NCBI RefSeq assembly: GCF_900107435.1
Contig: NZ_FNPZ01000004.1
Coordinates: 248,001-312,000 of the forward strand
From: Herbiconiux ginsengi
GTDB taxonomy: Bacteria > Actinomycetota > Actinomycetes > Actinomycetales > Microbacteriaceae
Direction: 5' to 3'
DNA: 64,000 nucleotides
Below the pieces are notes generated by a model that saw only the letters and a program-made list of their open reading frames with translations, had not been told where the DNA came from and did not search any database. This document shows positions 1-64,000 of the stretch, piece by piece (position 1 is the stretch's first letter; the number at the start of each line of letters is the position of its first letter). Made by a program: the position numbers and the translations under genes.

Positions 1-663
1 AAGGTGGCCTTCGTGGTGGGCTACGGCGACGTGGGCAAGGGCGCGGCCGAGGCGCTGCGCGGCCAGGGCGCGCGGGTGATCGTGGCCGAGGTCGACCCGA
101 TCTGCGCACTGCAGGCGGCGATGGACGGCTTCCAGGTGGCCCGCATCGACTCCGTGGTCGAGGAGGTCGACATCTGGGTCACCGGCACGGGCAACGTGAA
201 CGTGATCGGGGTCGACGACATCCTGCGCATGAAGCATCTGGCGATCGTGGCGAACGTCGGGCACTTCGACAACGAGATCGACATGGCGGGCCTCGCCCAG
301 CTCGAGGGGGTCGTGAAGGTCGAGATCAAGCCGCAGGTGCACGAGTGGCGCCTGCCGAACGGCCGCAGCGTGCTCGTGCTCTCCGAAGGCCGCCTGATGA
401 ATCTCGGCAACGCCACGGGCCATCCCTCGTTCGTCATGAGCAACTCCTTCACCAACCAGGTGCTCGCGCAGATCGAGTTGTACGCCACGCCCGAGAAGTA
501 CCCGATCGGCGTCTACGTGCTGCCGAAGCACCTCGACGAGAAGGTGGCCCGCCTGCACCTCGACGCCCTCGGGGTCGAGCTCACCACCCTCCGCCCCGAG
601 CAGGCCGCCTACATCGGTGTGCCCGTCGAGGGCCCCTACAAGGTCGACCACTACCGCTACTGA
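1..663 (+). CDS. ahcY: Adenosylhomocysteinase, C-terminal part (cut by window start)
   Basis: S-adenosylhomocysteine hydrolase splits S-adenosylhomocysteine into adenosine and homocysteine in the methyl cycle. Only the last 220 residues are present; the frame is open at base 1. The fragment starts inside the NAD-binding Rossmann domain, whose GYGDVGKG glycine motif is intact, followed by the VTGTGN and VGHFDNEID segments typical of the family. It ends in KVDHYRY, the conserved tail whose Lys and Tyr reach the NAD of the neighbouring subunit. The stop codon is followed by a strong hairpin, and the next gene converges on it. The family assignment is secure; the N-terminal substrate domain lies outside the window. 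Confidence 0.96.
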
Positions 664-681
664 TCGCCTACCCTCATCGAT

Positions 682-730
682 CCGTCACTTGGTGCCGCTC
701 TCACGCTCGAATAGCGGCACCAAGTGACGG
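682..730. terminator. Perfect 18-bp hairpin between convergent ahcY and RDD genes
   Basis: The 18 bases at 682-699 (CCGTCACTTGGTGCCGCT) are repeated exactly in inverted form at 713-730, with a 13-base loop. The hairpin lies just after the ahcY stop and before the stop of the opposing RDD gene, so it could end transcription from both sides. There is no T-tract on either strand. The perfect and rather long stem could also be a dispersed palindromic repeat. Confidence 0.6.
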
Positions 731-748
731 GTCGACGAGTGTGAAGGG

Positions 749-1624
749 TCAGCGATCGGGGAAAGCGTTCGGGAGGCCTCGGAGGATGGGGTCGACGCGG
801 GCGAGGCGCTCGCGCTCGAGCATGAGCGCCCGGTACTCGCGGTCGCGGCGGATCGCCGAGACGCCCAGCAGGAACGCATGCGGATGCACGTTCGGCAGGG
901 GTGAGACGAAGGGGGCGGCCTCGCGCGCCAGCTCGTGAGCCAGGCGCTCACGAGTCTGCGGCGTCGTCCGGTCGGCCTGGGTGAGGAACTGCACCACCCG
1001 GCGGGAGAGCCGGTCGGGGAGCTTCGCCACGTCGGCGGTCTGCGCCCACACGGAGAGCTCGGGCGGCACCTGGGCCACGAACGGGATCGGTCGTGGCACC
1101 CGCTCGTGCTGGCTGTAGGTGCCGGCGAGGAGGTCGCCGAGGCGTTTCGACCGCGCGTTCAGCATCGACACGACGAACGCGAGGATGCCGAGCGTCATGT
1201 AGATCTCGACGAATCCGAGCAGGCCGCGGATGACGGAGTGCCGCAGCGAGATCGCGCCGCCGTCGTCGCGCACGATCCGGGCCCCGACGGCGAGCTTGCC
1301 GAGCGAGCGACCGCGCGACGCGACCTCGACGACGATGGGTGCCACCACCAGGAAGGTGACCACGAGAGCCAGCGAGAGCGCCTGACCGAGAGCCGGGTCG
1401 ATGCCCGAGTCGGAGAGCAGGATCGTGACGAAGACATAGAGCGCCACCAGCAGCGCTCCGATGTAGAGCACGAAGTCGATGGCGCCGCTGGCGCTGCGCA
1501 GCAGGAAGCTCGCGGGCCGCACGTCGAGGGCGACGGCCTCGCCGGTGAGCAGCTCGTCGGCCGACGGGCCGGCGACCGCAGCGCTCGTTCGAGTGCTCGA
1601 TTCCACCCCGAACGGCTGCGTCAT
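749..1624 (-). CDS. RDD family membrane protein
   Basis: A 291-residue protein with an RDD domain in its N-terminal half: hydrophobic segments around residues 45-75, 85-110 and 150-175, and the RSLGKLAVGARIVRDD stretch typical of the family. The C-terminal third is soluble and rich in Arg and Glu. RDD proteins are small integral membrane proteins of mostly unknown role. Here it is transcribed away from a SpoIIM-like gene and belongs to the conserved actinobacterial block with DUF58 and MoxR. Two in-frame ATGs occur, at 1633 and 1624. The second is preferred because an ATCTAA on the plus strand (TTAGAT on the coding strand) lies seven bases upstream, fitting a leaderless mRNA. Confidence 0.85.
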   Translation of the reverse strand: MTQPFGVESSTRTSAAVAGPSADELLTGEAVALDVRPASFLLRSASGAIDFVLYIGALLVALYVFVTILLSDSGIDPALGQALSLALVVTFLVVAPIVVEVASRGRSLGKLAVGARIVRDDGGAISLRHSVIRGLLGFVEIYMTLGILAFVVSMLNARSKRLGDLLAGTYSQHERVPRPIPFVAQVPPELSVWAQTADVAKLPDRLSRRVVQFLTQADRTTPQTRERLAHELAREAAPFVSPLPNVHPHAFLLGVSAIRRDREYRALMLERERLARVDPILRGLPNAFPDR

Positions 1625-1644
1625 GAATATCATCTAATCAGATG
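1622..1644. promoter_or_regulatory. Overlapping divergent leaderless promoters
   Basis: Only 17 bases separate the start codons of the RDD gene (1624, minus) and the SpoIIM-like gene (1642, plus). TATCAT at 1628-1633 precedes the plus-strand ATG by eight bases, and TTAGAT (minus strand, 1632-1637) precedes the minus-strand ATG by seven. Both spacings fit -10 elements of leaderless transcripts, and neither gene has a Shine-Dalgarno sequence. The two -10 boxes overlap, so the promoters should compete. Confidence 0.4.
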
Positions 1645-2637
1645 GATCTCGACGCCTACTCCGCCGCCCATCGAGACGAATGGGATCGTCTCGATGAACT
1701 CGGTCGACGGCGCGACTACACCGGGCGCGAAGCCGACGAGCTGATCGAGCGCTATCAGTCCGGATCGACCCAGCTCTCCGCCATCAAGACGGTCGCCGGT
1801 TCCACGGCTCAGGGTGACCGACTCTCGGTCTCGTTGTCGCGGGCGCGCCTGCGTTTCACGGGGGCGGGCACGAACATCCTGCGCCAGCTGCCCGTGTTCT
1901 TCGCCATCCATCTCCCGGCGGCGCTGTACCGCATCCGCTGGCTCACGCTGGCCGTGGCCGTGGCCACGTTCGTCATCGCCGGTCTCTATGCGATCTGGAT
2001 CTCGCAGAACCCCGCAGTGCTCGCCGCCCTCGGTTCGAACGAGGACTTGAAGAAGCTGGCCGAAGAGGATTTCGTCGACTACTACTCCGAGAACCCCGCC
2101 GCGTCGTTCACCGGCCAGGTCTGGACGAACAACGCCTGGATCGCCGCCCAGTGCATCGCGTTCGGAATCCTCGGCGTGTTCGTGCCCTCGGTGATCTTCC
2201 AGAACGCGCAGAACCTCGGCATCAACGCGGCCGTGATGTTCGAGTTCGGGCACGGTGACGTGTTCTTCCTCTACATCCTCCCGCACGGCCTGCTCGAGCT
2301 CACCGCCATCTTCGTGGCCGCCGCGGCGGGCCTGCGCATCTTCTGGGCCTGGGTGGCCCCGGGCGCGAAGACCCGCGGTCAGTCGCTGGCCGAGAACGGG
2401 CGCTCCCTGTTCACGGTCGCGATCGGTCTCGTGTTCGTGCTGCTCGTCTCCGGCGTCATCGAGGGCTTCGTGACCCCGGCCCCCTGGCCCTGGCCCGTGA
2501 AGATCGGCATCGGCGCCCTGGCGCTCGGAGCCTTCCTCTTCTACATGCTCTACCTCGGCCGTCGCGTAGCGCAGGCAGGCCACACGGGCGACCTGGAGGA
2601 GTTCGAGGCCGGCGCCACCCAACTGGTCGCCGGCTAG
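1642..2637 (+). CDS. Stage II sporulation protein M-like membrane protein (SpoIIM/DUF95 family)
   Basis: A 331-residue integral membrane protein. After a hydrophilic, helix-rich N-terminus (residues 1-85) there are several membrane segments, at about 93-115, 170-190, 210-250 and 265-305. The overall pattern and the NLGINAAVMFEFGHGDVFF region match the SpoIIM/DUF95 family. Non-sporulating actinobacteria carry such proteins beside RDD, DUF58 and MoxR genes, as here; their role is unknown and the family name should not be read as sporulation. The ATG is probably the first base of a leaderless mRNA. The gene is followed by a repeat-bearing intergenic region. Confidence 0.85.
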   Translation: MDLDAYSAAHRDEWDRLDELGRRRDYTGREADELIERYQSGSTQLSAIKTVAGSTAQGDRLSVSLSRARLRFTGAGTNILRQLPVFFAIHLPAALYRIRWLTLAVAVATFVIAGLYAIWISQNPAVLAALGSNEDLKKLAEEDFVDYYSENPAASFTGQVWTNNAWIAAQCIAFGILGVFVPSVIFQNAQNLGINAAVMFEFGHGDVFFLYILPHGLLELTAIFVAAAAGLRIFWAWVAPGAKTRGQSLAENGRSLFTVAIGLVFVLLVSGVIEGFVTPAPWPWPVKIGIGALALGAFLFYMLYLGRRVAQAGHTGDLEEFEAGATQLVAG

Positions 2638-2685
2638 TTGTGCTAGTTGCCTCGGGCGCCGGGCTGCGCTCGGCGTCCTCGGGCG

Positions 2686-2794
2686 GCGCCGGTCCTTGCC
2701 CGGCGCCGCGCGACACGTTCGCGGGCGGTCGGAGGGCCCGGCCTGCGGTCGGACCCTCCGGCCACCCGCTCACCCTGGGTCGTCGAGTACGGCC
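2686..2794 (+). repeat. Intergenic repeat, copy 1 (inverted relative to 4270-4357)
   Basis: This stretch shares several blocks with the reverse complement of 4270-4357. They are a GCGCCGGTCC/TGCCCGGCGC block, a GTTCGCG/GCGGTCG block, and a 24-base block containing CTCACCCTGGGTCGTCGAG, which is identical in both. Copy 1 carries about 16 extra bases between the last two blocks. It lies in the 192 bases between the SpoIIM-like gene and the end of the DUF58 gene, where I see no coding sequence. Confidence 0.6.
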
Positions 2795-2829
2795 TGTTGC
2801 GTTTCAGTCGCGGTGGACGTTCTTGGGAG

Positions 2830-4137
2830 TCAGAGTCGCCCGGCAGCTTTCAACGCGATGTACCGGTCGGCCAACGCCGGCGGCAGATCCGCAGGCGCCC
2901 CGGTCACCACATCCGCCCCGAAGCGCTTCAGCACCGTCGTGACCCGGGCCACGTCGAGCAGTGCCCGCTCGGCGGCGGCGGCGCGGTAGACCTCCTGGCG
3001 GTCGCCGCGCTCGCGAACACCGGCCGCGACATCCGGATCGGTGACCGAGGTCACCACCACCATGTGGTTGCGCGTGAGCTGCGGCACGATCGCCATCAGC
3101 TCCCGCGAGATGCCGGGCGCGTCGATGGCCGTCGCGAGCACCACCAGCGAGCGTTGCGTGGTGACCTGGCGCACCAGACCGGGCACGGCTGTCCAGTCCA
3201 TCTCGATCAGGTCGGGCTCGATCGGCGCCATCACGTCGACCATGCGTGAGAGCAGTTCCGGTCCGGATGCGCCGTGCACCCGCCCGCGCAGCCGCCGGTC
3301 GTAGAGGATCAGATCGACCCGGTCGCCCGCCCGCGTCGCGAGGGCGGCGAGCAGCAGAGCGCTCTCGAACGCGGTGTCGATGCGCGGTTCGTCGTCGATG
3401 CGCGCGGCCTGGGTGCGCCCGGTGTCGATCACGATCACGACCCTCCGGTCGCGCTCGGGTCGCCAGGTGCGCACCATGACGTCGCTGTGTCGCGCAGTCG
3501 CCCGCCAGTCGATCGAGCGCACGTCGTCGCCGCGCACGTACTCGCGCAGGCTGTCGAACTCGGTCCCCTGGCCCCGGATCATCACGCTGGCGCGCCCGTC
3601 GAGCTCGCGCAGCCGTGCGAGCCGCGAGGGCAGGTGCTTGCGGGCGTTGAACGGGGGGAGCACACGGATGCGCCCCTCCGCTCGCAGGGTCGCCTGCCGG
3701 GCGGCGAGGCCGAGCGGCCCGAAGGAACGGATGGTGACCCGTTCGGTGCGCCGCTCACCGCGTCGGAACGGGGTGAGGGCGATGGCGACGGCCCGTCGTT
3801 CGCCACGCGGGATGGTCACCCGGGCGCGCGCGGTGGCCGGCCCCGCGGAGGGCTGCCACGCGTCGCGCACGACGCCCCGCAGCATCCGTGACCCGGTGTT
3901 GGTGAGGTAGAGCGTGCTCGTCACGGTCTCGCCGAGCCGCACGCGCGCCGGCAGCGCCCGCTCGAGTGCCACCCGCCGGGGCGAGGCCGCCGCGACGAGG
4001 TCGATCGCTACCAGCAGCACCACGAACCCGATCCACCCGAGCAGCGCCTGATAGGCAGCATCGTAGATCACGCTGATCAGCACCACCGGCGCGACCCCGA
4101 GTGCGAGCAGCGCCACCAACCGCCCCGACACGCTCAC
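2830..4137 (-). CDS. DUF58 domain-containing protein
   Basis: About 435 residues. Two N-terminal membrane helices are followed by a beta-rich domain (roughly 50-180) and then the DUF58 core, seen as RGDDVRSIDWRATARHSD followed by a von Willebrand A-like fold with VVIVIDTGRT. DUF58 proteins are regularly encoded next to MoxR ATPases, which are thought to act on them as chaperone-like partners; here moxR lies directly upstream on the same strand. A TTG at 4152 would add five residues, and the GTG at 4137 is a more usual start; neither has a clear ribosome binding site. The gene is flanked by inverted copies of an intergenic repeat, which also separates it from moxR. Confidence 0.85.
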   Translation of the reverse strand: MSVSGRLVALLALGVAPVVLISVIYDAAYQALLGWIGFVVLLVAIDLVAAASPRRVALERALPARVRLGETVTSTLYLTNTGSRMLRGVVRDAWQPSAGPATARARVTIPRGERRAVAIALTPFRRGERRTERVTIRSFGPLGLAARQATLRAEGRIRVLPPFNARKHLPSRLARLRELDGRASVMIRGQGTEFDSLREYVRGDDVRSIDWRATARHSDVMVRTWRPERDRRVVIVIDTGRTQAARIDDEPRIDTAFESALLLAALATRAGDRVDLILYDRRLRGRVHGASGPELLSRMVDVMAPIEPDLIEMDWTAVPGLVRQVTTQRSLVVLATAIDAPGISRELMAIVPQLTRNHMVVVTSVTDPDVAAGVRERGDRQEVYRAAAAERALLDVARVTTVLKRFGADVVTGAPADLPPALADRYIALKAAGRL

Positions 4138-4269
4138 GCCCGCACCCCGCAACGGATATCACGCCGGACTTCTCCGAACGAGCCGGCCCGCGCCGCCCTG
4201 GAGGCCCGGGGTGCATGACTCGTTTGGAATTCTCCGCCCAGTACCGCCCGGTGAGGCACCGAAGTTCCG

Positions 4270-4357
4270 GGCCGTGCTCGACGACCCAGGGTGAGCGAAC
4301 GGCCGCGTGAGCGACCGCACGCGAACAGGTCGCCTCGCGCCGGGCAGGGACCGGCGC
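4270..4357 (-). repeat. Intergenic repeat, copy 2
   Basis: Read on the minus strand, this segment matches 2686-2794 in several blocks. The pair therefore forms a long imperfect inverted repeat around the DUF58 gene. Both copies are intergenic. The 292 bases between the DUF58 start and the moxR stop contain only this repeat and the hairpin at 4361-4399; no gene is visible. Confidence 0.6.
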
Positions 4358-4360
4358 GAC

Positions 4361-4399
4361 CGCCGGAGGCCCCTCGCCGAAGGCGAGAGGTCTCCGGCG
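4361..4399 (-). terminator. Strong hairpin downstream of moxR
   Basis: CGCCGGAG (4361-4368) pairs with CTCCGGCG (4392-4399), and inside it CTCGCC (4373-4378) pairs with GGCGAG (4382-4387) around a GAA loop. This nearly continuous GC-rich stem lies 31 bases beyond the moxR stop on the coding strand. There is no U-tract, so it may attenuate or stabilise the mRNA between moxR and DUF58 rather than stop transcription fully. Confidence 0.5.
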
Positions 4400-4429
4400 C
4401 AGCTAGAAGCAGCATCCTCACCCCACCAA

Positions 4430-5443
4430 TCAGATCGGTACTCGAACTTGGGTCAGGATGCTCCGCAGGATCGCGTCGACCGACACGCCCTCGAGCTCCG
4501 CCTCCGGCCGGAGCTGGATGCGGTGCCGCAGCACCGGAAGAACCATCGCCTGCACGTGGTCGGGCGTCACCCCGGAGTAGCCGTTGAGCCACGCCCAGGC
4601 CTTCGACGCGGCCAGCAGCGCGGTGCTTCCGCGCGGGCTCACGCCGAGCTTCACCGACGGGCTCTGCCGGGTGGCCCGGGCGAGGTCGACGATGTAGGCG
4701 AGCACGTCGGGTGACGCCTGCACGCCGGTGACCGCGTTCTGCGCGAAAGTGAGCATGCGCGCGTCGAGCACGGGGGTGACGCCGGCGGCCACGAGGTCGC
4801 GCGGGTTGAAGCCGTTCGCGTGGCGGGTGAGCACCGCCACCTCGGTCTCGCGCTCCGGCAGGTCGAGCACGAGCTTCACCAGGAAGCGGTCGAGCTGCGC
4901 CTCGGGCAGCGTATAGGTGCCCTCGTATTCGATCGGGTTCTGCGTCGCCGCCACGAGGAACGGATCGGGCAGCTTGCGGGTCACGCCGTCGGCGCTCACC
5001 TGGCGCTCCTCCATCGCCTCCAGCAGCGCGGACTGCGTCTTCGGGGGCGTGCGGTTGATCTCGTCGGCGAGCAGGATGTTCGTGAACACCGGCCCCTGGC
5101 GGAACGAGAACTCGCCCGCCTTCGCGTCGTAGATCAGCGAGCCGGTGACGTCGCCGGGCATCAGGTCGGGCGTGAACTGCACCCGCTTGGTGTCGAGGCT
5201 CAGCGCTTGACTGAGGCTGCGCACGAGCAGCGTCTTCGCCACACCGGGCACGCCCTCGAGCAGCACATGGCCCCGGGCGAGCAGCGCGATGATGAGGCCG
5301 GTGACCGCGCCGTCCTGACCCACCACCGCCTTGCCCACTTCGGCGCGCACGCGCGCGAGGGCCTGGCGCAGCTCGTCGGCGGTGGGCGTCGGGGCGGGAT
5401 CGGGGGAGTCGGGGGAGCCTGCAGGCTGCGGCTGGTCGGTCAT
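4430..5443 (-). CDS. MoxR family AAA+ ATPase
   Basis: A 337-residue AAA+ ATPase of the MoxR/RavA group. The Walker A motif is seen in EGVPGVAKT (about residues 59-67), Walker B in LLADEINR, and sensor 1 in VAATQNPIEYEGTYTLPEAQ. The small C-terminal lid domain contains VSPRGSTALLAASKAWA. MoxR ATPases are thought to help mature or activate vWA-type partners such as the DUF58 protein encoded downstream. An AGAGGAA sequence nine bases before the ATG supports the start. The upstream DUF4350 gene is separated by 78 bases, so the two are probably cotranscribed. Confidence 0.93.
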   Translation of the reverse strand: MTDQPQPAGSPDSPDPAPTPTADELRQALARVRAEVGKAVVGQDGAVTGLIIALLARGHVLLEGVPGVAKTLLVRSLSQALSLDTKRVQFTPDLMPGDVTGSLIYDAKAGEFSFRQGPVFTNILLADEINRTPPKTQSALLEAMEERQVSADGVTRKLPDPFLVAATQNPIEYEGTYTLPEAQLDRFLVKLVLDLPERETEVAVLTRHANGFNPRDLVAAGVTPVLDARMLTFAQNAVTGVQASPDVLAYIVDLARATRQSPSVKLGVSPRGSTALLAASKAWAWLNGYSGVTPDHVQAMVLPVLRHRIQLRPEAELEGVSVDAILRSILTQVRVPI

Positions 5444-5521
5444 CCGGTGTTCCTCTTCTGTTCGGAGCTTCTGGTCGGATCGGTCACGGCGGTGATGGTC
5501 GGTATCGGTGTCGGCTCGCGG

Positions 5522-6766
5522 TCAGCGCAGGTTCGTCGCGCGATGCACGTCTTGCTCGAGCACGAGGAGGCGGTCGGAGAGCGCGAGCAGCTCGCCCTCG
5601 CTCCGGGGCAGGGCGCCCACCAGGGTGTCGTGCACCTCGTCGACGGTGCGGCCGGTGACCGCGGCCACCGCGCGGCTCACTTCGACGACGGTCGCATGAC
5701 GCGGCAGCGCGAGCAGCACGGTGAGTCGGGCGAGGGTGCCGATCCGCAGCGCGTCGAGCGCCCGGGCATATGCTCCCTGCTTGGCGTAGAGCCGGGCGCG
5801 CCCTTCCATGGTCTCGCTCGCGCGCACGGTGACGGGCAGGTTCTCCACCACGACCGCGCCGAAGCGCCGTCCGCGCCAGACGCCGGCCGCCACGGTGACG
5901 AGCACGAGCAACAGGATGACCGGGGTCACCCAGCCGGGAGTGAGCTCACCGACGGTGGGCGCTGCGTCGTCGCCCGCGAGGTCGTCGGGGCCGGGCATGT
6001 ACCAGACGAGGGTGTGGTGCGCCCCGAGGAGGCCGAGCACCAGCGCCGCGTTGCCCTCCTCGGCGACGTGCTCGTTGGTGAGCGCGTCGCCGGCACCCAG
6101 CACGGTGACGGTCGAGGAGTCGCCGCGGTTCACCCTCGGTTCCTGCACCACCGCGTACGCGTCGTCGTAGGAGCGGAAACACGCCGTGGTCGCGTCGTCC
6201 TCCCCCTCAAGCACCCGGTAGGTCCACGAGGGCTGCGAGATGGTGCCGGCGCGCTGAGCGGCCGGGATGGCGCATCCGGTGCCCGCCGCCACCGAATCCG
6301 CCTGCTCGGCCGCGCCGGCGTTCGCGACGCCGGGTGCCAGCGCGTCGAGCTCATCGGTGCCGGGTTCCACCAGCACCAGGTCGGTGCCGAGGCCGGCCAC
6401 GGCGTCGAGCCTCTCGGCGTCGAGGAAGCCGTAGGGGTCGGTGAACAGCACGGTCGAGTCGTCGCCCGCAGCCGCTCGCGCCTCGGCGAAACTCCCGGCG
6501 GCCACCACGTCGACGCCCTGGCCGCGGAGCACCTCGGCCACCGCTCGGCTGCCCGAGGGCCCGGCGTTGCCGATGGAGTAGCGGTCGACATCCGGTGTGC
6601 CGGATGCAGTGAGCAGCACCGTGGCGATCGCGACCAGCATTGCGACGATCGGCACCACGATCCAGAACAGCCGACGGCGGAACGTCGTGCGCAAGCGGGG
6701 CGTCTCGACCCGTGCGTCGGTGGCCCCGGTCGCGGCGGCCGGTTCGACCGGGGGAGCGGCGGTCAT
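5522..6766 (-). CDS. DUF4350 domain-containing membrane protein
   Basis: A 414-residue protein with a short basic cytoplasmic N-terminus, one membrane helix at about 33-55, an extracellular domain (DUF4350, about 60-260), a second helix near 270-290 and a cytoplasmic tail. The DUF4350 fold resembles a glutamine-amidotransferase-like Rossmann domain; no catalytic role is established. Its start codon overlaps the stop of the upstream DUF4129 gene (ATGA), so the two are translationally coupled. It belongs to the module DUF4129-DUF4350-MoxR-DUF58 found in many actinobacteria and suspected to act at the cell envelope. Confidence 0.82.
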   Translation of the reverse strand: MTAAPPVEPAAATGATDARVETPRLRTTFRRRLFWIVVPIVAMLVAIATVLLTASGTPDVDRYSIGNAGPSGSRAVAEVLRGQGVDVVAAGSFAEARAAAGDDSTVLFTDPYGFLDAERLDAVAGLGTDLVLVEPGTDELDALAPGVANAGAAEQADSVAAGTGCAIPAAQRAGTISQPSWTYRVLEGEDDATTACFRSYDDAYAVVQEPRVNRGDSSTVTVLGAGDALTNEHVAEEGNAALVLGLLGAHHTLVWYMPGPDDLAGDDAAPTVGELTPGWVTPVILLLVLVTVAAGVWRGRRFGAVVVENLPVTVRASETMEGRARLYAKQGAYARALDALRIGTLARLTVLLALPRHATVVEVSRAVAAVTGRTVDEVHDTLVGALPRSEGELLALSDRLLVLEQDVHRATNLR

Positions 6767-7443
6767 CGCACGACCACGCTCTCGATGCGTTCGAGCACCT
6801 CGGGTCGTTCGGACTGCATCCGCCGGTCGAGGCCGGTCACGCGGTCGAAGCCCGCGCGCGTGCCCGGTTCGTCGAGGTAACGGACGCCGTCGAAGAGGCG
6901 TGCGCAGGCGGCGAGCTCGTCGCGGTGGGCGGGGAAGGAGGCGCCGGCGCGCGCGGCGAAGTCATGGGCGGTGGTGCCGGGCGAGGTCGTGACGATGGTG
7001 CGCTCGGCGAGTTGGCGGGCCAGGGCCCGGAAGGCCTCCTGGATGGCCGTGCCGAAGTCGCCCTGATCGGCGGCACGGGCAGCGGAGGCGCGCAGCTCGG
7101 CGGCTGAACGGGTGTCGTCGGTGCCGAACAGGGCTCCCGTCTTCACCTGACTGCGTCGGTTCAGCCGTGGCCGGCCGAACACCAGGAACGCCACCACGAG
7201 CAGAGCCACCACGGCGATCACGATGGCGAGCGGCACGAGACCGCCGAAGCCGGAGCCGTCGGGCACCCGCAGGGAGCTCAGCCATTCGCCGAAGCTCTGC
7301 GAGAGCTGATCGAACCAGGTCGGCCGCGCGGCCTCGTACGGTGGCTTGGCGAGCTCGTCGAGCACCCACTGGCGCGCCTGATCGGCGTCGGGATCGACCG
7401 GGATGTCGGTCACGAGCGCGGCCGGGGCGGAGATCACGATCAT
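6763..7443 (-). CDS. DUF4129 domain-containing protein
   Basis: A 226-residue protein with one membrane helix (about residues 76-98) and a C-terminal cytoplasmic DUF4129 domain (about 120-215) with the pattern AIQEAFRALARQLAERTIV and RLFDGVRYLDEPGTRAGF. In other proteins this domain sits at the end of transglutaminase-like proteins; here it stands alone. The frame is open much further upstream, but the real start is the ATG at 7443, which overlaps the stop of the upstream gene by ATGA. The downstream DUF4350 gene is coupled in the same way. Function unknown; probably part of the envelope module with MoxR. Confidence 0.82.
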   Translation of the reverse strand: MIVISAPAALVTDIPVDPDADQARQWVLDELAKPPYEAARPTWFDQLSQSFGEWLSSLRVPDGSGFGGLVPLAIVIAVVALLVVAFLVFGRPRLNRRSQVKTGALFGTDDTRSAAELRASAARAADQGDFGTAIQEAFRALARQLAERTIVTTSPGTTAHDFAARAGASFPAHRDELAACARLFDGVRYLDEPGTRAGFDRVTGLDRRMQSERPEVLERIESVVVR

Positions 7444-8795
7444 CCGCGGGGCGGGAGCAGGTAGGGGTCGGGCCAGGAGTCGTCGCCCACCTGGCGCGAC
7501 TCCACGAAGCGGGCGAGCTCGATGTCGAGTCCCTCGGTGCGCATCCGCAGATCGATGTAGATCACGGCCACCGTCGCCGCCTGCACGACGCTGGTCACGG
7601 CCGAGAGCACCACCGTGAAGGCGAGGAAGAGCAGGTAGAGCGCGCCCGCGCCGATGAGGCCCGAGCCGGTGTTGTTGGGATCGATCAGACCGACCGCGAT
7701 CGGCAGCAAGAACTGGAACGGCACCGAGAGCAGCTGCGAGGCGGTGGAGAGGATGAGGTACACGAGCGCCATCACGCCGAAGGTGCGCCAGAAGTTCCCT
7801 GTGGTGAGCTTCCACGACCGGCGCATGGCGGCGAAGACGCCGACGCGCTCGAGCACGATGATGCACGGCACCATCGAGAACTTGACGCCGAGCCACACGG
7901 CGAGCACCACGCTGCCGAGGCTGAGGAAGACCCCGGCCAGAACGGCCAGCACGATGCCTGCGTCGCCGAGAGCCGAGGCGGCGAAGATCGCCAGCACGAT
8001 CAGGCCCAGCACCACCACGAGCGCCGCCGCGATCAGCGCATACCAGCCGGTGAGCGGCAGGATGCGCCGGAACGCGGCCTTCCAGAGCTCGCCGAGCCGC
8101 CGCTTCTCGCCGAGGGTGCCCCGGGCGACCTCCACCACCAGCACGGCCTGCAGCAGGGCGCTGGCGAAGAGCGACAGCGCGACCGGGATGAGCGCGGAGA
8201 GCAGCACGATCGCCACACTCCCCGCGGCGACGGCGTCTTGATCGGCCGAGCTCGCCGAGACACTGCGCGAGATGGCCCAGAAGGTCGCGCCTCCGACGAA
8301 GAGGATGGTGACCAGGATGATCGCGACCTGAACGATGAGGCCGCTGCCGAAAGTGGCCTTGGGGTTGCGGCGCAGCACTTGGAAGGGCGCGCCCATCAGG
8401 GTCCCGAAACCGAGCGGCCGCAACGGGATCAGTCCGGGCTTGGGGGGCGGCGCCCACGGCGCCGGACCGGGCTGCGGCAGGCCCTGTCCCTGCTGCGCCC
8501 AGTAGGGCACGGATGCGCCGGGCTGGGCGTAACCGGGTGGTGGCGGTGCGTATTGCCCGTACTGGGGCGGCGGCGCATATTGCCCGTACTGCGGGGGCGG
8601 GGGCGGAGCGTACTGCCCGTATTGCGGTTGAGGCGGCGGCGCATACTGCCCGTATTGCGGCTGCGGGGGCATCGGAGGCGGGTATTGTCCCGACGGCCCC
8701 GGCGGAGGTGGCGGTGGCCCCTGCGGCGGCGCGGCCGCCGGCGGCGTGCTCGACTCGTCGGCGCTCGGGGGCGCCCAGCTGTCGTTCTCGCTCAT
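7440..8795 (-). CDS. Proline-rich multi-pass membrane protein (GPDPase membrane-domain-like)
   Basis: 451 residues. The first 115 are low-complexity and rich in Pro, Tyr, Gln and Gly, with repeated QYGQYAPPP units, and should be cytoplasmic and disordered. Residues about 150-430 form a multi-pass domain with roughly six hydrophobic stretches, resembling the membrane domain of glycerophosphoryl diester phosphodiesterases; no phosphodiesterase catalytic domain is present. It is the first gene of the minus-strand run ending in DUF58 and overlaps the DUF4129 gene by ATGA. The Tyr/Pro-rich tail is common in actinobacterial envelope and division-linked proteins. Function unknown. Confidence 0.75.
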   Translation of the reverse strand: MSENDSWAPPSADESSTPPAAAPPQGPPPPPPGPSGQYPPPMPPQPQYGQYAPPPQPQYGQYAPPPPPQYGQYAPPPQYGQYAPPPPGYAQPGASVPYWAQQGQGLPQPGPAPWAPPPKPGLIPLRPLGFGTLMGAPFQVLRRNPKATFGSGLIVQVAIILVTILFVGGATFWAISRSVSASSADQDAVAAGSVAIVLLSALIPVALSLFASALLQAVLVVEVARGTLGEKRRLGELWKAAFRRILPLTGWYALIAAALVVVLGLIVLAIFAASALGDAGIVLAVLAGVFLSLGSVVLAVWLGVKFSMVPCIIVLERVGVFAAMRRSWKLTTGNFWRTFGVMALVYLILSTASQLLSVPFQFLLPIAVGLIDPNNTGSGLIGAGALYLLFLAFTVVLSAVTSVVQAATVAVIYIDLRMRTEGLDIELARFVESRQVGDDSWPDPYLLPPRG

Positions 8796-8998
8796 CGGTG
8801 TCCTTCAACCCCCAACGCTGGTGTCCGACCCACCCGTTTCCCGGTCCATGCTTCCATACTCGCTCAGAGTTTTCCCGGCATCTGTCGAGAAGGTCTGCTG
8901 CGGGCTCGACTACTCTTGTCGCAATGACAGCCTGAATCGGCGGATGCGCGGCAACGGCGCACGTGATCCCAGCCGACGGAAGCGGAAGAAACAGCACA

Positions 8999-9676
8999 AT
9001 GGACCCTCGCATTCTCGTTGTCGACGATGACACCGCTCTTGCCGAGATGATCGGGATCGTCCTGCGATCCGACGGCTTCGATCCGGTGTTCTGCGCCGAC
9101 GGCTCCGAGGCGCTCGCGGCCTTCCGCGACACCAAGCCCGACCTCGTGCTGCTCGACCTGATGCTCCCCGGTCTCGACGGCATCGAGGTCTGCGGCCTGA
9201 TCCGCGCCGAATCCGGCACGCCGATCATCATGCTCACGGCACGCACCGACACCTCCGACGTGGTCAAGGGGCTCGAATCCGGCGCCGACGACTACGTGGT
9301 GAAGCCCTTCAACCCGAAGGAGCTGGTGGCGCGCATCCGCACCCGCCTGCGTCCGACACCCGAGAACACGCCCGAGGTGCTGCAGATCGGCGACCTGAGC
9401 CTCGACGTCGCCGGGCACGAGGTGAAGCGCGCAGACGAGCGCATCAACCTCACTCCGCTCGAATTCGACCTGTTGCTGGCTCTCGCCACGAAGCCGCAGC
9501 AGGTGTTCACCCGCGAGATGCTGCTCGAGCAGGTCTGGGGCTACCACTACAAGGCCGACACGCGCCTCGTGAACGTGCACGTGCAGCGCCTCCGTGCAAA
9601 GGTCGAAGAAGATCCCGACAACCCGAAGATCGTGATGACCGTGCGCGGCGTCGGCTACCGCGCCGGCACCACCTGA
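8999..9676 (+). CDS. mtrA: Response regulator MtrA
   Basis: OmpR/PhoB-type response regulator of the MtrAB system, which in actinobacteria controls envelope, cell-cycle and peptidoglycan-hydrolase genes. Receiver domain: residues 1-115, acidic pocket DDD at 9-11, phospho-acceptor Asp53 in LVLLDLMLPGLDG, Lys in VVKPFNP. The winged-helix DNA-binding domain (about 125-225) contains LTPLEFDLLLALA and VRGVGYRAG. The frame is open 12 codons upstream, but the ATG at 8999 gives 225 residues beginning MDPRILVVDDD, as in other MtrA proteins, with a GGAAG-containing stretch upstream. mtrB follows after 13 bases. Confidence 0.96.
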   Translation: MDPRILVVDDDTALAEMIGIVLRSDGFDPVFCADGSEALAAFRDTKPDLVLLDLMLPGLDGIEVCGLIRAESGTPIIMLTARTDTSDVVKGLESGADDYVVKPFNPKELVARIRTRLRPTPENTPEVLQIGDLSLDVAGHEVKRADERINLTPLEFDLLLALATKPQQVFTREMLLEQVWGYHYKADTRLVNVHVQRLRAKVEEDPDNPKIVMTVRGVGYRAGTT

Positions 9677-9689
9677 CATCGATCCTCCG

Positions 9690-11402
9690 ATGACCGACTC
9701 GCCCGGAATCCGCAAGAGCCGCCTGGGCCCGACGGTGCTCCGCAGCTGGCAGAACTGGCGCGCCTGGCCGCGCGAGGTCGCCCGCGCCTGGCGGCGGTCG
9801 CTGCAGTTCCGCACGATCGTGATCACGGTGGCCCTCTCGGCGATCGCCGTCGTCGCCACCGGAACCTACATGTCGATCTCGATCGGCAACGATCTCTTCC
9901 AGTCGCGCCTGAACCAGGTGCTGGTCGAGTCGAAGAACGCGGCGACCGCGGCGCAGACCATCTTCGACTCCTCGGACGCATCGGGTGAGGCATCCACCAT
10001 CTCCCTGCTGAGCTCGGCGAAGTCGGCGATCATCGCGTCGTCGTCGAGCCGCCTGATCGCGCTCTACGCGACGCCGGGCGAGACCACGAACTCCACCACC
10101 GTGCTCTCCTTCGCGAGCCCCGAGCTCGCGCCCGACGGCGTGATCAGCGACGAGCTGCGCACCGAGGTCACCGACGATCCCGACGACGTGCAGCAGTACT
10201 GGCAATCGGTGCCGCTTCCGAACCCCGGCGGGGGCACCGATCCGGGCATCATCGTCGGTTCGCCGCTCACCATCCCGGGCGCCGGCAATTTCGAGCTGTA
10301 CATCGGCTACAACCTGGCCGAGGCCGAACAGACGCTCGTGTTCGTGCAGCAGACGCTCTGGCTCGGCGGACTCGCCCTGGTCATCCTGATCGGACTCGTG
10401 GCGGGCCTCATCGTGCGCATCGTGGTGCGCCCGATCCGGGTGGCGGCCGACACCAGCGAGAAGCTGGCCGCCGGTCAGCTCGAGGTGCGCATCCCGGAGC
10501 GCGGCGAAGACGTCATCTCCACACTCGCCCGCTCGTTCAACGGCATGGCCGACAGCATGCAGTCGCAGATCACCCAGCTGGCCGAGTTGTCGCAGGTGCA
10601 GCAGCGCTTCGTCTCGGATGTCTCGCACGAGTTGCGCACCCCGCTCACCACCATCCGGCTCGCCGGCGACGTGCTCTACGACCAGCGCGAGTCCTTCCCG
10701 CCCGCGACCGGCCGCACCGCGGAGCTCCTGCACACCCAGACCGAACGCTTCGAAGTGCTGCTCAGCGACCTGCTCGAGATCAGCCGCTTCGACGCCGGAT
10801 CGGCGCACCTCGACACCGAGCCCACCAACTTGGTGCGCCTCGCCGAAGACGCGATCGACCAGATGGAGTCGCTCGCCGAGCAGGCCGGATCGCCGCTTCG
10901 GCTGGTGGCGCCGGGCGGTTACTTCGAGGCGGAGGTCGACGGGCGGCGTATCCGCCGCATCGTGCGCAACCTGCTCGGCAACGCGATCGAGCACGGCGAG
11001 GGCAAGCCGATCGTGGTCAGCGTCGACAGCGACGAGCACGCCGTGGCCCTGTCGGTGCGCGACTACGGCAGCGGGATGAGCGAGGCCGACGCCGAGCGGG
11101 TCTTCGACCGCTTCTGGCGAGCCGACCCCTCACGCAAGCGCACCATCGGCGGAACCGGTCTCGGGCTCGCGATCTCGCTCGAAGACGCCACCCTGCACGG
11201 CGGTGCTCTCGAGGTGTGGTCGCGCCCGGGTGCGGGCAGCTGCTTCCGCCTGACCCTGCCGCGGGTGCAGTCGCGGCCGGCCGGCGATTCGCCGTTGCCG
11301 CTCGAGCCGCACGACGCCTATGGTGAGGCACCGGCGGTCGCGGAGCTACGGCCGCCGACGGGCTCGACCTCGCTCACCACACCGGGGGCATCCCATGCGT
11401 AG
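9690..11402 (+). CDS. mtrB: Sensor histidine kinase MtrB
   Basis: 570-residue membrane histidine kinase, partner of MtrA. A cytoplasmic N-terminus is followed by a first membrane helix (about 45-65), an extracellular sensor domain (about 66-225), a second helix (about 228-250) and a HAMP domain. The HisKA box is VSDVSHELRTPLTTIR, and the ATPase domain has its N box at LLGNAIEHG, then DYGSGM and GGTGLGLAIS. The C-terminal tail is short. The gene overlaps lpqB by eight bases, the standard mtrA-mtrB-lpqB operon in which LpqB is thought to modulate MtrB. Confidence 0.96.
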   Translation: MTDSPGIRKSRLGPTVLRSWQNWRAWPREVARAWRRSLQFRTIVITVALSAIAVVATGTYMSISIGNDLFQSRLNQVLVESKNAATAAQTIFDSSDASGEASTISLLSSAKSAIIASSSSRLIALYATPGETTNSTTVLSFASPELAPDGVISDELRTEVTDDPDDVQQYWQSVPLPNPGGGTDPGIIVGSPLTIPGAGNFELYIGYNLAEAEQTLVFVQQTLWLGGLALVILIGLVAGLIVRIVVRPIRVAADTSEKLAAGQLEVRIPERGEDVISTLARSFNGMADSMQSQITQLAELSQVQQRFVSDVSHELRTPLTTIRLAGDVLYDQRESFPPATGRTAELLHTQTERFEVLLSDLLEISRFDAGSAHLDTEPTNLVRLAEDAIDQMESLAEQAGSPLRLVAPGGYFEAEVDGRRIRRIVRNLLGNAIEHGEGKPIVVSVDSDEHAVALSVRDYGSGMSEADAERVFDRFWRADPSRKRTIGGTGLGLAISLEDATLHGGALEVWSRPGAGSCFRLTLPRVQSRPAGDSPLPLEPHDAYGEAPAVAELRPPTGSTSLTTPGASHA

Positions 11403-13077
11403 ACGATTCCTCACGTCGTTGGTCGCCCTGCTCGGCGTGCTCCTGTTCGCCGGGCTGGCCGCGTGCAGCGGCATCCCGCGCTCGGGGCCCGTTCAGGCGG
11501 GCGACGCCATCGGCACCGACGACGACATCGACGTCATCTTCCTCGCCGCCGACCCCGTGAAGGGCGCCTCGCAGCAGGACATCCTGAACGGCTTCATCCT
11601 GGCCGCCAAGAGCCCGCAAGACGACTACCAGATCGCACGGCGCTACCTCACGAAGGCGGCGGCCGACTCGTGGAAGCCGAACGAGGGGGCGATCGTCGAC
11701 ACCGGCCCGCGGCCCACGACCGCACTCAGCGACGACACGTTGCAGATGAGCGTGACCCCGGTGGCGACCGTCGACCCGAACGGCGCCTACAGCGAAAGCA
11801 CGTCGAGTGCGCCCCTCCCGCTCTCGTTCACCTTCACCCAGGTCGACGGCGAGTGGCGCATCGACGAGCTCGCCGACGGCATCGTGATCGAAGACCTCTT
11901 CTTCGACCAGGTGTTCAGCTCGCACGCCCTCTACTTCTACGATCCGACCTTCACCTACTTGGTACCTGACCTCCGCTGGTTCGCGTCGTCGACCTCGGTG
12001 GGCACTCGGGTGGTGAAGGCCCTGCTGGCGGGGCCTTCGGCCTGGCTCGGCGACGGGGCGGTGGTGACCGCGTTCCCCGACGGAACCACGACGACCTCGG
12101 TGGTGACCACCGGGGGCCAGACCCAGGTCGAGCTCTCGAGCAACGTGCTGCAGGCCGACGCGAACGACCTGGCACGGATGCAGTACCAGCTGCGCACGAG
12201 CCTCAGCGACCTGGCGTCGGCCTCGAACGTCACCATCTCGGTCGACCAGAACATCGTGCCGATCCCCGGGTCGAACGTGACGCCCCCCGATTCCGCCCCG
12301 CGCGTCGATTCGCGGGCGCTGGTGCTCCGCGACGGCGCCTTCGGCTACGTCGCCGGTGCATCCGTCGCTCCGATCTCGGGGATCAGCGACGGTGTGGAAG
12401 CACTCCAACCGCAGTCGGTGGCGTATTCGGCGACCGCGGCGACGGCGGCCGTGAAGGCCGGCAACGGTCAGGTCTACGCGGTGCGGAACGGTGACGCGCC
12501 CGCTGTGCTCGATCAGCGCGGCGGATTGATCGACCCGGCGATCGATCCCTTCGGCTACGTGTGGGCCGTGCCGGGCGACGCGCCCACCTCGATCGCCGTG
12601 TACGGGCCCGGCGAGACGGGGGTGACGATCCCCACCAGCTGGGACGGCGCATCCGGCATCACCTCGCTCGAGATCTCGCGAGACGGCACGCGCGCCCTGG
12701 CCTTCCTCTCGGTCGACGGCCCGCCGAAACTCGTCGTGGCCGCCGTCATCCGCAACCAGGCGGGTGTTCCGCAGCGGCTCGGGCAGCCGGTGGAGCTGTC
12801 CACCGGGCAGGGTGCGCCGGTCGACGCGACCTGGGTCGATCAGCTCACGGTGGCCTCGGTCACGGCCCTGCCCTCGGGTGAGGACCGCGCGGTGGCGCAG
12901 GTGCTCGGCGGGCGCAGCTCGAGCCTCGGAGCACCGGTGGGAGCCGTCTCGATCGCCGGCGGGAACGACCTCGACGGCTTGCGCGTGCTCTCGAACGAGG
13001 GCGGACTGCAGCAGCAGCGCGGGAGCGCTTGGCAGTCGACCACGACGGGCATCTCCCGCTTGGCCGTGCAGAACTGA
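11395..13077 (+). CDS. lpqB: Lipoprotein LpqB
   Basis: 560-residue lipoprotein exported and anchored outside the membrane. The signal peptide is RRRFLTSLVALLGVLLF with lipobox LAAC, the Cys being about residue 23. A GerMN-like domain follows (about 190-290), then a beta-propeller-like region to the end. In actinobacteria LpqB interacts with the MtrB sensor domain and tunes MtrA phosphorylation. The frame is open 25 codons further upstream, but the ATG at 11395 puts the signal peptide at the N-terminus and overlaps the mtrB stop by eight bases. Confidence 0.95.
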   Translation: MRRRFLTSLVALLGVLLFAGLAACSGIPRSGPVQAGDAIGTDDDIDVIFLAADPVKGASQQDILNGFILAAKSPQDDYQIARRYLTKAAADSWKPNEGAIVDTGPRPTTALSDDTLQMSVTPVATVDPNGAYSESTSSAPLPLSFTFTQVDGEWRIDELADGIVIEDLFFDQVFSSHALYFYDPTFTYLVPDLRWFASSTSVGTRVVKALLAGPSAWLGDGAVVTAFPDGTTTTSVVTTGGQTQVELSSNVLQADANDLARMQYQLRTSLSDLASASNVTISVDQNIVPIPGSNVTPPDSAPRVDSRALVLRDGAFGYVAGASVAPISGISDGVEALQPQSVAYSATAATAAVKAGNGQVYAVRNGDAPAVLDQRGGLIDPAIDPFGYVWAVPGDAPTSIAVYGPGETGVTIPTSWDGASGITSLEISRDGTRALAFLSVDGPPKLVVAAVIRNQAGVPQRLGQPVELSTGQGAPVDATWVDQLTVASVTALPSGEDRAVAQVLGGRSSSLGAPVGAVSIAGGNDLDGLRVLSNEGGLQQQRGSAWQSTTTGISRLAVQN

Positions 13078-13168
13078 CCCCTACGTCACAATTCCGCGAC
13101 ACCGTCTCGTGCTCCACAGATCGCGTCGAGGCCTGCCGTCAGGCGATCGTGGTGGCGAGGATGGCCGC

Positions 13169-13879
13169 ATGCCCCCGTTCAGCCCTCCCGTCGCCCGTTC
13201 CCTTCCCGCCGTGCCGCCCGTTCTCGCGGGGTGGCTCGCCGATGCGGCGTCACTCCTGCTGCCGGTGAGCTGCGCGGGCTGTGGTGCGCCCGATCACGTG
13301 GTCTGTCCGGCCTGCCGGGTCGAACTCGCACCGCGACTCGCCACCGTGCGCGCCGCCCCCGTGCCCGTGCCCGTGGTCGTGGCGCTCGAGTACGGCGGTG
13401 CCGTCGCCCGCGTGCTCTCCGCCGTGAAGGAGCACGGGCGAACGGATGCGCTCCGCCTGCTGGCCCCGGCCATGCGAGCGGCGCTGTCCCGTACGCCGGC
13501 CGGAAGGGGGCCGACGGATGTGGCGATCGTCACGATGCCCTCCGCCCGGGCGGCCGTGCGGCGGCGAGGCTACCGCCCGGTCGACCTCCTGGTGCAGAGC
13601 GCCGGCCACCGGGTGCGCCGCCCGGCGGGGCTCGTGCTCATCCGGGCGATCGCCGACCAGGCGGGGCTCTCGGCAGCTGAACGGCACACCAACCTGCGGG
13701 GTGCGATGCGGGCATCCGAGACCCTGCGCGGGCGGCGTGTGCTGCTGGTCGACGACGTGCTCACGACCGGATCCACCCTCGCCGAGGGGTGCCGGGCCGT
13801 CTCCGAACGAGGCGGAATCGTCGTCGGGGCGACCTGTCTCGCGCGCACAGCGAAACGGAAGGAGATCGAAGGGAAATAA
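13169..13879 (+). CDS. ComF family phosphoribosyltransferase-like protein
   Basis: 236 residues. An N-terminal zinc ribbon with Cys35, 38, 46 and 49 (CAGCGAPDHVVCPAC) is followed by a type I phosphoribosyltransferase fold with the PRPP loop VLLVDDVLTTGST. ComF proteins are linked to DNA uptake or handling; the enzymatic reaction, if any, is unknown. A longer frame exists upstream, but the ATG at 13169 follows a GAGGA sequence by six bases and avoids running through the lpqB 3' end. In actinobacteria comF commonly lies between lpqB and hpf, as here. Confidence 0.88.
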   Translation: MPPFSPPVARSLPAVPPVLAGWLADAASLLLPVSCAGCGAPDHVVCPACRVELAPRLATVRAAPVPVPVVVALEYGGAVARVLSAVKEHGRTDALRLLAPAMRAALSRTPAGRGPTDVAIVTMPSARAAVRRRGYRPVDLLVQSAGHRVRRPAGLVLIRAIADQAGLSAAERHTNLRGAMRASETLRGRRVLLVDDVLTTGSTLAEGCRAVSERGGIVVGATCLARTAKRKEIEGK

Positions 13880-13916
13880 TCGGTGACACTCAGAGGCAGG
13901 GGCAGTAGGTTGAACT

Positions 13917-13947
13917 GCACAAGGCGCGAACGATCCCGACCTTGTGC
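13917..13947 (+). other. Hairpin in the hpf upstream region
   Basis: GCACAAGG (13917-13924) and CCTTGTGC (13940-13947) are perfect inverted repeats around a 15-base loop, ending 36 bases before the hpf start codon. It could be a comF terminator without a T-tract or a 5' leader structure of hpf; the sequence does not decide. Confidence 0.35.
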
Positions 13948-13983
13948 CGGGGTTGCGCCATTCAATATGGCTAGGAGGTCTCC

Positions 13984-14700
13984 ATGGAAGTCAACATCAC
14001 TGGAAGAAACCTAGGGATCACAGATCGATTTCGCGATTACGCGAGCGAGAAAGCGGAGAAGGTCGCCCACCTCGCCGACAAGGCGCTCGCCCTCGAGATC
14101 AAGGTGTGTCGCCACAATTCGGCCAACGGAACGCAGTCGGGCGACGATCGAGTCGAGCTGACGCTCATCGGGCCCGGCCCTCTGGTGCGGGCCGAGAGCG
14201 CGGCGTCCGACAAGTACGCGGCGTTCGACCTCGCACTCGCGAAACTGATGCAACGCATCCGGCGCGCGAAAGACCGCAAGAAGGTGCACCGCGGTCAGCA
14301 TCGCCCCGTGTCGCTGCACGAGGCGAGCACGGGCGGGTTCAGCATCATCGACCTGCGTCCCGCCGACTCCGAGGTGATCACCCGGCGCGAAGCGGCTGCC
14401 CCCGCTCCCGCACCGGTGGCCGTCGAGAGCGCGCCCAGTGATGATGCTGACGACGAGGTCTACTGCCCCGTCGTCATCCGCAAGAAGGTCTTCGGCGCCA
14501 CGCCGATGACCGTCGACGACGCGCTCTACCACATGGAGCTCGTCGGGCACGATTTCTACCTGTTCATCGACTCCGAAACCGGCCGCGCGAGCGTCGTGTA
14601 CCGGCGCAAGGGGTGGGACTACGGGGTCATCGGTCTCGATGAGAACGCCGACGCGTTCTCCGAGCAGGAACCGGCAGCGGTGGAGGCCGTCGCCCGGTAG
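13984..14700 (+). CDS. hpf: Ribosome hibernation promoting factor, long form
   Basis: A 238-residue long-type HPF. The N-terminal domain (1-110) binds the 30S decoding region. After an Ala/Pro-rich linker (about 140-160), a C-terminal dimerisation domain (about 165-225) begins YCPVVIRKKVF and contains MTVDDALYHMELVGHDFY. Long HPF joins two 70S ribosomes into inactive 100S dimers in stationary phase. An optimal AGGAGG at 13973-13978 precedes the ATG by five bases. It lies between comF and secA, a usual actinobacterial order. Confidence 0.95.
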   Translation: MEVNITGRNLGITDRFRDYASEKAEKVAHLADKALALEIKVCRHNSANGTQSGDDRVELTLIGPGPLVRAESAASDKYAAFDLALAKLMQRIRRAKDRKKVHRGQHRPVSLHEASTGGFSIIDLRPADSEVITRREAAAPAPAPVAVESAPSDDADDEVYCPVVIRKKVFGATPMTVDDALYHMELVGHDFYLFIDSETGRASVVYRRKGWDYGVIGLDENADAFSEQEPAAVEAVAR

Positions 14701-14825
14701 CGCTCTCCGTCGGACGACTCCCACTGCAGCCGCAGGGAATGCGCCGCCGACGCTCAGGCGCGAGCAACTAGTATGGCTTGTGTTTGCGCGCACAGCGCAG
14801 CGACGACTGCAGTGGGAGAAAGTCC

Positions 14826-17738
<2,913 letters not shown>

Positions 17739-17752
17739 CAGCCCGAGGCGCG

Positions 17753-18172
17753 TCAGAGAACGTGCACGGCGCTCGCACGCCACCGCGCGTCGAGCGCCTC
17801 CAACCGGATGGCGACGGCCCGCGAGCGGGCTCGCCCGTGCACGATCACCACGGCGTCGACGATGCCGTCTTGGGGCTCGCAGAGCACCGTGGTGCCCATC
17901 GTGAACGTGAGCCGCGACGGCGCCTCTCCCCGGACCTGGCGGGCGCGGGCTGACAGCACGACGCGCTTCAGCAGGTGGGCGTACACGTCGGCCGAGAGCC
18001 AGCGGGAGATCTGATCGAGGTCGCGCGTGCCGGACAGGATCTCGACGACGCAGCGGGCCAGGCTCTCGGCGAGCGGTCGCGGGTCGGAGAGCCGGCGCAC
18101 GTTCTCCGAGGCGATCGCATCCGGTGCGGTCGTGGCGTCGAGCGTACGTGTGGTCGTGGTGCGCGTGGTCAC
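17753..18172 (-). CDS. Rv3235-like protein
   Basis: A 139-residue cytoplasmic protein resembling the actinobacterial Rv3235 family, usually encoded near secA and of unknown function. The conserved part runs from about residue 30 to the end, with RPLAESLARCVVEILSG and RWLSADVYAHLLKR. The frame extends to an ATG at 18196, but the GTG at 18172 has an excellent AAGGAG (18178-18183) five bases upstream and is the likely start. The gene converges on secA with only 14 bases between the stop codons. Confidence 0.78.
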   Translation of the reverse strand: MTTRTTTTRTLDATTAPDAIASENVRRLSDPRPLAESLARCVVEILSGTRDLDQISRWLSADVYAHLLKRVVLSARARQVRGEAPSRLTFTMGTTVLCEPQDGIVDAVVIVHGRARSRAVAIRLEALDARWRASAVHVL

Positions 18173-18502
18173 AGAAGCTCCTTCATGGGGTGCCATCGAG
18201 TAAGGAATGCTCAGTAAAGCATCAGCGGCTGTTACTCAACCAGTGTCGACTTTGCTTGTCCAGATGCGTTTGTGCCCTGTGGAATACGCCGGAGACCACG
18301 CGTGGCTGAGTGGAGATTGCTCATAACACCCATCGGTGCCGACCTGGTGGACTGTCATCACACACCGAGCACAACAACTTCCGGCCGGGATGCCCGTTCC
18401 CCCGACCTGCCGCCTCCCGGCCGGAATCGAACGGCTCCCGTGATCGCTTCGTAGGGAAACGCGATCACGGGAGCTCGGATTCGGCACCGTAGGCTAGAAC
18501 CC
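18173..18502. other. Intergenic region between the Rv3235-like gene and pdtaS
   Basis: About 330 bases without a gene, visibly less GC-rich than the flanks in its first 200 bases. It holds the leader of the Rv3235-like gene, the 39-base inverted repeat at 18435-18473, and a likely -10 (TAGGCT, 18490-18495) seven bases before the GTG start of pdtaS, consistent with a leaderless mRNA. No RNA gene was recognised. Confidence 0.6.
18435..18473. repeat. 13-bp perfect inverted repeat upstream of pdtaS
   Basis: CTCCCGTGATCGC at 18435-18447 is repeated inverted at 18461-18473 with a 13-base spacer. It ends 17 bases before the probable -10 of pdtaS, where a regulator would be expected to act, but it could also be a transcription barrier. 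No T-tract follows. Confidence 0.5.
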
Positions 18503-19996
18503 GTGTCAACACTCAGCGATCTCGTCACCGCCCACGGCCGTTCCACCGAAGCCGACGTCGAGTGGCTGCATCTGCTGGTCAGCGATTGTCAGCTGCTGGC
18601 CGATCTCGCCTTCGCCGACATCGTGCTCTGGGTGCCGACCGTCGACGACACCTTCGTGGCGGTGGCGCATTCGCGCCCCTCCAGTTCGGCGACGCTGTTC
18701 TACCGCGACTTCGTGGGCCAGACCATCAAGCCCGAGTGGCGCAAGCAGGTCACGGATGCGTTCGAGAGCGCGCAGATCGTCGACACCGCGGCTCCGGACT
18801 GGTATGAGGAGACTCCGACCCGCGTGCGCGCGGTGCCGGTGCTCCGCCGGCTCTCCGTCTCCGAGCAGACCACCACCGACCGCCCGATCGCGGTGATCAC
18901 CCGGCACACGAACCTCAGCGAGGCCCGTACGCCGAGCCGCCAGGAGCTCACGTTCAACGAGTGCGCCAACGACCTCTTCTCGATGATCGCGGCGGGCGAC
19001 TTCCCCGATCTCGGCGCCCCCACCGGTCCTCGTCGTGGCGCCCCGCGCGCATCCGACGGCCTGATCCGGCTGGATGTCGACGGCATCGTCACCTTCGCGA
19101 GCCCCAATGGTCTTTCCGCCTTCAATCGCATGGGCTTCGCGGGCGAGCTCGAGGGCCAGTCGCTCGCCGAAGTCACCACGGGGCTCCTCAGCGGCCGCCT
19201 GATCGTCGACGAGTCGCTGCCGCTCGTCGTCACCGGTCGCGCTCCCTGGCGCACCGACATCGAGTCCAAGGGAGTGACGGTCTCGCTGCGCGCGATCCCC
19301 TTGCGCACCCGGGGGCACCGCTTCGGCGCCATCGTGCTGAGCCGTGACGTGACCGAACTGCGCCATCAGGAGCGCGAGCTGATCACGAAAGACGCCACCA
19401 TCCGCGAGATCCACCACCGCGTCAAGAACAACTTGCAGACGGTGGCTTCGCTGCTGCGCATCCAGGCGCGCCGCACGCACTCCGATGAGGCGCGGGATGC
19501 GCTCACCCAGGCCATGCGCCGGGTCGCCGCGATCGCGGTGGTGCACGACACGCTCTCCGAGGGTCTCAACCAGCGCGTCGACTTCGACACGGTCTTCGAC
19601 CGCGTGCTGCTGCTGGTGGCGGAAGTGGCGTCCGCGCACAACACGACCGTGCATCCGAAATCGTCGGGCAGCTTCGGTGTGCTGCCGAGCGAGTACGCGA
19701 CTCCGCTCGCTCTCGCGCTCACCGAGTTGGTGACGAACGCCGTGGAGCACGGCCTCGCCGGTCAGGAGGGTGAGGTGGAGATCGTGGCGACGCGCTCGGA
19801 GGAGACCCTCACGGTGGAGGTGCGCGACAGCGGCACCGGCCTGCCGGAGGGCAAGGTCGGTTCGGGGCTCGGCACACAGATCGTGCGAACCCTCATCCAA
19901 GGCGAACTCGGCGGAACGATCGACTGGCACACGATGGTCGGTTCGGGAACCGTCGTGACGATCGAGATCCCGTTCCGCTGGCTGAAGAAGCCGTAA
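18503..19996 (+). CDS. pdtaS: PdtaS-type sensor histidine kinase (HisKA_2 family)
   Basis: A 497-residue soluble kinase with an N-terminal GAF-like domain (about 1-155), a PAS domain (about 185-290), a HisKA_2 dimerisation domain with IHHRVKNNLQTVASLLRIQ, and an ATPase domain with ALTELVTNAVEHG and DSGTGLPEG. This is the architecture of actinobacterial PdtaS, which phosphorylates PdtaR, an ANTAR-domain regulator that acts on RNA by antitermination. No pdtaR is in this window, so the partner must be elsewhere. It has no membrane segment. The GTG start lies seven bases after TAGGCT, fitting leaderless expression. Confidence 0.88.
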   Translation: MSTLSDLVTAHGRSTEADVEWLHLLVSDCQLLADLAFADIVLWVPTVDDTFVAVAHSRPSSSATLFYRDFVGQTIKPEWRKQVTDAFESAQIVDTAAPDWYEETPTRVRAVPVLRRLSVSEQTTTDRPIAVITRHTNLSEARTPSRQELTFNECANDLFSMIAAGDFPDLGAPTGPRRGAPRASDGLIRLDVDGIVTFASPNGLSAFNRMGFAGELEGQSLAEVTTGLLSGRLIVDESLPLVVTGRAPWRTDIESKGVTVSLRAIPLRTRGHRFGAIVLSRDVTELRHQERELITKDATIREIHHRVKNNLQTVASLLRIQARRTHSDEARDALTQAMRRVAAIAVVHDTLSEGLNQRVDFDTVFDRVLLLVAEVASAHNTTVHPKSSGSFGVLPSEYATPLALALTELVTNAVEHGLAGQEGEVEIVATRSEETLTVEVRDSGTGLPEGKVGSGLGTQIVRTLIQGELGGTIDWHTMVGSGTVVTIEIPFRWLKKP

Positions 19997-20070
19997 CGGG
20001 AGGTTCCGGAGCGCCGCCGGTCTAGGGATCCGGTAGCGCTACGAACGAGAGAACAGTAGCGGGGGAGTGC

Positions 20071-20319
20071 TCAGGAGGCCCGGCGAGCACGAGCGGCACG
20101 CCGCTTCAGCGCACGACGCTCGTCTTCGCTGAGACCGCCCCAGACTCCGGAATCCTGACCGGTCTCCAGTGCGTACTGGAGGCAGACCTCGGTCACGGAG
20201 CATCGAGCGCAGACAGCTTTCGCCTTGTCGATCTGATCCACTGCGGGTCCGGTGTTTCCTACGGGGAAGAAAAGTTCCGGGTCAGCGGTCAGGCAGGCAG
20301 ATTTGTCGCGCCAATCCAT
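20071..20319 (-). CDS. WhiB family iron-sulfur regulator (WhiB1-like)
   Basis: An 82-residue WhiB protein. The four Cys that bind the 4Fe-4S cluster are Cys9, 37, 40 and 46 (C, then CxxCxxxxxC). The GVWGGLSEDERR turn and the basic tail LKRRAARARRA complete the family signature. Size and sequence are closest to WhiB1, which binds sigma-A region 4 and is NO-sensitive. The frame is open far upstream, but the ATG at 20319 gives the canonical N-terminus MDWRDKSAC and follows AAAGGAG by eight bases. It converges on pdtaS. Confidence 0.93.
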   Translation of the reverse strand: MDWRDKSACLTADPELFFPVGNTGPAVDQIDKAKAVCARCSVTEVCLQYALETGQDSGVWGGLSEDERRALKRRAARARRAS

Positions 20320-20424
20320 AGCGGGTGCTCCTTTGGATGCAGGGTGCTTCGATCGAGAGACCGAAGACTTTCGGGTGAAGGTCAATGGCACGGTGGACGC
20401 TGCACCCAAGAGGAGGATGCACCC

Positions 20425-20442
20425 GCTCACGTCACTGTGAGC
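20425..20442. promoter_or_regulatory. 18-bp palindrome between whiB and a divergent gene
   Basis: GCTCAC and GTGAGC form a perfect inverted repeat with a 6-base centre (GCTCAC-N6-GTGAGC). It lies about 105 bases upstream of the whiB start and about 70 upstream of the divergent gene at 20511. The half-sites face the opposite way to a CRP site, so CRP binding is not claimed. It is a candidate operator for an unknown factor. Confidence 0.35.
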
Positions 20443-20510
20443 AACATTGACCTCAAATATGGTCGCATACTGGTATTTGCAAATCAAGGGTTTTCTGATG
20501 GAGTACGGCC

Positions 20511-20960
20511 GTGGGTGACGATACGAACGACAGACCAACTCGCGGTGAACCCGCTTCCTCGGCTCGGCCGGAGCTACCGAAGCGACCGGCCCTGCTCGTG
20601 CTGCTGGCGGTGATCGTCGGGGCCGAGGCCCTCGTGATGGCCGGAGTCGTGCTGTGGCTCCTGGTTGAATTGCTGACCGCCCGGCCGACCTCCTACGAGA
20701 CGGCCGTGGCCATCCTCGTCCTGGCCGCCATCGCGGCGGTGTTCCTGGGTTTCGTGGCGGTGCACACCCTCCGGGCCCGGCCCTGGACCCGTGCTGCCAC
20801 CCTCACCTGGCAGCTGCTGCAGGTGGTCATCGCGATCGGCTGCTTCCAGGGCATGGTGGCGACCCCCACCATCGGCTGGTACCTGCTCCTGCCGGCGGTG
20901 CTCGCTGTTGTGCTGCTGTTCACCCCATCGGTGGTGGCGGCGACCCGTCGCGACGTCTGA
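20511..20960 (+). CDS. Small four-helix membrane protein, unknown function
   Basis: A 149-residue protein with a polar N-terminus (about 1-25) and four hydrophobic segments at about 26-50, 62-85, 96-115 and 120-140. The GTG start at 20511 has a GGAG-type site about eight bases upstream. Similar small proteins are common in Microbacteriaceae, but I recognise no named family or catalytic residue. It is divergent from whiB and converges on the bcp-like gene. Confidence 0.75.
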   Translation: MGDDTNDRPTRGEPASSARPELPKRPALLVLLAVIVGAEALVMAGVVLWLLVELLTARPTSYETAVAILVLAAIAAVFLGFVAVHTLRARPWTRAATLTWQLLQVVIAIGCFQGMVATPTIGWYLLLPAVLAVVLLFTPSVVAATRRDV

Positions 20961-20993
20961 GAACGGCGTCGCGCATCCGGATGCCGCGGCCGG

Positions 20994-21476
20994 TCAGGCG
21001 TCGATCGCGAGCTTCTTGCGGAGCGACGCGACGTGTCCGGTGGCCTTGACGTTGTAGAGCGCCAGGGTCACGACGCCCTCTTCGTCGATCACGAAGGTGG
21101 AACGGAGCACACCGGTGACGTGCTTGCCGTAGAGGTTCTTCTCGCCCCAGGCGCCGTAGAGGTGGTGCACGGCGACATCCGGGTCGGAGAGCAGGGTGAA
21201 GTTGATGGCCTGTTCGTCGACCCATCCGCGGAGCTTGGCCGGAAGGTCGCGTGAGACGCCGAGCACCGTGTAGCCGGCGCTCTTCAGCGAATTCAGGTTG
21301 TCGCGGAAGTCACACGCCTCGGTGGTGCAGCCCGGGGTTCCGGCCTCGGGGTAGAAGTAGAGGATGACGCGTTGGCCGCGGTAATCGGAGAGGGAGCGGG
21401 ATGCGCCGTCCTGGTCGAGAAGGGTGAAATCCGGGGCCGTCTGGCCGGCTTCGATGCGGCCGTTCGCGTCTGTCAT
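20994..21476 (-). CDS. bcp: Thioredoxin-dependent thiol peroxidase (Bcp/PrxQ)
   Basis: A 160-residue peroxiredoxin that reduces hydroperoxides with electrons from thioredoxin. The peroxidatic Cys50 is in FYPEAGTPGCT and a resolving Cys55 is five residues later, the atypical 2-Cys arrangement of PrxQ. The conserved Arg is in GVLRSTFVID. An in-frame ATG 20 codons upstream exists, but the ATG at 21476 gives the usual length and N-terminus; GGAG lies only a few bases before it. It is oriented away from the tRNA-Lys gene. Confidence 0.92.
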   Translation of the reverse strand: MTDANGRIEAGQTAPDFTLLDQDGASRSLSDYRGQRVILYFYPEAGTPGCTTEACDFRDNLNSLKSAGYTVLGVSRDLPAKLRGWVDEQAINFTLLSDPDVAVHHLYGAWGEKNLYGKHVTGVLRSTFVIDEEGVVTLALYNVKATGHVASLRKKLAIDA

Positions 21477-21583
21477 GACTCCAGTATTTCGCATCCGCGG
21501 GCCGGAGGATGCAGCTCGGGAGCGCGGTTCGCGCAAGCCCTGGGGAGCATGCTAATGTTGACGACTGGCTCGCCAAGAGCCGC

Positions 21584-21656
21584 GCACCTCTAGCTCAATC
21601 GGCAGAGCAACTGACTCTTAATCAGTGGGTTCAGGGTTCAAGTCCCTGGGGGTGCA
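21584..21656 (+). tRNA. tRNA-Lys (anticodon CTT)
   Basis: A 73-base cloverleaf. Acceptor GCACCTC/GGGGTGC has one G-T pair, D-arm GCTC/GAGC, anticodon stem ACTGA/TCAGT with loop CTCTTAA giving anticodon CTT, T-arm CAGGG/CCCTG with loop TTCAAGT, discriminator A. The CCA end is not fully encoded. A partial copy of its 3' end lies 2 kb downstream, so it probably served as an integration site. Confidence 0.96.
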
Positions 21657-21712
21657 CCGACACGAGAAGGCTCTCGATCCCGCATGACTGCTGGGATCGG
21701 GGGCCTTTCTCT
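21634..21712 (+). repeat. Left direct repeat: tRNA-Lys 3' end plus terminator (attL-like)
   Basis: This segment aligns with 23697-23776. Both start with GGGTTCAAGTCCCT and continue through the acceptor end, AAGGC, ACTGCTG and ATCGGGGGCC. Overlap with the 3' half of a tRNA gene is the classic form of an attachment site of a tyrosine-integrase element. Confidence 0.65.
21667..21712 (+). terminator. Rho-independent-like terminator of tRNA-Lys
   Basis: AAGGC...CGATCCC (667-681 of this kilobase) pairs with GGGATCG...GCCTT (693-707), allowing a few G-U pairs, with an 11-base loop and a following pyrimidine-rich TTTCTCTCTT. It starts 10 bases after the tRNA. A degraded copy follows the downstream tRNA 3'-end repeat. 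Confidence 0.75.
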
Positions 21713-21891
21713 CTTCTCGGAAAAGTGCGTCTGCCCACACTTTGCCCACAAATGGTCTAGGCGGCGCGAAGGAGAACTACACCAAAGCCCACGGGACCAA
21801 GCCCGGCGGAAGTCTCCAGCAACCACTCTTAGTGGCCGCGAGCTCTCAACCTGAAATACATGGGGGCGTTCACAGGTCTTTCGGGCGAAGA

Positions 21892-21924
21892 GGCAATTGG
21901 CCAACAGGCTGTTGGCCAATTGCC
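21892..21924. repeat. 33-base near-perfect palindrome with 14-bp stem
   Basis: GGCAATTGGCCAAC at 21892-21905 is followed after five bases by its exact inverse at 21911-21924. The arms themselves contain the palindrome TTGGCCAA. It is AT-richer than its surroundings and not next to a stop codon. It may be a recombination or protein-binding site of the remnant island. Confidence 0.55.
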
Positions 21925-22057
21925 GTGGGTCATGACAGTGTGCGCATCTAGCGCAAGCGGATCGAACGTCAACTGCTGTCATGCGCGGCTTCGCGGCTTG
22001 ACGTCAACGGGACTCCCAGTTTTGTCCCGCTCAACAACGCAATGGGTGTCAATAGGG

Positions 22058-22076
22058 TACCGCTTATGGTACGGTA
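22058..22076 (+). promoter_or_regulatory. Inverted repeat in the abiE promoter
   Basis: TACCG (22058-22062) and CGGTA (22072-22076) flank a 9-base centre 20 bases before the AbiEi start codon, in an AT-richer stretch. AbiEi antitoxins are known to repress their own operon by binding inverted repeats, so this is the likely operator. Confidence 0.5.
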
Positions 22077-22095
22077 TTGGCATCGAGGTGATCTG

Positions 22096-22629
22096 ATGGG
22101 CTATCGCCAGGGCTTGTGGGAGATCGCGGCATCCCGCAACGGCGTCGTGACGGTTTCCGAGGCAGACGACGCAGGGGTGCCGTCAGTAGAAGTGCGGAAG
22201 CTTGCAGCTCGGGGCGCGCTTCGCTCGTGCGGACAGGGTGTCTACACGCATCGAGATGTGCCGATAACGCCGTTCACCGAACCCACTGTCGCTGTCGCCC
22301 TCGCTGGGGAGGGCGCATTTCTGCACCGTGAATCCGTGCTGGATCTGCTCGGGCTCGGTCAGTTCAACCCCCCGAAGGTGCGCGTGGGCACGCGCCGCCG
22401 TGTGAGGCGCACTCTGCCGGGCTGGATGGAACTGGAAAGCCGGCGCGACGTGCCCGATGAGGATCTCACTCGCTACGAGGGCATCCTGACGACAACCGCT
22501 CGGCGTGCGCTGGAGGACATGCAGGATCGGATGCCCCATGACCGATGGGAGGTGTTGGTCGACACAGCGCTCAGGCGGGAATTGATCAGCGAGCATGACG
22601 CGACTCTGTGGAAGACGGCGCCGGCATGA
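22096..22629 (+). CDS. AbiEi-like antitoxin / transcriptional regulator
   Basis: A 177-residue protein with an N-terminal winged-helix region (about 1-55: LWEIAASRNGVVTVSEADDAGVP, then VRKLAARGALRSCGQGVYTH) and a C-terminal AbiEi-type domain (AFLHRESVLDLLGLG, ILTTTARRALEDM). In AbiE systems this protein both represses the operon and neutralises the AbiEii nucleotidyltransferase, a type IV arrangement. The frame starts 18 codons earlier, but the ATG at 22096 follows GAGGTG by six bases. The toxin gene overlaps its end by ATGA. Base composition is less GC-rich than the flanking chromosome, consistent with acquisition. Confidence 0.85.
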   Translation: MGYRQGLWEIAASRNGVVTVSEADDAGVPSVEVRKLAARGALRSCGQGVYTHRDVPITPFTEPTVAVALAGEGAFLHRESVLDLLGLGQFNPPKVRVGTRRRVRRTLPGWMELESRRDVPDEDLTRYEGILTTTARRALEDMQDRMPHDRWEVLVDTALRRELISEHDATLWKTAPA

Positions 22630-23558
22630 GCGAAGCGACACCGCCACTGAATGAGACGCAGCTCAATGACCGGCTCGCGAAGGTCGCGGCGGAATTAGGA
22701 ATCCCCGTTGCGCGTGCGCGAGTGATGCTGTGCACGCTGGTCGTGTCGCAGATGCTTCCTGATGCCGTCGCAGTCAAAGGCGGGATGGGTGTGAAGCTGC
22801 GCTTCGGGGAGCGTGGCACACGCGCCACCTCCGATCTCGATGTCTCCACGCGCGTTCGCGGTGAAGAGTTCGAGGAGGCATTTCGCGCTCGTCTGGCCGA
22901 GGGGTGGGGAAGAGTTCCGGCCTCGAAGGGCAAGCTGCGGCGCGACCCGGATGCACCGGATCGAGTCGCGTTCACCGCGACCGTGCGTGCCGTGAAGCTC
23001 CATGATCCGGGGCTCGCCCGACTGGAGTACGTCATGCATCCGTACCGCGTGTCGATATCCTTCCTTGGCAGCGCGTGGGGTGCGCTCGATGTCGAAGTCT
23101 CCGATCCTGAGATTGATCCATACGCGCACACGCGGAGGGAGATCGACGGGGGACTAGTGCACTTCGGCGCCTACTTCAACTTTGGTGAGCTGCGGCCCGT
23201 CGAACTGGTAGAGCTGGAGTACCAGATCGCGCAGAAGATCCATGCCGTCACCGATCCTGCCTACGTGCGGGCGCATGACCTGGTCGACCTTCAACTGCTT
23301 TGGAGCGCCGGTCCCGATCTGCCCAGCCTGAACAGCCTCTGCGTTCGCACGTTCGATTGGCGACGACAGCAGGCTTGGCCCCCGTTTCCGATGCGGCCCA
23401 TGGGCGGGTGGGAGCTTGCCTACTCCGACGCGCGCGCGGAGACCGCGGTCGCCGGCTGGACCCCGGTTCTGCCGGACATCGCTAGTGCACGGGAGTGGCT
23501 GAGCCAGATCATCCACATAATCACGTCCTCGACTGATGGCGTCTCCGAGACAGTGTGA
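22626..23558 (+). CDS. AbiEii-like nucleotidyltransferase toxin
   Basis: A 310-residue protein of the AbiEii/AbiGii nucleotidyltransferase family. The catalytic core is visible as VAVKGGMGVKLRFG (Lys51-Gly52-Gly53) and TSDLDVS (Ser69, Asp70, Asp72), the nucleotide-binding loop and metal-binding acidic pair. A further family block is LEYQIAQKIHAVTDPAYVRAHDLVDLQLL. Members cause growth arrest or phage abortive infection; some modify tRNA 3' ends. The position beside a tRNA gene reflects the integration site, not necessarily the target. The ATG overlaps the antitoxin stop, so production is coupled. Confidence 0.87.
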   Translation: MSEATPPLNETQLNDRLAKVAAELGIPVARARVMLCTLVVSQMLPDAVAVKGGMGVKLRFGERGTRATSDLDVSTRVRGEEFEEAFRARLAEGWGRVPASKGKLRRDPDAPDRVAFTATVRAVKLHDPGLARLEYVMHPYRVSISFLGSAWGALDVEVSDPEIDPYAHTRREIDGGLVHFGAYFNFGELRPVELVELEYQIAQKIHAVTDPAYVRAHDLVDLQLLWSAGPDLPSLNSLCVRTFDWRRQQAWPPFPMRPMGGWELAYSDARAETAVAGWTPVLPDIASAREWLSQIIHIITSSTDGVSETV

Positions 23559-23913
23559 TCTGGCGCTCAGAAATCCGGTAATCCGTGCCCACATTTGGGC
23601 GATAGAGGGCATGATTCAACGATGTCTGTAGGTTCGAAGAACCCCGGAAATACGCGGGACTTGCGGCTTTGTGCCGGCGTTCCTGACCGGGAAAATGGGT
23701 TCAAGTCCCTTGGGGCGCACTTTCACTGGAAGGCCCTTGTCCGGCGTAACTGCTGAATCGGGGGCCGTTCTTCGCTAGGTTCATCCGCCGACACACTGCC
23801 CCGTCGAGGACCTCCTTCGCGCGCTGCCTGACAAGAATTCGCGAGAGCGAAACAGCATCGATGCTCCGCGCGCTCTCCGCACAGACGCAGCCGCATCGCC
23901 TACCCTGGCAGTC
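23559..23913. other. Intergenic region holding the right end of the island
   Basis: About 355 bases without a gene. It contains GGTTCGAAGAACC, a short palindrome near 23630, the attR-like repeat at 23697-23776 and the upstream region of the permease gene. I recognise no RNA gene; the tRNA-like segment lacks acceptor 5', D and anticodon arms. Confidence 0.6.
23697..23776 (+). repeat. Right direct repeat: decayed tRNA-Lys 3' end plus terminator (attR-like)
   Basis: The first 14 bases equal the T-arm segment of the tRNA-Lys gene, followed by a diverged acceptor end and a diverged copy of the terminator. Similarity is not limited to the tRNA, so the copy came from a duplication of the whole 3' region, probably by integration. 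The interval between the two repeats is about 2 kb and holds only the abiE pair. Confidence 0.6.
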
Positions 23914-24963
23914 GTGACCCGTGAGCTGACGACCCGCGTGAGCGGGGCGGTCTCGGGGCGCTCACCTCGATTCGCGATCCGGGGTCTCATCGTCGGAGCG
24001 GTGATCGGGGCGGCCCTGCTTGCGGTGCGAGTCGCCACGTCAGGCTGGGATGCTGCGGGACTGCCCGATCGGGTGCGCGATTTCGCGACGCTCTCCATCA
24101 GTGTGGTCATCGAGTCGCTGCCGTTCGTCTTCCTCGGCATCGTGATCTCCATCGTGGTGCGGTTCTGGGTGCCGGATCGGTGGCTGGTGCGGGTGATGCC
24201 GCGAACGCCCTGGCTGCGCCGCGTCACGATCTCCCTCGTCGGGGTGCTGCTGCCGGTGTGCGAGTGCGGCAACGTGCCGCTCGCCCGGGGGTTCATCATG
24301 AAGGGCTTCAGCGTGCCCGAGGCGATGACGTTCCTGCTCGCAGCGCCGATCCTCAACCCCGTCACCATCATCACGACCTATCAGGCGTTCGGCTGGAACG
24401 ACGGCATCCTGATCGGTCGCATCGCCGGCGGCTTCGTGATCGCGAACCTGGTGGGCTGGTTGTTCAGTCGTCACCCTCAGCCTGAGCTCCTGCTGACGCC
24501 GCGGTTCGAGGTGGCTTGCCGCCTCGAAGCCGCCGAACCGGATGCCGCGCTCGCGCCTGGGGTGAAACTGCGACGCGCGGTCGGGGCCTTCGCAGAGGAG
24601 ACCTCGACCATGCTGCCCGCCTTGATCGTGGGGTCGGCGATCGCCGGGGCCATCCAGGTCGGCCTCTCCCGCGACCTGCTGGTGACTCTCGGCAGCAATC
24701 CGATCTGGTCGGTGCTGGCGTTGATGGTGCTGGCGTTCGTGATTGCGATCTGCTCCAACGTCGACGCGTTCTTCATCCTCGCCTTCGGCTCGACGTTCCT
24801 GCCCGGTGGGATCGTCGCGTTCCTCACGTTCGGGGCGATGGTCGACGTGAAGATGGTCACGTTGATGCGCACCACCTTCACGACCGGGGCGCTCGTGCGC
24901 CTGGTCGCCGTCGTCGCCCTGGCGAGCCTCGCTCTGGGATTCGGGGTGAATCTCCTTGCGTGA
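23914..24963 (+). CDS. Permease of the DUF318/YraQ-SO_0444 family
   Basis: A 349-residue integral membrane protein with about eight hydrophobic segments. The signature LLPVCECGNVPLARGFIMKG and LLAAPILNPVTI identifies the DUF318 permease family, also seen in ArsP. The two Cys of VCEC are conserved in these permeases. Substrates range from organoarsenicals to unknown metals or organics. The GTG start at 23914 is the first of the frame. The downstream TIGR03943-like gene overlaps its stop, and such pairs are a recurrent two-component module, so this is less likely to be ArsP even though an arsenic locus follows 2.3 kb later. Confidence 0.85.
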   Translation: MTRELTTRVSGAVSGRSPRFAIRGLIVGAVIGAALLAVRVATSGWDAAGLPDRVRDFATLSISVVIESLPFVFLGIVISIVVRFWVPDRWLVRVMPRTPWLRRVTISLVGVLLPVCECGNVPLARGFIMKGFSVPEAMTFLLAAPILNPVTIITTYQAFGWNDGILIGRIAGGFVIANLVGWLFSRHPQPELLLTPRFEVACRLEAAEPDAALAPGVKLRRAVGAFAEETSTMLPALIVGSAIAGAIQVGLSRDLLVTLGSNPIWSVLALMVLAFVIAICSNVDAFFILAFGSTFLPGGIVAFLTFGAMVDVKMVTLMRTTFTTGALVRLVAVVALASLALGFGVNLLA

Positions 24964-25747
24964 TCGTCTGCTCTCCCGCTGGCGCGGGATCGTGCTCAGC
25001 CTCGTCGGCGTCGTCGCCATCGTGTGGCTGGCCGTCACCGGGCAGCTCGGGCTCTACATCCATCCGCGCTACGTCGTGTTCACGGTGGTCATGGCGGTGC
25101 TCGCGGGGGTGATCGTGATCGCCGCGTTCGCGCTGTTGCCGAGTGCTCCGGGTGACGACCATGATCACGGGCACGACCATGATCACGACCATGGCCCCGG
25201 GAGTGGCCGGCGCGAGTGGTTCTGGACCGCGGTGACCGCTCTCATCGTGGTGGGAGCCGTGGCTGCACTGCTCGTGCTGCCGCCGGCCACGCTCACCACC
25301 GCGACCGTCGATCAGCGCGACCTCAACGCTTCTGCCGCTCTCACCGACCAGGGCACGGTGGAGGCTCCACCTGCCGATCTCGTGGGCAGCGACACCGACT
25401 CGTTCACGGTCAAGGACTGGGCGTCTTTGCTGCGTCAAGGAGCGGGTGAGGACTATTTCGCCGGAAAGACCGCCACGCTCACGGGGTTCGTGACTCCGGA
25501 CCCGGCAGACCCCGACAACGTGTTCTACGTTGCCCGTTTCGTGGTGACCTGCTGCGCGGTCGACGCCCAGCCGGTCGGGGTTCCCGTCTACCTGCCTGGT
25601 TGGGCGAATCAGTACGCCGTGGACAGCTGGGTGACGGCGACGGGCGGCTTTGGCGCGAATCCCAGCGTCTCGAGCGCCCAGGCGATCGTGTTCGAGCCGA
25701 CGCGGATCGTTCCGATCGACCAGCCTGCGGAGCCCTATGTCTACTGA
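24956..25747 (+). CDS. TIGR03943 family protein, permease partner with His-rich loop
   Basis: A 263-residue protein. Two or three N-terminal membrane helices are followed by a strongly His/Asp-rich stretch (DDHDHGHDHDHDHGPG, about residues 64-79), another helix (about 88-110) and a C-terminal domain with FAGKTATLTGFV and FVVTCCAVDAQPVGVPVYL. This matches the TIGR03943/DUF1980 family that accompanies DUF318 permeases. The His-rich loop looks like a metal ligand array, suggesting zinc or another divalent metal. The start is a TTG at 24956 overlapping the permease stop; a GTG at 24990 is an alternative. Confidence 0.82.
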   Translation: MRDRLLSRWRGIVLSLVGVVAIVWLAVTGQLGLYIHPRYVVFTVVMAVLAGVIVIAAFALLPSAPGDDHDHGHDHDHDHGPGSGRREWFWTAVTALIVVGAVAALLVLPPATLTTATVDQRDLNASAALTDQGTVEAPPADLVGSDTDSFTVKDWASLLRQGAGEDYFAGKTATLTGFVTPDPADPDNVFYVARFVVTCCAVDAQPVGVPVYLPGWANQYAVDSWVTATGGFGANPSVSSAQAIVFEPTRIVPIDQPAEPYVY

Positions 25748-27218
25748 CCCGACGGTTCCTCCGGCGGGTGCGCGCGAGCATCCGGCGCCCCCGTCCTCGC
25801 GGCAGAGCGCGCGACGATGGCGCGGCTACCGCAGAGCGACCGTCGCCACGATCGCGGTGCTGGCGGTCGCTGCCGCGGGTCTCGGATTCGCCGCCGTGCT
25901 GCGCGGCCCGAAGCTCGACACGGCGTCGGTCAATCTCGCCGCGGTGATCTCGCGCGACGGGCAGAAACTCGTGCTGCACGCCGATCAGCCGTTGGCAGAC
26001 GTCACTGCGGAGCAGGTGTCCATCACGCCATCGGCACCGTTCGAGGTGGCGACCGACGGCGCCGATGTCACTCTCACCGTGCAGGGGATGCTCGACTACG
26101 CCACCGAGTACCGCGTGCGTGTGCAGGGTGTCGAGGGCGCGTCGACGGGGCTCTCGGGCACCCTCGACTACTCTTTTCTGACTCCGGATTCCGAGGTCTA
26201 CACTCTGCTGCGGCAGGGCGGGGCGGCTCCGGCCGAGCGGCCCGACGACCAGATCCTGCGGTCAGGGGTGGCCGGCGGTGCGGATGCGCGGAGCGACGTC
26301 GTGTTCCAGGCGCCCCGCATCCAGCAGTTCGCGGTCGCCGGATCGGCGTTGGCGGCCGTGGTGATCGGCGACGACGGCGGAACCGCGCTCAGGCTCTCCG
26401 TCGACGGCGGATCGGCGACCGACGTGCACACCCCGAGCGGCGGACGCATTCAGAACCTGCACGCCTCGCCCAGCGCCCACCTGTTCGGATTCACCGTGAA
26501 CGGTGGAGCCGCCGAAGCAGACTCCTCCGGCCGGGTCTACCAGAACGCCCTGTTCGTGTTCGACCCCTTCGCGTCGTCGGGACGAGCCGAGGAGGTCACG
26601 GGATTCTCGGGCGAGCCGTTGCGGGTCGTGGACTGGGCATTCGTGCCGGGCACCTCCTCGCTCGTGGCGCAGGGCACCGACCAGCAGCTCTACCTGATCG
26701 ATCCGCTCGACGGCACCGAACCGACGCCCCTCGGCCGGCATGCGGCGATGCTCGGGTTTCTGCCGGGTGGCGTACAGCTCATCGTCGGGGACGGCGAGCA
26801 AGTCTCCACCATCGATCTCGCCACCGGCGCCCAGCAGCCATTGGACCGCACCGTCCCCGACGTCGATCCCGCCTTCTATCCGAAGAAGATCGTGACCCTT
26901 GCCGGCGGGCTCACGATCGGGCAGTACGACGACGTCGACTACAGCCAGGCCAGTCCCATCGTCGGATCGGTGATCATGGCGTCCGACCCCACGGGAACGA
27001 GGGAGCTCTACCGCCCCCCGGTCGTCGGCGCCCGAGTGCGCGACTTCTGCATCTCGCCGAACGGACAGTATCTGGCCGTCGAGACCATCCCCTCCGACGG
27101 CGTCAGCGACGGCTACGCCCTGCCTGGCTATTCGGGGATGACGACATCACTGATCGACATCCGCACCGGACAGAGCACTCGCGGCGTTCCTGGATTCCAG
27201 TCCGACTGGTGCGCCTGA
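25737..27218 (+). CDS. Membrane-anchored extracellular protein, beta-propeller-like, unknown function
   Basis: 493 residues: an N-terminal cytoplasmic stretch, one membrane anchor (about 37-60) and a long extracellular part. Residues about 70-150 look like an Ig-like domain (VSITPSAPFEVATDGADVTLTVQG, cf. SbsA-type). Residues about 190-490 alternate beta strands with repeating turns such as VDGGSATDVHTPSGG and STIDLATGAQQPLD, resembling a beta-propeller. The ATG at 25737 overlaps the preceding gene by 11 bases, so the three genes from 23914 form one operon. I do not recognise a named family; it is probably an extracellular component of the permease module. Confidence 0.7.
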   Translation: MSTDPTVPPAGAREHPAPPSSRQSARRWRGYRRATVATIAVLAVAAAGLGFAAVLRGPKLDTASVNLAAVISRDGQKLVLHADQPLADVTAEQVSITPSAPFEVATDGADVTLTVQGMLDYATEYRVRVQGVEGASTGLSGTLDYSFLTPDSEVYTLLRQGGAAPAERPDDQILRSGVAGGADARSDVVFQAPRIQQFAVAGSALAAVVIGDDGGTALRLSVDGGSATDVHTPSGGRIQNLHASPSAHLFGFTVNGGAAEADSSGRVYQNALFVFDPFASSGRAEEVTGFSGEPLRVVDWAFVPGTSSLVAQGTDQQLYLIDPLDGTEPTPLGRHAAMLGFLPGGVQLIVGDGEQVSTIDLATGAQQPLDRTVPDVDPAFYPKKIVTLAGGLTIGQYDDVDYSQASPIVGSVIMASDPTGTRELYRPPVVGARVRDFCISPNGQYLAVETIPSDGVSDGYALPGYSGMTTSLIDIRTGQSTRGVPGFQSDWCA

Positions 27219-27289
27219 CTGATCGGTGTCGAGAGGATCGCAAACGGATCCGTCGGCGACGAGAGGTCGGTGGAGCGCCCGCTTCCCGT

Positions 27290-27685
27290 CTAGCGGGTCA
27301 GGAGCGTCGACTGGATCTTGTCCGAGACGGCCTCGCGCAGCGGCCGCACCGCGTCGGCGGCCCACGCCTCCGGGTTCGGGAACGACCATTCCAGCAGCTC
27401 GCCGCGCGGCGTCGATGGCAGCACCAGTCCCGGCTTCATCAGCACCACGACGTCGGCTTCGTCGAGATCTGCGGTGCTGACCGCGCGCGGCACGTTCCCC
27501 GAAATGTCCATGCCCAGCTCGGCCACCGTCGCGGCCACGGCCGGGTTCACCTCGTCGGCGGGCGAGAGCCCGGCCGAGGTCGCGGTGAACCGGTCGCCGG
27601 CCAGGTGGCCGAGCAGCGCGGCCCCGAGCTGGGAGCGGCCGGCGTTGTGCTGGCAGATGAACAAGACGGTGGGCGTGGTGGTCAT
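27290..27685 (-). CDS. ArsC-type low-molecular-weight phosphatase (arsenate reductase)
   Basis: A 131-residue LMW tyrosine-phosphatase fold protein. The CX5R loop is CQHNAGRS (Cys11-Arg17), and the Asp region is ELLEWSFPNPEAW. Actinobacterial ArsC proteins of this type form mycothiol adducts of arsenate that are then reduced by mycoredoxin; this is the likely role given the arsenic locus around it. The WSFPNP motif replaces the more usual DP loop residues WxxxDP, so the general acid is not obvious. The ATG at 27685 is chosen because translation further upstream has no conserved sequence. It is the last gene of a three-gene minus-strand run. Confidence 0.82.
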   Translation of the reverse strand: MTTTPTVLFICQHNAGRSQLGAALLGHLAGDRFTATSAGLSPADEVNPAVAATVAELGMDISGNVPRAVSTADLDEADVVVLMKPGLVLPSTPRGELLEWSFPNPEAWAADAVRPLREAVSDKIQSTLLTR

Positions 27686-27714
27686 GGATCGCTTTCGGTC
27701 GGTGCGGGGATGGG

Positions 27715-28371
27715 TCAGACGCGCGAGCTGGTGAATCCAGGGGTGACGTGGAGCTCGTCGAGGAGGGCGAGGACGCGGCGCTCGATCTCGTCGCGGATCG
27801 GCCGGATATCGGTCGCGGTCAACCCGGCCGGGTCGTCGAGCACCCACTCCTCGTAGCGTTTTCCGGGGAAGATCGGGCAGGCGTCGCCGCACCCCATCGT
27901 GATGACGACGTCGGCGGCGCGCACGACCTCATCCGTCCACGGCTTCGGGTACTCGTTCGAGATGTCGATGCCGCGCTCGGTCATCGCGGCGATCGCCTCA
28001 CCGTTCACCTGGTCGCCCGGCTCCGAACCGCCCGACCAGGCGACCGCGTTCTCGCCGGCGTAGTGCTCGAAGAAGCCGAGCGCCATCTGCGAGCGGCCGG
28101 CGTTGTGGACGCAGAGAAACAGCACGGTGGGTTTGCCGTCGAGGTGCTTGCCTTCGACCCGGGCGAGGGCATTCAACCGTTGGCGGGCGAACTTCTCGGC
28201 CAGCAGCGGCAAGAACGTCGTGACTTTCGCACGTCCCGCGAACTGATCGTAGGAGGAATGCAGGAACCGTTCGATGGTCTCGACGTTGAAGGTGCCCGCG
28301 AAGTCGCGTTCGAGGCGGGTGGCCGCAGTCGTCAACGCGTACTGCTGATCGAGGGTGATGGCGGGGTTCAT
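27715..28371 (-). CDS. ArsC-type phosphatase with N-terminal three-helix domain
   Basis: 218 residues. Residues 1-75 are an all-helical domain (RLERDFAGTFNVETIERFLHSSYDQF) known as a three-helix bundle in actinobacterial arsenate reductases. Residues 80-218 are the LMW phosphatase domain with CX5R loop CVHNAGRS (Cys87-Arg93), GCGDACPIFPGKRYEEW and DDPAGL as the DP loop. It should catalyse arsenate reduction or arseno-mycothiol formation. The helical part has been linked to dimerisation. The start ATG at 28371 lies 14 bases after the stop of the upstream ArsR fusion gene, so they are cotranscribed. Confidence 0.86.
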   Translation of the reverse strand: MNPAITLDQQYALTTAATRLERDFAGTFNVETIERFLHSSYDQFAGRAKVTTFLPLLAEKFARQRLNALARVEGKHLDGKPTVLFLCVHNAGRSQMALGFFEHYAGENAVAWSGGSEPGDQVNGEAIAAMTERGIDISNEYPKPWTDEVVRAADVVITMGCGDACPIFPGKRYEEWVLDDPAGLTATDIRPIRDEIERRVLALLDELHVTPGFTSSRV

Positions 28372-28384
28372 GGGGTGCTCTCTT

Positions 28385-29059
28385 TCAGGATGCGGCGAGC
28401 CGCGGAGCGAGGTCCGAGATGCGTCGTTGCAGCTCGGCGTAGGTGGTGTCGAACGCGGCGGCGGTGCCGATCCGAACGGGGTCCGGGATCGACCAGTGGA
28501 TGTTCCCGGTTGCCCCCAGTTCTTCATGGGCGTTGTCGCAGACGGTGACGACGAAATCGGTGTCGGTGAGCACCTCGGCGAGGGTGCGCGGTTGCGCATC
28601 CGCGAGGGTGAGGTCGTGACGCTGCGCGGTGGCGATCGCGCCCGGGTCGATCCGGTCGGCCGGATGCGTGCCGCCGGACGCGGCCGGGATGCTCGACTGC
28701 CGCTCCCAGAGCGCGGCCGCGAGCTGCGACCGGGCCGAGTTCGCGGTGCAGACGAACACCACCCGGTCGGCACGCTCCGCAGCCCCGGGGGTGAGGCCGT
28801 CGAGGGCGGTGTCGATCAGGTGCACGTAGGAGCGGCGCTTGTCGGCTTCCGACCGGGACCGGGCGACCATGCCGACCGCTTCGAGGGCATTCAGGTGATG
28901 GGTGACGAGATTGGCGCGGATGCCGAGCGCGACCTGGATCTCGGTGGGGGAGAGGTCCCCCAGCGTGAGCAGGTCGACGATGCGCAGCCGCGCCGGCTCG
29001 CTGAGCGCGGCGTGCTTCGCTGCCCGCCGCTCTAACTCTTCACTTCGCTCAATGTTCAT
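28385..29059 (-). CDS. ArsR regulator fused to an ArsC-like phosphatase
   Basis: 224 residues in two parts. Residues about 5-90 are an ArsR winged helix (HAALSEPARLRIVDLL, IRANLVTHHLNALEAVGMV). Residues about 98-224 are a LMW phosphatase-like domain with CX5R loop CTANSAR (Cys104-Arg110) and IPDPVRIG as DP loop. The HTH lacks the ELCVCDL arsenite site of classical ArsR, so the effector may be sensed by the phosphatase domain or elsewhere. It faces the aquaporin gene across a short promoter region and probably represses both directions. Fusions of this kind occur in actinobacteria. Confidence 0.84.
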   Translation of the reverse strand: MNIERSEELERRAAKHAALSEPARLRIVDLLTLGDLSPTEIQVALGIRANLVTHHLNALEAVGMVARSRSEADKRRSYVHLIDTALDGLTPGAAERADRVVFVCTANSARSQLAAALWERQSSIPAASGGTHPADRIDPGAIATAQRHDLTLADAQPRTLAEVLTDTDFVVTVCDNAHEELGATGNIHWSIPDPVRIGTAAAFDTTYAELQRRISDLAPRLAAS

Positions 29060-29079
29060 TGTTTCAATCTTGACTGAAC
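29054..29079. promoter_or_regulatory. Candidate ArsR operator in the divergent ars promoter
   Basis: The 49 bases between the ArsR-fusion start (29059) and the aquaporin start (29109) contain TCAA-TC-TTGA (29064-29073) nested inside GTTCA...TGAAC (29054-29058 and 29075-29079). Both are inverted repeats of the TTCAA type often bound by ArsR proteins. The site would cover both promoters. Confidence 0.5.
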
Positions 29080-29108
29080 TAGTTGGTTCGCGTCAAGATG
29101 GGGCCGAC

Positions 29109-29855
29109 ATGAAAACCGCACACCTTCGCCCCGAGCTGTCCCGGCCGCACCTGGCCCGCCGGGTGGCTGCCGAATTCGTCGGCACCGGCCTGCTCGTCAC
29201 GGTCGTCGTGGGCTCTGGGATCGCGGCGCAGCAGCTCTCGGCCGGCGATGCCGGCCTGCAACTGCTGGAGAACAGCATCGCCACCGCGCTCGGCCTGGTG
29301 GTGCTGATCCTGATGCTCGGCCCGGTGTCAGGGGCGCACTTCAACCCGGTCGTATCGATCGCAGACTGGCTCATCGGCCGCCGCGGCAACGGTCTCCCGG
29401 GCCGTGACCTCGGCCCGTATCTGCTCGCTCAGATCGGGGGAGGGATCGCCGGCACCCTCCTGGCCGGCGTCATGTTCGACACCGCCCCCGCCCTCTCGAC
29501 CACCGACCGGGCATCCGGCGGCCATCTGGTCGGGGAAGTCGTCGCCACGGCGGGCCTGGTGCTGCTGATCTTCGCTCTCGCCCGTAGCGGTAGGAGCGAG
29601 GTCACCGCGGCCGCGGTCGGCGCCTACATCGGGGCCGCGTACTGGTTCACCAGCTCGACGTCGTTCGCGAACCCGGCCGTGACGATCGCCCGCACGTTCA
29701 CCGACACCTTCGCCGGCATCGCCCCCGCATCCGTCGCCCCGTTCATCCTCGCGCAGCTCGTCGGTGCAGCCCTCGGGCTCGGCCTGCTGTTCGTGTTCTA
29801 CCCGACCGCCGCCCGTACGGCCGGCAACGTCGTCATCCCTGTCGAAGCCCCCTGA
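29109..29855 (+). CDS. Aquaglyceroporin family channel (AqpS-like)
   Basis: A 248-residue MIP-family channel with six membrane segments. The two pore motifs are GAHFNPVVS (NPV instead of NPA in the first half) and FANPAVTIAR in the second. In several bacteria an aquaglyceroporin replaces the arsenite pump: arsenate is reduced by ArsC and arsenite leaves through AqpS. The direct linkage to three ArsC-type domains and an ArsR fusion supports that role here. The frame is open upstream across the ars promoter, but the ATG at 29109 starts just before the first helix. Confidence 0.85.
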   Translation: MKTAHLRPELSRPHLARRVAAEFVGTGLLVTVVVGSGIAAQQLSAGDAGLQLLENSIATALGLVVLILMLGPVSGAHFNPVVSIADWLIGRRGNGLPGRDLGPYLLAQIGGGIAGTLLAGVMFDTAPALSTTDRASGGHLVGEVVATAGLVLLIFALARSGRSEVTAAAVGAYIGAAYWFTSSTSFANPAVTIARTFTDTFAGIAPASVAPFILAQLVGAALGLGLLFVFYPTAARTAGNVVIPVEAP

Positions 29856-29868
29856 AAGGCACACCCTC

Positions 29869-31248
29869 ATGCATCTCGTAGCGATCGGCGGAAGCGACGC
29901 CGGAATCTCCACCGCGCTCCGCGCCCGCGAACTCGACCCCACCGTCGACGTGACCGTCGTCGTCGCGGACGCCTACCCGAACTTCTCGATCTGCGGCATC
30001 CCGTACTACTTCTCTCGCGAGGTGAACCCGTGGCAGTCCCTCGCCCACCGCACCCGCGCCGACCTCGAAGCGACCGGGATGCAGCTCCGGCTCGACACCC
30101 TCGCCACCGGCATCGATGTCGCCGCCCAGCGACTCGCCGTCCGGGATGCGAGCGGGCAAGAGTCGACGATCGCCTACGACGAGCTGATGGTCGGCACCGG
30201 AGCATCCCCGTCGACGGCCGGCATCACCGGAATCGGCGGCGCCGGCGGGCTCGGCCCGGACGACGGCGTGCACGTGCTGCACTCGATGGGCGACACCTTC
30301 GCGCTCGAGCGCTACCTCGACGAACACGAGCCCGAAACAGCGATCATCGTCGGCGCGGGCTACGTCGGCCTCGAAATGGCCGAGGCCCTCACCGTCCGCG
30401 GTCTCCAGGTGACTCAGCTGCAGCGCGGCCCCGAAGTGCTCTCCACCCTCGACCCCCAACTCGGCTCCCTCGTACACGACGAGCTCACCCGCCACGGCGT
30501 CGACGTCGTGACCGGCGCCCGTGTCGAGGGCATCACCCGCGAGAGCGCCGGCCTCACCGTGACCGGGGTGCAGGATGGCGACGGCTTCTCCCGCACCGCC
30601 GACCTGGTGCTCGTCGTGGTCGGCGTGCGACCCAACACCGGCCTGCTCGCCGATGCCGGCGCGAGCGTGGGTGCCGGGGGAGCGGTCGTCGTCGACGAGC
30701 GGATGCGCACCGGCCTGCCCCATGTCTGGGCCGCCGGCGACGGCGTGGTCACCCACCATCGCCTCCTCGGTGTCACCTATCTGCCCCTCGGCACGACCGC
30801 GCACAAGCAGGGTCGAGTGGCCGGGGAGAACGCGATCGGGGGCGACGCCCGGTTCGCCGGAAGCCTCGGCACCCAGGTCGTGAAGGTCTTCGACCTCGTG
30901 GCCGCCCGCACAGGCCTCCGCGACCACGAAGCCCTCTCGGCCGGCTACACGCCCCTCAGCGGCACCGCGATCGCCGACGACCACAAGGCGTACTACCCGG
31001 GCGCGAAACCGCTCAGCATCCGCATCACCGGCGACACCGACACCGGGCTCCTGCTCGGCGCGCAGCTCGTCGGCGCCCGCGGAGCCGAGATCGCCAAGCG
31101 GGTCGACACCTACGCCACCGCGCTGCACCACGGCATGACGGTCGACGCGATGAGCGACCTCGACCTCTCCTACACGCCCCCGCTCGGCTCCCCGTGGGAC
31201 GCCGTGCAGGTCGCCACCCAAGCCTGGAGCCGCCAGCTCCGCACCTAG
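29869..31248 (+). CDS. FAD-dependent pyridine nucleotide-disulfide oxidoreductase (CoA-disulfide reductase-like)
   Basis: 459 residues. The FAD-binding GxGxxG-like motif is IGGSDAG at the N-terminus, the NAD(P)H motif is IIVGAGYVGLEMAEAL (about 161-176), and the C-terminal dimerisation domain begins near residue 335. The single active Cys42 in YPNFSICGIPYY is the hallmark of CoA-disulfide and persulfide reductases. It follows the channel gene by 13 bases in one operon. Such flavoproteins recur in actinobacterial arsenic loci, where they may restore the thiol redox state; its exact substrate is open. Confidence 0.83.
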   Translation: MHLVAIGGSDAGISTALRARELDPTVDVTVVVADAYPNFSICGIPYYFSREVNPWQSLAHRTRADLEATGMQLRLDTLATGIDVAAQRLAVRDASGQESTIAYDELMVGTGASPSTAGITGIGGAGGLGPDDGVHVLHSMGDTFALERYLDEHEPETAIIVGAGYVGLEMAEALTVRGLQVTQLQRGPEVLSTLDPQLGSLVHDELTRHGVDVVTGARVEGITRESAGLTVTGVQDGDGFSRTADLVLVVVGVRPNTGLLADAGASVGAGGAVVVDERMRTGLPHVWAAGDGVVTHHRLLGVTYLPLGTTAHKQGRVAGENAIGGDARFAGSLGTQVVKVFDLVAARTGLRDHEALSAGYTPLSGTAIADDHKAYYPGAKPLSIRITGDTDTGLLLGAQLVGARGAEIAKRVDTYATALHHGMTVDAMSDLDLSYTPPLGSPWDAVQVATQAWSRQLRT

Positions 31249-31285
31249 CCCCCAGGATGTCGGCCGTTGCCGCCGGTTATCAGAA

Positions 31286-31314
31286 TTGGATCCACAGCTG
31301 GTATGTTTGGATCC
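31286..31314 (+). promoter_or_regulatory. GGATCC-pair operator, site A
   Basis: TTGGATCC twice with 21 bases between equivalent positions: GGATCC at 31288-31293 and 31309-31314, 15 bases between. It lies 20 bases before the start of the first gene of the cluster (31334). TATGTT at 31302-31307 may be the -10, so a bound repressor would cover the promoter. One of six equal sites, all in promoters of this cluster. Confidence 0.75.
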
Positions 31315-31333
31315 TACTTGAACCGGAAGGCAC

Positions 31334-32590
31334 ATGAACTCGATACCTGCCGTGAACTCGCCGGCATCCGATGCCGGCACATCACCACGACCGATCGACG
31401 TGCAGCGCGAGCGAGAGCTCACTGCCGGCTCCCGGCGTTCGCACCACTTCAATGCGGCGGGTGCCGCCCTTCCCTCGGTCGGCGTGGTCTCCACCGTCGT
31501 CGATCATCTGCGCCTCGAGGAATCGGTCGGCGGCTACGAGGCTTCGGCGGAGGTGCGCGCGCGGTCGGAGGCCGTGTACGACTCGGCGGCGCGGCTCATC
31601 GGCGCCGGCCGAGACGAGATCGCCCTCTTCGACAGCGCCTCGACGGGGCTCCGTGTCATCCTCGACGCGCTGCGGCCCCGGGTCGGCAGTCGCATCATCG
31701 CCTCTCGCAACACCTACGTGAGCCATGCCCTGCACCTCATGACACTCGAACGCGAAGAGCAGGTGGTGCTCGACATCGCGCCGGTGGGCCCGGGCCGGCA
31801 GATCGACCTCGACGCCCTCGAGAGACTGCTGGCGGAAGGACCACCCGCCATCGTGACCGTGGCGCACGTGCCGACCTCATCGGGCCTCGTCGAACCGGTC
31901 GCGCTGATCGGGGAGCTCGTGCGCTCGTACGGCGGCTTCTACATCGTCGACGCGACCCAGTCGGTGGGGCACCTGCGCACCGACGTGCGCGAGATCGGCT
32001 GCGACGCCCTCGTCACGACCGGGCGCAAGTTCCTCCGAGCGCCGAGAGGAACCGGATTCGGCTACCTCTCCGCCGCGGCCGTCGAGCGTCTCACGCCGAC
32101 GGCGCCCGACGTGCGTGCCGCGCAGTGGACGGCGCCGGCGGACTGGAAGGTCGACACCACCGCGCGCCGATTCGAGACCTGGGAAGCCGGCATCGCGGCC
32201 CGGCTGGGTCTCGGCGCCGCGATCGACGAGGCGCTCGATCGCGGCCTGCCCGCGACCGAGGCATGGCTGACGGCCGCCGGGCGCGCGGTGCGGGCCGCGC
32301 TCGCCGAGGTCGAGGGCGTGCGGGTGGCGGAGCCGCTCGAGACCCCGTCGGCGATCGTGACCTTCGAGGTGGACGGCGTCTCGGCGGCCGAGGTCGTCGC
32401 GGAGCTCGCGAGCCAGAAGGTGCGGCTCGTCTCGGTGCCGGCCACACACGGGCAGTGGGATCTCGGTGACCGGGGCATCCCCGCCGTCGTTCGCGCCTCC
32501 ATCCACGTCTACAACGACGAGAATGACATCGCTGCACTGATCGATCGTGTCTCGGACATCGCTCGGGCGCAGCGGAAGGGACAGGCGTGA
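31334..32590 (+). CDS. Class V aminotransferase-fold PLP enzyme
   Basis: A 418-residue fold-type I PLP enzyme of the cysteine desulfurase / selenocysteine lyase branch. Asp206 (YIVDATQSVG) should hold the pyridine nitrogen and Lys232 (TTGRKFLRAPRGTGF) should form the Schiff base. The RAPRGTGF stretch is typical of stand-alone class V enzymes acting on small amines or thiols rather than of IscS, and no conserved Cys loop of a desulfurase is visible. It is the first gene of operon A and ends in a GTGA overlap with an amine-oxidising flavoenzyme, so a role in amine or amino-acid breakdown is likely. GGAAGG precedes the ATG. Confidence 0.8.
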   Translation: MNSIPAVNSPASDAGTSPRPIDVQRERELTAGSRRSHHFNAAGAALPSVGVVSTVVDHLRLEESVGGYEASAEVRARSEAVYDSAARLIGAGRDEIALFDSASTGLRVILDALRPRVGSRIIASRNTYVSHALHLMTLEREEQVVLDIAPVGPGRQIDLDALERLLAEGPPAIVTVAHVPTSSGLVEPVALIGELVRSYGGFYIVDATQSVGHLRTDVREIGCDALVTTGRKFLRAPRGTGFGYLSAAAVERLTPTAPDVRAAQWTAPADWKVDTTARRFETWEAGIAARLGLGAAIDEALDRGLPATEAWLTAAGRAVRAALAEVEGVRVAEPLETPSAIVTFEVDGVSAAEVVAELASQKVRLVSVPATHGQWDLGDRGIPAVVRASIHVYNDENDIAALIDRVSDIARAQRKGQA

Positions 32591-33699
32591 ACGCGGTGAC
32601 GACGGCCGGCGGCATGGACGCGGATGTCGTGGTGCTGGGCCTCGGCGTGCACGGCAGTGCGGCGGCGGCCAGTCTCGCCCGCCGCGGCCACCGCGTGATC
32701 GGCCTCGAACGGTTCACCCCCGATCACTCTCGCGGCTCGTCGCACGGGCGCACCCGGATGATCCGTCGCGCCTACCCGAACGCGGTGTGGAACGGCTTCG
32801 TCGAGAAGGCCTACGACGCCTGGGAGGCCCTCGAACGCGAGTCGGCGACCACGCTGATCCACCGCACGGGCGGTGTCTACGCCCACGCCGGCGCGTCCCC
32901 GCTGCAGGGCCCCGGTTGCGAGACCCTCGAGAACGCCGAGGCCGTGGCCGAGCGGATGCCGGCGCTGCGGATCCCCGCCGGCCACGGTGCCGTGTTCGAC
33001 CCGAGCGCCGGGGTTCTCGAAGCCGAGGCCGCGCTCGCGGCGCTGCGCACGAGTGCCGGTGCCCACGGTGCACAGCTGCGTTTCGGCGAGCAGGTGGAGA
33101 GCTGGTCGCCGACGGACGACGGCGTGATCGTGCAGACCCCGGACGGCCCGATCCGCGCGCGGCGGCTCGTGGTGGCCGCCGGACCCTGGGCCGGGGATCT
33201 GCTGCCCTCGCTCGCTCCGCTGCTCGAGGTCTGGCGGATCGTCACCGTGACGGTCGCTCCCGGGCAGTTCGCCGGCAGGCCGCCGCAGCTCGGGGCCTTC
33301 TCGGTCGACCGCCCCGAGGGTCTCGTCTTCGGCATCCCGGATGCACAGGGCAACGGGCTGAAACTCGGCATCGACGCCGGGCCGGTCTGGAACCCCGAGG
33401 TGCCGGTGGCCCCGCCCACCGATGCCGAGGTCGACGAGATCCGGTCCCTCATGGAGGAATACGTGCCAGGCATCGACACCTCCATCGTGGATGCGGCCGC
33501 GTGCCTCTACACGATGACCGCGGACAAGCGCTTCGTGATCGGCCCGCTCGCCGAGAGTCCGGCCGTGATCGCGGTCTCGGCCTGCTCCGGCCATGGCTTC
33601 AAATTCGGTGCGGCCGTCGGCGACGCCGTGGCCGATCTGGTGGAGGGCATCCCGCGCCCCGACCTCGACTTCATCTCGACCGCGCGACGGGGGCTGTGA
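32587..33699 (+). CDS. FAD-dependent N-methyl amino acid / amine oxidase (SolA, monomeric sarcosine oxidase-like)
   Basis: 370 residues. The N-terminal dinucleotide motif is VVVLGLGVHGSAAAASLARR, and DHSRGSSHGRTRMIR follows as in monomeric sarcosine oxidases. Cys306 in CLYTMTADKRF matches the Cys that binds FAD covalently, and SGHGFKFG follows near the C-terminus. Family members oxidise N-methyl amino acids or secondary amines to imines with H2O2 release; PuuB-like relatives oxidise gamma-glutamyl amines. The start is GTG, overlapping the preceding stop. The next gene is a gamma-glutamyltransferase, which favours a gamma-glutamyl substrate, but this is inference. Confidence 0.85.
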   Translation: MNAVTTAGGMDADVVVLGLGVHGSAAAASLARRGHRVIGLERFTPDHSRGSSHGRTRMIRRAYPNAVWNGFVEKAYDAWEALERESATTLIHRTGGVYAHAGASPLQGPGCETLENAEAVAERMPALRIPAGHGAVFDPSAGVLEAEAALAALRTSAGAHGAQLRFGEQVESWSPTDDGVIVQTPDGPIRARRLVVAAGPWAGDLLPSLAPLLEVWRIVTVTVAPGQFAGRPPQLGAFSVDRPEGLVFGIPDAQGNGLKLGIDAGPVWNPEVPVAPPTDAEVDEIRSLMEEYVPGIDTSIVDAAACLYTMTADKRFVIGPLAESPAVIAVSACSGHGFKFGAAVGDAVADLVEGIPRPDLDFISTARRGL

Positions 33700-33701
33700 C
33701 C

Positions 33702-35240
33702 ATGTCGATCGCTCTCGCCGCACCGCACGCGGCCGCTGTCTCCGCCGGTGAGCGTGCCGCAGCCGCCGGCGGCAACGCCCTCGATGCCGCCCTCGCCGCC
33801 GCGGTCATGCTCACCGTGGTCTATCCGCACCAGTGCGCCCTCGGCGGCGACCTCATCGCCCTCGTGCGGAACCCCGCGGGGCAGACCACCGCCATCATCG
33901 CCGCGGGAACCGCTCCGGCCGCCATCGAGACCGTTTCGGCGTCCTGGGCGGCGGTGCCGAAGCAAGGCGTGCACTCCGTGACGGTTCCCGGCGTCGTCGC
34001 GGGCTGGCAGGCGGTCGCGCAGCAGGGGGCGGCCCTCGGGCTGGAACCCGCCTTCCGGCAGGCGGCGGCGACCGCGCGCGCCGGCAGCCCGGTGAGCGCC
34101 GGGTTGGCCCGGGCGATCGAGTCGCGGGCCGAGGCGATCACGGCCGACGCCGGTCTCTCCGCGATCTTCGCCCCGAACGCCCGGTTCTTGACGGAGGGCG
34201 AGCTCTGCGTGCAGACGGCGCTCGCCGACACGATGGAGCGGCTCGCCGCCGACCCGGGCGACTTCTACCGTGGCGACATCGCGCGGCAGCTGGTCGCCAC
34301 GCTGGCGGCGGCGGGCGGGACTCATGCCCTGTCCGACTTCGCGGCGTACTCGCCCGAGTCGACACCGGCCCTCGTCGCCGAGGTGGGCGGCCGCACCTGG
34401 TCGATCGCTCCGCCCCCCTCCGCCGGAGCCCTCATCCCGGGTGTCGTGGCGAGCGGCCTCGACGAGCACGGCAACGCCGACTCCGCGGCCCTCGTCGCCG
34501 CGAGCGTGCGCGGTGTCGCCGCACGCGGCGCCCACCTCGGCGATCCGCGGGTCGGGCCGATCGACGTCGAGCGGCTGCTCGACCTGTCGTCGGAGGCCTC
34601 GGCCGCGCCGCGCCTCGAGGCCCGCGCCAGCGGCGACACGGCCGCGGTCGTCGCGACCGACGACGAGGGCTGGGCGGTCACGATCGTGCAGAGTGTCTAC
34701 CAGACCTTCGGCGCCGGATTGCTCGACCCCGTCACCGGCGTGCTGTTCCACAACCGGGGGAGCGCGTTCACGATGGATGCCGCCTCACCCGCCCGGCTCC
34801 GCCCGGGAGCCCGCCCGCCCCACACGCTGTGTCCGCTGATCGTCGAAGACGCCGAGGCGGTGATCGTCGCGGGGTGCCAGGGCGGCCGAGCTCAGCCCTG
34901 GATCCTCGCCCAGCTCTTCGCCGACCCGTCGGCCCTCGGCGCGCCGCTGGGGGAGATCCTCGCCACCCCACGCTGGATCGTCGGCGACGTCGACCTCGGC
35001 CACGAGCGCCTCACCCTGGTCGCCGAACCGGGTTTGCCCGCGCTCGTGCACGAGGCCGCCGCCTCCCTCGGCGTGCCGTCGGTCGAGCTGCCCGGCCCGG
35101 CCGACGTCGCCGGCCACGTGCAGCTCGTGCGGCGGGCGCGGGCCACCGCCATCCTCGATGCGGGCAGCGACCCGCGTGCCGACGGCGTCGGCACTGTCTT
35201 TCCGTCAGAGCACGAAGGAGCCACCCATGACCTCACGTAA
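33702..35240 (+). CDS. Gamma-glutamyltransferase family protein, apparently intracellular
   Basis: A 512-residue Ntn-hydrolase of the GGT family. The N-terminal block APHAAAVSAGERAAAAGGNALDAALAA is the start of the mature GGT core. The small-subunit start with the catalytic Thr should be SGDTAAVVATDDEG, about residue 311, and PPPSAGAL precedes it. Family GGTs are usually exported, but here the core begins within ten residues of the ATG and there is no signal peptide, so the protein should stay in the cytoplasm. That fits removal of a gamma-glutamyl group from an intracellular intermediate. It lies two bases after the flavoenzyme stop; the copper amine oxidase overlaps its end. Confidence 0.83.
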   Translation: MSIALAAPHAAAVSAGERAAAAGGNALDAALAAAVMLTVVYPHQCALGGDLIALVRNPAGQTTAIIAAGTAPAAIETVSASWAAVPKQGVHSVTVPGVVAGWQAVAQQGAALGLEPAFRQAAATARAGSPVSAGLARAIESRAEAITADAGLSAIFAPNARFLTEGELCVQTALADTMERLAADPGDFYRGDIARQLVATLAAAGGTHALSDFAAYSPESTPALVAEVGGRTWSIAPPPSAGALIPGVVASGLDEHGNADSAALVAASVRGVAARGAHLGDPRVGPIDVERLLDLSSEASAAPRLEARASGDTAAVVATDDEGWAVTIVQSVYQTFGAGLLDPVTGVLFHNRGSAFTMDAASPARLRPGARPPHTLCPLIVEDAEAVIVAGCQGGRAQPWILAQLFADPSALGAPLGEILATPRWIVGDVDLGHERLTLVAEPGLPALVHEAAASLGVPSVELPGPADVAGHVQLVRRARATAILDAGSDPRADGVGTVFPSEHEGATHDLT

Positions 35241-37140
35241 CTGGACCGATCCGGTCACCCCCGCCGAGATCGACGAGATCTCCGCCCTCGTGCGCGCCGA
35301 CGAGCGGATCGGCGAACGCCCGCGGTTCTGGGGCATCGCCGTCGAGGAGAGCCTCGGCCGAGCACTCGCTCCCGGCCAGGGCCGCCCGGTGCGGCTCGTC
35401 GTGATGAATCCGGATGCCCACGCGGCATGGGAGGTCACGGGCTGGACCTCGGGCATTGACCGGGACGCATCTCTCTCCGGCTGGACTCCGGTCGACGCCA
35501 AGCGCCCCGGTGTGTCGTCGGACGAGGCCCGGATGGTGGCCGTCGCCGCCCGCAACAGCCCGATCCTGAAGGAGGCCCTCGCCAAGCGGGGCATCCACGA
35601 CACCTCGCTCGTCTGGGTCGACCCCGAGTCGATCACGGGATTCGAGCCCGAAGACCTGGCCGACCGCCGCCTCTCCTGGGGCACGGTCTGGCACCGCCTC
35701 ACGGCCGACGACAACGGCTACGCGCGCCCCGTCGCCGGCCTCGTGCCGATCATCGACCTCGAGACGCTCGAGATCGTGCGACTCGAAGACCACGGCGTGA
35801 TCCCGCTGGCCGCCGAGACGGGCAACTACCGCTCGGGCACCTGGGGTCCTGACCGCACGGTCGCCCCGCTCGAGATCGTGCAGCCCGAAGGCCCCGGCTT
35901 CGAGGTCGACGGCCACCTGGTCTCCTGGCAGGGCTGGCAGTTCCGCATTGGATTCACACACCGCGAGGGTCTCGTGCTGCACGACATCGGCTACCAGGAC
36001 GGCGACACCGTGCGCCCGGTGCTGCGCCGGGCCGCGATCAACGAGATGTACGTGCCCTACCTCGACGCCGACCCCACCGCGTATCGCAAGAACTTCTTCG
36101 ACTGGGGCGAGTACGGCGCCGGGCCTCTGACGGCCTCACTAGAGCTCGGCTGCGACTGCCTCGGCGAGATCCGCTACTTCGATGCCCACTTCATCGACGG
36201 CTACGGCGCCGCGAAGACGATCGTCAACGGGATCTGCCTGCACGAGGAAGACGACTCCATCCTCTGGAAGCACGTGAACACGCGCACCGGCGAATCGGAG
36301 GTGCGGCGTCAGCGCCGCCTCGTCATCTCCTCCTTCGCCACCGTGGCCAACTACGACTACGGCTTCTACTGGACCCTCTACCAAGACGGTGCGATCGAAC
36401 TCGAGGTGAAGCTGACGGGCATCCTGTCGGTGTCGGGCATCGACGACGGCGACGAGCCCGCTTTCGGCCGGATGGTGGCCCCGAACGTGCAGGCGCCCAC
36501 GCACCAGCACTACTTCGCGGTGCGCATGGACACGGCCGTCGACGGGCCGAGGAACCGCCTCGTGCAAGTGCACGCCGAGATCGAGGACGACGAGACGCTC
36601 AACCCCTACGGCAACGCCGTGAAGATGGTCTCGACCACGATCGCCTCCGAGCGGGAGGCTGCGCTCGTGAACGACCCCTCCCGTGCGGTGCACTGGCGCA
36701 TCGAGAGCACCGAGCGGACCAACCGCTACGGCGACTCCACCTCCTACCGGCTGGTGCTGCCGAACACGACCCGGTTGTTCGCGCGGCCCGGCAGTGTCGT
36801 CGAACGCAAGGCCCCGTTCGTCGCGAAACACCTGTGGGCGACCGCCTACGACCCGGCCGAGCGCTTCATCGCCGGCGAGTACCCGAACCAGGCCCCGCTC
36901 GGGGAAGAGGGCATCACGGCCTGGCAGCAGGCCGACCGGCCGCTCGACGGAGCCGAGCTCGTGGTGTGGCCGATCGTCGGAGTGCACCACTACGTGCGCC
37001 CCGAGGACTGGCCGATCATGCCGATCCAGCACATCGGGCTTCGACTCGAGCCCGACGGCTTCTTCGACCGCAACCCGGCGCTCGACGTGCCGCCGTCCCG
37101 TGCGGCCCACGTGGTCGACGGCGGCCACGCCTGCCACTGA
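35227..37140 (+). CDS. Copper-containing primary amine oxidase
   Basis: A 637-residue quinoprotein that oxidises primary amines to aldehydes with release of ammonia and H2O2. Tyr376 in TVANYDYGFYW is the precursor of topaquinone (NYD/E), Asp292 in NFFDWGEYG matches the catalytic base, and the copper ligands appear as HQH in APTHQHYFAVRMD and the His of PIQHIGLRLEPDGFF. No signal peptide is visible. The ATG at 35227 follows GAAGGAG and overlaps the GGT gene by 14 bases. It provides aldehydes for the dehydrogenase encoded at 42413. Confidence 0.95.
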   Translation: MTSRNWTDPVTPAEIDEISALVRADERIGERPRFWGIAVEESLGRALAPGQGRPVRLVVMNPDAHAAWEVTGWTSGIDRDASLSGWTPVDAKRPGVSSDEARMVAVAARNSPILKEALAKRGIHDTSLVWVDPESITGFEPEDLADRRLSWGTVWHRLTADDNGYARPVAGLVPIIDLETLEIVRLEDHGVIPLAAETGNYRSGTWGPDRTVAPLEIVQPEGPGFEVDGHLVSWQGWQFRIGFTHREGLVLHDIGYQDGDTVRPVLRRAAINEMYVPYLDADPTAYRKNFFDWGEYGAGPLTASLELGCDCLGEIRYFDAHFIDGYGAAKTIVNGICLHEEDDSILWKHVNTRTGESEVRRQRRLVISSFATVANYDYGFYWTLYQDGAIELEVKLTGILSVSGIDDGDEPAFGRMVAPNVQAPTHQHYFAVRMDTAVDGPRNRLVQVHAEIEDDETLNPYGNAVKMVSTTIASEREAALVNDPSRAVHWRIESTERTNRYGDSTSYRLVLPNTTRLFARPGSVVERKAPFVAKHLWATAYDPAERFIAGEYPNQAPLGEEGITAWQQADRPLDGAELVVWPIVGVHHYVRPEDWPIMPIQHIGLRLEPDGFFDRNPALDVPPSRAAHVVDGGHACH

Positions 37141-37143
37141 TCG

Positions 37144-37644
37144 ATGGCGGAGGTCCTGCACCTCGGTGCCCTCGGCGCGGCCGGTCTCGGTGCGTGCTGC
37201 GTGGCACTGGACGGCGCGCGCCCGCGGGTGCGCGAAGTGCTGCTCGCGCTCACCATGGTGGCGGCGATGCTCGACGTCGTCAGCGGACTGCGGCTCGTGC
37301 CCGTGCTCGTGTGGAGCGCGCTCACCGTCGCGCTCGCGCTCGCCCTGGCCGTGCGCCGACGCCGCTCGAGCGAGGCCCCGGGGGTCGGGCGGATGCGCCT
37401 GCACTCCTCGCTCGGAGCGATCGTGATGGCGGGGCTGATGCTCGTGATGGGCGGGGGCCGAGCGGCCGCGCACGGGCATCACGGCTCGACCGCGCCGCTC
37501 CTCCTCGGAACCCTGGTGATCGCCGCCGTGGTGCTGGCCGCCGCCGCCCTCCCGGAACTGCGGCGCGGGCACATCCTCGAACGGGTGCAGTACGCGGCGA
37601 TGTCGGCGTCGCTGCTGATGCTCGGGGGCGCCGCGCTCGGGTGA
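37144..37644 (+). CDS. Small DUF5134-like membrane protein
   Basis: A 166-residue protein with five hydrophobic segments (about 5-20, 32-50, 54-72, 88-105 and 118-160). A His-rich AAHGHHGS occurs between helices (about 110-117), which could bind a metal, possibly copper for the amine oxidase encoded three bases upstream. The resemblance is to actinobacterial DUF5134 proteins, whose function is unknown. It is the last gene of operon A and converges on the GntR gene with 16 bases between the stops. Confidence 0.65.
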   Translation: MAEVLHLGALGAAGLGACCVALDGARPRVREVLLALTMVAAMLDVVSGLRLVPVLVWSALTVALALALAVRRRRSSEAPGVGRMRLHSSLGAIVMAGLMLVMGGGRAAAHGHHGSTAPLLLGTLVIAAVVLAAAALPELRRGHILERVQYAAMSASLLMLGGAALG

Positions 37645-37660
37645 GCTCCGGTCGAGCGCC

Positions 37661-38377
37661 TCAGGCGGTGAAGACCGTCGAGCTGCGCCGCTCGTACCAG
37701 TGCGCGAGCTGCTCGCCGGCGCCGATCACGTGGGCGCGCATCTGAGCGCTCGCCGCCTCAGCGTCGCCCCGCTCGATCGCGTCGATGATGCGCAGGTGCT
37801 CCTGGTAGTTCTCCTCGCGGTGCCGATCGTCGTTCACGAGGAGCTGCGCCGACACGTTGCGCGGGAAGGTCTCGTTGATCTCCTCGATCGCCCGGGCGAG
37901 TCGTGCGTTCGCGGAGACCGTGGTGATGGTGTCGTGGAACACGTCGTTCTCGGGCCGGCTGTTCGTGGCCCGCTCCGCGCCGGGTCGGCCGGCGGCGATC
38001 GAACGGTCGTACATGTCCTGGTTGGCGACCCTGAGGCGCTGGATGTCGCTCTGCGAGATACGGCTCACCGCACGGGCGGCGGCCAGGGCTTCGAGTTCGG
38101 CGCGCACTTCGTAGGCCTCGCGCACCTCCCAGGGGGCAGGCACCCGCACCACGGCCCCGCGGTTCGGCACGACGTCGATGAGGCCGCCGGTCTGCAGCTG
38201 CCGGAGCGCCTCGCGCACGGGGGTGCGGCTCACGCCGAAGTCGTTCGCGAGCTCGGCCTGCCGCAACTGAGCGCCGATCGGGATGTCGCCGCTCATGATC
38301 CGGGCTCGGATCCTCGCGGCGATCTCGTCGACGAGCGCGTGCCCCGACGACAGTTCGCCGATCGTCTCCTCCGACAT
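37661..38377 (-). CDS. GntR family transcriptional regulator, FCD subgroup
   Basis: 238 residues. The N-terminal winged helix (about 12-80) contains GAQLRQAELANDFGVSRTPVREALRQL, and the all-helical FCD effector domain (about 90-225) contains VRAELEALAAARAVS, ENDVFHDTI and AHVIGAGEQL. FCD regulators bind carboxylate-type metabolites with a metal. The frame is open far upstream, but the ATG at 38377 is preceded by GGAGGAG. It is the only regulator in the 33 kb cluster and shares its promoter region with the VanB-like gene, where site B lies. It should therefore be the protein that recognises the six GGATCC-pair operators and regulate itself. Confidence 0.92.
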   Translation of the reverse strand: MSEETIGELSSGHALVDEIAARIRARIMSGDIPIGAQLRQAELANDFGVSRTPVREALRQLQTGGLIDVVPNRGAVVRVPAPWEVREAYEVRAELEALAAARAVSRISQSDIQRLRVANQDMYDRSIAAGRPGAERATNSRPENDVFHDTITTVSANARLARAIEEINETFPRNVSAQLLVNDDRHREENYQEHLRIIDAIERGDAEAASAQMRAHVIGAGEQLAHWYERRSSTVFTA

Positions 38378-38482
38378 TCGTGTCTCCTCCCGCGGTGCAC
38401 TCGCTGCGATCTCCCGGAACGGTAGCAGTCCGCTCGGCCGGGGTTCTGCAAGCGTACGGCATGGCGTCCCAACTGCCGCTAA

Positions 38483-38511
38483 TTGGATCCATGTCTGCCA
38501 TGTTAGGATCC
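38483..38511 (+). promoter_or_regulatory. GGATCC-pair operator, site B, with leaderless promoter
   Basis: TTGGATCC at 38483-38490 and TAGGATCC at 38504-38511. TAGGAT (38504-38509) sits six bases before the ATG at 38516, the position of a -10 of a leaderless mRNA, so the second hexamer overlaps the core promoter. The site lies in the shared region with the GntR gene. Confidence 0.78.
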
Positions 38512-38515
38512 ACGT

Positions 38516-39460
38516 ATGGTTGATTCCGCGGTGATGACCGAGCTGCGCGTGCGGGTTCGCACGCTCGCCCGCGAAGCCGACGACGTCCTGTCGGTCGAGT
38601 TCGAGGCGCTCGCCGGTGCGCTGCCGCGCTGGACCCCGGGCTCCCACATCGACCTCGTCGTGCCCGGAGCGCCCGTGCGCCAATACTCCCTCTGCGGCGA
38701 CCCGGCCTCCCCGCGTTACCGCATCGCCGTGCGGCGCGAGACCGAGAGCCGAGGCGGCTCCCGCGCCATCCACGAGCGCCTGCGACCGGGCGACGAAGTC
38801 GTGCTTCGCGAACCCCGCAACCACTTCGTGCTCGAGCCGGCGGCCGAATACCTCTTCATCGCCGGCGGCATCGGCATCACTCCTCTTCTGCCCATGCTGC
38901 GCGAGGCGAGCGAGCGCGGCGCGGCCTGGCGGCTGCTCTATCTCGGCAGCTCCCGCTCCCGCATGCCCTTCCTCGACGAGATCGCCGGACGAGGCGGCGA
39001 CTGCCGCGTGATCGCCGCCGATGAGGGCACCCGCGCCGACCTCGTCGCGGAGGTCGCCGCCTCACCCGACGCCCTCGTCTACGCGTGCGGCCCCGAACGG
39101 ATGCTCTCCGCCCTGGCCGAGGCGGTGACCGATGACTCGGAGCGGCTGCGGATGGAGTATTTCTCCGCCCCCGAGGTGCACTACGAGCCGGGCGGGCCGT
39201 TCCGCATCCGCCTCGACCGCAGCGGCCTCGAACTCGACGTGTCGCCCGACGAGACCATTCTCGAGGTCATGCGCGGCGCCGGCGTCGACGTGCTCACCGA
39301 CTGCGAGGAGGGCATCTGCGGAAGCTGCGAGACCCGCATCGTCGACGGCGAGGCCGAGCACCGGGATTTCGTGCTCACCGCGCAGGAGAAGTCCGAGAAC
39401 CACTGCCTCATGGTGTGCGTCTCCCGCGCATCCTGCCCCGTGCTCGTGCTCGACGCCTAG
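38516..39460 (+). CDS. PDR/VanB-type oxygenase reductase
   Basis: A 314-residue electron-transfer protein with a flavin domain first (about 8-105, RQYSLCGDP), an NAD domain next (FIAGGIGITPLLPML, YACGPERML) and a C-terminal plant-type 2Fe-2S ferredoxin domain with Cys ligands in DCEEGICGSCETRI and a later Cys near HCLMVC. This order is that of phthalate dioxygenase reductase and VanB. It passes electrons from NADH to a Rieske oxygenase, encoded next. The first ATG (38516) probably starts a leaderless mRNA; an in-frame ATG six codons later is an alternative. Confidence 0.93.
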   Translation: MVDSAVMTELRVRVRTLAREADDVLSVEFEALAGALPRWTPGSHIDLVVPGAPVRQYSLCGDPASPRYRIAVRRETESRGGSRAIHERLRPGDEVVLREPRNHFVLEPAAEYLFIAGGIGITPLLPMLREASERGAAWRLLYLGSSRSRMPFLDEIAGRGGDCRVIAADEGTRADLVAEVAASPDALVYACGPERMLSALAEAVTDDSERLRMEYFSAPEVHYEPGGPFRIRLDRSGLELDVSPDETILEVMRGAGVDVLTDCEEGICGSCETRIVDGEAEHRDFVLTAQEKSENHCLMVCVSRASCPVLVLDA

Positions 39461-39503
39461 ACCACACCGCCTCCCCGCCGAAACCACTGAAGGAGCCACT
39501 CGC

Positions 39504-40841
39504 ATGCTCAAACAGGAAGACAACGAGAAGATCACCCGCTCGGGCCCGGGGACGCCGCTCGGCAACCTCCTGCGCTCCTACTGGCAGCCGGTGGCCCTGG
39601 TGTCGGAGATGCCGGGAGAGCGCCCCGTGAAGCAGGTGCGCATCATGAGCGAAGACCTGGTGCTGTTCAAGAAGCGGCAGGGCTGGGGCCTGATCAGCCG
39701 CTACTGCGCGCACCGAGGCGTCGACCTGTCGTTCGGGCGTCTCGAAGAAGACGGCATCCGCTGCCTCTACCACGGCTGGCTCTACGACGGCGAGGGTCGA
39801 TGCGTCGAGCAGCCGGCGGAACCCGACCACAGCCAGTTCCTCGGCAAGGTGCGCATCGCGAACTACCCGTGCGTGGAGAAGAACGGCATCGTCTTCGCCT
39901 ACATGGGGGCCGGCGACCCACCGCCGTTTCCCGATTACGACTGCTTCGTGGCGCCGGAGGAGTACACCTTCGCCTTCAAGGGCCTGTGGGAGTGCAACTG
40001 GCTGCAGGGCCTCGAGGGCGGTATCGATCCGAGCCATGTGTCGTTCCTCCACCGCTTCATCCAGGAGGATCCGCGGGAGATGTACGGTCAGCAGTTCGCC
40101 GAAGAGGTCGAGGGCACCGGCAAGAAGCTGTCGATGCTCGTGGGTGAGAGCTTCCGCCCCGACATCGAGGTGGAGAACGCCGAGCACGGGCTGCGCGTCT
40201 ACGCCCTGCGCCAACTGACCGAGGACATCAAGCACGTGCGGGTGACCAACCTCATGTTCCCGAACGCCTTCGTGGTGCCGTTCGGCAACACGAAGGTCTT
40301 CACGCAGTGGCACGTGCCGATCGACGACGACAACCACTACTGGTTCATGATCTGGTACGACTTCGCCGAGACCACCGACAAGGACACCCTGCTTCAGCAG
40401 CGCCTCGAGGGCGTGAGCCTTCCGGAGTACCGGCCCTTGCGCAACCGCAGCAACAACTGGGGCTTCGACCCCCAGGAGCAGAAGGAGCTCACCTACACGG
40501 GCATGGGCCTCGACATCAACGTGCACGACCAATGGGCGGTGGAGAGCATGGGCCCCATCCAGGACCGCACGGTGGAGCGCCTCGGCGTCTCCGACCGCGC
40601 GGTGAGTGCGAACCGCCGGCTGCTGCTGCGCGCGATGGAGGCATTCGCCGCGGGGGCGCAGACGCCGTCGCATCCGGTGAGCGCCGCGGAGGCCGCACAG
40701 CTCACCGGGCCCATCGCGATGGACACGATCGCGGCGAACGATTCCTGGCAGGAGCGCTGGGTGCAGCGCGAGCAGGAGCGCCGGGCGGCGTCGCCGTGGG
40801 CAGGACCCCAGGCGAGCGTGGAGGTCTCGGTCGATGCGTGA
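39504..40841 (+). CDS. Rieske non-heme iron oxygenase, alpha subunit
   Basis: 445 residues. Rieske centre: Cys68-x-His70 (CAHRGVDLSFGRL) and Cys87-xx-His90 (CLYHGW). Mononuclear iron: Asp175-xx-His178-xxxx-His183 (GGIDPSHVSFLHR). Length and the single-subunit context fit the phthalate-dioxygenase / VanA type, which hydroxylate rings or remove O- or N-alkyl groups. AAGGAG lies eight bases before the ATG. It sits between its reductase and a glutamine-synthetase-like ligase that overlaps its end by eight bases; a ligase with a Rieske enzyme recalls aniline dioxygenase systems. The substrate is unknown. Confidence 0.92.
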   Translation: MLKQEDNEKITRSGPGTPLGNLLRSYWQPVALVSEMPGERPVKQVRIMSEDLVLFKKRQGWGLISRYCAHRGVDLSFGRLEEDGIRCLYHGWLYDGEGRCVEQPAEPDHSQFLGKVRIANYPCVEKNGIVFAYMGAGDPPPFPDYDCFVAPEEYTFAFKGLWECNWLQGLEGGIDPSHVSFLHRFIQEDPREMYGQQFAEEVEGTGKKLSMLVGESFRPDIEVENAEHGLRVYALRQLTEDIKHVRVTNLMFPNAFVVPFGNTKVFTQWHVPIDDDNHYWFMIWYDFAETTDKDTLLQQRLEGVSLPEYRPLRNRSNNWGFDPQEQKELTYTGMGLDINVHDQWAVESMGPIQDRTVERLGVSDRAVSANRRLLLRAMEAFAAGAQTPSHPVSAAEAAQLTGPIAMDTIAANDSWQERWVQREQERRAASPWAGPQASVEVSVDA

Positions 40842-42369
40842 GCGCAACGCCGACGAACGGCGCGTGTCGGAGAACGGCGGCGGGGTGTCGGCTCGCCCGA
40901 TCCTCGCGGCCGAGCGCACCGGCTTCGTGGCCCGTCACGACCTGTGGTCGGAGGCGCAGTACGCCGCCGCCGGCCAGCTGCGGCGCGTCATGGACGAGCT
41001 CGGCATCGAGATGGTGCGCTTCTCCTTCGTCGACCAGCACGGAATCCTCCGCGGCAAGACCGTCACGCGGGCCGGCGTCGCCGCCGCCCTGCGTTCGGGC
41101 CTCACGGTGCCGAGCTCCCTGCTGCTGAAAGACACCTCCGGGCTGTCGGTGTTCTCTGTCTTCTCGGCCGAGACCGGCGTGGGCGTGGAGGGCTTCAGCG
41201 GCGCCGGCGACATCGTGCTCGTGCCCGACCCGACCACCTTCCGGGTGCTGCCGTGGACCGATCGCACGGCGTGGATCCTCTGCGATCTGCGCTTTCCCGA
41301 CGGCGCCCCGGTGCCGTTCTGCACGCGCACGATCCTGCGGACCGAGCTCGCCGCCCTCGCCTCCCGGGGGCTCGCGATGACGGTCGGCGCCGAGCTCGAG
41401 TTCCATCTCTACAAAGTCGACGACGAGTCGCTGGCTCCCGGCCACGTCGGTGCGCCCGGCCGGCCGGGCGACGCGATCAGCGCCTCGCCGACCACGCGGG
41501 GCTCCCAGTTGCTGCACGAGGAATCGCTCGACGCCCTGCAGCCCTTCGTCGACGCCCTCTACCAGGGCCTGACGCTGCTCGACCTGCCGTTGCGCTCGAT
41601 CGAGCTCGAATTCGGCCCCAGCCAGTTCGAGATCACGATGGAGGCCGGCGACGCCGCGGTCATCGCCGATGCGGTCGTGCTCTGCCGGATGGCGGTGCGG
41701 CGCATCGCGCGAGGGCTCGGGTATCACGCGACCTTCATGTCCCGGCCCCAGGGGGCGGAGGGTGCGTCGACCGGATGGCACCTGCACCAGTCGCTCTCGA
41801 TGCTCGGCACCGGCGAGCCAGTGTTCATCCCCGACGCCGAGACGGAGACCGGGCCGCTGAGCGCGCTCGCACGATCGTACCTGGCCGGCCTGCTGGCGCA
41901 CGCGCCCGCAGCCGCCGCGTTCACCACCCCCACGGTGAACGGCTACAAGCGCTATCAGCCGTTCTCCCTCGCCCCCGACCGGGTCGCCTGGGGCATCGAC
42001 AACAAGGGTGCGATGATCCGCGCGGTGGGCGGCCCGGGCGACCCGGCGACGCGCCTCGAGAACCGTTCGGGCGAGCCGGCCGCGAACCCCTACCTCTACA
42101 TCGCCTCGCAGCTGATCAGCGGCATGGACGGCATGGAGCGCGGCCTCACGCCCCCGCCGCCCACGACCGATCCCTACGAGACGGATGCGCCGCCACTGCC
42201 CACATCGCTCGGCGCCGCCGTCGATGCTCTGGCGGCCGACGACGCCTTCCGGCAAGCGCTCGGCCAGACCGTGGTGGACTGGTACGCAGCGATCAAGCGC
42301 GCCGAGTTCGGCCGCTACCTCCGCCACGTCTCCGATTGGGAGCAGCGCGAGTACTTCGGGATCTTCTGA
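40834..42369 (+). CDS. Glutamine synthetase-like gamma-glutamylamide ligase
   Basis: A 511-residue protein of the glutamine synthetase superfamily, PuuA/GlnT-like rather than the nitrogen-assimilating GlnA. Metal and substrate motifs are GAELEFHLYK, ELEFGPSQFEIT, GWHLHQSLS and the C-terminal NKGAMIRAVGG/ATRLENRSGEPAANPYLYIA. The Tyr adenylylation loop of GlnA is missing. Such enzymes join glutamate to amines (putrescine, isopropylamine, anilines) using ATP before oxidation. Overlap with the Rieske gene indicates tight coupling, and an intracellular GGT encoded at 33702 could reverse the ligation. Confidence 0.9.
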   Translation: MRERNADERRVSENGGGVSARPILAAERTGFVARHDLWSEAQYAAAGQLRRVMDELGIEMVRFSFVDQHGILRGKTVTRAGVAAALRSGLTVPSSLLLKDTSGLSVFSVFSAETGVGVEGFSGAGDIVLVPDPTTFRVLPWTDRTAWILCDLRFPDGAPVPFCTRTILRTELAALASRGLAMTVGAELEFHLYKVDDESLAPGHVGAPGRPGDAISASPTTRGSQLLHEESLDALQPFVDALYQGLTLLDLPLRSIELEFGPSQFEITMEAGDAAVIADAVVLCRMAVRRIARGLGYHATFMSRPQGAEGASTGWHLHQSLSMLGTGEPVFIPDAETETGPLSALARSYLAGLLAHAPAAAAFTTPTVNGYKRYQPFSLAPDRVAWGIDNKGAMIRAVGGPGDPATRLENRSGEPAANPYLYIASQLISGMDGMERGLTPPPPTTDPYETDAPPLPTSLGAAVDALAADDAFRQALGQTVVDWYAAIKRAEFGRYLRHVSDWEQREYFGIF

Positions 42370-42412
42370 TCCCGCCCGCACGAGCATCCGCACAACGAAG
42401 AGAGAACACCAG

Positions 42413-43870
42413 ATGAGCATCAGATCCACCGTCGAGGCCCTGCCGGCCTATGAGCCCTTCTTCCTCGCGGGCGACTGGGTCGAGGCCGGAGGGCGCACGC
42501 TTCGCGACGTCGTCGACCCGGCGACCCAGGAGGTGCTCACGACGGTCGCCGACGCCACTCCGGCCGACGTCGACGCGGCGGTCGCCGCCGCCGTCGCCGC
42601 TCACGCCGACCGGCGCTGGCGCGGCATGGTCCCGCTCGACCGGGCGCGCATCCTGAACCGGGTGGCCGACCTCATCGAGGCGCAGCTCGAAGAACTCGCG
42701 GTTCTCGAGACGCGCGACAACGGCAAGCCGATCGAGCGGTCACGGGCCGACACGGCGAGCGCCGCCCGCACGTTCCGGCACTTCGCCGGTGCGCCCTCAC
42801 GGCTCGGCGGATCGGTGATCCCGATCGACGGCGGCGCCCACCACGTCTACACCGTGCTGGAGCCGGTGGGCCCGGTGGCGATCGTGCTGCCGTGGAACTT
42901 CCCGATCATGACGGCCGCCTTCAAGCTCGCACCGGCTCTCGCGGCGGGCTGCCCGGTGATCGCGAAGCCCGCCGAAGACACGCCGGTCACCCTCCTGCGC
43001 CTGGCGAAGATCATGCAGGAGGCCGGCGTGCCCGACGGGGTCGTCAGCGTGCTGACGGGCGACGGCGCGGTCGGTGCGGCGCTCATCGCGCACCCCGGCA
43101 TCGCGAAGATCACCTTCACGGGCTCGACGGAGGTCGGCCGGCGCGTCGCACACGTCGCCGCCGACGACTTCAAGCGCGTCACACTCGAACTCGGCGGCAA
43201 GAGCCCCAACATCGTCTTCGACGACGCGGATCTGGACGCCGCCGTCATGACGGCCATGCGCGCCTCCTTCGGGCACTCCGGCCAGATGTGCACCGCGGGC
43301 AGCCGTCTGCTCGTGCAGCGCTCGATCCTCGCCGAGATGACCGAGCGTCTCGCCGCAGCCGTGCGCACGGTGCCCGTCGGCGACGGACTCGACGGTGGCA
43401 TCACGGTGGGGCCGCTCGTCTCGGAGGAGCAGCGTCAGCGCGTGCTCGGCTACATCCGCACCGGTATCGAGGAGGGCGCCACCCTCGAGGTGGGCGGCGG
43501 CATCCGGGAACCCGGCTTCTATGTCGAGCCGACGCTGTTCTCCGGGGTCACGAACGACATGACGATCGCGCGCGAGGAGATCTTCGGACCGGTCGTCGGC
43601 ATCATCCCGTTCGACGACGAGGCGGATGCGGTGCGCATCGCCAACGACAACGCCTACGGGCTCGCCGCGGGGGTCTGGACGCGCGACCTCTCGCGCGCCC
43701 ACCGGATGGCGGGGGCCCTCGTGGCCGGCACCGTGTGGGTGAACACCTACAACGTCTTCGACCCCGCGCTCAGCTTCGGCGGGGTCGGCGAATCGGGCCT
43801 CGGCCGCGATCTCGGCGACGAGGGACTGCGCGGATTCTGCGAGCCGAAGAGCGTGGTCATCGCGATCTAG
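42413..43870 (+). CDS. NAD(P)-dependent aldehyde dehydrogenase
   Basis: 485 residues with the standard ALDH fold. The catalytic Cys is in GHSGQMCTAGSR, the general base Glu in VTLELGGKSPN, the cofactor loop in ITFTGSTEVGRR and the oxyanion Asn in LPWNFPI. It would oxidise aldehydes made by the copper amine oxidase or the flavoenzyme to acids, as PuuC does for gamma-glutamyl aminoaldehydes. The real start is the ATG at 42413, 43 bases after the ligase. Its last 14 bases overlap the end of the opposing GMC-like gene. Confidence 0.93.
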   Translation: MSIRSTVEALPAYEPFFLAGDWVEAGGRTLRDVVDPATQEVLTTVADATPADVDAAVAAAVAAHADRRWRGMVPLDRARILNRVADLIEAQLEELAVLETRDNGKPIERSRADTASAARTFRHFAGAPSRLGGSVIPIDGGAHHVYTVLEPVGPVAIVLPWNFPIMTAAFKLAPALAAGCPVIAKPAEDTPVTLLRLAKIMQEAGVPDGVVSVLTGDGAVGAALIAHPGIAKITFTGSTEVGRRVAHVAADDFKRVTLELGGKSPNIVFDDADLDAAVMTAMRASFGHSGQMCTAGSRLLVQRSILAEMTERLAAAVRTVPVGDGLDGGITVGPLVSEEQRQRVLGYIRTGIEEGATLEVGGGIREPGFYVEPTLFSGVTNDMTIAREEIFGPVVGIIPFDDEADAVRIANDNAYGLAAGVWTRDLSRAHRMAGALVAGTVWVNTYNVFDPALSFGGVGESGLGRDLGDEGLRGFCEPKSVVIAI

Positions 43871-45257
43871 CCGAGGGGGCAGCGCGGCGGGCGTCTCTCG
43901 CGAGGCGCTCGGCCGTGCGCCAGGCGAGCGCCTCGATGGTCTCGACCGGGCCCCGGCCGCCGGTCGACGGGAACGTCGACGACCCCACCACGACGAGGCC
44001 CGGCGTGTCGTGGGCCCGGCCGAAGGAGTCCACCACCGAGGTGGCCGGATCGGCGCCCATGGGCACGCCGCCGTAGAGGTGCGTGCCGAGCGGCTGCGGC
44101 TCGATCGGCGCGGCCCACGTGGTGCCGGCACCGGCGGCCTCGAGCCATCGCCGCATCCGGTCGGCGAGGAAACGCCAGCGCAACCGGTCGTCGTCGGCGA
44201 GGTCGAAGGTCACCCGTGCGACGGGGTCGCCCGCCACGTCGCGATGCGTGGGGTCGAGGTCGACCCGGTTCTCCGGGCGGGCGAGCTGGTCGGGCTGGGC
44301 CCACACCGTGCCGATCGACGACTCGTGCCGGCGTATCCAGGCGACCGGATCGTCGCCCGCGGTGGCCGACGGGAGGCCGGTGGCGCAGGCTTCGCGCCAC
44401 GCGGCCGTGCGCGGGCCGGTCATCGCCGCCTGCAGCACCGAGCCGCCCGTGAAACCGAGGCCGGCGTGGTCGAAGCGATCACCCTCGAACTCCGAGATCG
44501 CCACCGCGGACGCGGCGCCCGCCCGGTCCCGGCCGAGATCGACACCGGGGAAGAGCCCGTTGACCGTGAACGCGTTGTGCGACATCAGGCCGCTGCCCAC
44601 GAGCCCGCCTCCGGTGATGCCCGAGAGCAACAGGAGCCGGATGCCGGCGATCACGCCTCCCGCGACGACCACCGTGCGGCAGGCGGTGCGGTGCCTCTGA
44701 CCGGACGCGTCGATGCTCTCGACTCCCGTGACCGCTCCGGAGGAGTCGCGGATGACGCGGGTCACCGTCGCGTCGACGACCGTGATGCCCGGATGCCGGA
44801 GCAGCGCCGACGTGTCTCCCGAGGCGGCGGCGGGAGCGGCGAACGGCGCGTGGCCGATCGAGAGCGCGGCGGCGTGCATCCGGGCGGTCCACGCGGTCTC
44901 CGGCCGGGGCGCGACCCGGAACGCGCGTTCGACCCGGCGGTAGTAGCCGTCGAGCTCGTCGATCGAGAGCGGCCAGGAGTCGAATGCGCCGGGGTCGAGC
45001 CGGTAGCTCTGCGGGGCGGCGAGATGCTTCGACCCGCCGAGGCGGTCGGCGCCCTGGTGCGGCGCTCGCGCGGGCGCGGCCGTCTCGGCCGGCGAGCGGC
45101 GCACCGTCGGCGGGGGAGAGGCGGTCGGCGAGCGGTGTGCGGGCTCCGGTTGCGGCTGGAGGGCGAGCACCGGGATTCCCGCGCCGGCCAGCACCCGGGA
45201 TACGATCACGCCAGCCGGCCCGAGGCCCACGACGACGACCGGAGTTGCCTCAGTCAT
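43857..45257 (-). CDS. GMC-type FAD-dependent oxidoreductase, shortened
   Basis: 466 residues. The N-terminal Rossmann motif is VVVVGLGPAGVIVSRVLAGAGI, and the C-terminal GMC block has the His-containing PLGTHLYGGVPMG, then VVVGSSTFPSTGGRGPVETIEALAWRTAE. The stretch between (residues 38-75) is Pro/Ala-rich and shorter than in glucose or choline oxidases, so the second FAD segment is not obvious. Substrates of such enzymes are alcohols, sugars or sterols. The mRNA is probably leaderless: TATACT, then the operator hexamer, then ATG. Overlaps aldehyde dehydrogenase by 14 bases tail to tail. Confidence 0.78.
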   Translation of the reverse strand: MTEATPVVVVGLGPAGVIVSRVLAGAGIPVLALQPQPEPAHRSPTASPPPTVRRSPAETAAPARAPHQGADRLGGSKHLAAPQSYRLDPGAFDSWPLSIDELDGYYRRVERAFRVAPRPETAWTARMHAAALSIGHAPFAAPAAASGDTSALLRHPGITVVDATVTRVIRDSSGAVTGVESIDASGQRHRTACRTVVVAGGVIAGIRLLLLSGITGGGLVGSGLMSHNAFTVNGLFPGVDLGRDRAGAASAVAISEFEGDRFDHAGLGFTGGSVLQAAMTGPRTAAWREACATGLPSATAGDDPVAWIRRHESSIGTVWAQPDQLARPENRVDLDPTHRDVAGDPVARVTFDLADDDRLRWRFLADRMRRWLEAAGAGTTWAAPIEPQPLGTHLYGGVPMGADPATSVVDSFGRAHDTPGLVVVGSSTFPSTGGRGPVETIEALAWRTAERLARDARRAAPSARSR

Positions 45258-45286
45258 GGATCCAGTATAGTGAACTGTGTATCCAA
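45258..45286 (-). promoter_or_regulatory. GGATCC-pair operator, site C, with leaderless promoter
   Basis: Read on the minus strand: TTGGATAC, 13 bases, CTGGATCC, then immediately the ATG of the GMC-like gene at 45257. TATACT (45264-45269) is a near-perfect -10 six bases before the ATG, directly abutting the hexamer. The divergent amidohydrolase gene starts about 60 bases away on the other side. Confidence 0.78.
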
Positions 45287-45341
45287 TTAGTCGGACCATT
45301 CTCGCTTCAGGAGGCGGATCATCGGCTCGCACCTCTCCGCA

Positions 45342-46691
45342 GTGAACGCCCCGGCATCCTCCGGCGCGCGGATCGTCGTCGCCCGTCACATCGTGACCAT
45401 GTACGCCGAGCTCCCGCGCGCCGAAGCTCTGGCCGTGTCGAACGGGCGCATCGCGGCCATCGGCGATCTCGCCGAGGTGCAGGCGGCCATGGCGCCGGGC
45501 ACTCCGGTGGAGGAGCTCGACGGCGTCGTGCTCCCCGGCCTCATCGATGCCCATCTGCATCTGCAGCGCGCGGGGCTCAAGGCTCTCGACTACCTCGGGG
45601 CCGACGACGGCGTGGACCGGTACATCGACGCGATGCGCGAGAGCTTCGACGACGACGGCCCCGAGCATCCGCCGTTCGCCGACCGGGTGCGTGCGCTCGT
45701 GCGGGTGCAGCCGCTCCTGCACGCCCTCGGCATCACCGGCGTGGTCGACCCGGCCGTCACGATCGACGAGATGCGCGGCTACCAGGAGACGCATCGCCGC
45801 GGGCTCCTCACGATGCGTACGCTCGCGATGCCCTTCCTCGACCTCGGCACCGCGGCGTTCCCCGACGTCGACGCGGTCATCGCCCATCTCGACGGAACCG
45901 GGGTGTCGACGGGTTTCGGCGATGCGATGCTGCGGCTCGGCCCCATCAAGGTCTACGCCGACGGCGAGGCGCTCAAGGGCCAGGCGCTGCTGCAGGAGCC
46001 GTGGAACGCCTCGGGCTACCGCGGCCTCCAACGTCTCTCCGACGAGGACTACGAACGACTCGTGCTCTGGTGCGCGGAGCACGGCTGGGGCGTCGGCACG
46101 CACGCCGTGGGAGCCGCGGCCGTCGACCTCGTCGCGCGCGCGGCCGAGCGCGCCGGCGACGCCGTCGTCCCCCTGCGGTTCCAGGCGATCCACGCCTATC
46201 TCGAGACGACCCCGGAGATCATGCGGCGCGCGGCCGCCGCCGGTGTGATCGCCTCTCTGCAGCCCTCGATCATCTGGCACAACGGCGCCGGTCTCCGCCG
46301 GGCGATCGGCGACCGCGCCGAGTCGGCCAACCCCGTGCGCGGCTGGCTCGACGCCGGCGCCACCGTCGCCTTCGGCTCCGACGGCCCCTTCTTCGCGTTC
46401 GATCCGCGGCACCTCCTGTGGCAGGCGGTGACCCGTCGCGTGGCGGGCGAAGCCGAGCCGCTGAGCCTCCGCGAGGCGATCACGATCCACGAGGCACTCG
46501 CCGCCTACACCACCGGAGCCGCCTACGCCGCGATGGCCGAGCACGAGCGCGGAGCACTCCGGCCCGGATTCCGCGCGGACTGGGCGCTGTGGTCGCACGA
46601 CCCGCTCGAGACCGCCGTCGACGATCTCCGGCAGCTCACCGTGCTGCGCACGGACGTCGGAGGCAGAACCGTCTACACGAGGGAGACCTGA
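45342..46691 (+). CDS. Amidohydrolase family protein (YtcJ-like)
   Basis: 449 residues in the amidohydrolase superfamily with a composite beta-sandwich and TIM barrel. The metal-binding HxH is GLIDAHLHLQ, and the later ligands appear in GTHAVG, QAIHAYLE and the Asp of TVAFGSDGPF. It hydrolyses an amide, imide or ring C-N bond; the group is broad. The annotated GTG at 45342 lacks a near ribosome site, whereas AGGAGG at 45309-45314 lies six bases before an in-frame ATC at 45321, which would add seven residues. It leads an operon with an amidase. Confidence 0.85.
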   Translation: MNAPASSGARIVVARHIVTMYAELPRAEALAVSNGRIAAIGDLAEVQAAMAPGTPVEELDGVVLPGLIDAHLHLQRAGLKALDYLGADDGVDRYIDAMRESFDDDGPEHPPFADRVRALVRVQPLLHALGITGVVDPAVTIDEMRGYQETHRRGLLTMRTLAMPFLDLGTAAFPDVDAVIAHLDGTGVSTGFGDAMLRLGPIKVYADGEALKGQALLQEPWNASGYRGLQRLSDEDYERLVLWCAEHGWGVGTHAVGAAAVDLVARAAERAGDAVVPLRFQAIHAYLETTPEIMRRAAAAGVIASLQPSIIWHNGAGLRRAIGDRAESANPVRGWLDAGATVAFGSDGPFFAFDPRHLLWQAVTRRVAGEAEPLSLREAITIHEALAAYTTGAAYAAMAEHERGALRPGFRADWALWSHDPLETAVDDLRQLTVLRTDVGGRTVYTRET

Positions 46692-48121
46692 TGATGGCCG
46701 AAGCGCCGCTGTACCGCTGGACCGCCCGCGATCTCGCGGCCGGGATCGCCGCCCGGGAGATCTCCGCCGTCGAGGTCATGCGCGCCCATCTCGACCGCAT
46801 CGCCGAGGTCGAACCCGATGTCGCGGCCTTCGTGTCGCTCGTCACCGAGACCGAGGCGCTCGAGATGGCCACTCGCGCCGATGCCGCTGTCGCCGCCGGC
46901 GAGGTCGTCGGACCCCTGCACGGGCTGCCGACCGGCGTGAAAGACCTGATCGACGTGGCCGGCCTCCCGACCTCGCACGGCTCGGCGGCGTACCGGGATG
47001 CCCGCCCCGCCACGCGCGACAGCGTGCTGGCCGAGAAGCTGCGCGGCTCGGGTGCTCTCATCATCGGCAAGACGAACACGCCCGAGGTGGGGCTCGGCAC
47101 GCTCACCTTCAACCCCATCCGCGGGATCTGCCGCAACCCGTGGGATCTCTCCCGCCACGCCGGCGGCTCCAGTGGCGGCGCGGGCGCGGCGCTCGCCGCG
47201 GGAATGCTGCCGATCGCCGACGGCTCCGACAGCGGCGGCAGCATCCGCTATCCCGCCTCGCTCTGCAACATCGTCGGCCTGCGCCCGACGCCCGGCACCG
47301 TGCCCACCGGCCGCCTCGGAAACGGCTGGGACCCGCACGGCGTGCTCGGCCCGATGGCCCGGGACTCCCGTGACGCCGCTCTCCTGCTCTCCGGCATCTC
47401 GGGGCGCGACAGCCGGGCCCCGCTCTCCTGGGTGGAGGACCCCTCCGGTCTCCTCGTCGGGAGCGCACCTCGACCGGAGACGCTGCGGCTCGGCTGGAGC
47501 CCCGACGTCGGCGGCCTGCCGATCGACCCGGAGGTGCGCCGGGTGCTCGCCGAAGCCCGTGCGACCCTCGAGGCCGCGGGCGTGGTGGTGGTCGACCTCG
47601 AGCCCGACCTCTCCGGGGCCGACGAGGCGTGGCAGGCGATCGAGATGTTCGGCTTCGGCACCGACGGCAAGGCCCGCTTCGACGACGGGCGCTCCGGATT
47701 CCGCGAGGACTACCTGCGCAACGTGCGCGAGGGCCGGGCGCTCACCGCCGACACCTACGCCGAGGCGCTCGCCGTGCGCACCGAGATCTTCCGCCGCACG
47801 GCCGCGGTGCTCACCGAGGTCGATGCCGTCATCTATCCCGCGACACCGGTCGCGGCACCCCCGGCCGAGGTCGAATGGGTGTCGGAGATCGACGGCGTGG
47901 AGTTCGACCGCTATTTCTTCTGGCAGCGCGCCGCCTGCCGCATCACCGTCACCGGGCATCCGGTGCTCGCGACCCCGGCCGGCTTCACCGCATCGGGTCT
48001 GCCCGTGGGAATGCAGCTCGTCGGCCCCTCGCGCGGCGACGCCCGCCTGCTCGAGATCGGAGCGGCGATCGAAGACGTGCTCGGGCATGTCGGCGCCGTG
48101 CCGACGGGGATTCCCGCCTGA
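46691..48121 (+). CDS. Amidase (amidase signature family)
   Basis: 476 residues. The Ser-cisSer-Lys triad is visible: Lys84 in GVKDLIDVAG, cis-Ser in HAGGSSGGAGAALAAG (about 160) and the nucleophile in DSGGSIRYPA (about 184). Family enzymes hydrolyse amides to acid and ammonia. The reading frame runs much further upstream, but the ATG at 46691 overlaps the preceding stop (TGATG), and a second ATG follows directly; GGGAGA is the ribosome site. With the upstream amidohydrolase it could open a ring and release nitrogen. Confidence 0.92.
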   Translation: MMAEAPLYRWTARDLAAGIAAREISAVEVMRAHLDRIAEVEPDVAAFVSLVTETEALEMATRADAAVAAGEVVGPLHGLPTGVKDLIDVAGLPTSHGSAAYRDARPATRDSVLAEKLRGSGALIIGKTNTPEVGLGTLTFNPIRGICRNPWDLSRHAGGSSGGAGAALAAGMLPIADGSDSGGSIRYPASLCNIVGLRPTPGTVPTGRLGNGWDPHGVLGPMARDSRDAALLLSGISGRDSRAPLSWVEDPSGLLVGSAPRPETLRLGWSPDVGGLPIDPEVRRVLAEARATLEAAGVVVVDLEPDLSGADEAWQAIEMFGFGTDGKARFDDGRSGFREDYLRNVREGRALTADTYAEALAVRTEIFRRTAAVLTEVDAVIYPATPVAAPPAEVEWVSEIDGVEFDRYFFWQRAACRITVTGHPVLATPAGFTASGLPVGMQLVGPSRGDARLLEIGAAIEDVLGHVGAVPTGIPA

Positions 48122-48178
48122 ACCCACGCCGACCGGCGCGGGCGCGCGCCGGTCACGACAGAAGAGGAGGAGCCCGCG

Positions 48179-48667
48179 GTGGAGTGGTCTGACGGCTCGG
48201 CGGGCATCCTCGATCCGGTTCCCCTCGTCGACGAGCGAGGATGCACGGTGCGCGTGACGATCACGCCGGCCGCCGACGGCCCTGCCGGGCGACCACGAAT
48301 CGCCCTCTCCCACGGCGAAGACGCGTCCGGCTGGTGGATCGGCGTCGACGAGCAGGGCCGTGCCGTGGTCGGTCTCGGCACCGTGGCCGGGCCGGTGAGC
48401 CTCGCCGCGGGAGCGCCGCTCGCGCCCGGCGAGGCCGCCGCGATCGCCGCGCTGCTGCCGGGGGCACCCGGCGAGCGCCTGGAGATCCGGGTTCGGGCCG
48501 CGGGCTGGATCGAGGAGGCCGCCGCCTCGGTCGTCGTCGGAGCCCGGATGCTGCCGCCGCGCGGCCGGTTCCGCCGTGGTGCCCGCTCGGAACGCGGCGG
48601 AGAGCTCATCCTCCCTTTCCACGGCACGGTCTCCGGGCTGATGGTCACGCCGGGGAAACACCCCTGA
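48179..48667 (+). CDS. Uncharacterised beta-rich protein of the cluster
   Basis: A 162-residue soluble protein without signal peptide or membrane segment. The sequence alternates predicted strands with Gly/Ala/Pro turns (IALSHGEDASGWWIGVDEQG, EIRVRAAGWIEEAAASVVVG) and ends GTVSGLMVTPGKHP. I recognise no family. A GTG start preceded by GAGGAG, GC-rich third positions and its place as last gene of operon C argue that it is real. It may be a binding or accessory protein of the amidase. Confidence 0.6.
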   Translation: MEWSDGSAGILDPVPLVDERGCTVRVTITPAADGPAGRPRIALSHGEDASGWWIGVDEQGRAVVGLGTVAGPVSLAAGAPLAPGEAAAIAALLPGAPGERLEIRVRAAGWIEEAAASVVVGARMLPPRGRFRRGARSERGGELILPFHGTVSGLMVTPGKHP

Positions 48668-48707
48668 AACGTCGAAGGCGCACCATGAGCAGGTGAACCC
48701 CTCCCGG

Positions 48708-49715
48708 CTAGCCCCGATCGAGCAGACGTGCCGGAGTCGTCACCAGCATCTCGTGCAGGGCCGACTCCGGGAGACCTCTGCGGAGCAACGAGGGGCCGAC
48801 GCGGCCCACCACGTGGCCGTACCCCATTCCGCCGTGACGGCTCAACTGACCTTTCGTCCAGACCGAGCACGACAGCGTGACGGCGGCATCCGGACGCTCC
48901 CCGAGCAGCTCGAAGAGAAAGTCGATGCGCTGCTCATCGGTCGCGTCGCGTGCCCCGTCGCCGAACTGGTGCTCGCTGCCGAAGGCGAACTCGACCACGG
49001 CGCCGGTGTCGACGACATCGGTGACATAGCCCAGGTCGAGGACCTTGTCGATGTTGCAGAACAGGATGCGTTCCGCCGGCAGGCCCTGCGCCTGGAGCAG
49101 CTCCGCCACCTCGGGCCCGCGGCGCGCGGCGGCATCGAGGCGGATGCTCACGCTCGCCCCCGCCGCGGCGGCGCTGCGGGCGGCCGCGTCGAGCGCGCGA
49201 CGCTCCGCCGGAGTGATCTCGGCGCTCGTGCCGAGCAGCCCGAGAAGGCCCGCACGAAAACCGGTGCCGGGAACGGCGTCGACCAGCGCGGCCGTGAACA
49301 TCTGCTCGATGGACTGCTCGTCGAGATCGCGCCACCACGACGGCAGCGTCTTGTCGATGTAGCTCCCGTAGGCCGCCACGATCGCCACGCCGCTGCGCCG
49401 CGAGATCTCCGGAAGGTCGCGGTGCCGCGGCCCCATGCCCACCGACGTCGCCTCCACGATGGTCGTGAGCCCGAGCCGGGCGGCGGCCGACAGCTCGTCG
49501 ACCGCGCTCTCCTCGTCGTCGAGGGTGAGATTGTCGGCCAGCGACAGCCAGCTCCACCGCAGATCGCCGAGGATCTCGGGGCGGATCGGCCCCGAAAGCG
49601 TGCCCCCCTCCCGGGTGGGCCGGAGCAGGCCGCGGGAGTCGGTGAGAACGTGCTCGTTGGTCGAGACGGTTCCGAGGCGCTCGGGGGACACCGGTCCCAA
49701 GACGGATTCGATCAC
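48708..49715 (-). CDS. Phosphotriesterase-family homologue lacking the metal ligands
   Basis: 335 residues with the overall pattern of the phosphotriesterase / lactonase family: LGPVSPERLG at the start, GVAIVAAYGSYID, ITPAERRALDAAARSAAAAG and HVVGRVGPSLLRRGL at the end. The ligand positions differ. HxH is Asn20-Glu-His22, the bridging Lys region reads AGLLGLLG, the usual THT after AAAR is SIRL, the GHxD motif is FCNIDK, and the final SHD reads SCSV. A binuclear metal site seems impossible, so this is probably a non-catalytic relative. GTG at 49715 follows GGAG by six bases. Divergent from the next amidohydrolase across site D. Confidence 0.75.
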   Translation of the reverse strand: MIESVLGPVSPERLGTVSTNEHVLTDSRGLLRPTREGGTLSGPIRPEILGDLRWSWLSLADNLTLDDEESAVDELSAAARLGLTTIVEATSVGMGPRHRDLPEISRRSGVAIVAAYGSYIDKTLPSWWRDLDEQSIEQMFTAALVDAVPGTGFRAGLLGLLGTSAEITPAERRALDAAARSAAAAGASVSIRLDAAARRGPEVAELLQAQGLPAERILFCNIDKVLDLGYVTDVVDTGAVVEFAFGSEHQFGDGARDATDEQRIDFLFELLGERPDAAVTLSCSVWTKGQLSRHGGMGYGHVVGRVGPSLLRRGLPESALHEMLVTTPARLLDRG

Positions 49716-49751
49716 CGGGCACTCCGGCGTCCAGGTGAGATGTCCATAAGA

Positions 49752-49780
49752 TTGGATACTATACCTCCAAGAATGGATCC
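49752..49780 (+). promoter_or_regulatory. GGATCC-pair operator, site D
   Basis: TTGGATAC at 49752-49759 and ATGGATCC at 49773-49780. On the minus strand TATAGT, and on the plus strand TACTAT, lie inside the element and may be the two -10 boxes of the divergent genes at 49715 and 49819. Confidence 0.72.
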
Positions 49781-49818
49781 GCGCAGAGTGCGCTTCGGCT
49801 AGAGAAACACGGTTCTTC

Positions 49819-50589
49819 ATGATCATCGATGCATACAACACCACTCAAGACGTCCGCGGTCGTTCGGACTACCTCTCGGGGGCGCGGCCGGGTGAAGAGC
49901 CCCCGGCCTACACCCCGTTCGACCCGAACCGCATCCTCACCCGCATGGATGCCGCGGGCGTCGACATGGCGATGGTGTGCTCGCTCGCGCAGCGCATCGA
50001 GAACGACTTCATCATCGGGTTGCAGGATGCCCACCCCGACCGCTTCATCGGCTTCGGCCAGGTCATGCCCCAGGCCGACGACGCCATCGAGGAGATCGGG
50101 CGGCTCGCAGCGGCGGGCATCCGCGGCCTCAAGCTGCACCCGAGTATGCACGGCTACCACGTCGCCGATCACGGGCTCCTCGACCCGGTGTTCCGCGCCT
50201 GCGCCGAGAACGGCATGGCCGTGATCATCAATGCGCTCGACGACGCCTTCTGCGCGCCCTTCGCGATCGAGGAGATCGTGAAGGACCACCCCGAGGTGCC
50301 GACCATCATCGCCCACATGGGTGCCGTCTGGAACGTGCCGGAGGCCATCATCGTCGCCGAGCGCCGGGAGAACGTCTTTCTCGAGACATCCGCCACGCTC
50401 ATGGCGGATGTCAGGCGCGCCTACGCGCGTCTGGGCGCGGAGAAGATCCTGCTCGGTTCGGAGTGGCCGGGTTCGGACTTCGACCTCGAGCGCATGAAGA
50501 TCGCCAAGGCCATCCCCGACGAGGCCGATCGCGCTCTCGTGGAGGGTCTGAACTTCGCCCGTCTGCTGCGGTTGCCGGTGGCGGCGTGA
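49819..50589 (+). CDS. Amidohydrolase-2 family homologue without HxH motif
   Basis: 256 residues with the amidohydrolase-2 / ACMSD-like TIM-barrel pattern: RFIGFGQVMPQ, AAGIRGLKLHPSMHGY, PTIIAHMGA and KILLGSEWPGSDF. The opening MIIDAYNTTQD should read DAHxH; both His are replaced (Tyr6, Thr8), and the catalytic Asp of the GSD motif near the end is Glu. The inner His of KLHP and AHMG remain. Metal binding must differ from the family norm or be absent. The gene starts operon D, opposite another superfamily member with lost ligands, and is followed by a deaminase gene with GTGA overlap. Confidence 0.77.
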   Translation: MIIDAYNTTQDVRGRSDYLSGARPGEEPPAYTPFDPNRILTRMDAAGVDMAMVCSLAQRIENDFIIGLQDAHPDRFIGFGQVMPQADDAIEEIGRLAAAGIRGLKLHPSMHGYHVADHGLLDPVFRACAENGMAVIINALDDAFCAPFAIEEIVKDHPEVPTIIAHMGAVWNVPEAIIVAERRENVFLETSATLMADVRRAYARLGAEKILLGSEWPGSDFDLERMKIAKAIPDEADRALVEGLNFARLLRLPVAA

Positions 50590-51029
50590 CCGACCGCCCT
50601 CTTCTCGCGCGCCCCGACGCGATGCCGGACGCCGATGCCGAGCTGCTCGACACGGCTCGCGACCTGCTCTCCGCGGTCTATCGCGAAGGCCGGCACGAGG
50701 TGGCTGCGGCCTTCCGGATGTCGGACGGCGCCATCGTGACGGGCGTTCACGTCGACGGGTCCGCCCGTCGGAGCGCGGTTTGTGCGGAGGGCGTCGCGGC
50801 CGGTGCGGCGATCGCCCACGGCGCCGGAGGGCGGGCGCGGGTCGAGGCCATCGTGAGCGTTCTGCGCCGCCCCGCCGGCACGCTGCATCTGATCGAACCC
50901 TGCGGTGTGTGCGCCGAATTGCTCAGCGACTACTGGCCTGATGCGCGGGTCTGGGTCACCCGCGGCGCCGAGGTGTTTTCGACGGATGTCGCGGCGCTCC
51001 TGCCGTCGAAACGGGCCCGGGTCTGGTGA
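50586..51029 (+). CDS. Cytidine deaminase-like zinc hydrolase
   Basis: A 147-residue protein with the CDA fold. The zinc site is Cys-Ala-Glu in RRSAVCAEGVAAGAA plus the two Cys of EPCGVCAELL, as in tetrameric cytidine deaminases. The general acid Glu is present. True Cdd proteins have a different substrate loop, so it may deaminate another amino-heterocycle or a guanidino compound. GTG overlaps the stop of the upstream gene. Placement in a catabolic regulon argues against housekeeping pyrimidine salvage. Confidence 0.75.
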   Translation: MTDRPLLARPDAMPDADAELLDTARDLLSAVYREGRHEVAAAFRMSDGAIVTGVHVDGSARRSAVCAEGVAAGAAIAHGAGGRARVEAIVSVLRRPAGTLHLIEPCGVCAELLSDYWPDARVWVTRGAEVFSTDVAALLPSKRARVW

Positions 51030-51050
51030 TGTAATCCAAATGAAACATTG

Positions 51051-51079
51051 GTGGATGCATAATGGTAGGAATTGGATCC
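51051..51079 (+). promoter_or_regulatory. GGATCC-pair operator, site E
   Basis: GTGGATGC at 51051-51058 and TTGGATCC at 51072-51079. CATAAT at 51057-51062 is a good -10 inside the element, so the downstream hexamer covers the transcription start of the transporter operon. The start codon is at 51135. The upstream ATCCAA/TTGG repeat near 51035-51052 may be a further half-site. Confidence 0.75.
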
Positions 51080-51134
51080 ACGAATCCGATACCCGCTCCA
51101 TTCACCTGCACCATCCGCCGCAAGAGGAGATCCC

Positions 51135-52727
51135 GTGAATATCAAGCACCACAGCGTCACCAGGAGGAAGGTCATCGTCGCCGCCGCGCTTCTCAGCGCA
51201 GCCGGTCTCGCGCTCACCGGCTGTGGAGCCACCGGCTCCGCCGCGGGGACCGCCGCCGCCAGTGACGGCGTCATCAACACCGAGCTCTGGTACGCGCCCA
51301 CCACCTTCGACCCGGCCCTCGCATCCGGTTCGTCCGACGTCACCGTCGCCCGTCTCGGTTTCGACACGCTGCTGCGCAAGGGCGAGACCGAGGGCTACAT
51401 CGGCGGCCTCGCCACCGACTGGACCGCGAAATCGGGCACCGAGTACGAATTCACGATCCGGACCGACGCCACCTGCTCCGACGGCACGGTCATCACCCCG
51501 TCGATCGTCGCCGCCTCGCTCGAATACCTCGCCACGGCATCCGACTCGTCGGCACAGGCCTCGAAGGCCACGGTGTTCGGTCCGGGCACGCCGAGCTTCA
51601 CCGCCGACGACACGGCGGGCACCGTCACCATCGACCTCACCGAGCCTTACTCCGAAGTGCTGGACGGACTGACCTCCGAGGTCACCGGCATCATCTGCCC
51701 GGCGGGCCTCGCCGACCTCCCCGGTCTCGCCGCCGGAACGGTCGCCGGTGCGTGGTCGGGGCCGTACACGCTCGCGGACTTCGCCGCCGGGGTCAGCGCC
51801 ACCTACACCCTGCGCGACGACTACGACGCCTGGCCCGACTGGCAGGGCGTCACCGGCACGCCCGCCAAGACGGTGAACATCACCGTCTCCACCGACTCGA
51901 ACACGAGCGCCAACCTGGTCGCCTCGGGCGGCATCGACATCTCCCGCTTCTACGACTCGAACGCTCAGCGGTTCGTCGACGACTCGGCGTACTCCTACGT
52001 CACCATCCCGAGCTCGGCCTACACGCTGATCTTCAACCAGAACCCCGGCACCGGCTCGGTCTTCCTCGATCGTCCCGACCTCCGCAAGGCGGTCTCCCAG
52101 GCGATCGACAAGGAGGGCTTCAACGCGGCCGGCCTCGACAGCCTGGGCACCCCGCTGCTGACGGTCACCGCGTCATCGGTCGCCTGCACGCTCGACGGCT
52201 CCGACCTCTTGCCCGCGTTCGACGTGGCCGCCGCCACCAAGGTGCTCACCGGCCAGACCATCCGCCTCCTCGCCATGTCGAACTGGGACCCGGCCATCGA
52301 CTTCCTCGCGGAGTCGCTGCGCACCGCGGGCGCCACGGTCGAGGTGTCGGCGCTGGATCCGGCCGACTGGCAGGCCGAGATGCGCACCCAGCCCGAGAAG
52401 TGGGACATCGCCCTCAACGCCACCACGACGGCGAACCCGCTGAGCGAGGCCATCTCGACCTACGTCGGTCCGACGGCGGCGAACGGCGGCCGCAACATCG
52501 CCGGGGTGGACAACGCCGAAGGGTTTGCCGACCTGCAGGCGGCGCTCGCGGCGACCGACCCGGCCGAACAGTGCTCCGCCTTCGAAGACGCGCAGCGCAC
52601 CATCCTCGAAGACATGTCGATGACCCCGCTCATCACCGACACGCACTTCATCATCGCGCGTCAGGGCTACGCCTCGAGCGTGTTCTCGGGCTACTGGGAC
52701 ATCTCGTCGATGCGCATCACGAGCTGA
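51135..52727 (+). CDS. ABC transporter substrate-binding lipoprotein, family 5
   Basis: A 530-residue peptide/opine-type binding protein. Signal peptide VTRRKVIVAAALLSAAGLA with lipobox LTGC (Cys about 30) anchors it outside the membrane. The mature protein has the family-5 pattern: ELWYAPTTFDPALASG, RLGFDTLLRKGETEGYIGGLATDW, FLDRPDLRKAVSQAIDKEGF and the C-terminal SVFSGYWDISSMRI. The frame is open 21 codons further, but GTG at 51135 has AGAGGAGA upstream and directly precedes the signal peptide. It leads the importer operon under site E and defines what enters the pathway. Confidence 0.92.
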   Translation: MNIKHHSVTRRKVIVAAALLSAAGLALTGCGATGSAAGTAAASDGVINTELWYAPTTFDPALASGSSDVTVARLGFDTLLRKGETEGYIGGLATDWTAKSGTEYEFTIRTDATCSDGTVITPSIVAASLEYLATASDSSAQASKATVFGPGTPSFTADDTAGTVTIDLTEPYSEVLDGLTSEVTGIICPAGLADLPGLAAGTVAGAWSGPYTLADFAAGVSATYTLRDDYDAWPDWQGVTGTPAKTVNITVSTDSNTSANLVASGGIDISRFYDSNAQRFVDDSAYSYVTIPSSAYTLIFNQNPGTGSVFLDRPDLRKAVSQAIDKEGFNAAGLDSLGTPLLTVTASSVACTLDGSDLLPAFDVAAATKVLTGQTIRLLAMSNWDPAIDFLAESLRTAGATVEVSALDPADWQAEMRTQPEKWDIALNATTTANPLSEAISTYVGPTAANGGRNIAGVDNAEGFADLQAALAATDPAEQCSAFEDAQRTILEDMSMTPLITDTHFIIARQGYASSVFSGYWDISSMRITS

Positions 52728-52783
52728 CCCGAGAGCGCACGGAAACACGCGCTCGCTGAACCGGACGATTAAGGAGACCCGAG

Positions 52784-53851
52784 GTGCACACCATCGTTGA
52801 TCGAGACGACGACTCGTCGTCCGGTTCAGCCACGACTGCGAGCCGGCCCGCCCAGGCCGGCTCGCAGGCCGTCGCGGCCAGCAGCCTGGCCGGGGCCTGG
52901 CGCAGGTTCGCCGTGCGCCGTCTCATCGGTCTCGTGACCAACATCATCCTGTTGATCTTCGTGACCTTCTTCATCGTCCAGCTCATCCCCGGCGATCCGG
53001 CGTCCGCCATCGCGGGGGAGGATGCCAGTCAGGCCCAGGTCGATCAGATCAGGGTCGAGCTCGGCCTCGACCAGCCGCTTCTCCTTCAGCTCGGCAGCTA
53101 CGTCGCCCACGTGGTGCAGGGCGATTTCGGAACCTCCTTCCACTACAAGGTGCCCGCGCTGCAGATCGTGGGAGCGGCGGCGCCGTACACCATCTCCATC
53201 GCCTTCACCTCGCTCGTGATCTTCCTGGTGATCGGCCTCGCCCTCGGCATGGCCGTGGGCATCATCACGCGCGGTGACCGCCATCGCTGGCTCGACCACA
53301 GCTTCAACATCGGTGCGGGGGTCGTCTCCTCCATCCCGGCGTACGTGCAGGCCACGATCCTCGTCACCGTGTTCGCGGTCTGGCTGGCTCTGCTGCCTCC
53401 GGCGTACTCACCCGCATACAGCGTGGTGCAGTCGGCGATCCTCCCCGTCGCCGCCCTCAGCATCGGTTGCATCGCCAGCATCGCCCGTATCGTGCGACGG
53501 GAGACCTCGGTCATCCTCGAGCAGGACTACATGCGCACGGCTCGCGGCTGGCGGCTGGGTTCGGGAACGCTGTATGCGAAGCACATGCTCCCGAATCTGC
53601 TCACGACCGCGCTGACGCTCTCGGGCATCATCCTCACCGCCCTCCTCGGGTCGACACTGATCGTCGAGGCGGTCTTCGCGTGGCCCGGCATCGGCAGCGT
53701 GGTGGTTCAGGCGATCTCGGAGTACAAGGACTACCCCGTCATCCGGGCGTCGGTCTTCATGATCGGGACGATCTCACTCGTCTTCAACCTTCTGATCGAC
53801 GTCGTGCTCGGCCTCGTCGATCCCCGCACCCTGGGAGACGACCGTGGCTAG
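52784..53851 (+). CDS. ABC transporter permease, DppB type
   Basis: 355 residues with six membrane segments. The first helix is LIGLVTNIILLIFVTFFIVQLIPGDPA, a feature of DppB/OppB, and the EAA coupling loop reads ARIVRRETSVILEQDYMRTARGWRLG. The cytoplasmic N-terminus (about 45 residues, acidic and Ser-rich) is longer than usual. GTG start with AAGGAG seven bases upstream; 56 bases after the binding protein and eight bases overlapping the next gene. Confidence 0.93.
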   Translation: MHTIVDRDDDSSSGSATTASRPAQAGSQAVAASSLAGAWRRFAVRRLIGLVTNIILLIFVTFFIVQLIPGDPASAIAGEDASQAQVDQIRVELGLDQPLLLQLGSYVAHVVQGDFGTSFHYKVPALQIVGAAAPYTISIAFTSLVIFLVIGLALGMAVGIITRGDRHRWLDHSFNIGAGVVSSIPAYVQATILVTVFAVWLALLPPAYSPAYSVVQSAILPVAALSIGCIASIARIVRRETSVILEQDYMRTARGWRLGSGTLYAKHMLPNLLTTALTLSGIILTALLGSTLIVEAVFAWPGIGSVVVQAISEYKDYPVIRASVFMIGTISLVFNLLIDVVLGLVDPRTLGDDRG

Positions 53852-55573
53852 TCCGGTGACCCCACCCCTCGATCCCGCCCGCCGGTGGCGTTTCCGTGGT
53901 TCGCCGATGCTCTACGTCGGCTACGTCATGTTCGCCGTCGTGCTGCTCGTGGCGGTCATCGCGCCGATCTACTACGGCGACAGCGCGACCGCGATGACGA
54001 GCACCCGCAATTCGGGCCCGACCGGCGCGTTCCCGATGGGCACCGACGGCCTCGGTCGCGACATGCTCGCACGCACTCTCGTCGCCACCAGGGTCACCGT
54101 GCTGGCGGCGATCTCCGCGACCCTCCTCGCCGCTCTCGCCGGCATCAGCATCGGCGTCGGCGTCTGGCTCGCTCCGCGGAGGGTGCGCGAGGCATCGCTG
54201 CGCGTCATCGAGTTCTGGGTCTCCTATCCGGCGATGCTCGTGGCCATCGTGGTCGCGGCGATCCTCGGGCGCGGCATCCTGCCCGCCGTGCTCGCCATCG
54301 CGGTGGCGAACACCGCCGGTTTCGCCCGCCTCACCGCCAACCTCGCCGCGGGGATCGCCTCGCGCGACTACGTCGTCACCGCCCGCCTGATGGGCGTTCC
54401 GGTGGGGCGCGTGGCGGCGCGCCACGTCGTCCCGAACATGGCGGAGCCGCTGCTCATCCTGATCGCGCAGGCGTTCGCGGGAACCCTCGTCGAACTGGCC
54501 GGGTTGTCGTTCATCGGGCTCGGCGCGCAGAGCCCCGCGTTCGACTGGGGGTCGCTGCTCAACGAGGGCGTGAAGAAGATCTACACCAACCCGATCCTGG
54601 TGGTGGCCCCCGCCACCGCCTTGATCTTCGCCTCGATGGCTGCGCTGTTCATCGGCGACGGGCTCGCGGCCGCGGCGAACCCCCGTTCGAACACGAGCCG
54701 GGCCCGGATGCTCCGGGCGCCGGTGCCGGCGCCCGCCTCGGCGGCGACCCCGGTGCACTCGGACGCGCTCCTCGTGGTCGACGACCTCTCGGTGCGTCAC
54801 AACGACTCGGGCAAGGAGCTCGTCTCGCACGTCTCGTTCACGATCGATCGCGGCGAGGTGCTCGGGATCGTCGGCGAATCGGGTTCGGGGAAGTCGGTGA
54901 CCGCATCCGTCGTCGCGAAACTGCTCGCGGAGGGGCTGACCGCCTCGGCGGGCCGGCTCTCGCTCGCCGGGGCGGACCTCTTCGACAACCTGTCGAGGAA
55001 GGATCTCGCCCGCCGGGTGGCGCTCGTGTACCAAGATCCGGGCACGGCCCTGAATCCGGCCCTCACTCTGGGGTCGCAGCTCTCGGACGTGCTGGTGAAA
55101 GTGCTCGGACAGAAGCGCACAGAAGCCCGGCGCAACCTCGTCGAGCGGTTCTCGGAGGTGCTGCTCACCGATCCGGAGGGGCGCCTGCGGCAGTATCCGC
55201 ACCAGCTCTCCGGCGGCATGAAGCAACGCGCGATGATCGCCTCGGCGATGAGCACCAACGCCCAGCTCCTCGTGGCCGACGAGCCGACCACCGCCCTCGA
55301 CGTGACCGTGCAACGCGAGGTGCTCTCGCTGATCAAACGTATGAACAAGGAGATGGGCACCTCGGTGCTCTTCATCTCGCACGACCTCGGTGTCGTGCGG
55401 GCACTCTGCGACCGGGTGCTGGTGATGAAAGAAGGAGAGATCGTGGAGCGCATCGACGACATGGCGCACCTCTCGCCCGAGTCGGTGAAGCATCCCTACA
55501 CGCGTCAGCTGCTGGCGGCGACACCTGTGGTGCACGTGCCGGGTGCTGTCACGGCGGGTTCGGAGGCTCTTCG

Positions 55574-55577
<4 letters not shown>
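53844..55577 (+). CDS. ABC transporter permease-ATPase fusion (DppC-DppD)
   Basis: 577 residues. Residues about 1-285 are a DppC-type permease (GTDGLGRDMLARTL, EAA loop ITARLMGVPVGRVAARHVV-like region near 190, six helices). A linker of about 30 Ala/Pro residues leads to an ATPase of the oligopeptide group (about 310-560) with Walker A GESGSGKS, signature QLSGGMKQR, Walker B LLVADEPTTALD and the C-terminal HPYTRQLLAATP. Such fusions occur in actinobacterial dipeptide importers. GTG start overlapping the previous gene. Confidence 0.93.
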
Positions 55578-56391
<814 letters not shown>

Positions 56392-56392
<1 letters not shown>

Positions 56393-57642
56393 TGGCGAGG
56401 CTCCCCGGAACGCCGGTGGCGACCGAGCCGTATCGGCTCGTCGGCGCCACCCTGCTCGACGGAACGCTCGGCGACCCGGTGCCGGATGCCGAGATCGAGG
56501 TCGATCACGGCCGCATCGTGTATGCGGGGCCTCGCCGGCGCCGCGATCTCGCCGGCGTGCGCGTCATCGACGTCGCCGGCGGCCACCTGATGCCCGGCTT
56601 CGTCGACGCGCACGTGCACCTCAGCATGAGCACCTGGGACCCGGTCGAGACCCAGCGTGCCTGGTTTCCCGAGGAGCACGTCGTCGCGGCGCTCGGCAAC
56701 CTGCGGTCGACCGTCGACGCCGGGGTGACCACCGCACGCGACCTCAGCGGGCTCACGCCGGGCTACCGCTCCCGCATCGCCGCGGGGGATGTCGTCGGCC
56801 CCCGCCTGCATCTGGCGATCGCCATGCTCTCGCCCACCGGCGGGCACGCCGACCCCGTGCTGGCCAACGGCTCCCTCCCGCTCTGGGCCGAGCGCGCGAC
56901 CACTCCCGGGTGGGCCGTGGTCGACACCGTCGACGAGGTCGTCAAGGCGGTCCGTGCCCTGGTGCGCACGGGTGCCGACGTCGTCAAGGTGTGCGCGTCG
57001 GGCGGAATGAGCTCCCCGCACGACGACCCGTCCGACCGAGGTCTCCCCGAAGAGCACGTCGCCGCCATCGTCGCGGAGATGGGGGGCCGGCAGGGTCAGC
57101 CCGTCGCGGCGCACGCGCAGAACGACGAGGGGGCGCGCGCAGCGGTGCTCGGTGGTGTGGCGAGCATCGAGCACGGCTACGAGCTCTCCGACCAGACCAT
57201 CGCCCTCATGCTCGACCGCGGCACGGTGCTGGTGCCCACGCTCAGCACGCTGCTGCGTCGCGGAGCGGGAGAGGACGACCCCGCGTCGGCTCGACGCACG
57301 AACGCGCGGGAGTCCATCCGTCGCGCGATCGCCGCCGGAGTGCCGGTCGCGCTGGGAACGGATGCCGGCATCCACGTCCACGGGCGCAATCTGACCGAGA
57401 TCGGGCACCTCGTGCGGGCGGGGCTCTCGCCGCTCGCGGCCGTGCACGCCGGAACCCTGGCGGGTGCGCGGCTGCTCCGCCTCGACGACCAGCTCGGCTC
57501 GCTGCAGGCCGGGAAACTGGCCGATTTCACGGTGACGGCGGTGGACCCGCTCGCACGACCCGACGCCCTGGCAGAGCCCGACGCCATCCGCCTGGTCGCG
57601 CAGGGCGGCCGGGTGATGAAAGACCTCGACGCCCTGGGCTGA
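56392..57642 (+). CDS. Imidazolonepropionase-like amidohydrolase
   Basis: 416 residues. HxH is present in GFVDAHVHLS, the Lys ligand in GADVVKVCASGG, further His in VAAHAQN and IEHGYEL, and the Asp in PVALGTDAGI. This is a complete metal site of the imidazolonepropionase / Xaa-Pro dipeptidase group, unlike the two cluster members at 48708 and 49819. It hydrolyses a cyclic amide or peptide-like bond. Being the last gene of the transporter operon, it probably takes the first step on the imported compound. Confidence 0.87.
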
Positions 57643-57643
57643 C

Positions 57644-57671
57644 CGCCCGGTGGCCCGTCGCCGACCGGGCG
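57644..57671. terminator. Hairpin between convergent genes
   Basis: CGCCCGGT (57644-57651) pairs with ACCGGGCG (57664-57671) around a 12-base loop, between the stops of the amidohydrolase and the opposing alpha/beta hydrolase. No T-tract is present. It could act in both directions. Confidence 0.5.
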
Positions 57672-57679
57672 CGGACGCG

Positions 57680-58369
57680 TCAGGCGATGGGGTCGATCGA
57701 CCCGAGCGCCTGCTCGATGATCTCGACGACCCGGGCCGGCGCGGCGTGCGGAACCGCGTGGCTCGTGTCGACCTCGGAGACGACGGCCCCGGCCCGTTCG
57801 GCCATGTCGCGCTGGGCCTCGATCCTGATGTGCTTGTCGTTCGTGGCCAGGAGGTACCAGGCGGGCAGCGTCTGCCACGCGGGGGCGCCGGTCTCGCCGG
57901 TGAAGATGGCGTTCGCCGACACGCGGTTGTCGTCGTCGCGGGCCTCCCAGATCTCGTCGGGCACGTCCCAGGCGAGCGCCTGACGCGCTTCGGGGCGGCC
58001 GTCGGGAATCCATTCGCCGTCGTCGCCGCGCGTCATGAACGACGACACCAGGGCCTCGGGGTAGCTGTTCACGATCTTCTGCACCGACTCGCCCTCCGCC
58101 GGGGCGAAGGCCGCCACGTAGACGAGTCCGTGCACGTTCTCGTTGCGGCCCGCATTGGTGATGACCGCGCCGCCGTAGGAGTGGCCGACGAGCAGCACCG
58201 GTTCGCCCGCGGCGTCGATGAGGGCGTTCACGCTCGCGACGTCGTCGGTGAGCGACTGCGACGGGTTGTCGGCCACGGAGTACGACAGGCCCCGTTCGTC
58301 GAGCAGCGGTGTCACGAGCGACCAGCTCGCCGAGCTCCCGCCGGCGCCGTGAACCAGGATGATGTGCAT
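57680..58369 (-). CDS. Alpha/beta hydrolase (EstA / methylesterase-like)
   Basis: A 229-residue protein starting with IILVHGAGGSSASW (oxyanion region). The nucleophile is in VGHSYGGAV (Ser about 80), the acid Asp in LLATNDKHI and the His in SHAVPHAAP. The small lid and the N-terminus resemble plant-type methylesterases and hydroxynitrile lyase relatives. In the Rut pyrimidine pathway a hydrolase of this fold acts next to a RidA protein; the same pairing occurs here. GAGGAG, overlapping the RidA stop codon, precedes the ATG at 58369. Confidence 0.87.
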   Translation of the reverse strand: MHIILVHGAGGSSASWSLVTPLLDERGLSYSVADNPSQSLTDDVASVNALIDAAGEPVLLVGHSYGGAVITNAGRNENVHGLVYVAAFAPAEGESVQKIVNSYPEALVSSFMTRGDDGEWIPDGRPEARQALAWDVPDEIWEARDDDNRVSANAIFTGETGAPAWQTLPAWYLLATNDKHIRIEAQRDMAERAGAVVSEVDTSHAVPHAAPARVVEIIEQALGSIDPIA

Positions 58370-58371
58370 CG

Positions 58372-58866
58372 TCACTCCTCGGGTGAGGCTTCGAGGCTCA
58401 ACCAGAGTTCGAAGCAGTTGTTGCGCGACAGGCTGGCCGCGCCGATGGTGGCTCGGCCGACGCTGCCGATCTCGTCTCCGAAGACATCGAGGAAGAGGTC
58501 GGTGGCGCCGTTGGAGACGTCGTAGAGAGGCTCGTAGCCCGGGGTGCACATCACGAAGCAGAGCGCTCGGGAGAGGCTCGCCACGTTGTCGAGCGAGCCC
58601 ACGGCGTAACGGATCATGCCGAGCGCGTGGATCGCGGTGAGCCGAGCGGCCTGGTTGGCCTGCTCGAGCGTGACGTCGGCACCGACGGTGCCGGGGAAGA
58701 GCCGGTCGCCCTGACGGTTCTCCGGCGTGATGCCGCTGAACTCGACGAGGTTCCCCGTTCGGTGGAACGCCTTGAGGCGTCGCCCGTACCGTCGCCCGTA
58801 CGGCGGATCGGCGTAGTCGGGGATGTCGAGGCCCAGCTGAGCGGCCCGCTGCTCCGCCGTGCTCAT
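58372..58866 (-). CDS. RidA/YjgF family protein
   Basis: A 164-residue member of the RidA family, which hydrolyses reactive enamines/imines or related aminoacrylates. Family blocks are LVEFSGITPEN, VTLEQANQAARLTAIHALGMIRYAVGSLDNVASL and GSVGRATIGAASLSRN. The substrate Arg of RidA proper (in the RVA/RPAR block) is not visible, so it belongs to a divergent Rid subgroup. It overlaps the cyclase gene by ATGA. Imines from the amine oxidases of the cluster would be natural substrates. Confidence 0.82.
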   Translation of the reverse strand: MSTAEQRAAQLGLDIPDYADPPYGRRYGRRLKAFHRTGNLVEFSGITPENRQGDRLFPGTVGADVTLEQANQAARLTAIHALGMIRYAVGSLDNVASLSRALCFVMCTPGYEPLYDVSNGATDLFLDVFGDEIGSVGRATIGAASLSRNNCFELWLSLEASPEE

Positions 58867-59549
58867 GCGGGCAGCGGCAGGAGCACCGAGGGCGCCGGTG
58901 CGGCCTCGCGGCCTTCGAAGGGGATGGGCAGGCAGACGAGGTAGTAGTCGCCGGCCTCGGCGTGCGCGAGGTTCGCGTTCTCCAGGATGACGACGCCGGC
59001 CGTGCAGAGGATGACGTGCGTCGGCCAGGTCTCGGTGTGGTCGGGCGCCTCCATCGTCATGTAGTCGTTGGCCGCGAACACCACACCGTTGTCGACGAGC
59101 CACTGCGCCCCGCTCGGCCCGAGGCCCACCCAGGTGGGGCTCTTCTCGGTGCGGGTGAGGGCATCCGTCGAGTTGCGCGTCTTGAAGAGCACGCGGCGCG
59201 CCCCCGCTGCGCCGGCGGCGATCAGGTCGTCGGCCGTGATCTCCTTCTCGACGTGGCGCAGGTCGAGCACGCGGGCCGGGCCCACGGTGTGGTCCAGCGG
59301 CAGACGGTCGACGGTCGTGCCGCCCTTCACGAAATGGCTCGGCGCATCGACGTGTGTGCCGGTGTGCGCGCCGATGAGCCAGCGCGACACCTCGCTCGGG
59401 CTCGTCTCGTCGATCACCTCCACCATCTCGTAGGTGGGCCGGCGGCCCCAGTGCAGCATCTGGGGATGCACGGGGATGCTGAGATCGATCGGTTCGGTCA
59501 CGGGGGAGATGCTTTCTGTGAGGAGAGGGAGCCGGGAGATGCTGCTCAT
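58863..59549 (-). CDS. Cyclase family hydrolase (kynurenine formamidase-like)
   Basis: A 228-residue metal hydrolase with the family motif HTGTHVDAPSHF (HxGTHxDxPxH), the binuclear metal site, and later GLGPSGAQWLVDNGV and NDYMTM. Relatives include kynurenine formamidase and isatin hydrolase, which hydrolyse formamides or small lactams. The ATG at 59549 overlaps the end of the upstream cupin gene by ATGA; further upstream codons are not conserved. With RidA and the alpha/beta hydrolase it forms a minus-strand operon behind site F. Confidence 0.88.
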   Translation of the reverse strand: MSSISRLPLLTESISPVTEPIDLSIPVHPQMLHWGRRPTYEMVEVIDETSPSEVSRWLIGAHTGTHVDAPSHFVKGGTTVDRLPLDHTVGPARVLDLRHVEKEITADDLIAAGAAGARRVLFKTRNSTDALTRTEKSPTWVGLGPSGAQWLVDNGVVFAANDYMTMEAPDHTETWPTHVILCTAGVVILENANLAHAEAGDYYLVCLPIPFEGREAAPAPSVLLPLPA

Positions 59550-59923
59550 CGGTAGACCACGTAGAACTTGCGCACCGGCTCCACCACCGTCCATACTCCC
59601 GCCCATCCGATCGGGAAGAAAGCGGCCGTGCCGCCCGTCAGTTCGACGGCCTCCTCGCCGTCGCGCTGCACCACCATCGTGCCGGAGAGGATGTGCACGA
59701 TCTCCCCCCGCGTCGTGAACTCCCAGCGCGAGGAGCCGATGTCGCTCTCCCAGACGCCGGAGATGATGGTGCGGTCGTCGTTGGCGAACTCGACGCGGCC
59801 ACGCACCAGCACCTCGCCGTCGAGCGGAGTCGCGCTCGGCGGAGCGAGCGGCTTCTCTTCGAGGGCGGACCGGTCGACTTCCTGCGGGCGGACTGTGTGG
59901 GTCATGACCCCATCGTAATCCAT
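59546..59923 (-). CDS. Small cupin protein (EutQ-like/DUF861)
   Basis: A 125-residue single-domain cupin: beta strands around SRWEFTTRGEIVHILSGTMVVQRDGEEAVELTGG and FPIGWAGVWTVVEPVRKFYVVYR, typical of the DUF861/EutQ group also seen as ureidoglycine-type proteins. Conserved metal His residues are reduced to one. The start is either ATG 59923, directly after the operator hexamer and suiting a leaderless mRNA, or ATG 59905 (119 residues). First gene of a four-gene operon. Function unknown. Confidence 0.78.
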   Translation of the reverse strand: MDYDGVMTHTVRPQEVDRSALEEKPLAPPSATPLDGEVLVRGRVEFANDDRTIISGVWESDIGSSRWEFTTRGEIVHILSGTMVVQRDGEEAVELTGGTAAFFPIGWAGVWTVVEPVRKFYVVYR

Positions 59924-59952
59924 GTGGATCCCGTATGTATTAGATTGGATCC
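59924..59952 (+). promoter_or_regulatory. GGATCC-pair operator, site F
   Basis: GTGGATCC at 59924-59931 and TTGGATCC at 59945-59952, 15 bases between the hexamers. It separates the cupin operon (minus) from the urea-carboxylase operon (plus, start 59976). TAATAC or TACATA on the minus strand could be the -10 for the cupin gene. Confidence 0.76.
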
Positions 59953-59975
59953 TAAAGGGATCGAGGGAGGGGTGC

Positions 59976-60815
59976 ATGAGCGGCCGCATCGAGGAGCTGG
60001 GCAGTGTCGAACGAGCGCGGGCCGACGCGCGAGCGCGGGCGACGGACTCCGAGTGGATGCCGCATCTGCCCGCTTCGGAGGCGCCGTTCGCGCCGGCCGG
60101 CGTCGACCCGGCCCGACTCCGCTGGGCCGAGACGGTGGCGCCCGGCGGATACACCCACCTGCGGGTGGCGCGTGGCACGCGCCTCCGTTTCGATGACCCG
60201 ACCGGTGACGCCTGCGCTCACCTGCTCGTCTTCAACGCCGTGGCGCCGGGGGAGCACCTGAACGTGGCCGACACGCAGAAGATCCCGTGGCAGGCCTATC
60301 TCGGCGAAGGACACCCGCTGCTCTCCGGCGACGGCCGCGTGCTCGCGACCATCGTCGCCGACACCTCGGGGCGGCACGACGCCTTCTGCGGCACCACGAG
60401 CGACGCCTGGAACACCCGCAAATACGGCGACGCCCGGCCTGAAGGAGCATCGCCCTCCGGGCAGGCACTGCTGGGCCTCGCCGCAAGCAAGCACGGGCTC
60501 GCGCTCCGCGACCTGCCGCCCGCGGTCACCTTCTTCCAAGGGGTGCGCGTCGAGCACGACGGCGCTCTGCGCTGGCAGGGGTCGGCCGGAGGCGGTGGCT
60601 CCGTCGAGTTGCGCGCGGAGCTGCCTCTCATCGTGCTGATCGCGAACGTTCCGCACGCGCTCGATCCACGGGACGACTACGTCGTCGGCCCGCTCCGGGT
60701 CATGGCCTGGCGCGACCGGGTCACCGGGGAGGACGACGAGGTCTTCCGGGCCTCGCCCGAACGGGAACGCGCCTACCGCAACACGATCGCCTACGCCGAA
60801 CTCGCCGGGCTCTGA
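59976..60815 (+). CDS. Urea carboxylase-associated protein 1 (DUF1989)
   Basis: A 279-residue DUF1989 protein of the UAAP1 type. Family features are TVAPGGYTHLRVARGTRLRF, GDACAHLLVFNA, ERLNVADTQKIPWQAYL-like sequence, and HDAFCGTTSDAWNTRKYG, followed by LPPAVTFFQGVRVEHDGAL. UAAP1 and UAAP2 accompany urea or guanidine carboxylases; they are thought to act in carboxyguanidine hydrolysis or related steps. GGGAGGGG lies five bases before the ATG, chosen over an earlier in-frame ATG at 59922 inside the operator. UAAP2 follows after 14 bases. Confidence 0.88.
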   Translation: MSGRIEELGSVERARADARARATDSEWMPHLPASEAPFAPAGVDPARLRWAETVAPGGYTHLRVARGTRLRFDDPTGDACAHLLVFNAVAPGEHLNVADTQKIPWQAYLGEGHPLLSGDGRVLATIVADTSGRHDAFCGTTSDAWNTRKYGDARPEGASPSGQALLGLAASKHGLALRDLPPAVTFFQGVRVEHDGALRWQGSAGGGGSVELRAELPLIVLIANVPHALDPRDDYVVGPLRVMAWRDRVTGEDDEVFRASPERERAYRNTIAYAELAGL

Positions 60816-60829
60816 GAGGACCACCGATA

Positions 60830-61510
60830 GTGATCACCACCGTTCCCCCACGACCCGTGCACGCCGACGACGCCCTCCTCGACTGGTCGCAGCCGTTGTC
60901 CGGCGGCGAGCTCGTGCTCGACGAGCGGATCGCGCCGCGGGCCGCCTGGTCGGCCGTCGTGCGCGCCGGCGACGTGCTCACGATCGTCGACGTCGGAGGC
61001 AACCAGTCGGCCGACTTCCTCGCCTATCTCGCCGACGACACCGCGGAGCGCTACAGCGCTGCCGACACCATCGCCTGGCAGGGCAATGTCTACGTCGGCA
61101 CCGGGACCGTCTTGCGCAGCAACCGCGGGCTCCCGCTCCTGACGGTGGTCGGCAACGAGATCGAGCGGCAGGACACGATCGGAGGGGCCTGCAGCAAGGA
61201 GTCGAACACGCTCCGCTACGGCCATCACACGCTCTACCAGCACGCCTGCCGTGAGAACTTCCTCGCGGAGGCCGCGCGGCACGGGCTCGGAGAGCGCGAC
61301 CTCGTGTCGAACCTGAACTGGTTCATGAACGTTCCGGTCGAGGCCGACGGCTCGCTCGGCATCGTCGACGGCGTGTCGGCGCCCGGCAAACGCGTGGCGC
61401 TCCGCGCCGAGCGCGACGTGCTCGTGATCGTGTCGAACTGCCCGCAGATGAACAACCCCTGCAACGACTTCAGCTGCACTCCGCTGCGCATGATCGTGAC
61501 GCGGCCGTGA
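60830..61510 (+). CDS. Urea carboxylase-associated protein 2 (DUF1989)
   Basis: A 226-residue DUF1989 protein of the UAAP2 type. Conserved blocks: VRAGDVLTIVDVGGNQSADFLAY, EIERQDTIGGACSKESNTLRYG and the C-terminal NCPQMNNPCNDFSCTPLRMIV, whose Cys residues are family-typical and may bind a metal. GTG start with GAGAGG upstream. It ends in a GTGA overlap with the biotin-dependent carboxylase, so the two are translationally coupled. The pair strongly predicts that the carboxylase handles urea, guanidine or a close relative rather than acyl-CoA. Confidence 0.9.
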   Translation: MITTVPPRPVHADDALLDWSQPLSGGELVLDERIAPRAAWSAVVRAGDVLTIVDVGGNQSADFLAYLADDTAERYSAADTIAWQGNVYVGTGTVLRSNRGLPLLTVVGNEIERQDTIGGACSKESNTLRYGHHTLYQHACRENFLAEAARHGLGERDLVSNLNWFMNVPVEADGSLGIVDGVSAPGKRVALRAERDVLVIVSNCPQMNNPCNDFSCTPLRMIVTRP

Positions 61511-64000
61511 GCGGCTTCGGCCCGCTGCTCGTGGCCAACCGCGGCGAGATCGCCCGGCGCATCCAGCGCTCCGCCCGCGATCGGGGGATCCCGACCGTCG
61601 CGGTGTACTCCGATGCCGACCGCGCCGCACCGCACGTGCGGGAGGCGGATGCGGCGGTGCGGCTGGGCCCCGCCCCCGCGGCCGAGTCGTATCTCGACCT
61701 GTCCGCCGTGCTCGACGCCGCCCGGCGCACCGGCGCCGGCGCGATCCACCCCGGCTACGGCTTCCTCGCCGAGAACGCGACCGCCGCCCGGGCCGTCGAG
61801 GCAGCCGGACTGATCTGGGTCGGGCCGACTCCCGACCAGCTCGACGCCTTCGGGCTCAAGCACACGGCCCGCGCGCTCGCCGCCGCGGCAGGGGTGCCGC
61901 TCCTGCCGGGCACCGGCGTGCTCGGCTCCCGCGAGGAGGCGGTCGAGGCGGCCGGCGAGATCGGTTACCCGGTGATGCTCAAGGCGACCGGGGGAGGCGG
62001 CGGAATCGGCATGCGCGTGTGCGCCGACGCCGATGCCGTCGCCGACGCGTTCGACGCGGTGACGCGGCAGGCCCGGGCGAGCTTCGGGTCGGCGGGGGTG
62101 TTCCTGGAGAAGTTCGTGCGCCCGGCCCGTCACGTCGAAGTGCAGCTCTTCGGCGACGGTGCCGGACGCGTGGCCGTGCTCGGCGATCGCGACTGCTCCC
62201 TGCAGCGGCGCAACCAGAAGGTGGTCGAGGAGGCGCCGGCTCCCCGGCTCCCCGACGCGGTGCGCGCCGAGCTGCACTCCACCGCGGCCGCCCTCGCGGC
62301 CCGCATCTCCTACCGCTCGGCCGGTACGGCGGAGTTCGTCTACGATCCGATCGAGGAGCGCGCCTACTTCCTGGAGGTGAACGCGCGGCTGCAGGTCGAG
62401 CATCCGGTCACCGAAGCCGTGTTCGGCGTCGACCTCGTCGGACTCATGCTCGATCTCGCCTCGGGCGGCCCCGACGCGCTTCCCGCCGCCCTGTTCGCCG
62501 GCCCTGCGCAGCCCGATGGGCACGCCGTCGAGGCCCGCATCTACGCCGAGGACCCCCACCGCAGCAACCTGCCGTCGACCGGGCTCGTCACCGCGGTGCG
62601 GTTTCCCGTGGCGCCCGGGGTGCGCGTCGACTCCTGGATCGAGGCGGGCATGGAGGTGACCTCGTTCTACGATCCTCTGCTCGCCAAGGTGATCGCCCAC
62701 GCGCCCACCCGCGACGGGGCTCTCGACCTGCTGCACTCGGCGCTCGCCGGTACACGCATCGACGGCATCGTGACGGGAACGGGGATGCTGCGGGAGCTGA
62801 CCCGCGACCAGCGGGTGCGCGACGCCGTGCACGACACCGGAACCCTCGACGGCGCCACCGACCCCGACCCCCGGATCGACGTCGTGGAACCCGGCATGCT
62901 GACCACCGTGCAAGACCTGCCCGGCCGCCTCGGCCACTGGCAGGTCGGTGTTCCACCCTCGGGGCCGATGGACGCCGTGTCGTTCCGGGAGGCGAACGCC
63001 GCGGTCGGCAACCCGCCCGATGCTCCCGGCCTCGAGGTCACGCTGACCGGACCGACGCTGCGTCTCACCGCGCCGGCCACCGTGTGTGTCACGGGCGCTC
63101 CGATCGAGGTCGTGCTCGACGGCGTCGCCGTGCCGATGTGGGAACCGATCGAGGTGCCGGCGGGCGGGATGCTCCGCCTCGGCACCGCGGCGGGGCCCGG
63201 CATCCGCTCCTATCTCGCGGTGCGCGGTGGCATCGACGTTCCCTCCTATCTCGGCAGCACCTCGACGTTCACGCTCGGCGGCTTCGGCGGACACGGCGGC
63301 CGGGCTCTCGTGGCCGGCGACGTGCTGCGCCCCGGCCCGGTCGTGTCCCTGCCTCCGCTGGGCGGCCCCACCCCACCGCGGCGACGGCCCGTGCTGACCG
63401 GGCAATGGCAGCTCGGCGTCACCGAAGGGCCCCATGCCGCTCCGGAGTTCTTCACGCGGGCCGACATCGACGAGCTCTATTCCGCCGAGTACACGGTGCA
63501 GGTCAACTCGGCCCGAACCGGGGTGCGGCTGAGTGGCCCGCAACCCGCGTGGGCGCGCGGCGACGGCGGTGAAGCGGGACTGCACCCCTCCAACATCCAC
63601 GACACGCCCTACGCGGTGGGCGCGCTCGACTTCACCGGGGACACCCCGATCATCCTGGGCCCTGACGGGCCGAGCCTCGGCGGATTCGTCTGCCCGGCGG
63701 TCGTCGCGAGCGGTGAGCTCTGGAAGCTGGGGCAGCTGCGCCCCGGTGACACCGTGCGCTTCGTGGCGGTGCGCGAAGAGGAGGCGGCGGGTCTGGACCC
63801 CGCCCGGGTCTTCGGGGCGCCGTTGCTCCTCGGAGGCGGCGGCGACGGGGACGACGGGATCATCGCCCGGGTCGAGCCCGAGATCGACGGCGACGTCGTG
63901 CGCCGCCCCGGGGTGACCTACCGCCGTGACGGCGACGACAACGTGCTCGTGGAGTTCGGCGAGCAGGTTCTCGACCTGGGACTCCGGATGCGCGTGCACG
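61507..64000 (+). CDS. Urea carboxylase-type biotin-dependent carboxylase, 3' end outside window
   Basis: 831 codons are visible and the frame is still open at the end. Residues 1-450 are a biotin carboxylase domain: GPLLVANRGEIARRI, the Gly-rich loop KATGGGGGIGMRV, CSLQRRNQKVVEEAP and FLEVNARLQVEHPVTE. After a linker, VVEPGMLTTVQDLPGRLGHW opens the KipA/AHS2-like carboxyltransferase part with NPPDAPGLEV and NPGG-like turns; DDNVLVEFGEQVLDLGLRMRVH begins the KipI/AHS1 part. The biotinyl domain should follow. Urea carboxylase makes allophanate, normally split by a hydrolase encoded nearby. GTG start overlaps the UAAP2 stop. Confidence 0.9.
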   Translation, partial: MSGFGPLLVANRGEIARRIQRSARDRGIPTVAVYSDADRAAPHVREADAAVRLGPAPAAESYLDLSAVLDAARRTGAGAIHPGYGFLAENATAARAVEAAGLIWVGPTPDQLDAFGLKHTARALAAAAGVPLLPGTGVLGSREEAVEAAGEIGYPVMLKATGGGGGIGMRVCADADAVADAFDAVTRQARASFGSAGVFLEKFVRPARHVEVQLFGDGAGRVAVLGDRDCSLQRRNQKVVEEAPAPRLPDAVRAELHSTAAALAARISYRSAGTAEFVYDPIEERAYFLEVNARLQVEHPVTEAVFGVDLVGLMLDLASGGPDALPAALFAGPAQPDGHAVEARIYAEDPHRSNLPSTGLVTAVRFPVAPGVRVDSWIEAGMEVTSFYDPLLAKVIAHAPTRDGALDLLHSALAGTRIDGIVTGTGMLRELTRDQRVRDAVHDTGTLDGATDPDPRIDVVEPGMLTTVQDLPGRLGHWQVGVPPSGPMDAVSFREANAAVGNPPDAPGLEVTLTGPTLRLTAPATVCVTGAPIEVVLDGVAVPMWEPIEVPAGGMLRLGTAAGPGIRSYLAVRGGIDVPSYLGSTSTFTLGGFGGHGGRALVAGDVLRPGPVVSLPPLGGPTPPRRRPVLTGQWQLGVTEGPHAAPEFFTRADIDELYSAEYTVQVNSARTGVRLSGPQPAWARGDGGEAGLHPSNIHDTPYAVGALDFTGDTPIILGPDGPSLGGFVCPAVVASGELWKLGQLRPGDTVRFVAVREEEAAGLDPARVFGAPLLLGGGGDGDDGIIARVEPEIDGDVVRRPGVTYRRDGDDNVLVEFGEQVLDLGLRMRVH

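What the first reader, a model, noticed from the sequence alone, without database searches (positions are those of the whole stretch)
31286..59952. One regulon code: six GGATCC pairs with invariant 15-bp spacing, one per transcription unit
In all six promoter regions between 31.3 and 60 kb there is a 29-bp element made of two TGGATCC-like hexamers with exactly 15 bp between the hexamers (21 bp period). They lie at 31286, 38483, 45258 (minus), 49752, 51051 and 59924. At least one hexamer of each pair is a perfect GGATCC and the spacing never varies; the inner 15 bases are not conserved. Five sites lie in divergent promoters or directly before an operon, so every transcription unit of the cluster has one. 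The only regulator in the cluster is the FCD-type GntR protein at 37661. Two half-sites on one face of the helix two turns apart suggest a dimer or a pair of dimers covering the core promoter. I noticed no such pair elsewhere in the window.
Basis: partly seen in the sequence, partly recalled or inferred. Interest (0 to 1): 0.85.

Follow-up and report, generated by a model that had tools for sequence, protein, structure and literature searches.

The report
Paired operators of one catabolic regulon
A catabolic gene cluster in an actinobacterium appears to be wired together by six copies of one paired DNA switch that most likely binds the cluster's own GntR-type regulator, and the same switch recurs beside that regulator in many other actinobacteria.

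Summary
GGATNC-N15-GGATCC has six places in the 4.85-Mb genome, all in this cluster; in the window no other spacing is enriched. Each hexamer is the core of a full palindrome, ATTGGATCCAAT, so an element is two dimer operators two helical turns apart, not two half-sites. Of 60 loci around relatives of the FCD-GntR gene (52-88% identity), 59 hold such a pair and 51 hold one within 330 bp upstream of gntR; other spacings give background. Eight genes internal to the window's operons never carry it, e.g. DAO 0 of 46, GS 0 of 39. A motif scan ignoring gntR found it in 10 of 16 family genomes with the orthologue and 3 of 382 without. In one relative the cluster is split 0.9 Mb apart and both parts keep the sites. 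Best reading: an autoregulated, probably repressing FCD-GntR binds as two adjacent dimers over the core promoter; some promoters add a third site in 21-bp phase. The GG-AT-CC core departs from the published GT..AC consensus. Binding, sign and effector are not shown.

The parts
31288..31314 (+). Paired operator A, GGATCC-N15-GGATCC, before the aminotransferase/oxidase operon
   Evidence: upstream of the AT5 homologue in 27 of 44 relatives
38485..38511 (+). Paired operator B in the divergent gntR / ferredoxin reductase promoter; second GGATCC ends 4 bp before the ATG at 38516
   Evidence: upstream of gntR in 51 of 60 and of FdR in 16 of 20 relatives
45258..45284 (-). Paired operator C (GGATAC-N15-GGATCC on minus) in the divergent GMC / amidohydrolase promoter; abuts the ATG at 45257
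   Evidence: little support from relatives (GMC 0 of 1, AH3 1 of 17)
49754..49780 (+). Paired operator D (GGATAC-N15-GGATCC) in the divergent PTE-like / amidohydrolase-2 promoter
   Evidence: PTE 3 of 4, AH2 6 of 31 relatives
51053..51079 (+). Paired operator E (GGATGC-N15-GGATCC) before the ABC transporter operon
   Evidence: SBP5 9 of 11 relatives
59926..59952 (+). Paired operator F, exact pair, in the divergent cupin / UAAP1-UAAP2-urea carboxylase promoter
   Evidence: cupin 4 of 5 relatives, DUF1989a 0 of 2
37661..38377 (-). FCD-type GntR regulator (P0001, 238 aa), the likely binder; wHTH plus FCD with Asn144/His148/His194/His216
   Evidence: Pfam GntR and FCD; alignment of 61; fold like PmiR and Atu1419/VanR
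31334..37644 (+). Operon: class V aminotransferase, FAD oxidase (DAO), gamma-glutamyltransferase, copper amine oxidase, small protein without Pfam family
   Evidence: Pfam, NCBIfam
38516..43870 (+). Operon: ferredoxin reductase, Rieske oxygenase, glutamine-synthetase-like ligase, aldehyde dehydrogenase
   Evidence: Pfam, NCBIfam
43857..45257 (-). GMC-type oxidoreductase, start codon directly after operator C
   Evidence: Pfam
45342..48667 (+). Amidohydrolase-3, amidase, 162-aa protein without Pfam family
   Evidence: Pfam
48708..49715 (-). Phosphotriesterase-family protein (start codon uncertain)
   Evidence: Pfam
49819..51029 (+). Amidohydrolase-2 and cytidine-deaminase-like protein
   Evidence: Pfam
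51135..57642 (+). Peptide-type ABC transporter (binding protein, permease, permease-ATPase, ATPase) and amidohydrolase-1
   Evidence: Pfam
57680..59905 (-). Cupin, cyclase/arylformamidase-like, YjgF-like, alpha/beta hydrolase operon
   Evidence: Pfam (the YjgF match is below its cut-off), NCBIfam
59976..61510 (+). Two DUF1989 proteins (UAAP1, UAAP2); urea carboxylase and allophanate hydrolase follow, running beyond the window
   Evidence: Pfam, NCBIfam

Best explanation
The six elements are the operators of one autoregulated regulon governed by the FCD-type GntR protein encoded at 37661-38377. Each element is two complete palindromic operators (consensus ATTGGATCCAAT) with centres 21 bp apart, about two turns of B-DNA, so two GntR dimers would sit side by side on one face of the helix. 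Judged from the -10-like element between them, the downstream operator would lie at about -5 to +1 and the upstream one in the -35/-10 spacer (inferred), so the pair covers the core promoter and most likely represses it until an effector (probably the substrate or an intermediate of the amine/amide pathway) binds the FCD pocket. One element serves one or two divergent transcription units, so six elements cover about ten units, gntR included. Shown by computation: the motif, its confinement to the cluster in this genome, its conservation with gntR, its absence before genes that are internal to operons. Inferred: binding, cooperativity, repression, effector, start sites.
For: Confinement in the own genome. 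Among 60 gntR loci found by protein similarity: exact pairs at period 21 = 59, next best 9 (d=22), 0-4 at each other distance from 6 to 63; with one mismatch 164 against 2-31. 59 of 60 loci hold a pair with spacer G+C up to 0.6; 51 of 60 within 330 bp upstream of gntR. Pairs before gntR 51/60, AT5 27/44, FdR 16/20, SBP5 9/11, cupin 4/5, PTE 3/4; before genes internal in the window: DAO 0/46, GGT 0/22, GS 0/39, CDA 0/24, PermB 0/12, PermC 0/12, ATP2 0/22, amidase 0/21. Family scan not based on gntR: 10 of 16 genomes with the orthologue, 3 of 382 without, Fisher 9e-14. Split cluster in G156, one GntR match at E up to 1e-55, pairs at both places. Palindromic half-elements. -10-like TANNNT in 33 of 92 distinct spacers at offsets 7-9, shuffles mean 9.9, largest 21. 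Of 15 P0001-like proteins in the own genome, the other 14 have no such site.
Against: No binding data. The relatives were chosen by gntR similarity and are not independent (many Microbacterium). 9 of 60 loci lack a pair before gntR and one of these (L089) has none at the threshold. Some units in relatives seldom carry it (AH2 6/31, ALDH 6/39, AH3 1/17, DUF1989a 0/2, GMC 0/1). Five genes internal in the window do carry pairs in relatives (CuAO 14/47, Rieske 15/39, ALDH 6/39, YjgF 11/13, cyclase 2/3); in the loci I looked at they head a unit there (e.g. CuAO divergent from gntR in L096, YjgF from AT5 in L078), but not each case was checked. Three family genomes have the motif without an orthologue (G050, G268, G280). 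The bare GGATNC pattern occurs 0-9 times in other genomes of the genus. Repression rests only on position. -35 boxes are not recognisable.
Confidence: 0.85

Rival explanations
1. The pair is a bipartite promoter (-35 and -10) read by an alternative, ECF-like sigma factor rather than an operator.
For: Two short conserved blocks at fixed spacing before the units, with the period in the range of sigma promoters (recalled).
Against: Both blocks are palindromes and serve divergent genes; the downstream block ends 4 bp before the projected start in 13 of 16 FdR homologues with a pair and abuts the ATG at 45257, too close for a -10 box; a -10-like TANNNT tends to lie between the blocks; a third phased block occurs in a subset; no sigma factor among the cluster proteins scanned.
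Confidence: 0.04
2. GntR binds, but as an activator or dual regulator rather than as a repressor.
For: Binding alone does not give the sign; the HypR paper names both repressing and activating positions of FCD regulators (passages of PMC6608401).
Against: The pair lies on the -10 and start region and before gntR itself, the usual position for a repressor.
Confidence: 0.15
3. Another, trans-encoded regulator binds the elements and the link with gntR is only that of cluster neighbourhood.
For: gntR is part of the conserved cluster, so co-occurrence cannot separate it fully from other cluster genes.
Against: gntR is the only regulator among the cluster proteins scanned; loci with a pair at gntR but at most one other cluster gene at 38% identity or more exist (L106, L112); a pair lies before gntR in 51 of 60.
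Confidence: 0.08
4. Chance clustering of GGATCC hexamers.
For: With 2 mismatches the window count is at chance; the bare pattern occurs 0-9 times in other genomes of the genus.
Against: Strict form: six of six genome matches in 29 kb, 0-1 matches at any other spacing in the window, and 59 exact period-21 pairs in relatives against at most 9 at any other distance.
Confidence: 0.005

Closest known systems
Atu1419 (VanR group, FCD-GntR; PMC7797058, abstract and passages seen)
   Same: FCD-GntR with wHTH; metal residues Asn/His/His/His also present here (N144, H148, H194, H216); short palindrome over -10; among the best fold matches; catabolic cluster with autoregulation.
   Different: Operator ATGTATACAT has a GT..AC core, here TTGGATCCAA; its palindromes lie 109 or 190 bp apart with looping by a tetramer, here 21 bp apart; about 25% identity.
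E. coli NanR (PMC8012715, abstract and passages seen)
   Same: FCD-GntR; several dimers packed side by side on a repeated operator, spacing critical, cooperative repression.
   Different: GGTATA repeats without palindromic units; cooperativity through a 32-residue N-terminal extension, while in P0001 the GntR domain match begins at residue 16 and only residues 1-9 are modelled with low confidence before it.
FadR-subfamily consensus TKGT/ACMA (Suvorova 2015, PMC4494728, passages and section 10 seen)
   Same: A/T-flanked palindrome for a dimer.
   Different: The GT and AC boxes are replaced by GG and CC; the string GGATCC does not occur in that paper's main text (supplements not seen).
PmiR of Pseudomonas aeruginosa (7xp0/7xp1)
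   Same: Best sequence and Foldseek match among solved structures.
   Different: About 30% identity; operator and effector not compared here.

Membership tests
GntR family, FCD (FadR/VanR) subfamily | N-terminal GntR wHTH plus C-terminal FCD domain | tested here: met
   PF00392 66.6 bits and PF07729 70.3 bits, both above cut-off
GntR family, FCD (FadR/VanR) subfamily | Metal-binding Asn/Asp and three His in FCD | tested here: met
   N144 in 58 of 61, H148, H194, H216 in 61 of 61; residue roles taken from PMC7797058. Presence of residues only; metal binding not tested
GntR family, FCD (FadR/VanR) subfamily | Operator with TKGT/ACMA boxes | tested here: not met
   Palindrome is ATTGGATCCAAT. The paper itself lists exceptions such as NanR and BioR, so this is a usual, not a defining, trait
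NanR-like multi-dimer repressors | Long N-terminal extension for cooperativity | tested here: not met
   GntR domain match begins at residue 16; residues 1-9 low confidence
NanR-like multi-dimer repressors | Cooperative binding of several dimers | not testable with these tools
   Needs purified protein
VanR-type tetramer (Atu1419) | Stable tetramer in solution | not testable with these tools
   Only a monomer model was made

The most novel reading that the evidence does not exclude
A distinct clade of FCD-GntR regulators reads a phased array code: two to four ATTGGATCCAAT palindromes locked at a 21-bp period, occupied by a dimer-of-dimers or a growing row of dimers, with the number of sites tuning each promoter, and the whole regulator-plus-operators set travels between Actinomycetota as a self-contained regulon.
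Probability: 0.3. Interest if true: 0.65.

Novelty: new variant of a known kind. Interest (0 to 1): 0.5.

Why it matters
It gives a complete, local regulon (one regulator, six operators, about ten units, no further strict site in this genome) with an operator core outside the published consensus, conserved with the regulator over at least ten actinobacterial families (origins listed). That makes regulator, operator and pathway directly testable, lets unlinked pathway genes be found by the motif (as in G156), and offers a two-dimer operator with low genomic background. The substrate of this widespread amine/amide pathway with a urea-carboxylase branch is not known to me.

Tried and rejected
Loose pattern with two mismatches in the window: at chance level, not used. 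The tool's reversed-pattern control: weak, because CCTAGG is rare, so spacing controls and congeners were used instead. Sigma-factor reading: judged unlikely on geometry and palindromy (see rivals). Riboswitch or other RNA element: Rfam at gathering threshold finds only one tRNA in the window. Looking for the motif in print: TTGGATCCAA + GntR (0 papers); GGATCCAA + GntR + binding site (6 papers, none on such an operator by title and start of abstract); ATTGGATCC/TTGGATCCA + regulator/Actinobacteria (118 papers, 20 listed, judged by title and start of abstract; the one actinobacterial regulator paper with four hits, PMC6985074, holds them in cloning primers); FCD + tandem operators (18 papers); GntR + direct repeat + 21 bp (18 papers, 15 listed); cluster enzymes (1 paper, a review, not opened); Herbiconiux + GntR. 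The library lacks most subscription papers, so absence from print is not shown. Substrate of the pathway: family scans gave no specific answer. Specificity residues: R39 and Q40 are near-invariant (59 and 60 of 61), and the four own-genome paralogues whose HTH my regular expression caught have an acidic residue at the Q40 place (3 of the 7 paralogue loci were not caught, 7 further paralogues were not fetched); suggestive only. 12 of 170 pairs with spacer G+C above 0.6 were dropped before the matrix and phase counts. VIA-align search unavailable.
Full report
Observation. Exact GGATCC-N15-GGATCC occurs three times in the window against none in 100 dinucleotide shuffles. Allowing one mismatch over both hexamers, a period of 21 bp gives six pairs while each other period from 6 to 59 gives 0 to 3. 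GGATNC-Nn-GGATCC on both strands gives 9 matches (six places) at n=15 and 0 or 1 at each other n from 0 to 59. The loose form with two mismatches is at chance (10 against 6.9 expected). In the whole genome (4,853,715 bases, 12 contigs) GGATNC-N15-GGATCC has six places, all in the cluster. The tool's reversed control was 0 but is weak, CCTAGG being rare (1 against 21 GGATCC in the window). In the 15 other genomes of the genus the same pattern has 0 to 9 places each by my count, mostly with G+C-rich spacers; four of the nine in G009 lie together in its own copy of the cluster. TTGGATCC-N13-TTGGATCC with up to two mismatches finds only the six places in the own genome; of sixteen further rows at three mismatches, four lie in the cluster (three of them the same elements on the other strand, one a neighbour in phase) and twelve are scattered elsewhere, against three for the reversed control.

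What the element is. GGATCC is its own reverse complement. A matrix over 158 pairs from the window and 60 related loci shows that the palindrome extends outwards on both hexamers to about ATTGGATCCAAT (12 of 170 pairs with G+C-rich spacers were dropped first). Each hexamer is therefore a full operator for a dimeric regulator. The centres are 21 bp apart, about two turns at 10.5 bp per turn (recalled value), so two dimers would lie on one face. A third hexamer in the same phase with at most two mismatches follows or precedes in a subset: 46 of 158 at +42 and 29 of 158 at -21 (a triple can be counted from both of its pairs) against a background of 9.1 with standard deviation 3.8 and maximum 21, the maximum being partly at +63, again in phase. 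In the window, B, E and F have such weak third sites at -21 (GCGTCC, TAATCC, TGACCC, two mismatches each).

Position. Four elements lie in divergent promoters (gntR/FdR, GMC/AH3, PTE/AH2, cupin/UAAP1) and two before single operons. Element C directly abuts the ATG at 45257, element B ends 4 bp before the ATG at 38516, which points to leaderless or nearly leaderless messages with the downstream operator over the start region (inference). In relatives, oriented by the downstream gene, TANNNT at spacer offsets 7-9 occurs in 33 of 92 distinct spacers; unseeded shuffles gave a mean of 9.9 and a maximum of 21; the opposite strand gave 17. Because divergent genes share sites, the two orientations are not cleanly separable.

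The regulator. The only regulator among the cluster proteins scanned is the 238-aa FCD-GntR (Pfam GntR and FCD; others). A protein search returned 60 loci at 52-88% identity in Microbacterium, Curtobacterium, Agreia, Rathayibacter, Kineosporia, Jiangella, Streptomyces, Actinoplanes, Pseudonocardia, Acrocarpospora, Demequina and others. In these 1.2 Mb the number of exact GGATCC pairs is 59 at period 21, 9 at period 22 and 0 to 4 at each other distance from 6 to 63; with one mismatch 164 against 2 to 31, the 31 being at 42, twice the period. With spacer G+C up to 0.6, 59 of 60 loci hold a pair and 51 of 60 hold one within 330 bp upstream of gntR; the exceptions are L060, L076, L078, L082, L083, L089, L104, L113 and L114, of which only L089 has none at all.

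Operon heads against operon interiors. Homologues of the window genes (tblastn, at least 38% identity, start within 30 residues) were located and the 260 bp before each start examined. Pairs: gntR 51/60, AT5 27/44, FdR 16/20, Rieske 15/39, CuAO 14/47, YjgF 11/13, SBP5 9/11, ALDH 6/39, AH2 6/31, cupin 4/5, PTE 3/4, cyclase 2/3, AH3 1/17. None: DAO 0/46, GS 0/39, CDA 0/24, GGT 0/22, ATP2 0/22, amidase 0/21, PermB 0/12, PermC 0/12, ABhyd 0/11, AH1 0/9, mem 0/5, DUF1989a 0/2, DUF1989b 0/2, GMC 0/1. Other spacings averaged below 2 per gene (largest single count 13, for gntR). CuAO, Rieske, ALDH, YjgF and cyclase are internal in the window but carry pairs in relatives; where I looked they head a unit there (CuAO next to divergent gntR in L096, YjgF next to divergent AT5 in L078, ALDH next to divergent gntR in L069, positions), but this was not resolved case by case. 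DUF1989a and GMC, heads in the window, have no pair in the 2 and 1 relatives examined.

Reverse test. A motif scan of 398 family genomes, independent of gntR, matched 13. A protein scan of 398 family genomes at E up to 1e-55 matched 16. Ten genomes are in both, so 10 of 16 with the orthologue and 3 of 382 without carry the motif, Fisher 9e-14 (taking the two samples to be the same set, as the shared handles indicate; 362 genomes without a protein match are not listed by name). Of the six orthologue genomes without a strict match, three were fetched (G059, G203, G207), and all three hold period-21 pairs with at most one mismatch whose flanks miss the strict pattern; G086, G183 and G188 were not looked at. 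Of the three motif genomes without orthologue, G050 and G268 show one pair and no window-cluster gene in the stretch fetched; G280 was not looked at.

Natural experiment. In G156 the transporter/amidohydrolase part and the gntR/oxygenase part lie 0.9 Mb apart on one contig; both carry period-21 pairs before operons (L121, L122), and the genome has one GntR match at E up to 1e-55. This favours control in trans by that protein over mere neighbourhood.

Protein features. Over 61 sequences the HTH region is almost invariant (S50 R51 T52 P53, R55 E56, R59, Q62 in all), with R39 in 59 and Q40 in 60; the metal-site residues N144 (58), H148, H194, H216 (61 each) are kept. The AlphaFold2 model has mean pLDDT 87.6; the nearest solved structures are PmiR, a Brucella GntR and Atu1419/VanR.

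Comparison with known systems. The FadR subfamily consensus is TKGT/ACMA with GT and AC boxes, with stated exceptions (PMC4494728, passages and section 10). Here the boxes are GG and CC. NanR packs three dimers on GGTATA repeats with the help of a 32-residue N-terminal extension (PMC8012715, passages), which P0001 lacks. Atu1419 is a tetramer that loops distant palindromes (PMC7797058, passages). The closely spaced, phased pair of palindromes found here resembles both and equals neither. It would work like a multi-dimer FCD repressor; it is a member of the FCD-GntR family by domain content.

Pathway. The regulon joins a class V aminotransferase, FAD oxidase, gamma-glutamyltransferase, copper amine oxidase, Rieske oxygenase with reductase, a glutamine-synthetase-like ligase, aldehyde dehydrogenase, several amidohydrolases and an amidase, a peptide-type ABC transporter, and a UAAP1-UAAP2-urea carboxylase-allophanate hydrolase operon. 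An amine or amide whose breakdown releases urea or guanidine is a guess; the substrate, and so the effector, is not known.

Limits. Everything is comparative. Relatives share ancestry, so counts are not independent trials. Binding, cooperativity, sign and effector need experiments.

Noticed in passing
window 31286-64000 and L056-L059: P0001 groups with Microbacterium orthologues (up to 88% identity) while the orthologue of the same-genus genome G009 is only 66-68% identical; only 2 of the 11 same-genus genomes named have it. The cluster looks horizontally acquired from a Microbacterium-like source.
   Followed up: partly
whole window: G009 is in the same genus as the window's genome and has a contig of the same length (1,047,723) as the Herbiconiux MAG record of L077, so the window probably comes from Herbiconiux or a near genus.
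   Followed up: partly
59976-61510 and on to L129:5795: UAAP1 and UAAP2 (DUF1989) followed by urea carboxylase and allophanate hydrolase under operator F. DUF1989 pairs are known from guanidine breakdown (recalled), so this may be a guanidine rather than a urea branch.
   Followed up: partly
L079:9920, L081:9914, L084:3911, L085:9916, L088:9917, L091:9915: A second GGATCC pair with period 22 lies between the period-21 pair and gntR in Curtobacterium and Rathayibacter, possibly a second operator for gntR itself.
   Followed up: no
28385-31248: An ArsR-type HTH seemingly fused to a low-molecular-weight-phosphatase-like domain, next to an aquaporin-like protein and an FAD disulfide-reductase-like protein, by reading the translations; not checked with family models.
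   Followed up: no
37144-37644 and 48179-48667: Two small cluster proteins without any Pfam family; the first is found with its start in 5 of 60 related loci.
   Followed up: no
L120:9545 (G050): A perfect period-21 pair in a genome without a GntR match at E up to 1e-55 and with no window-cluster gene (34% identity or more) within about 9.5 kb; possibly the operator of a more distant GntR.
   Followed up: partly
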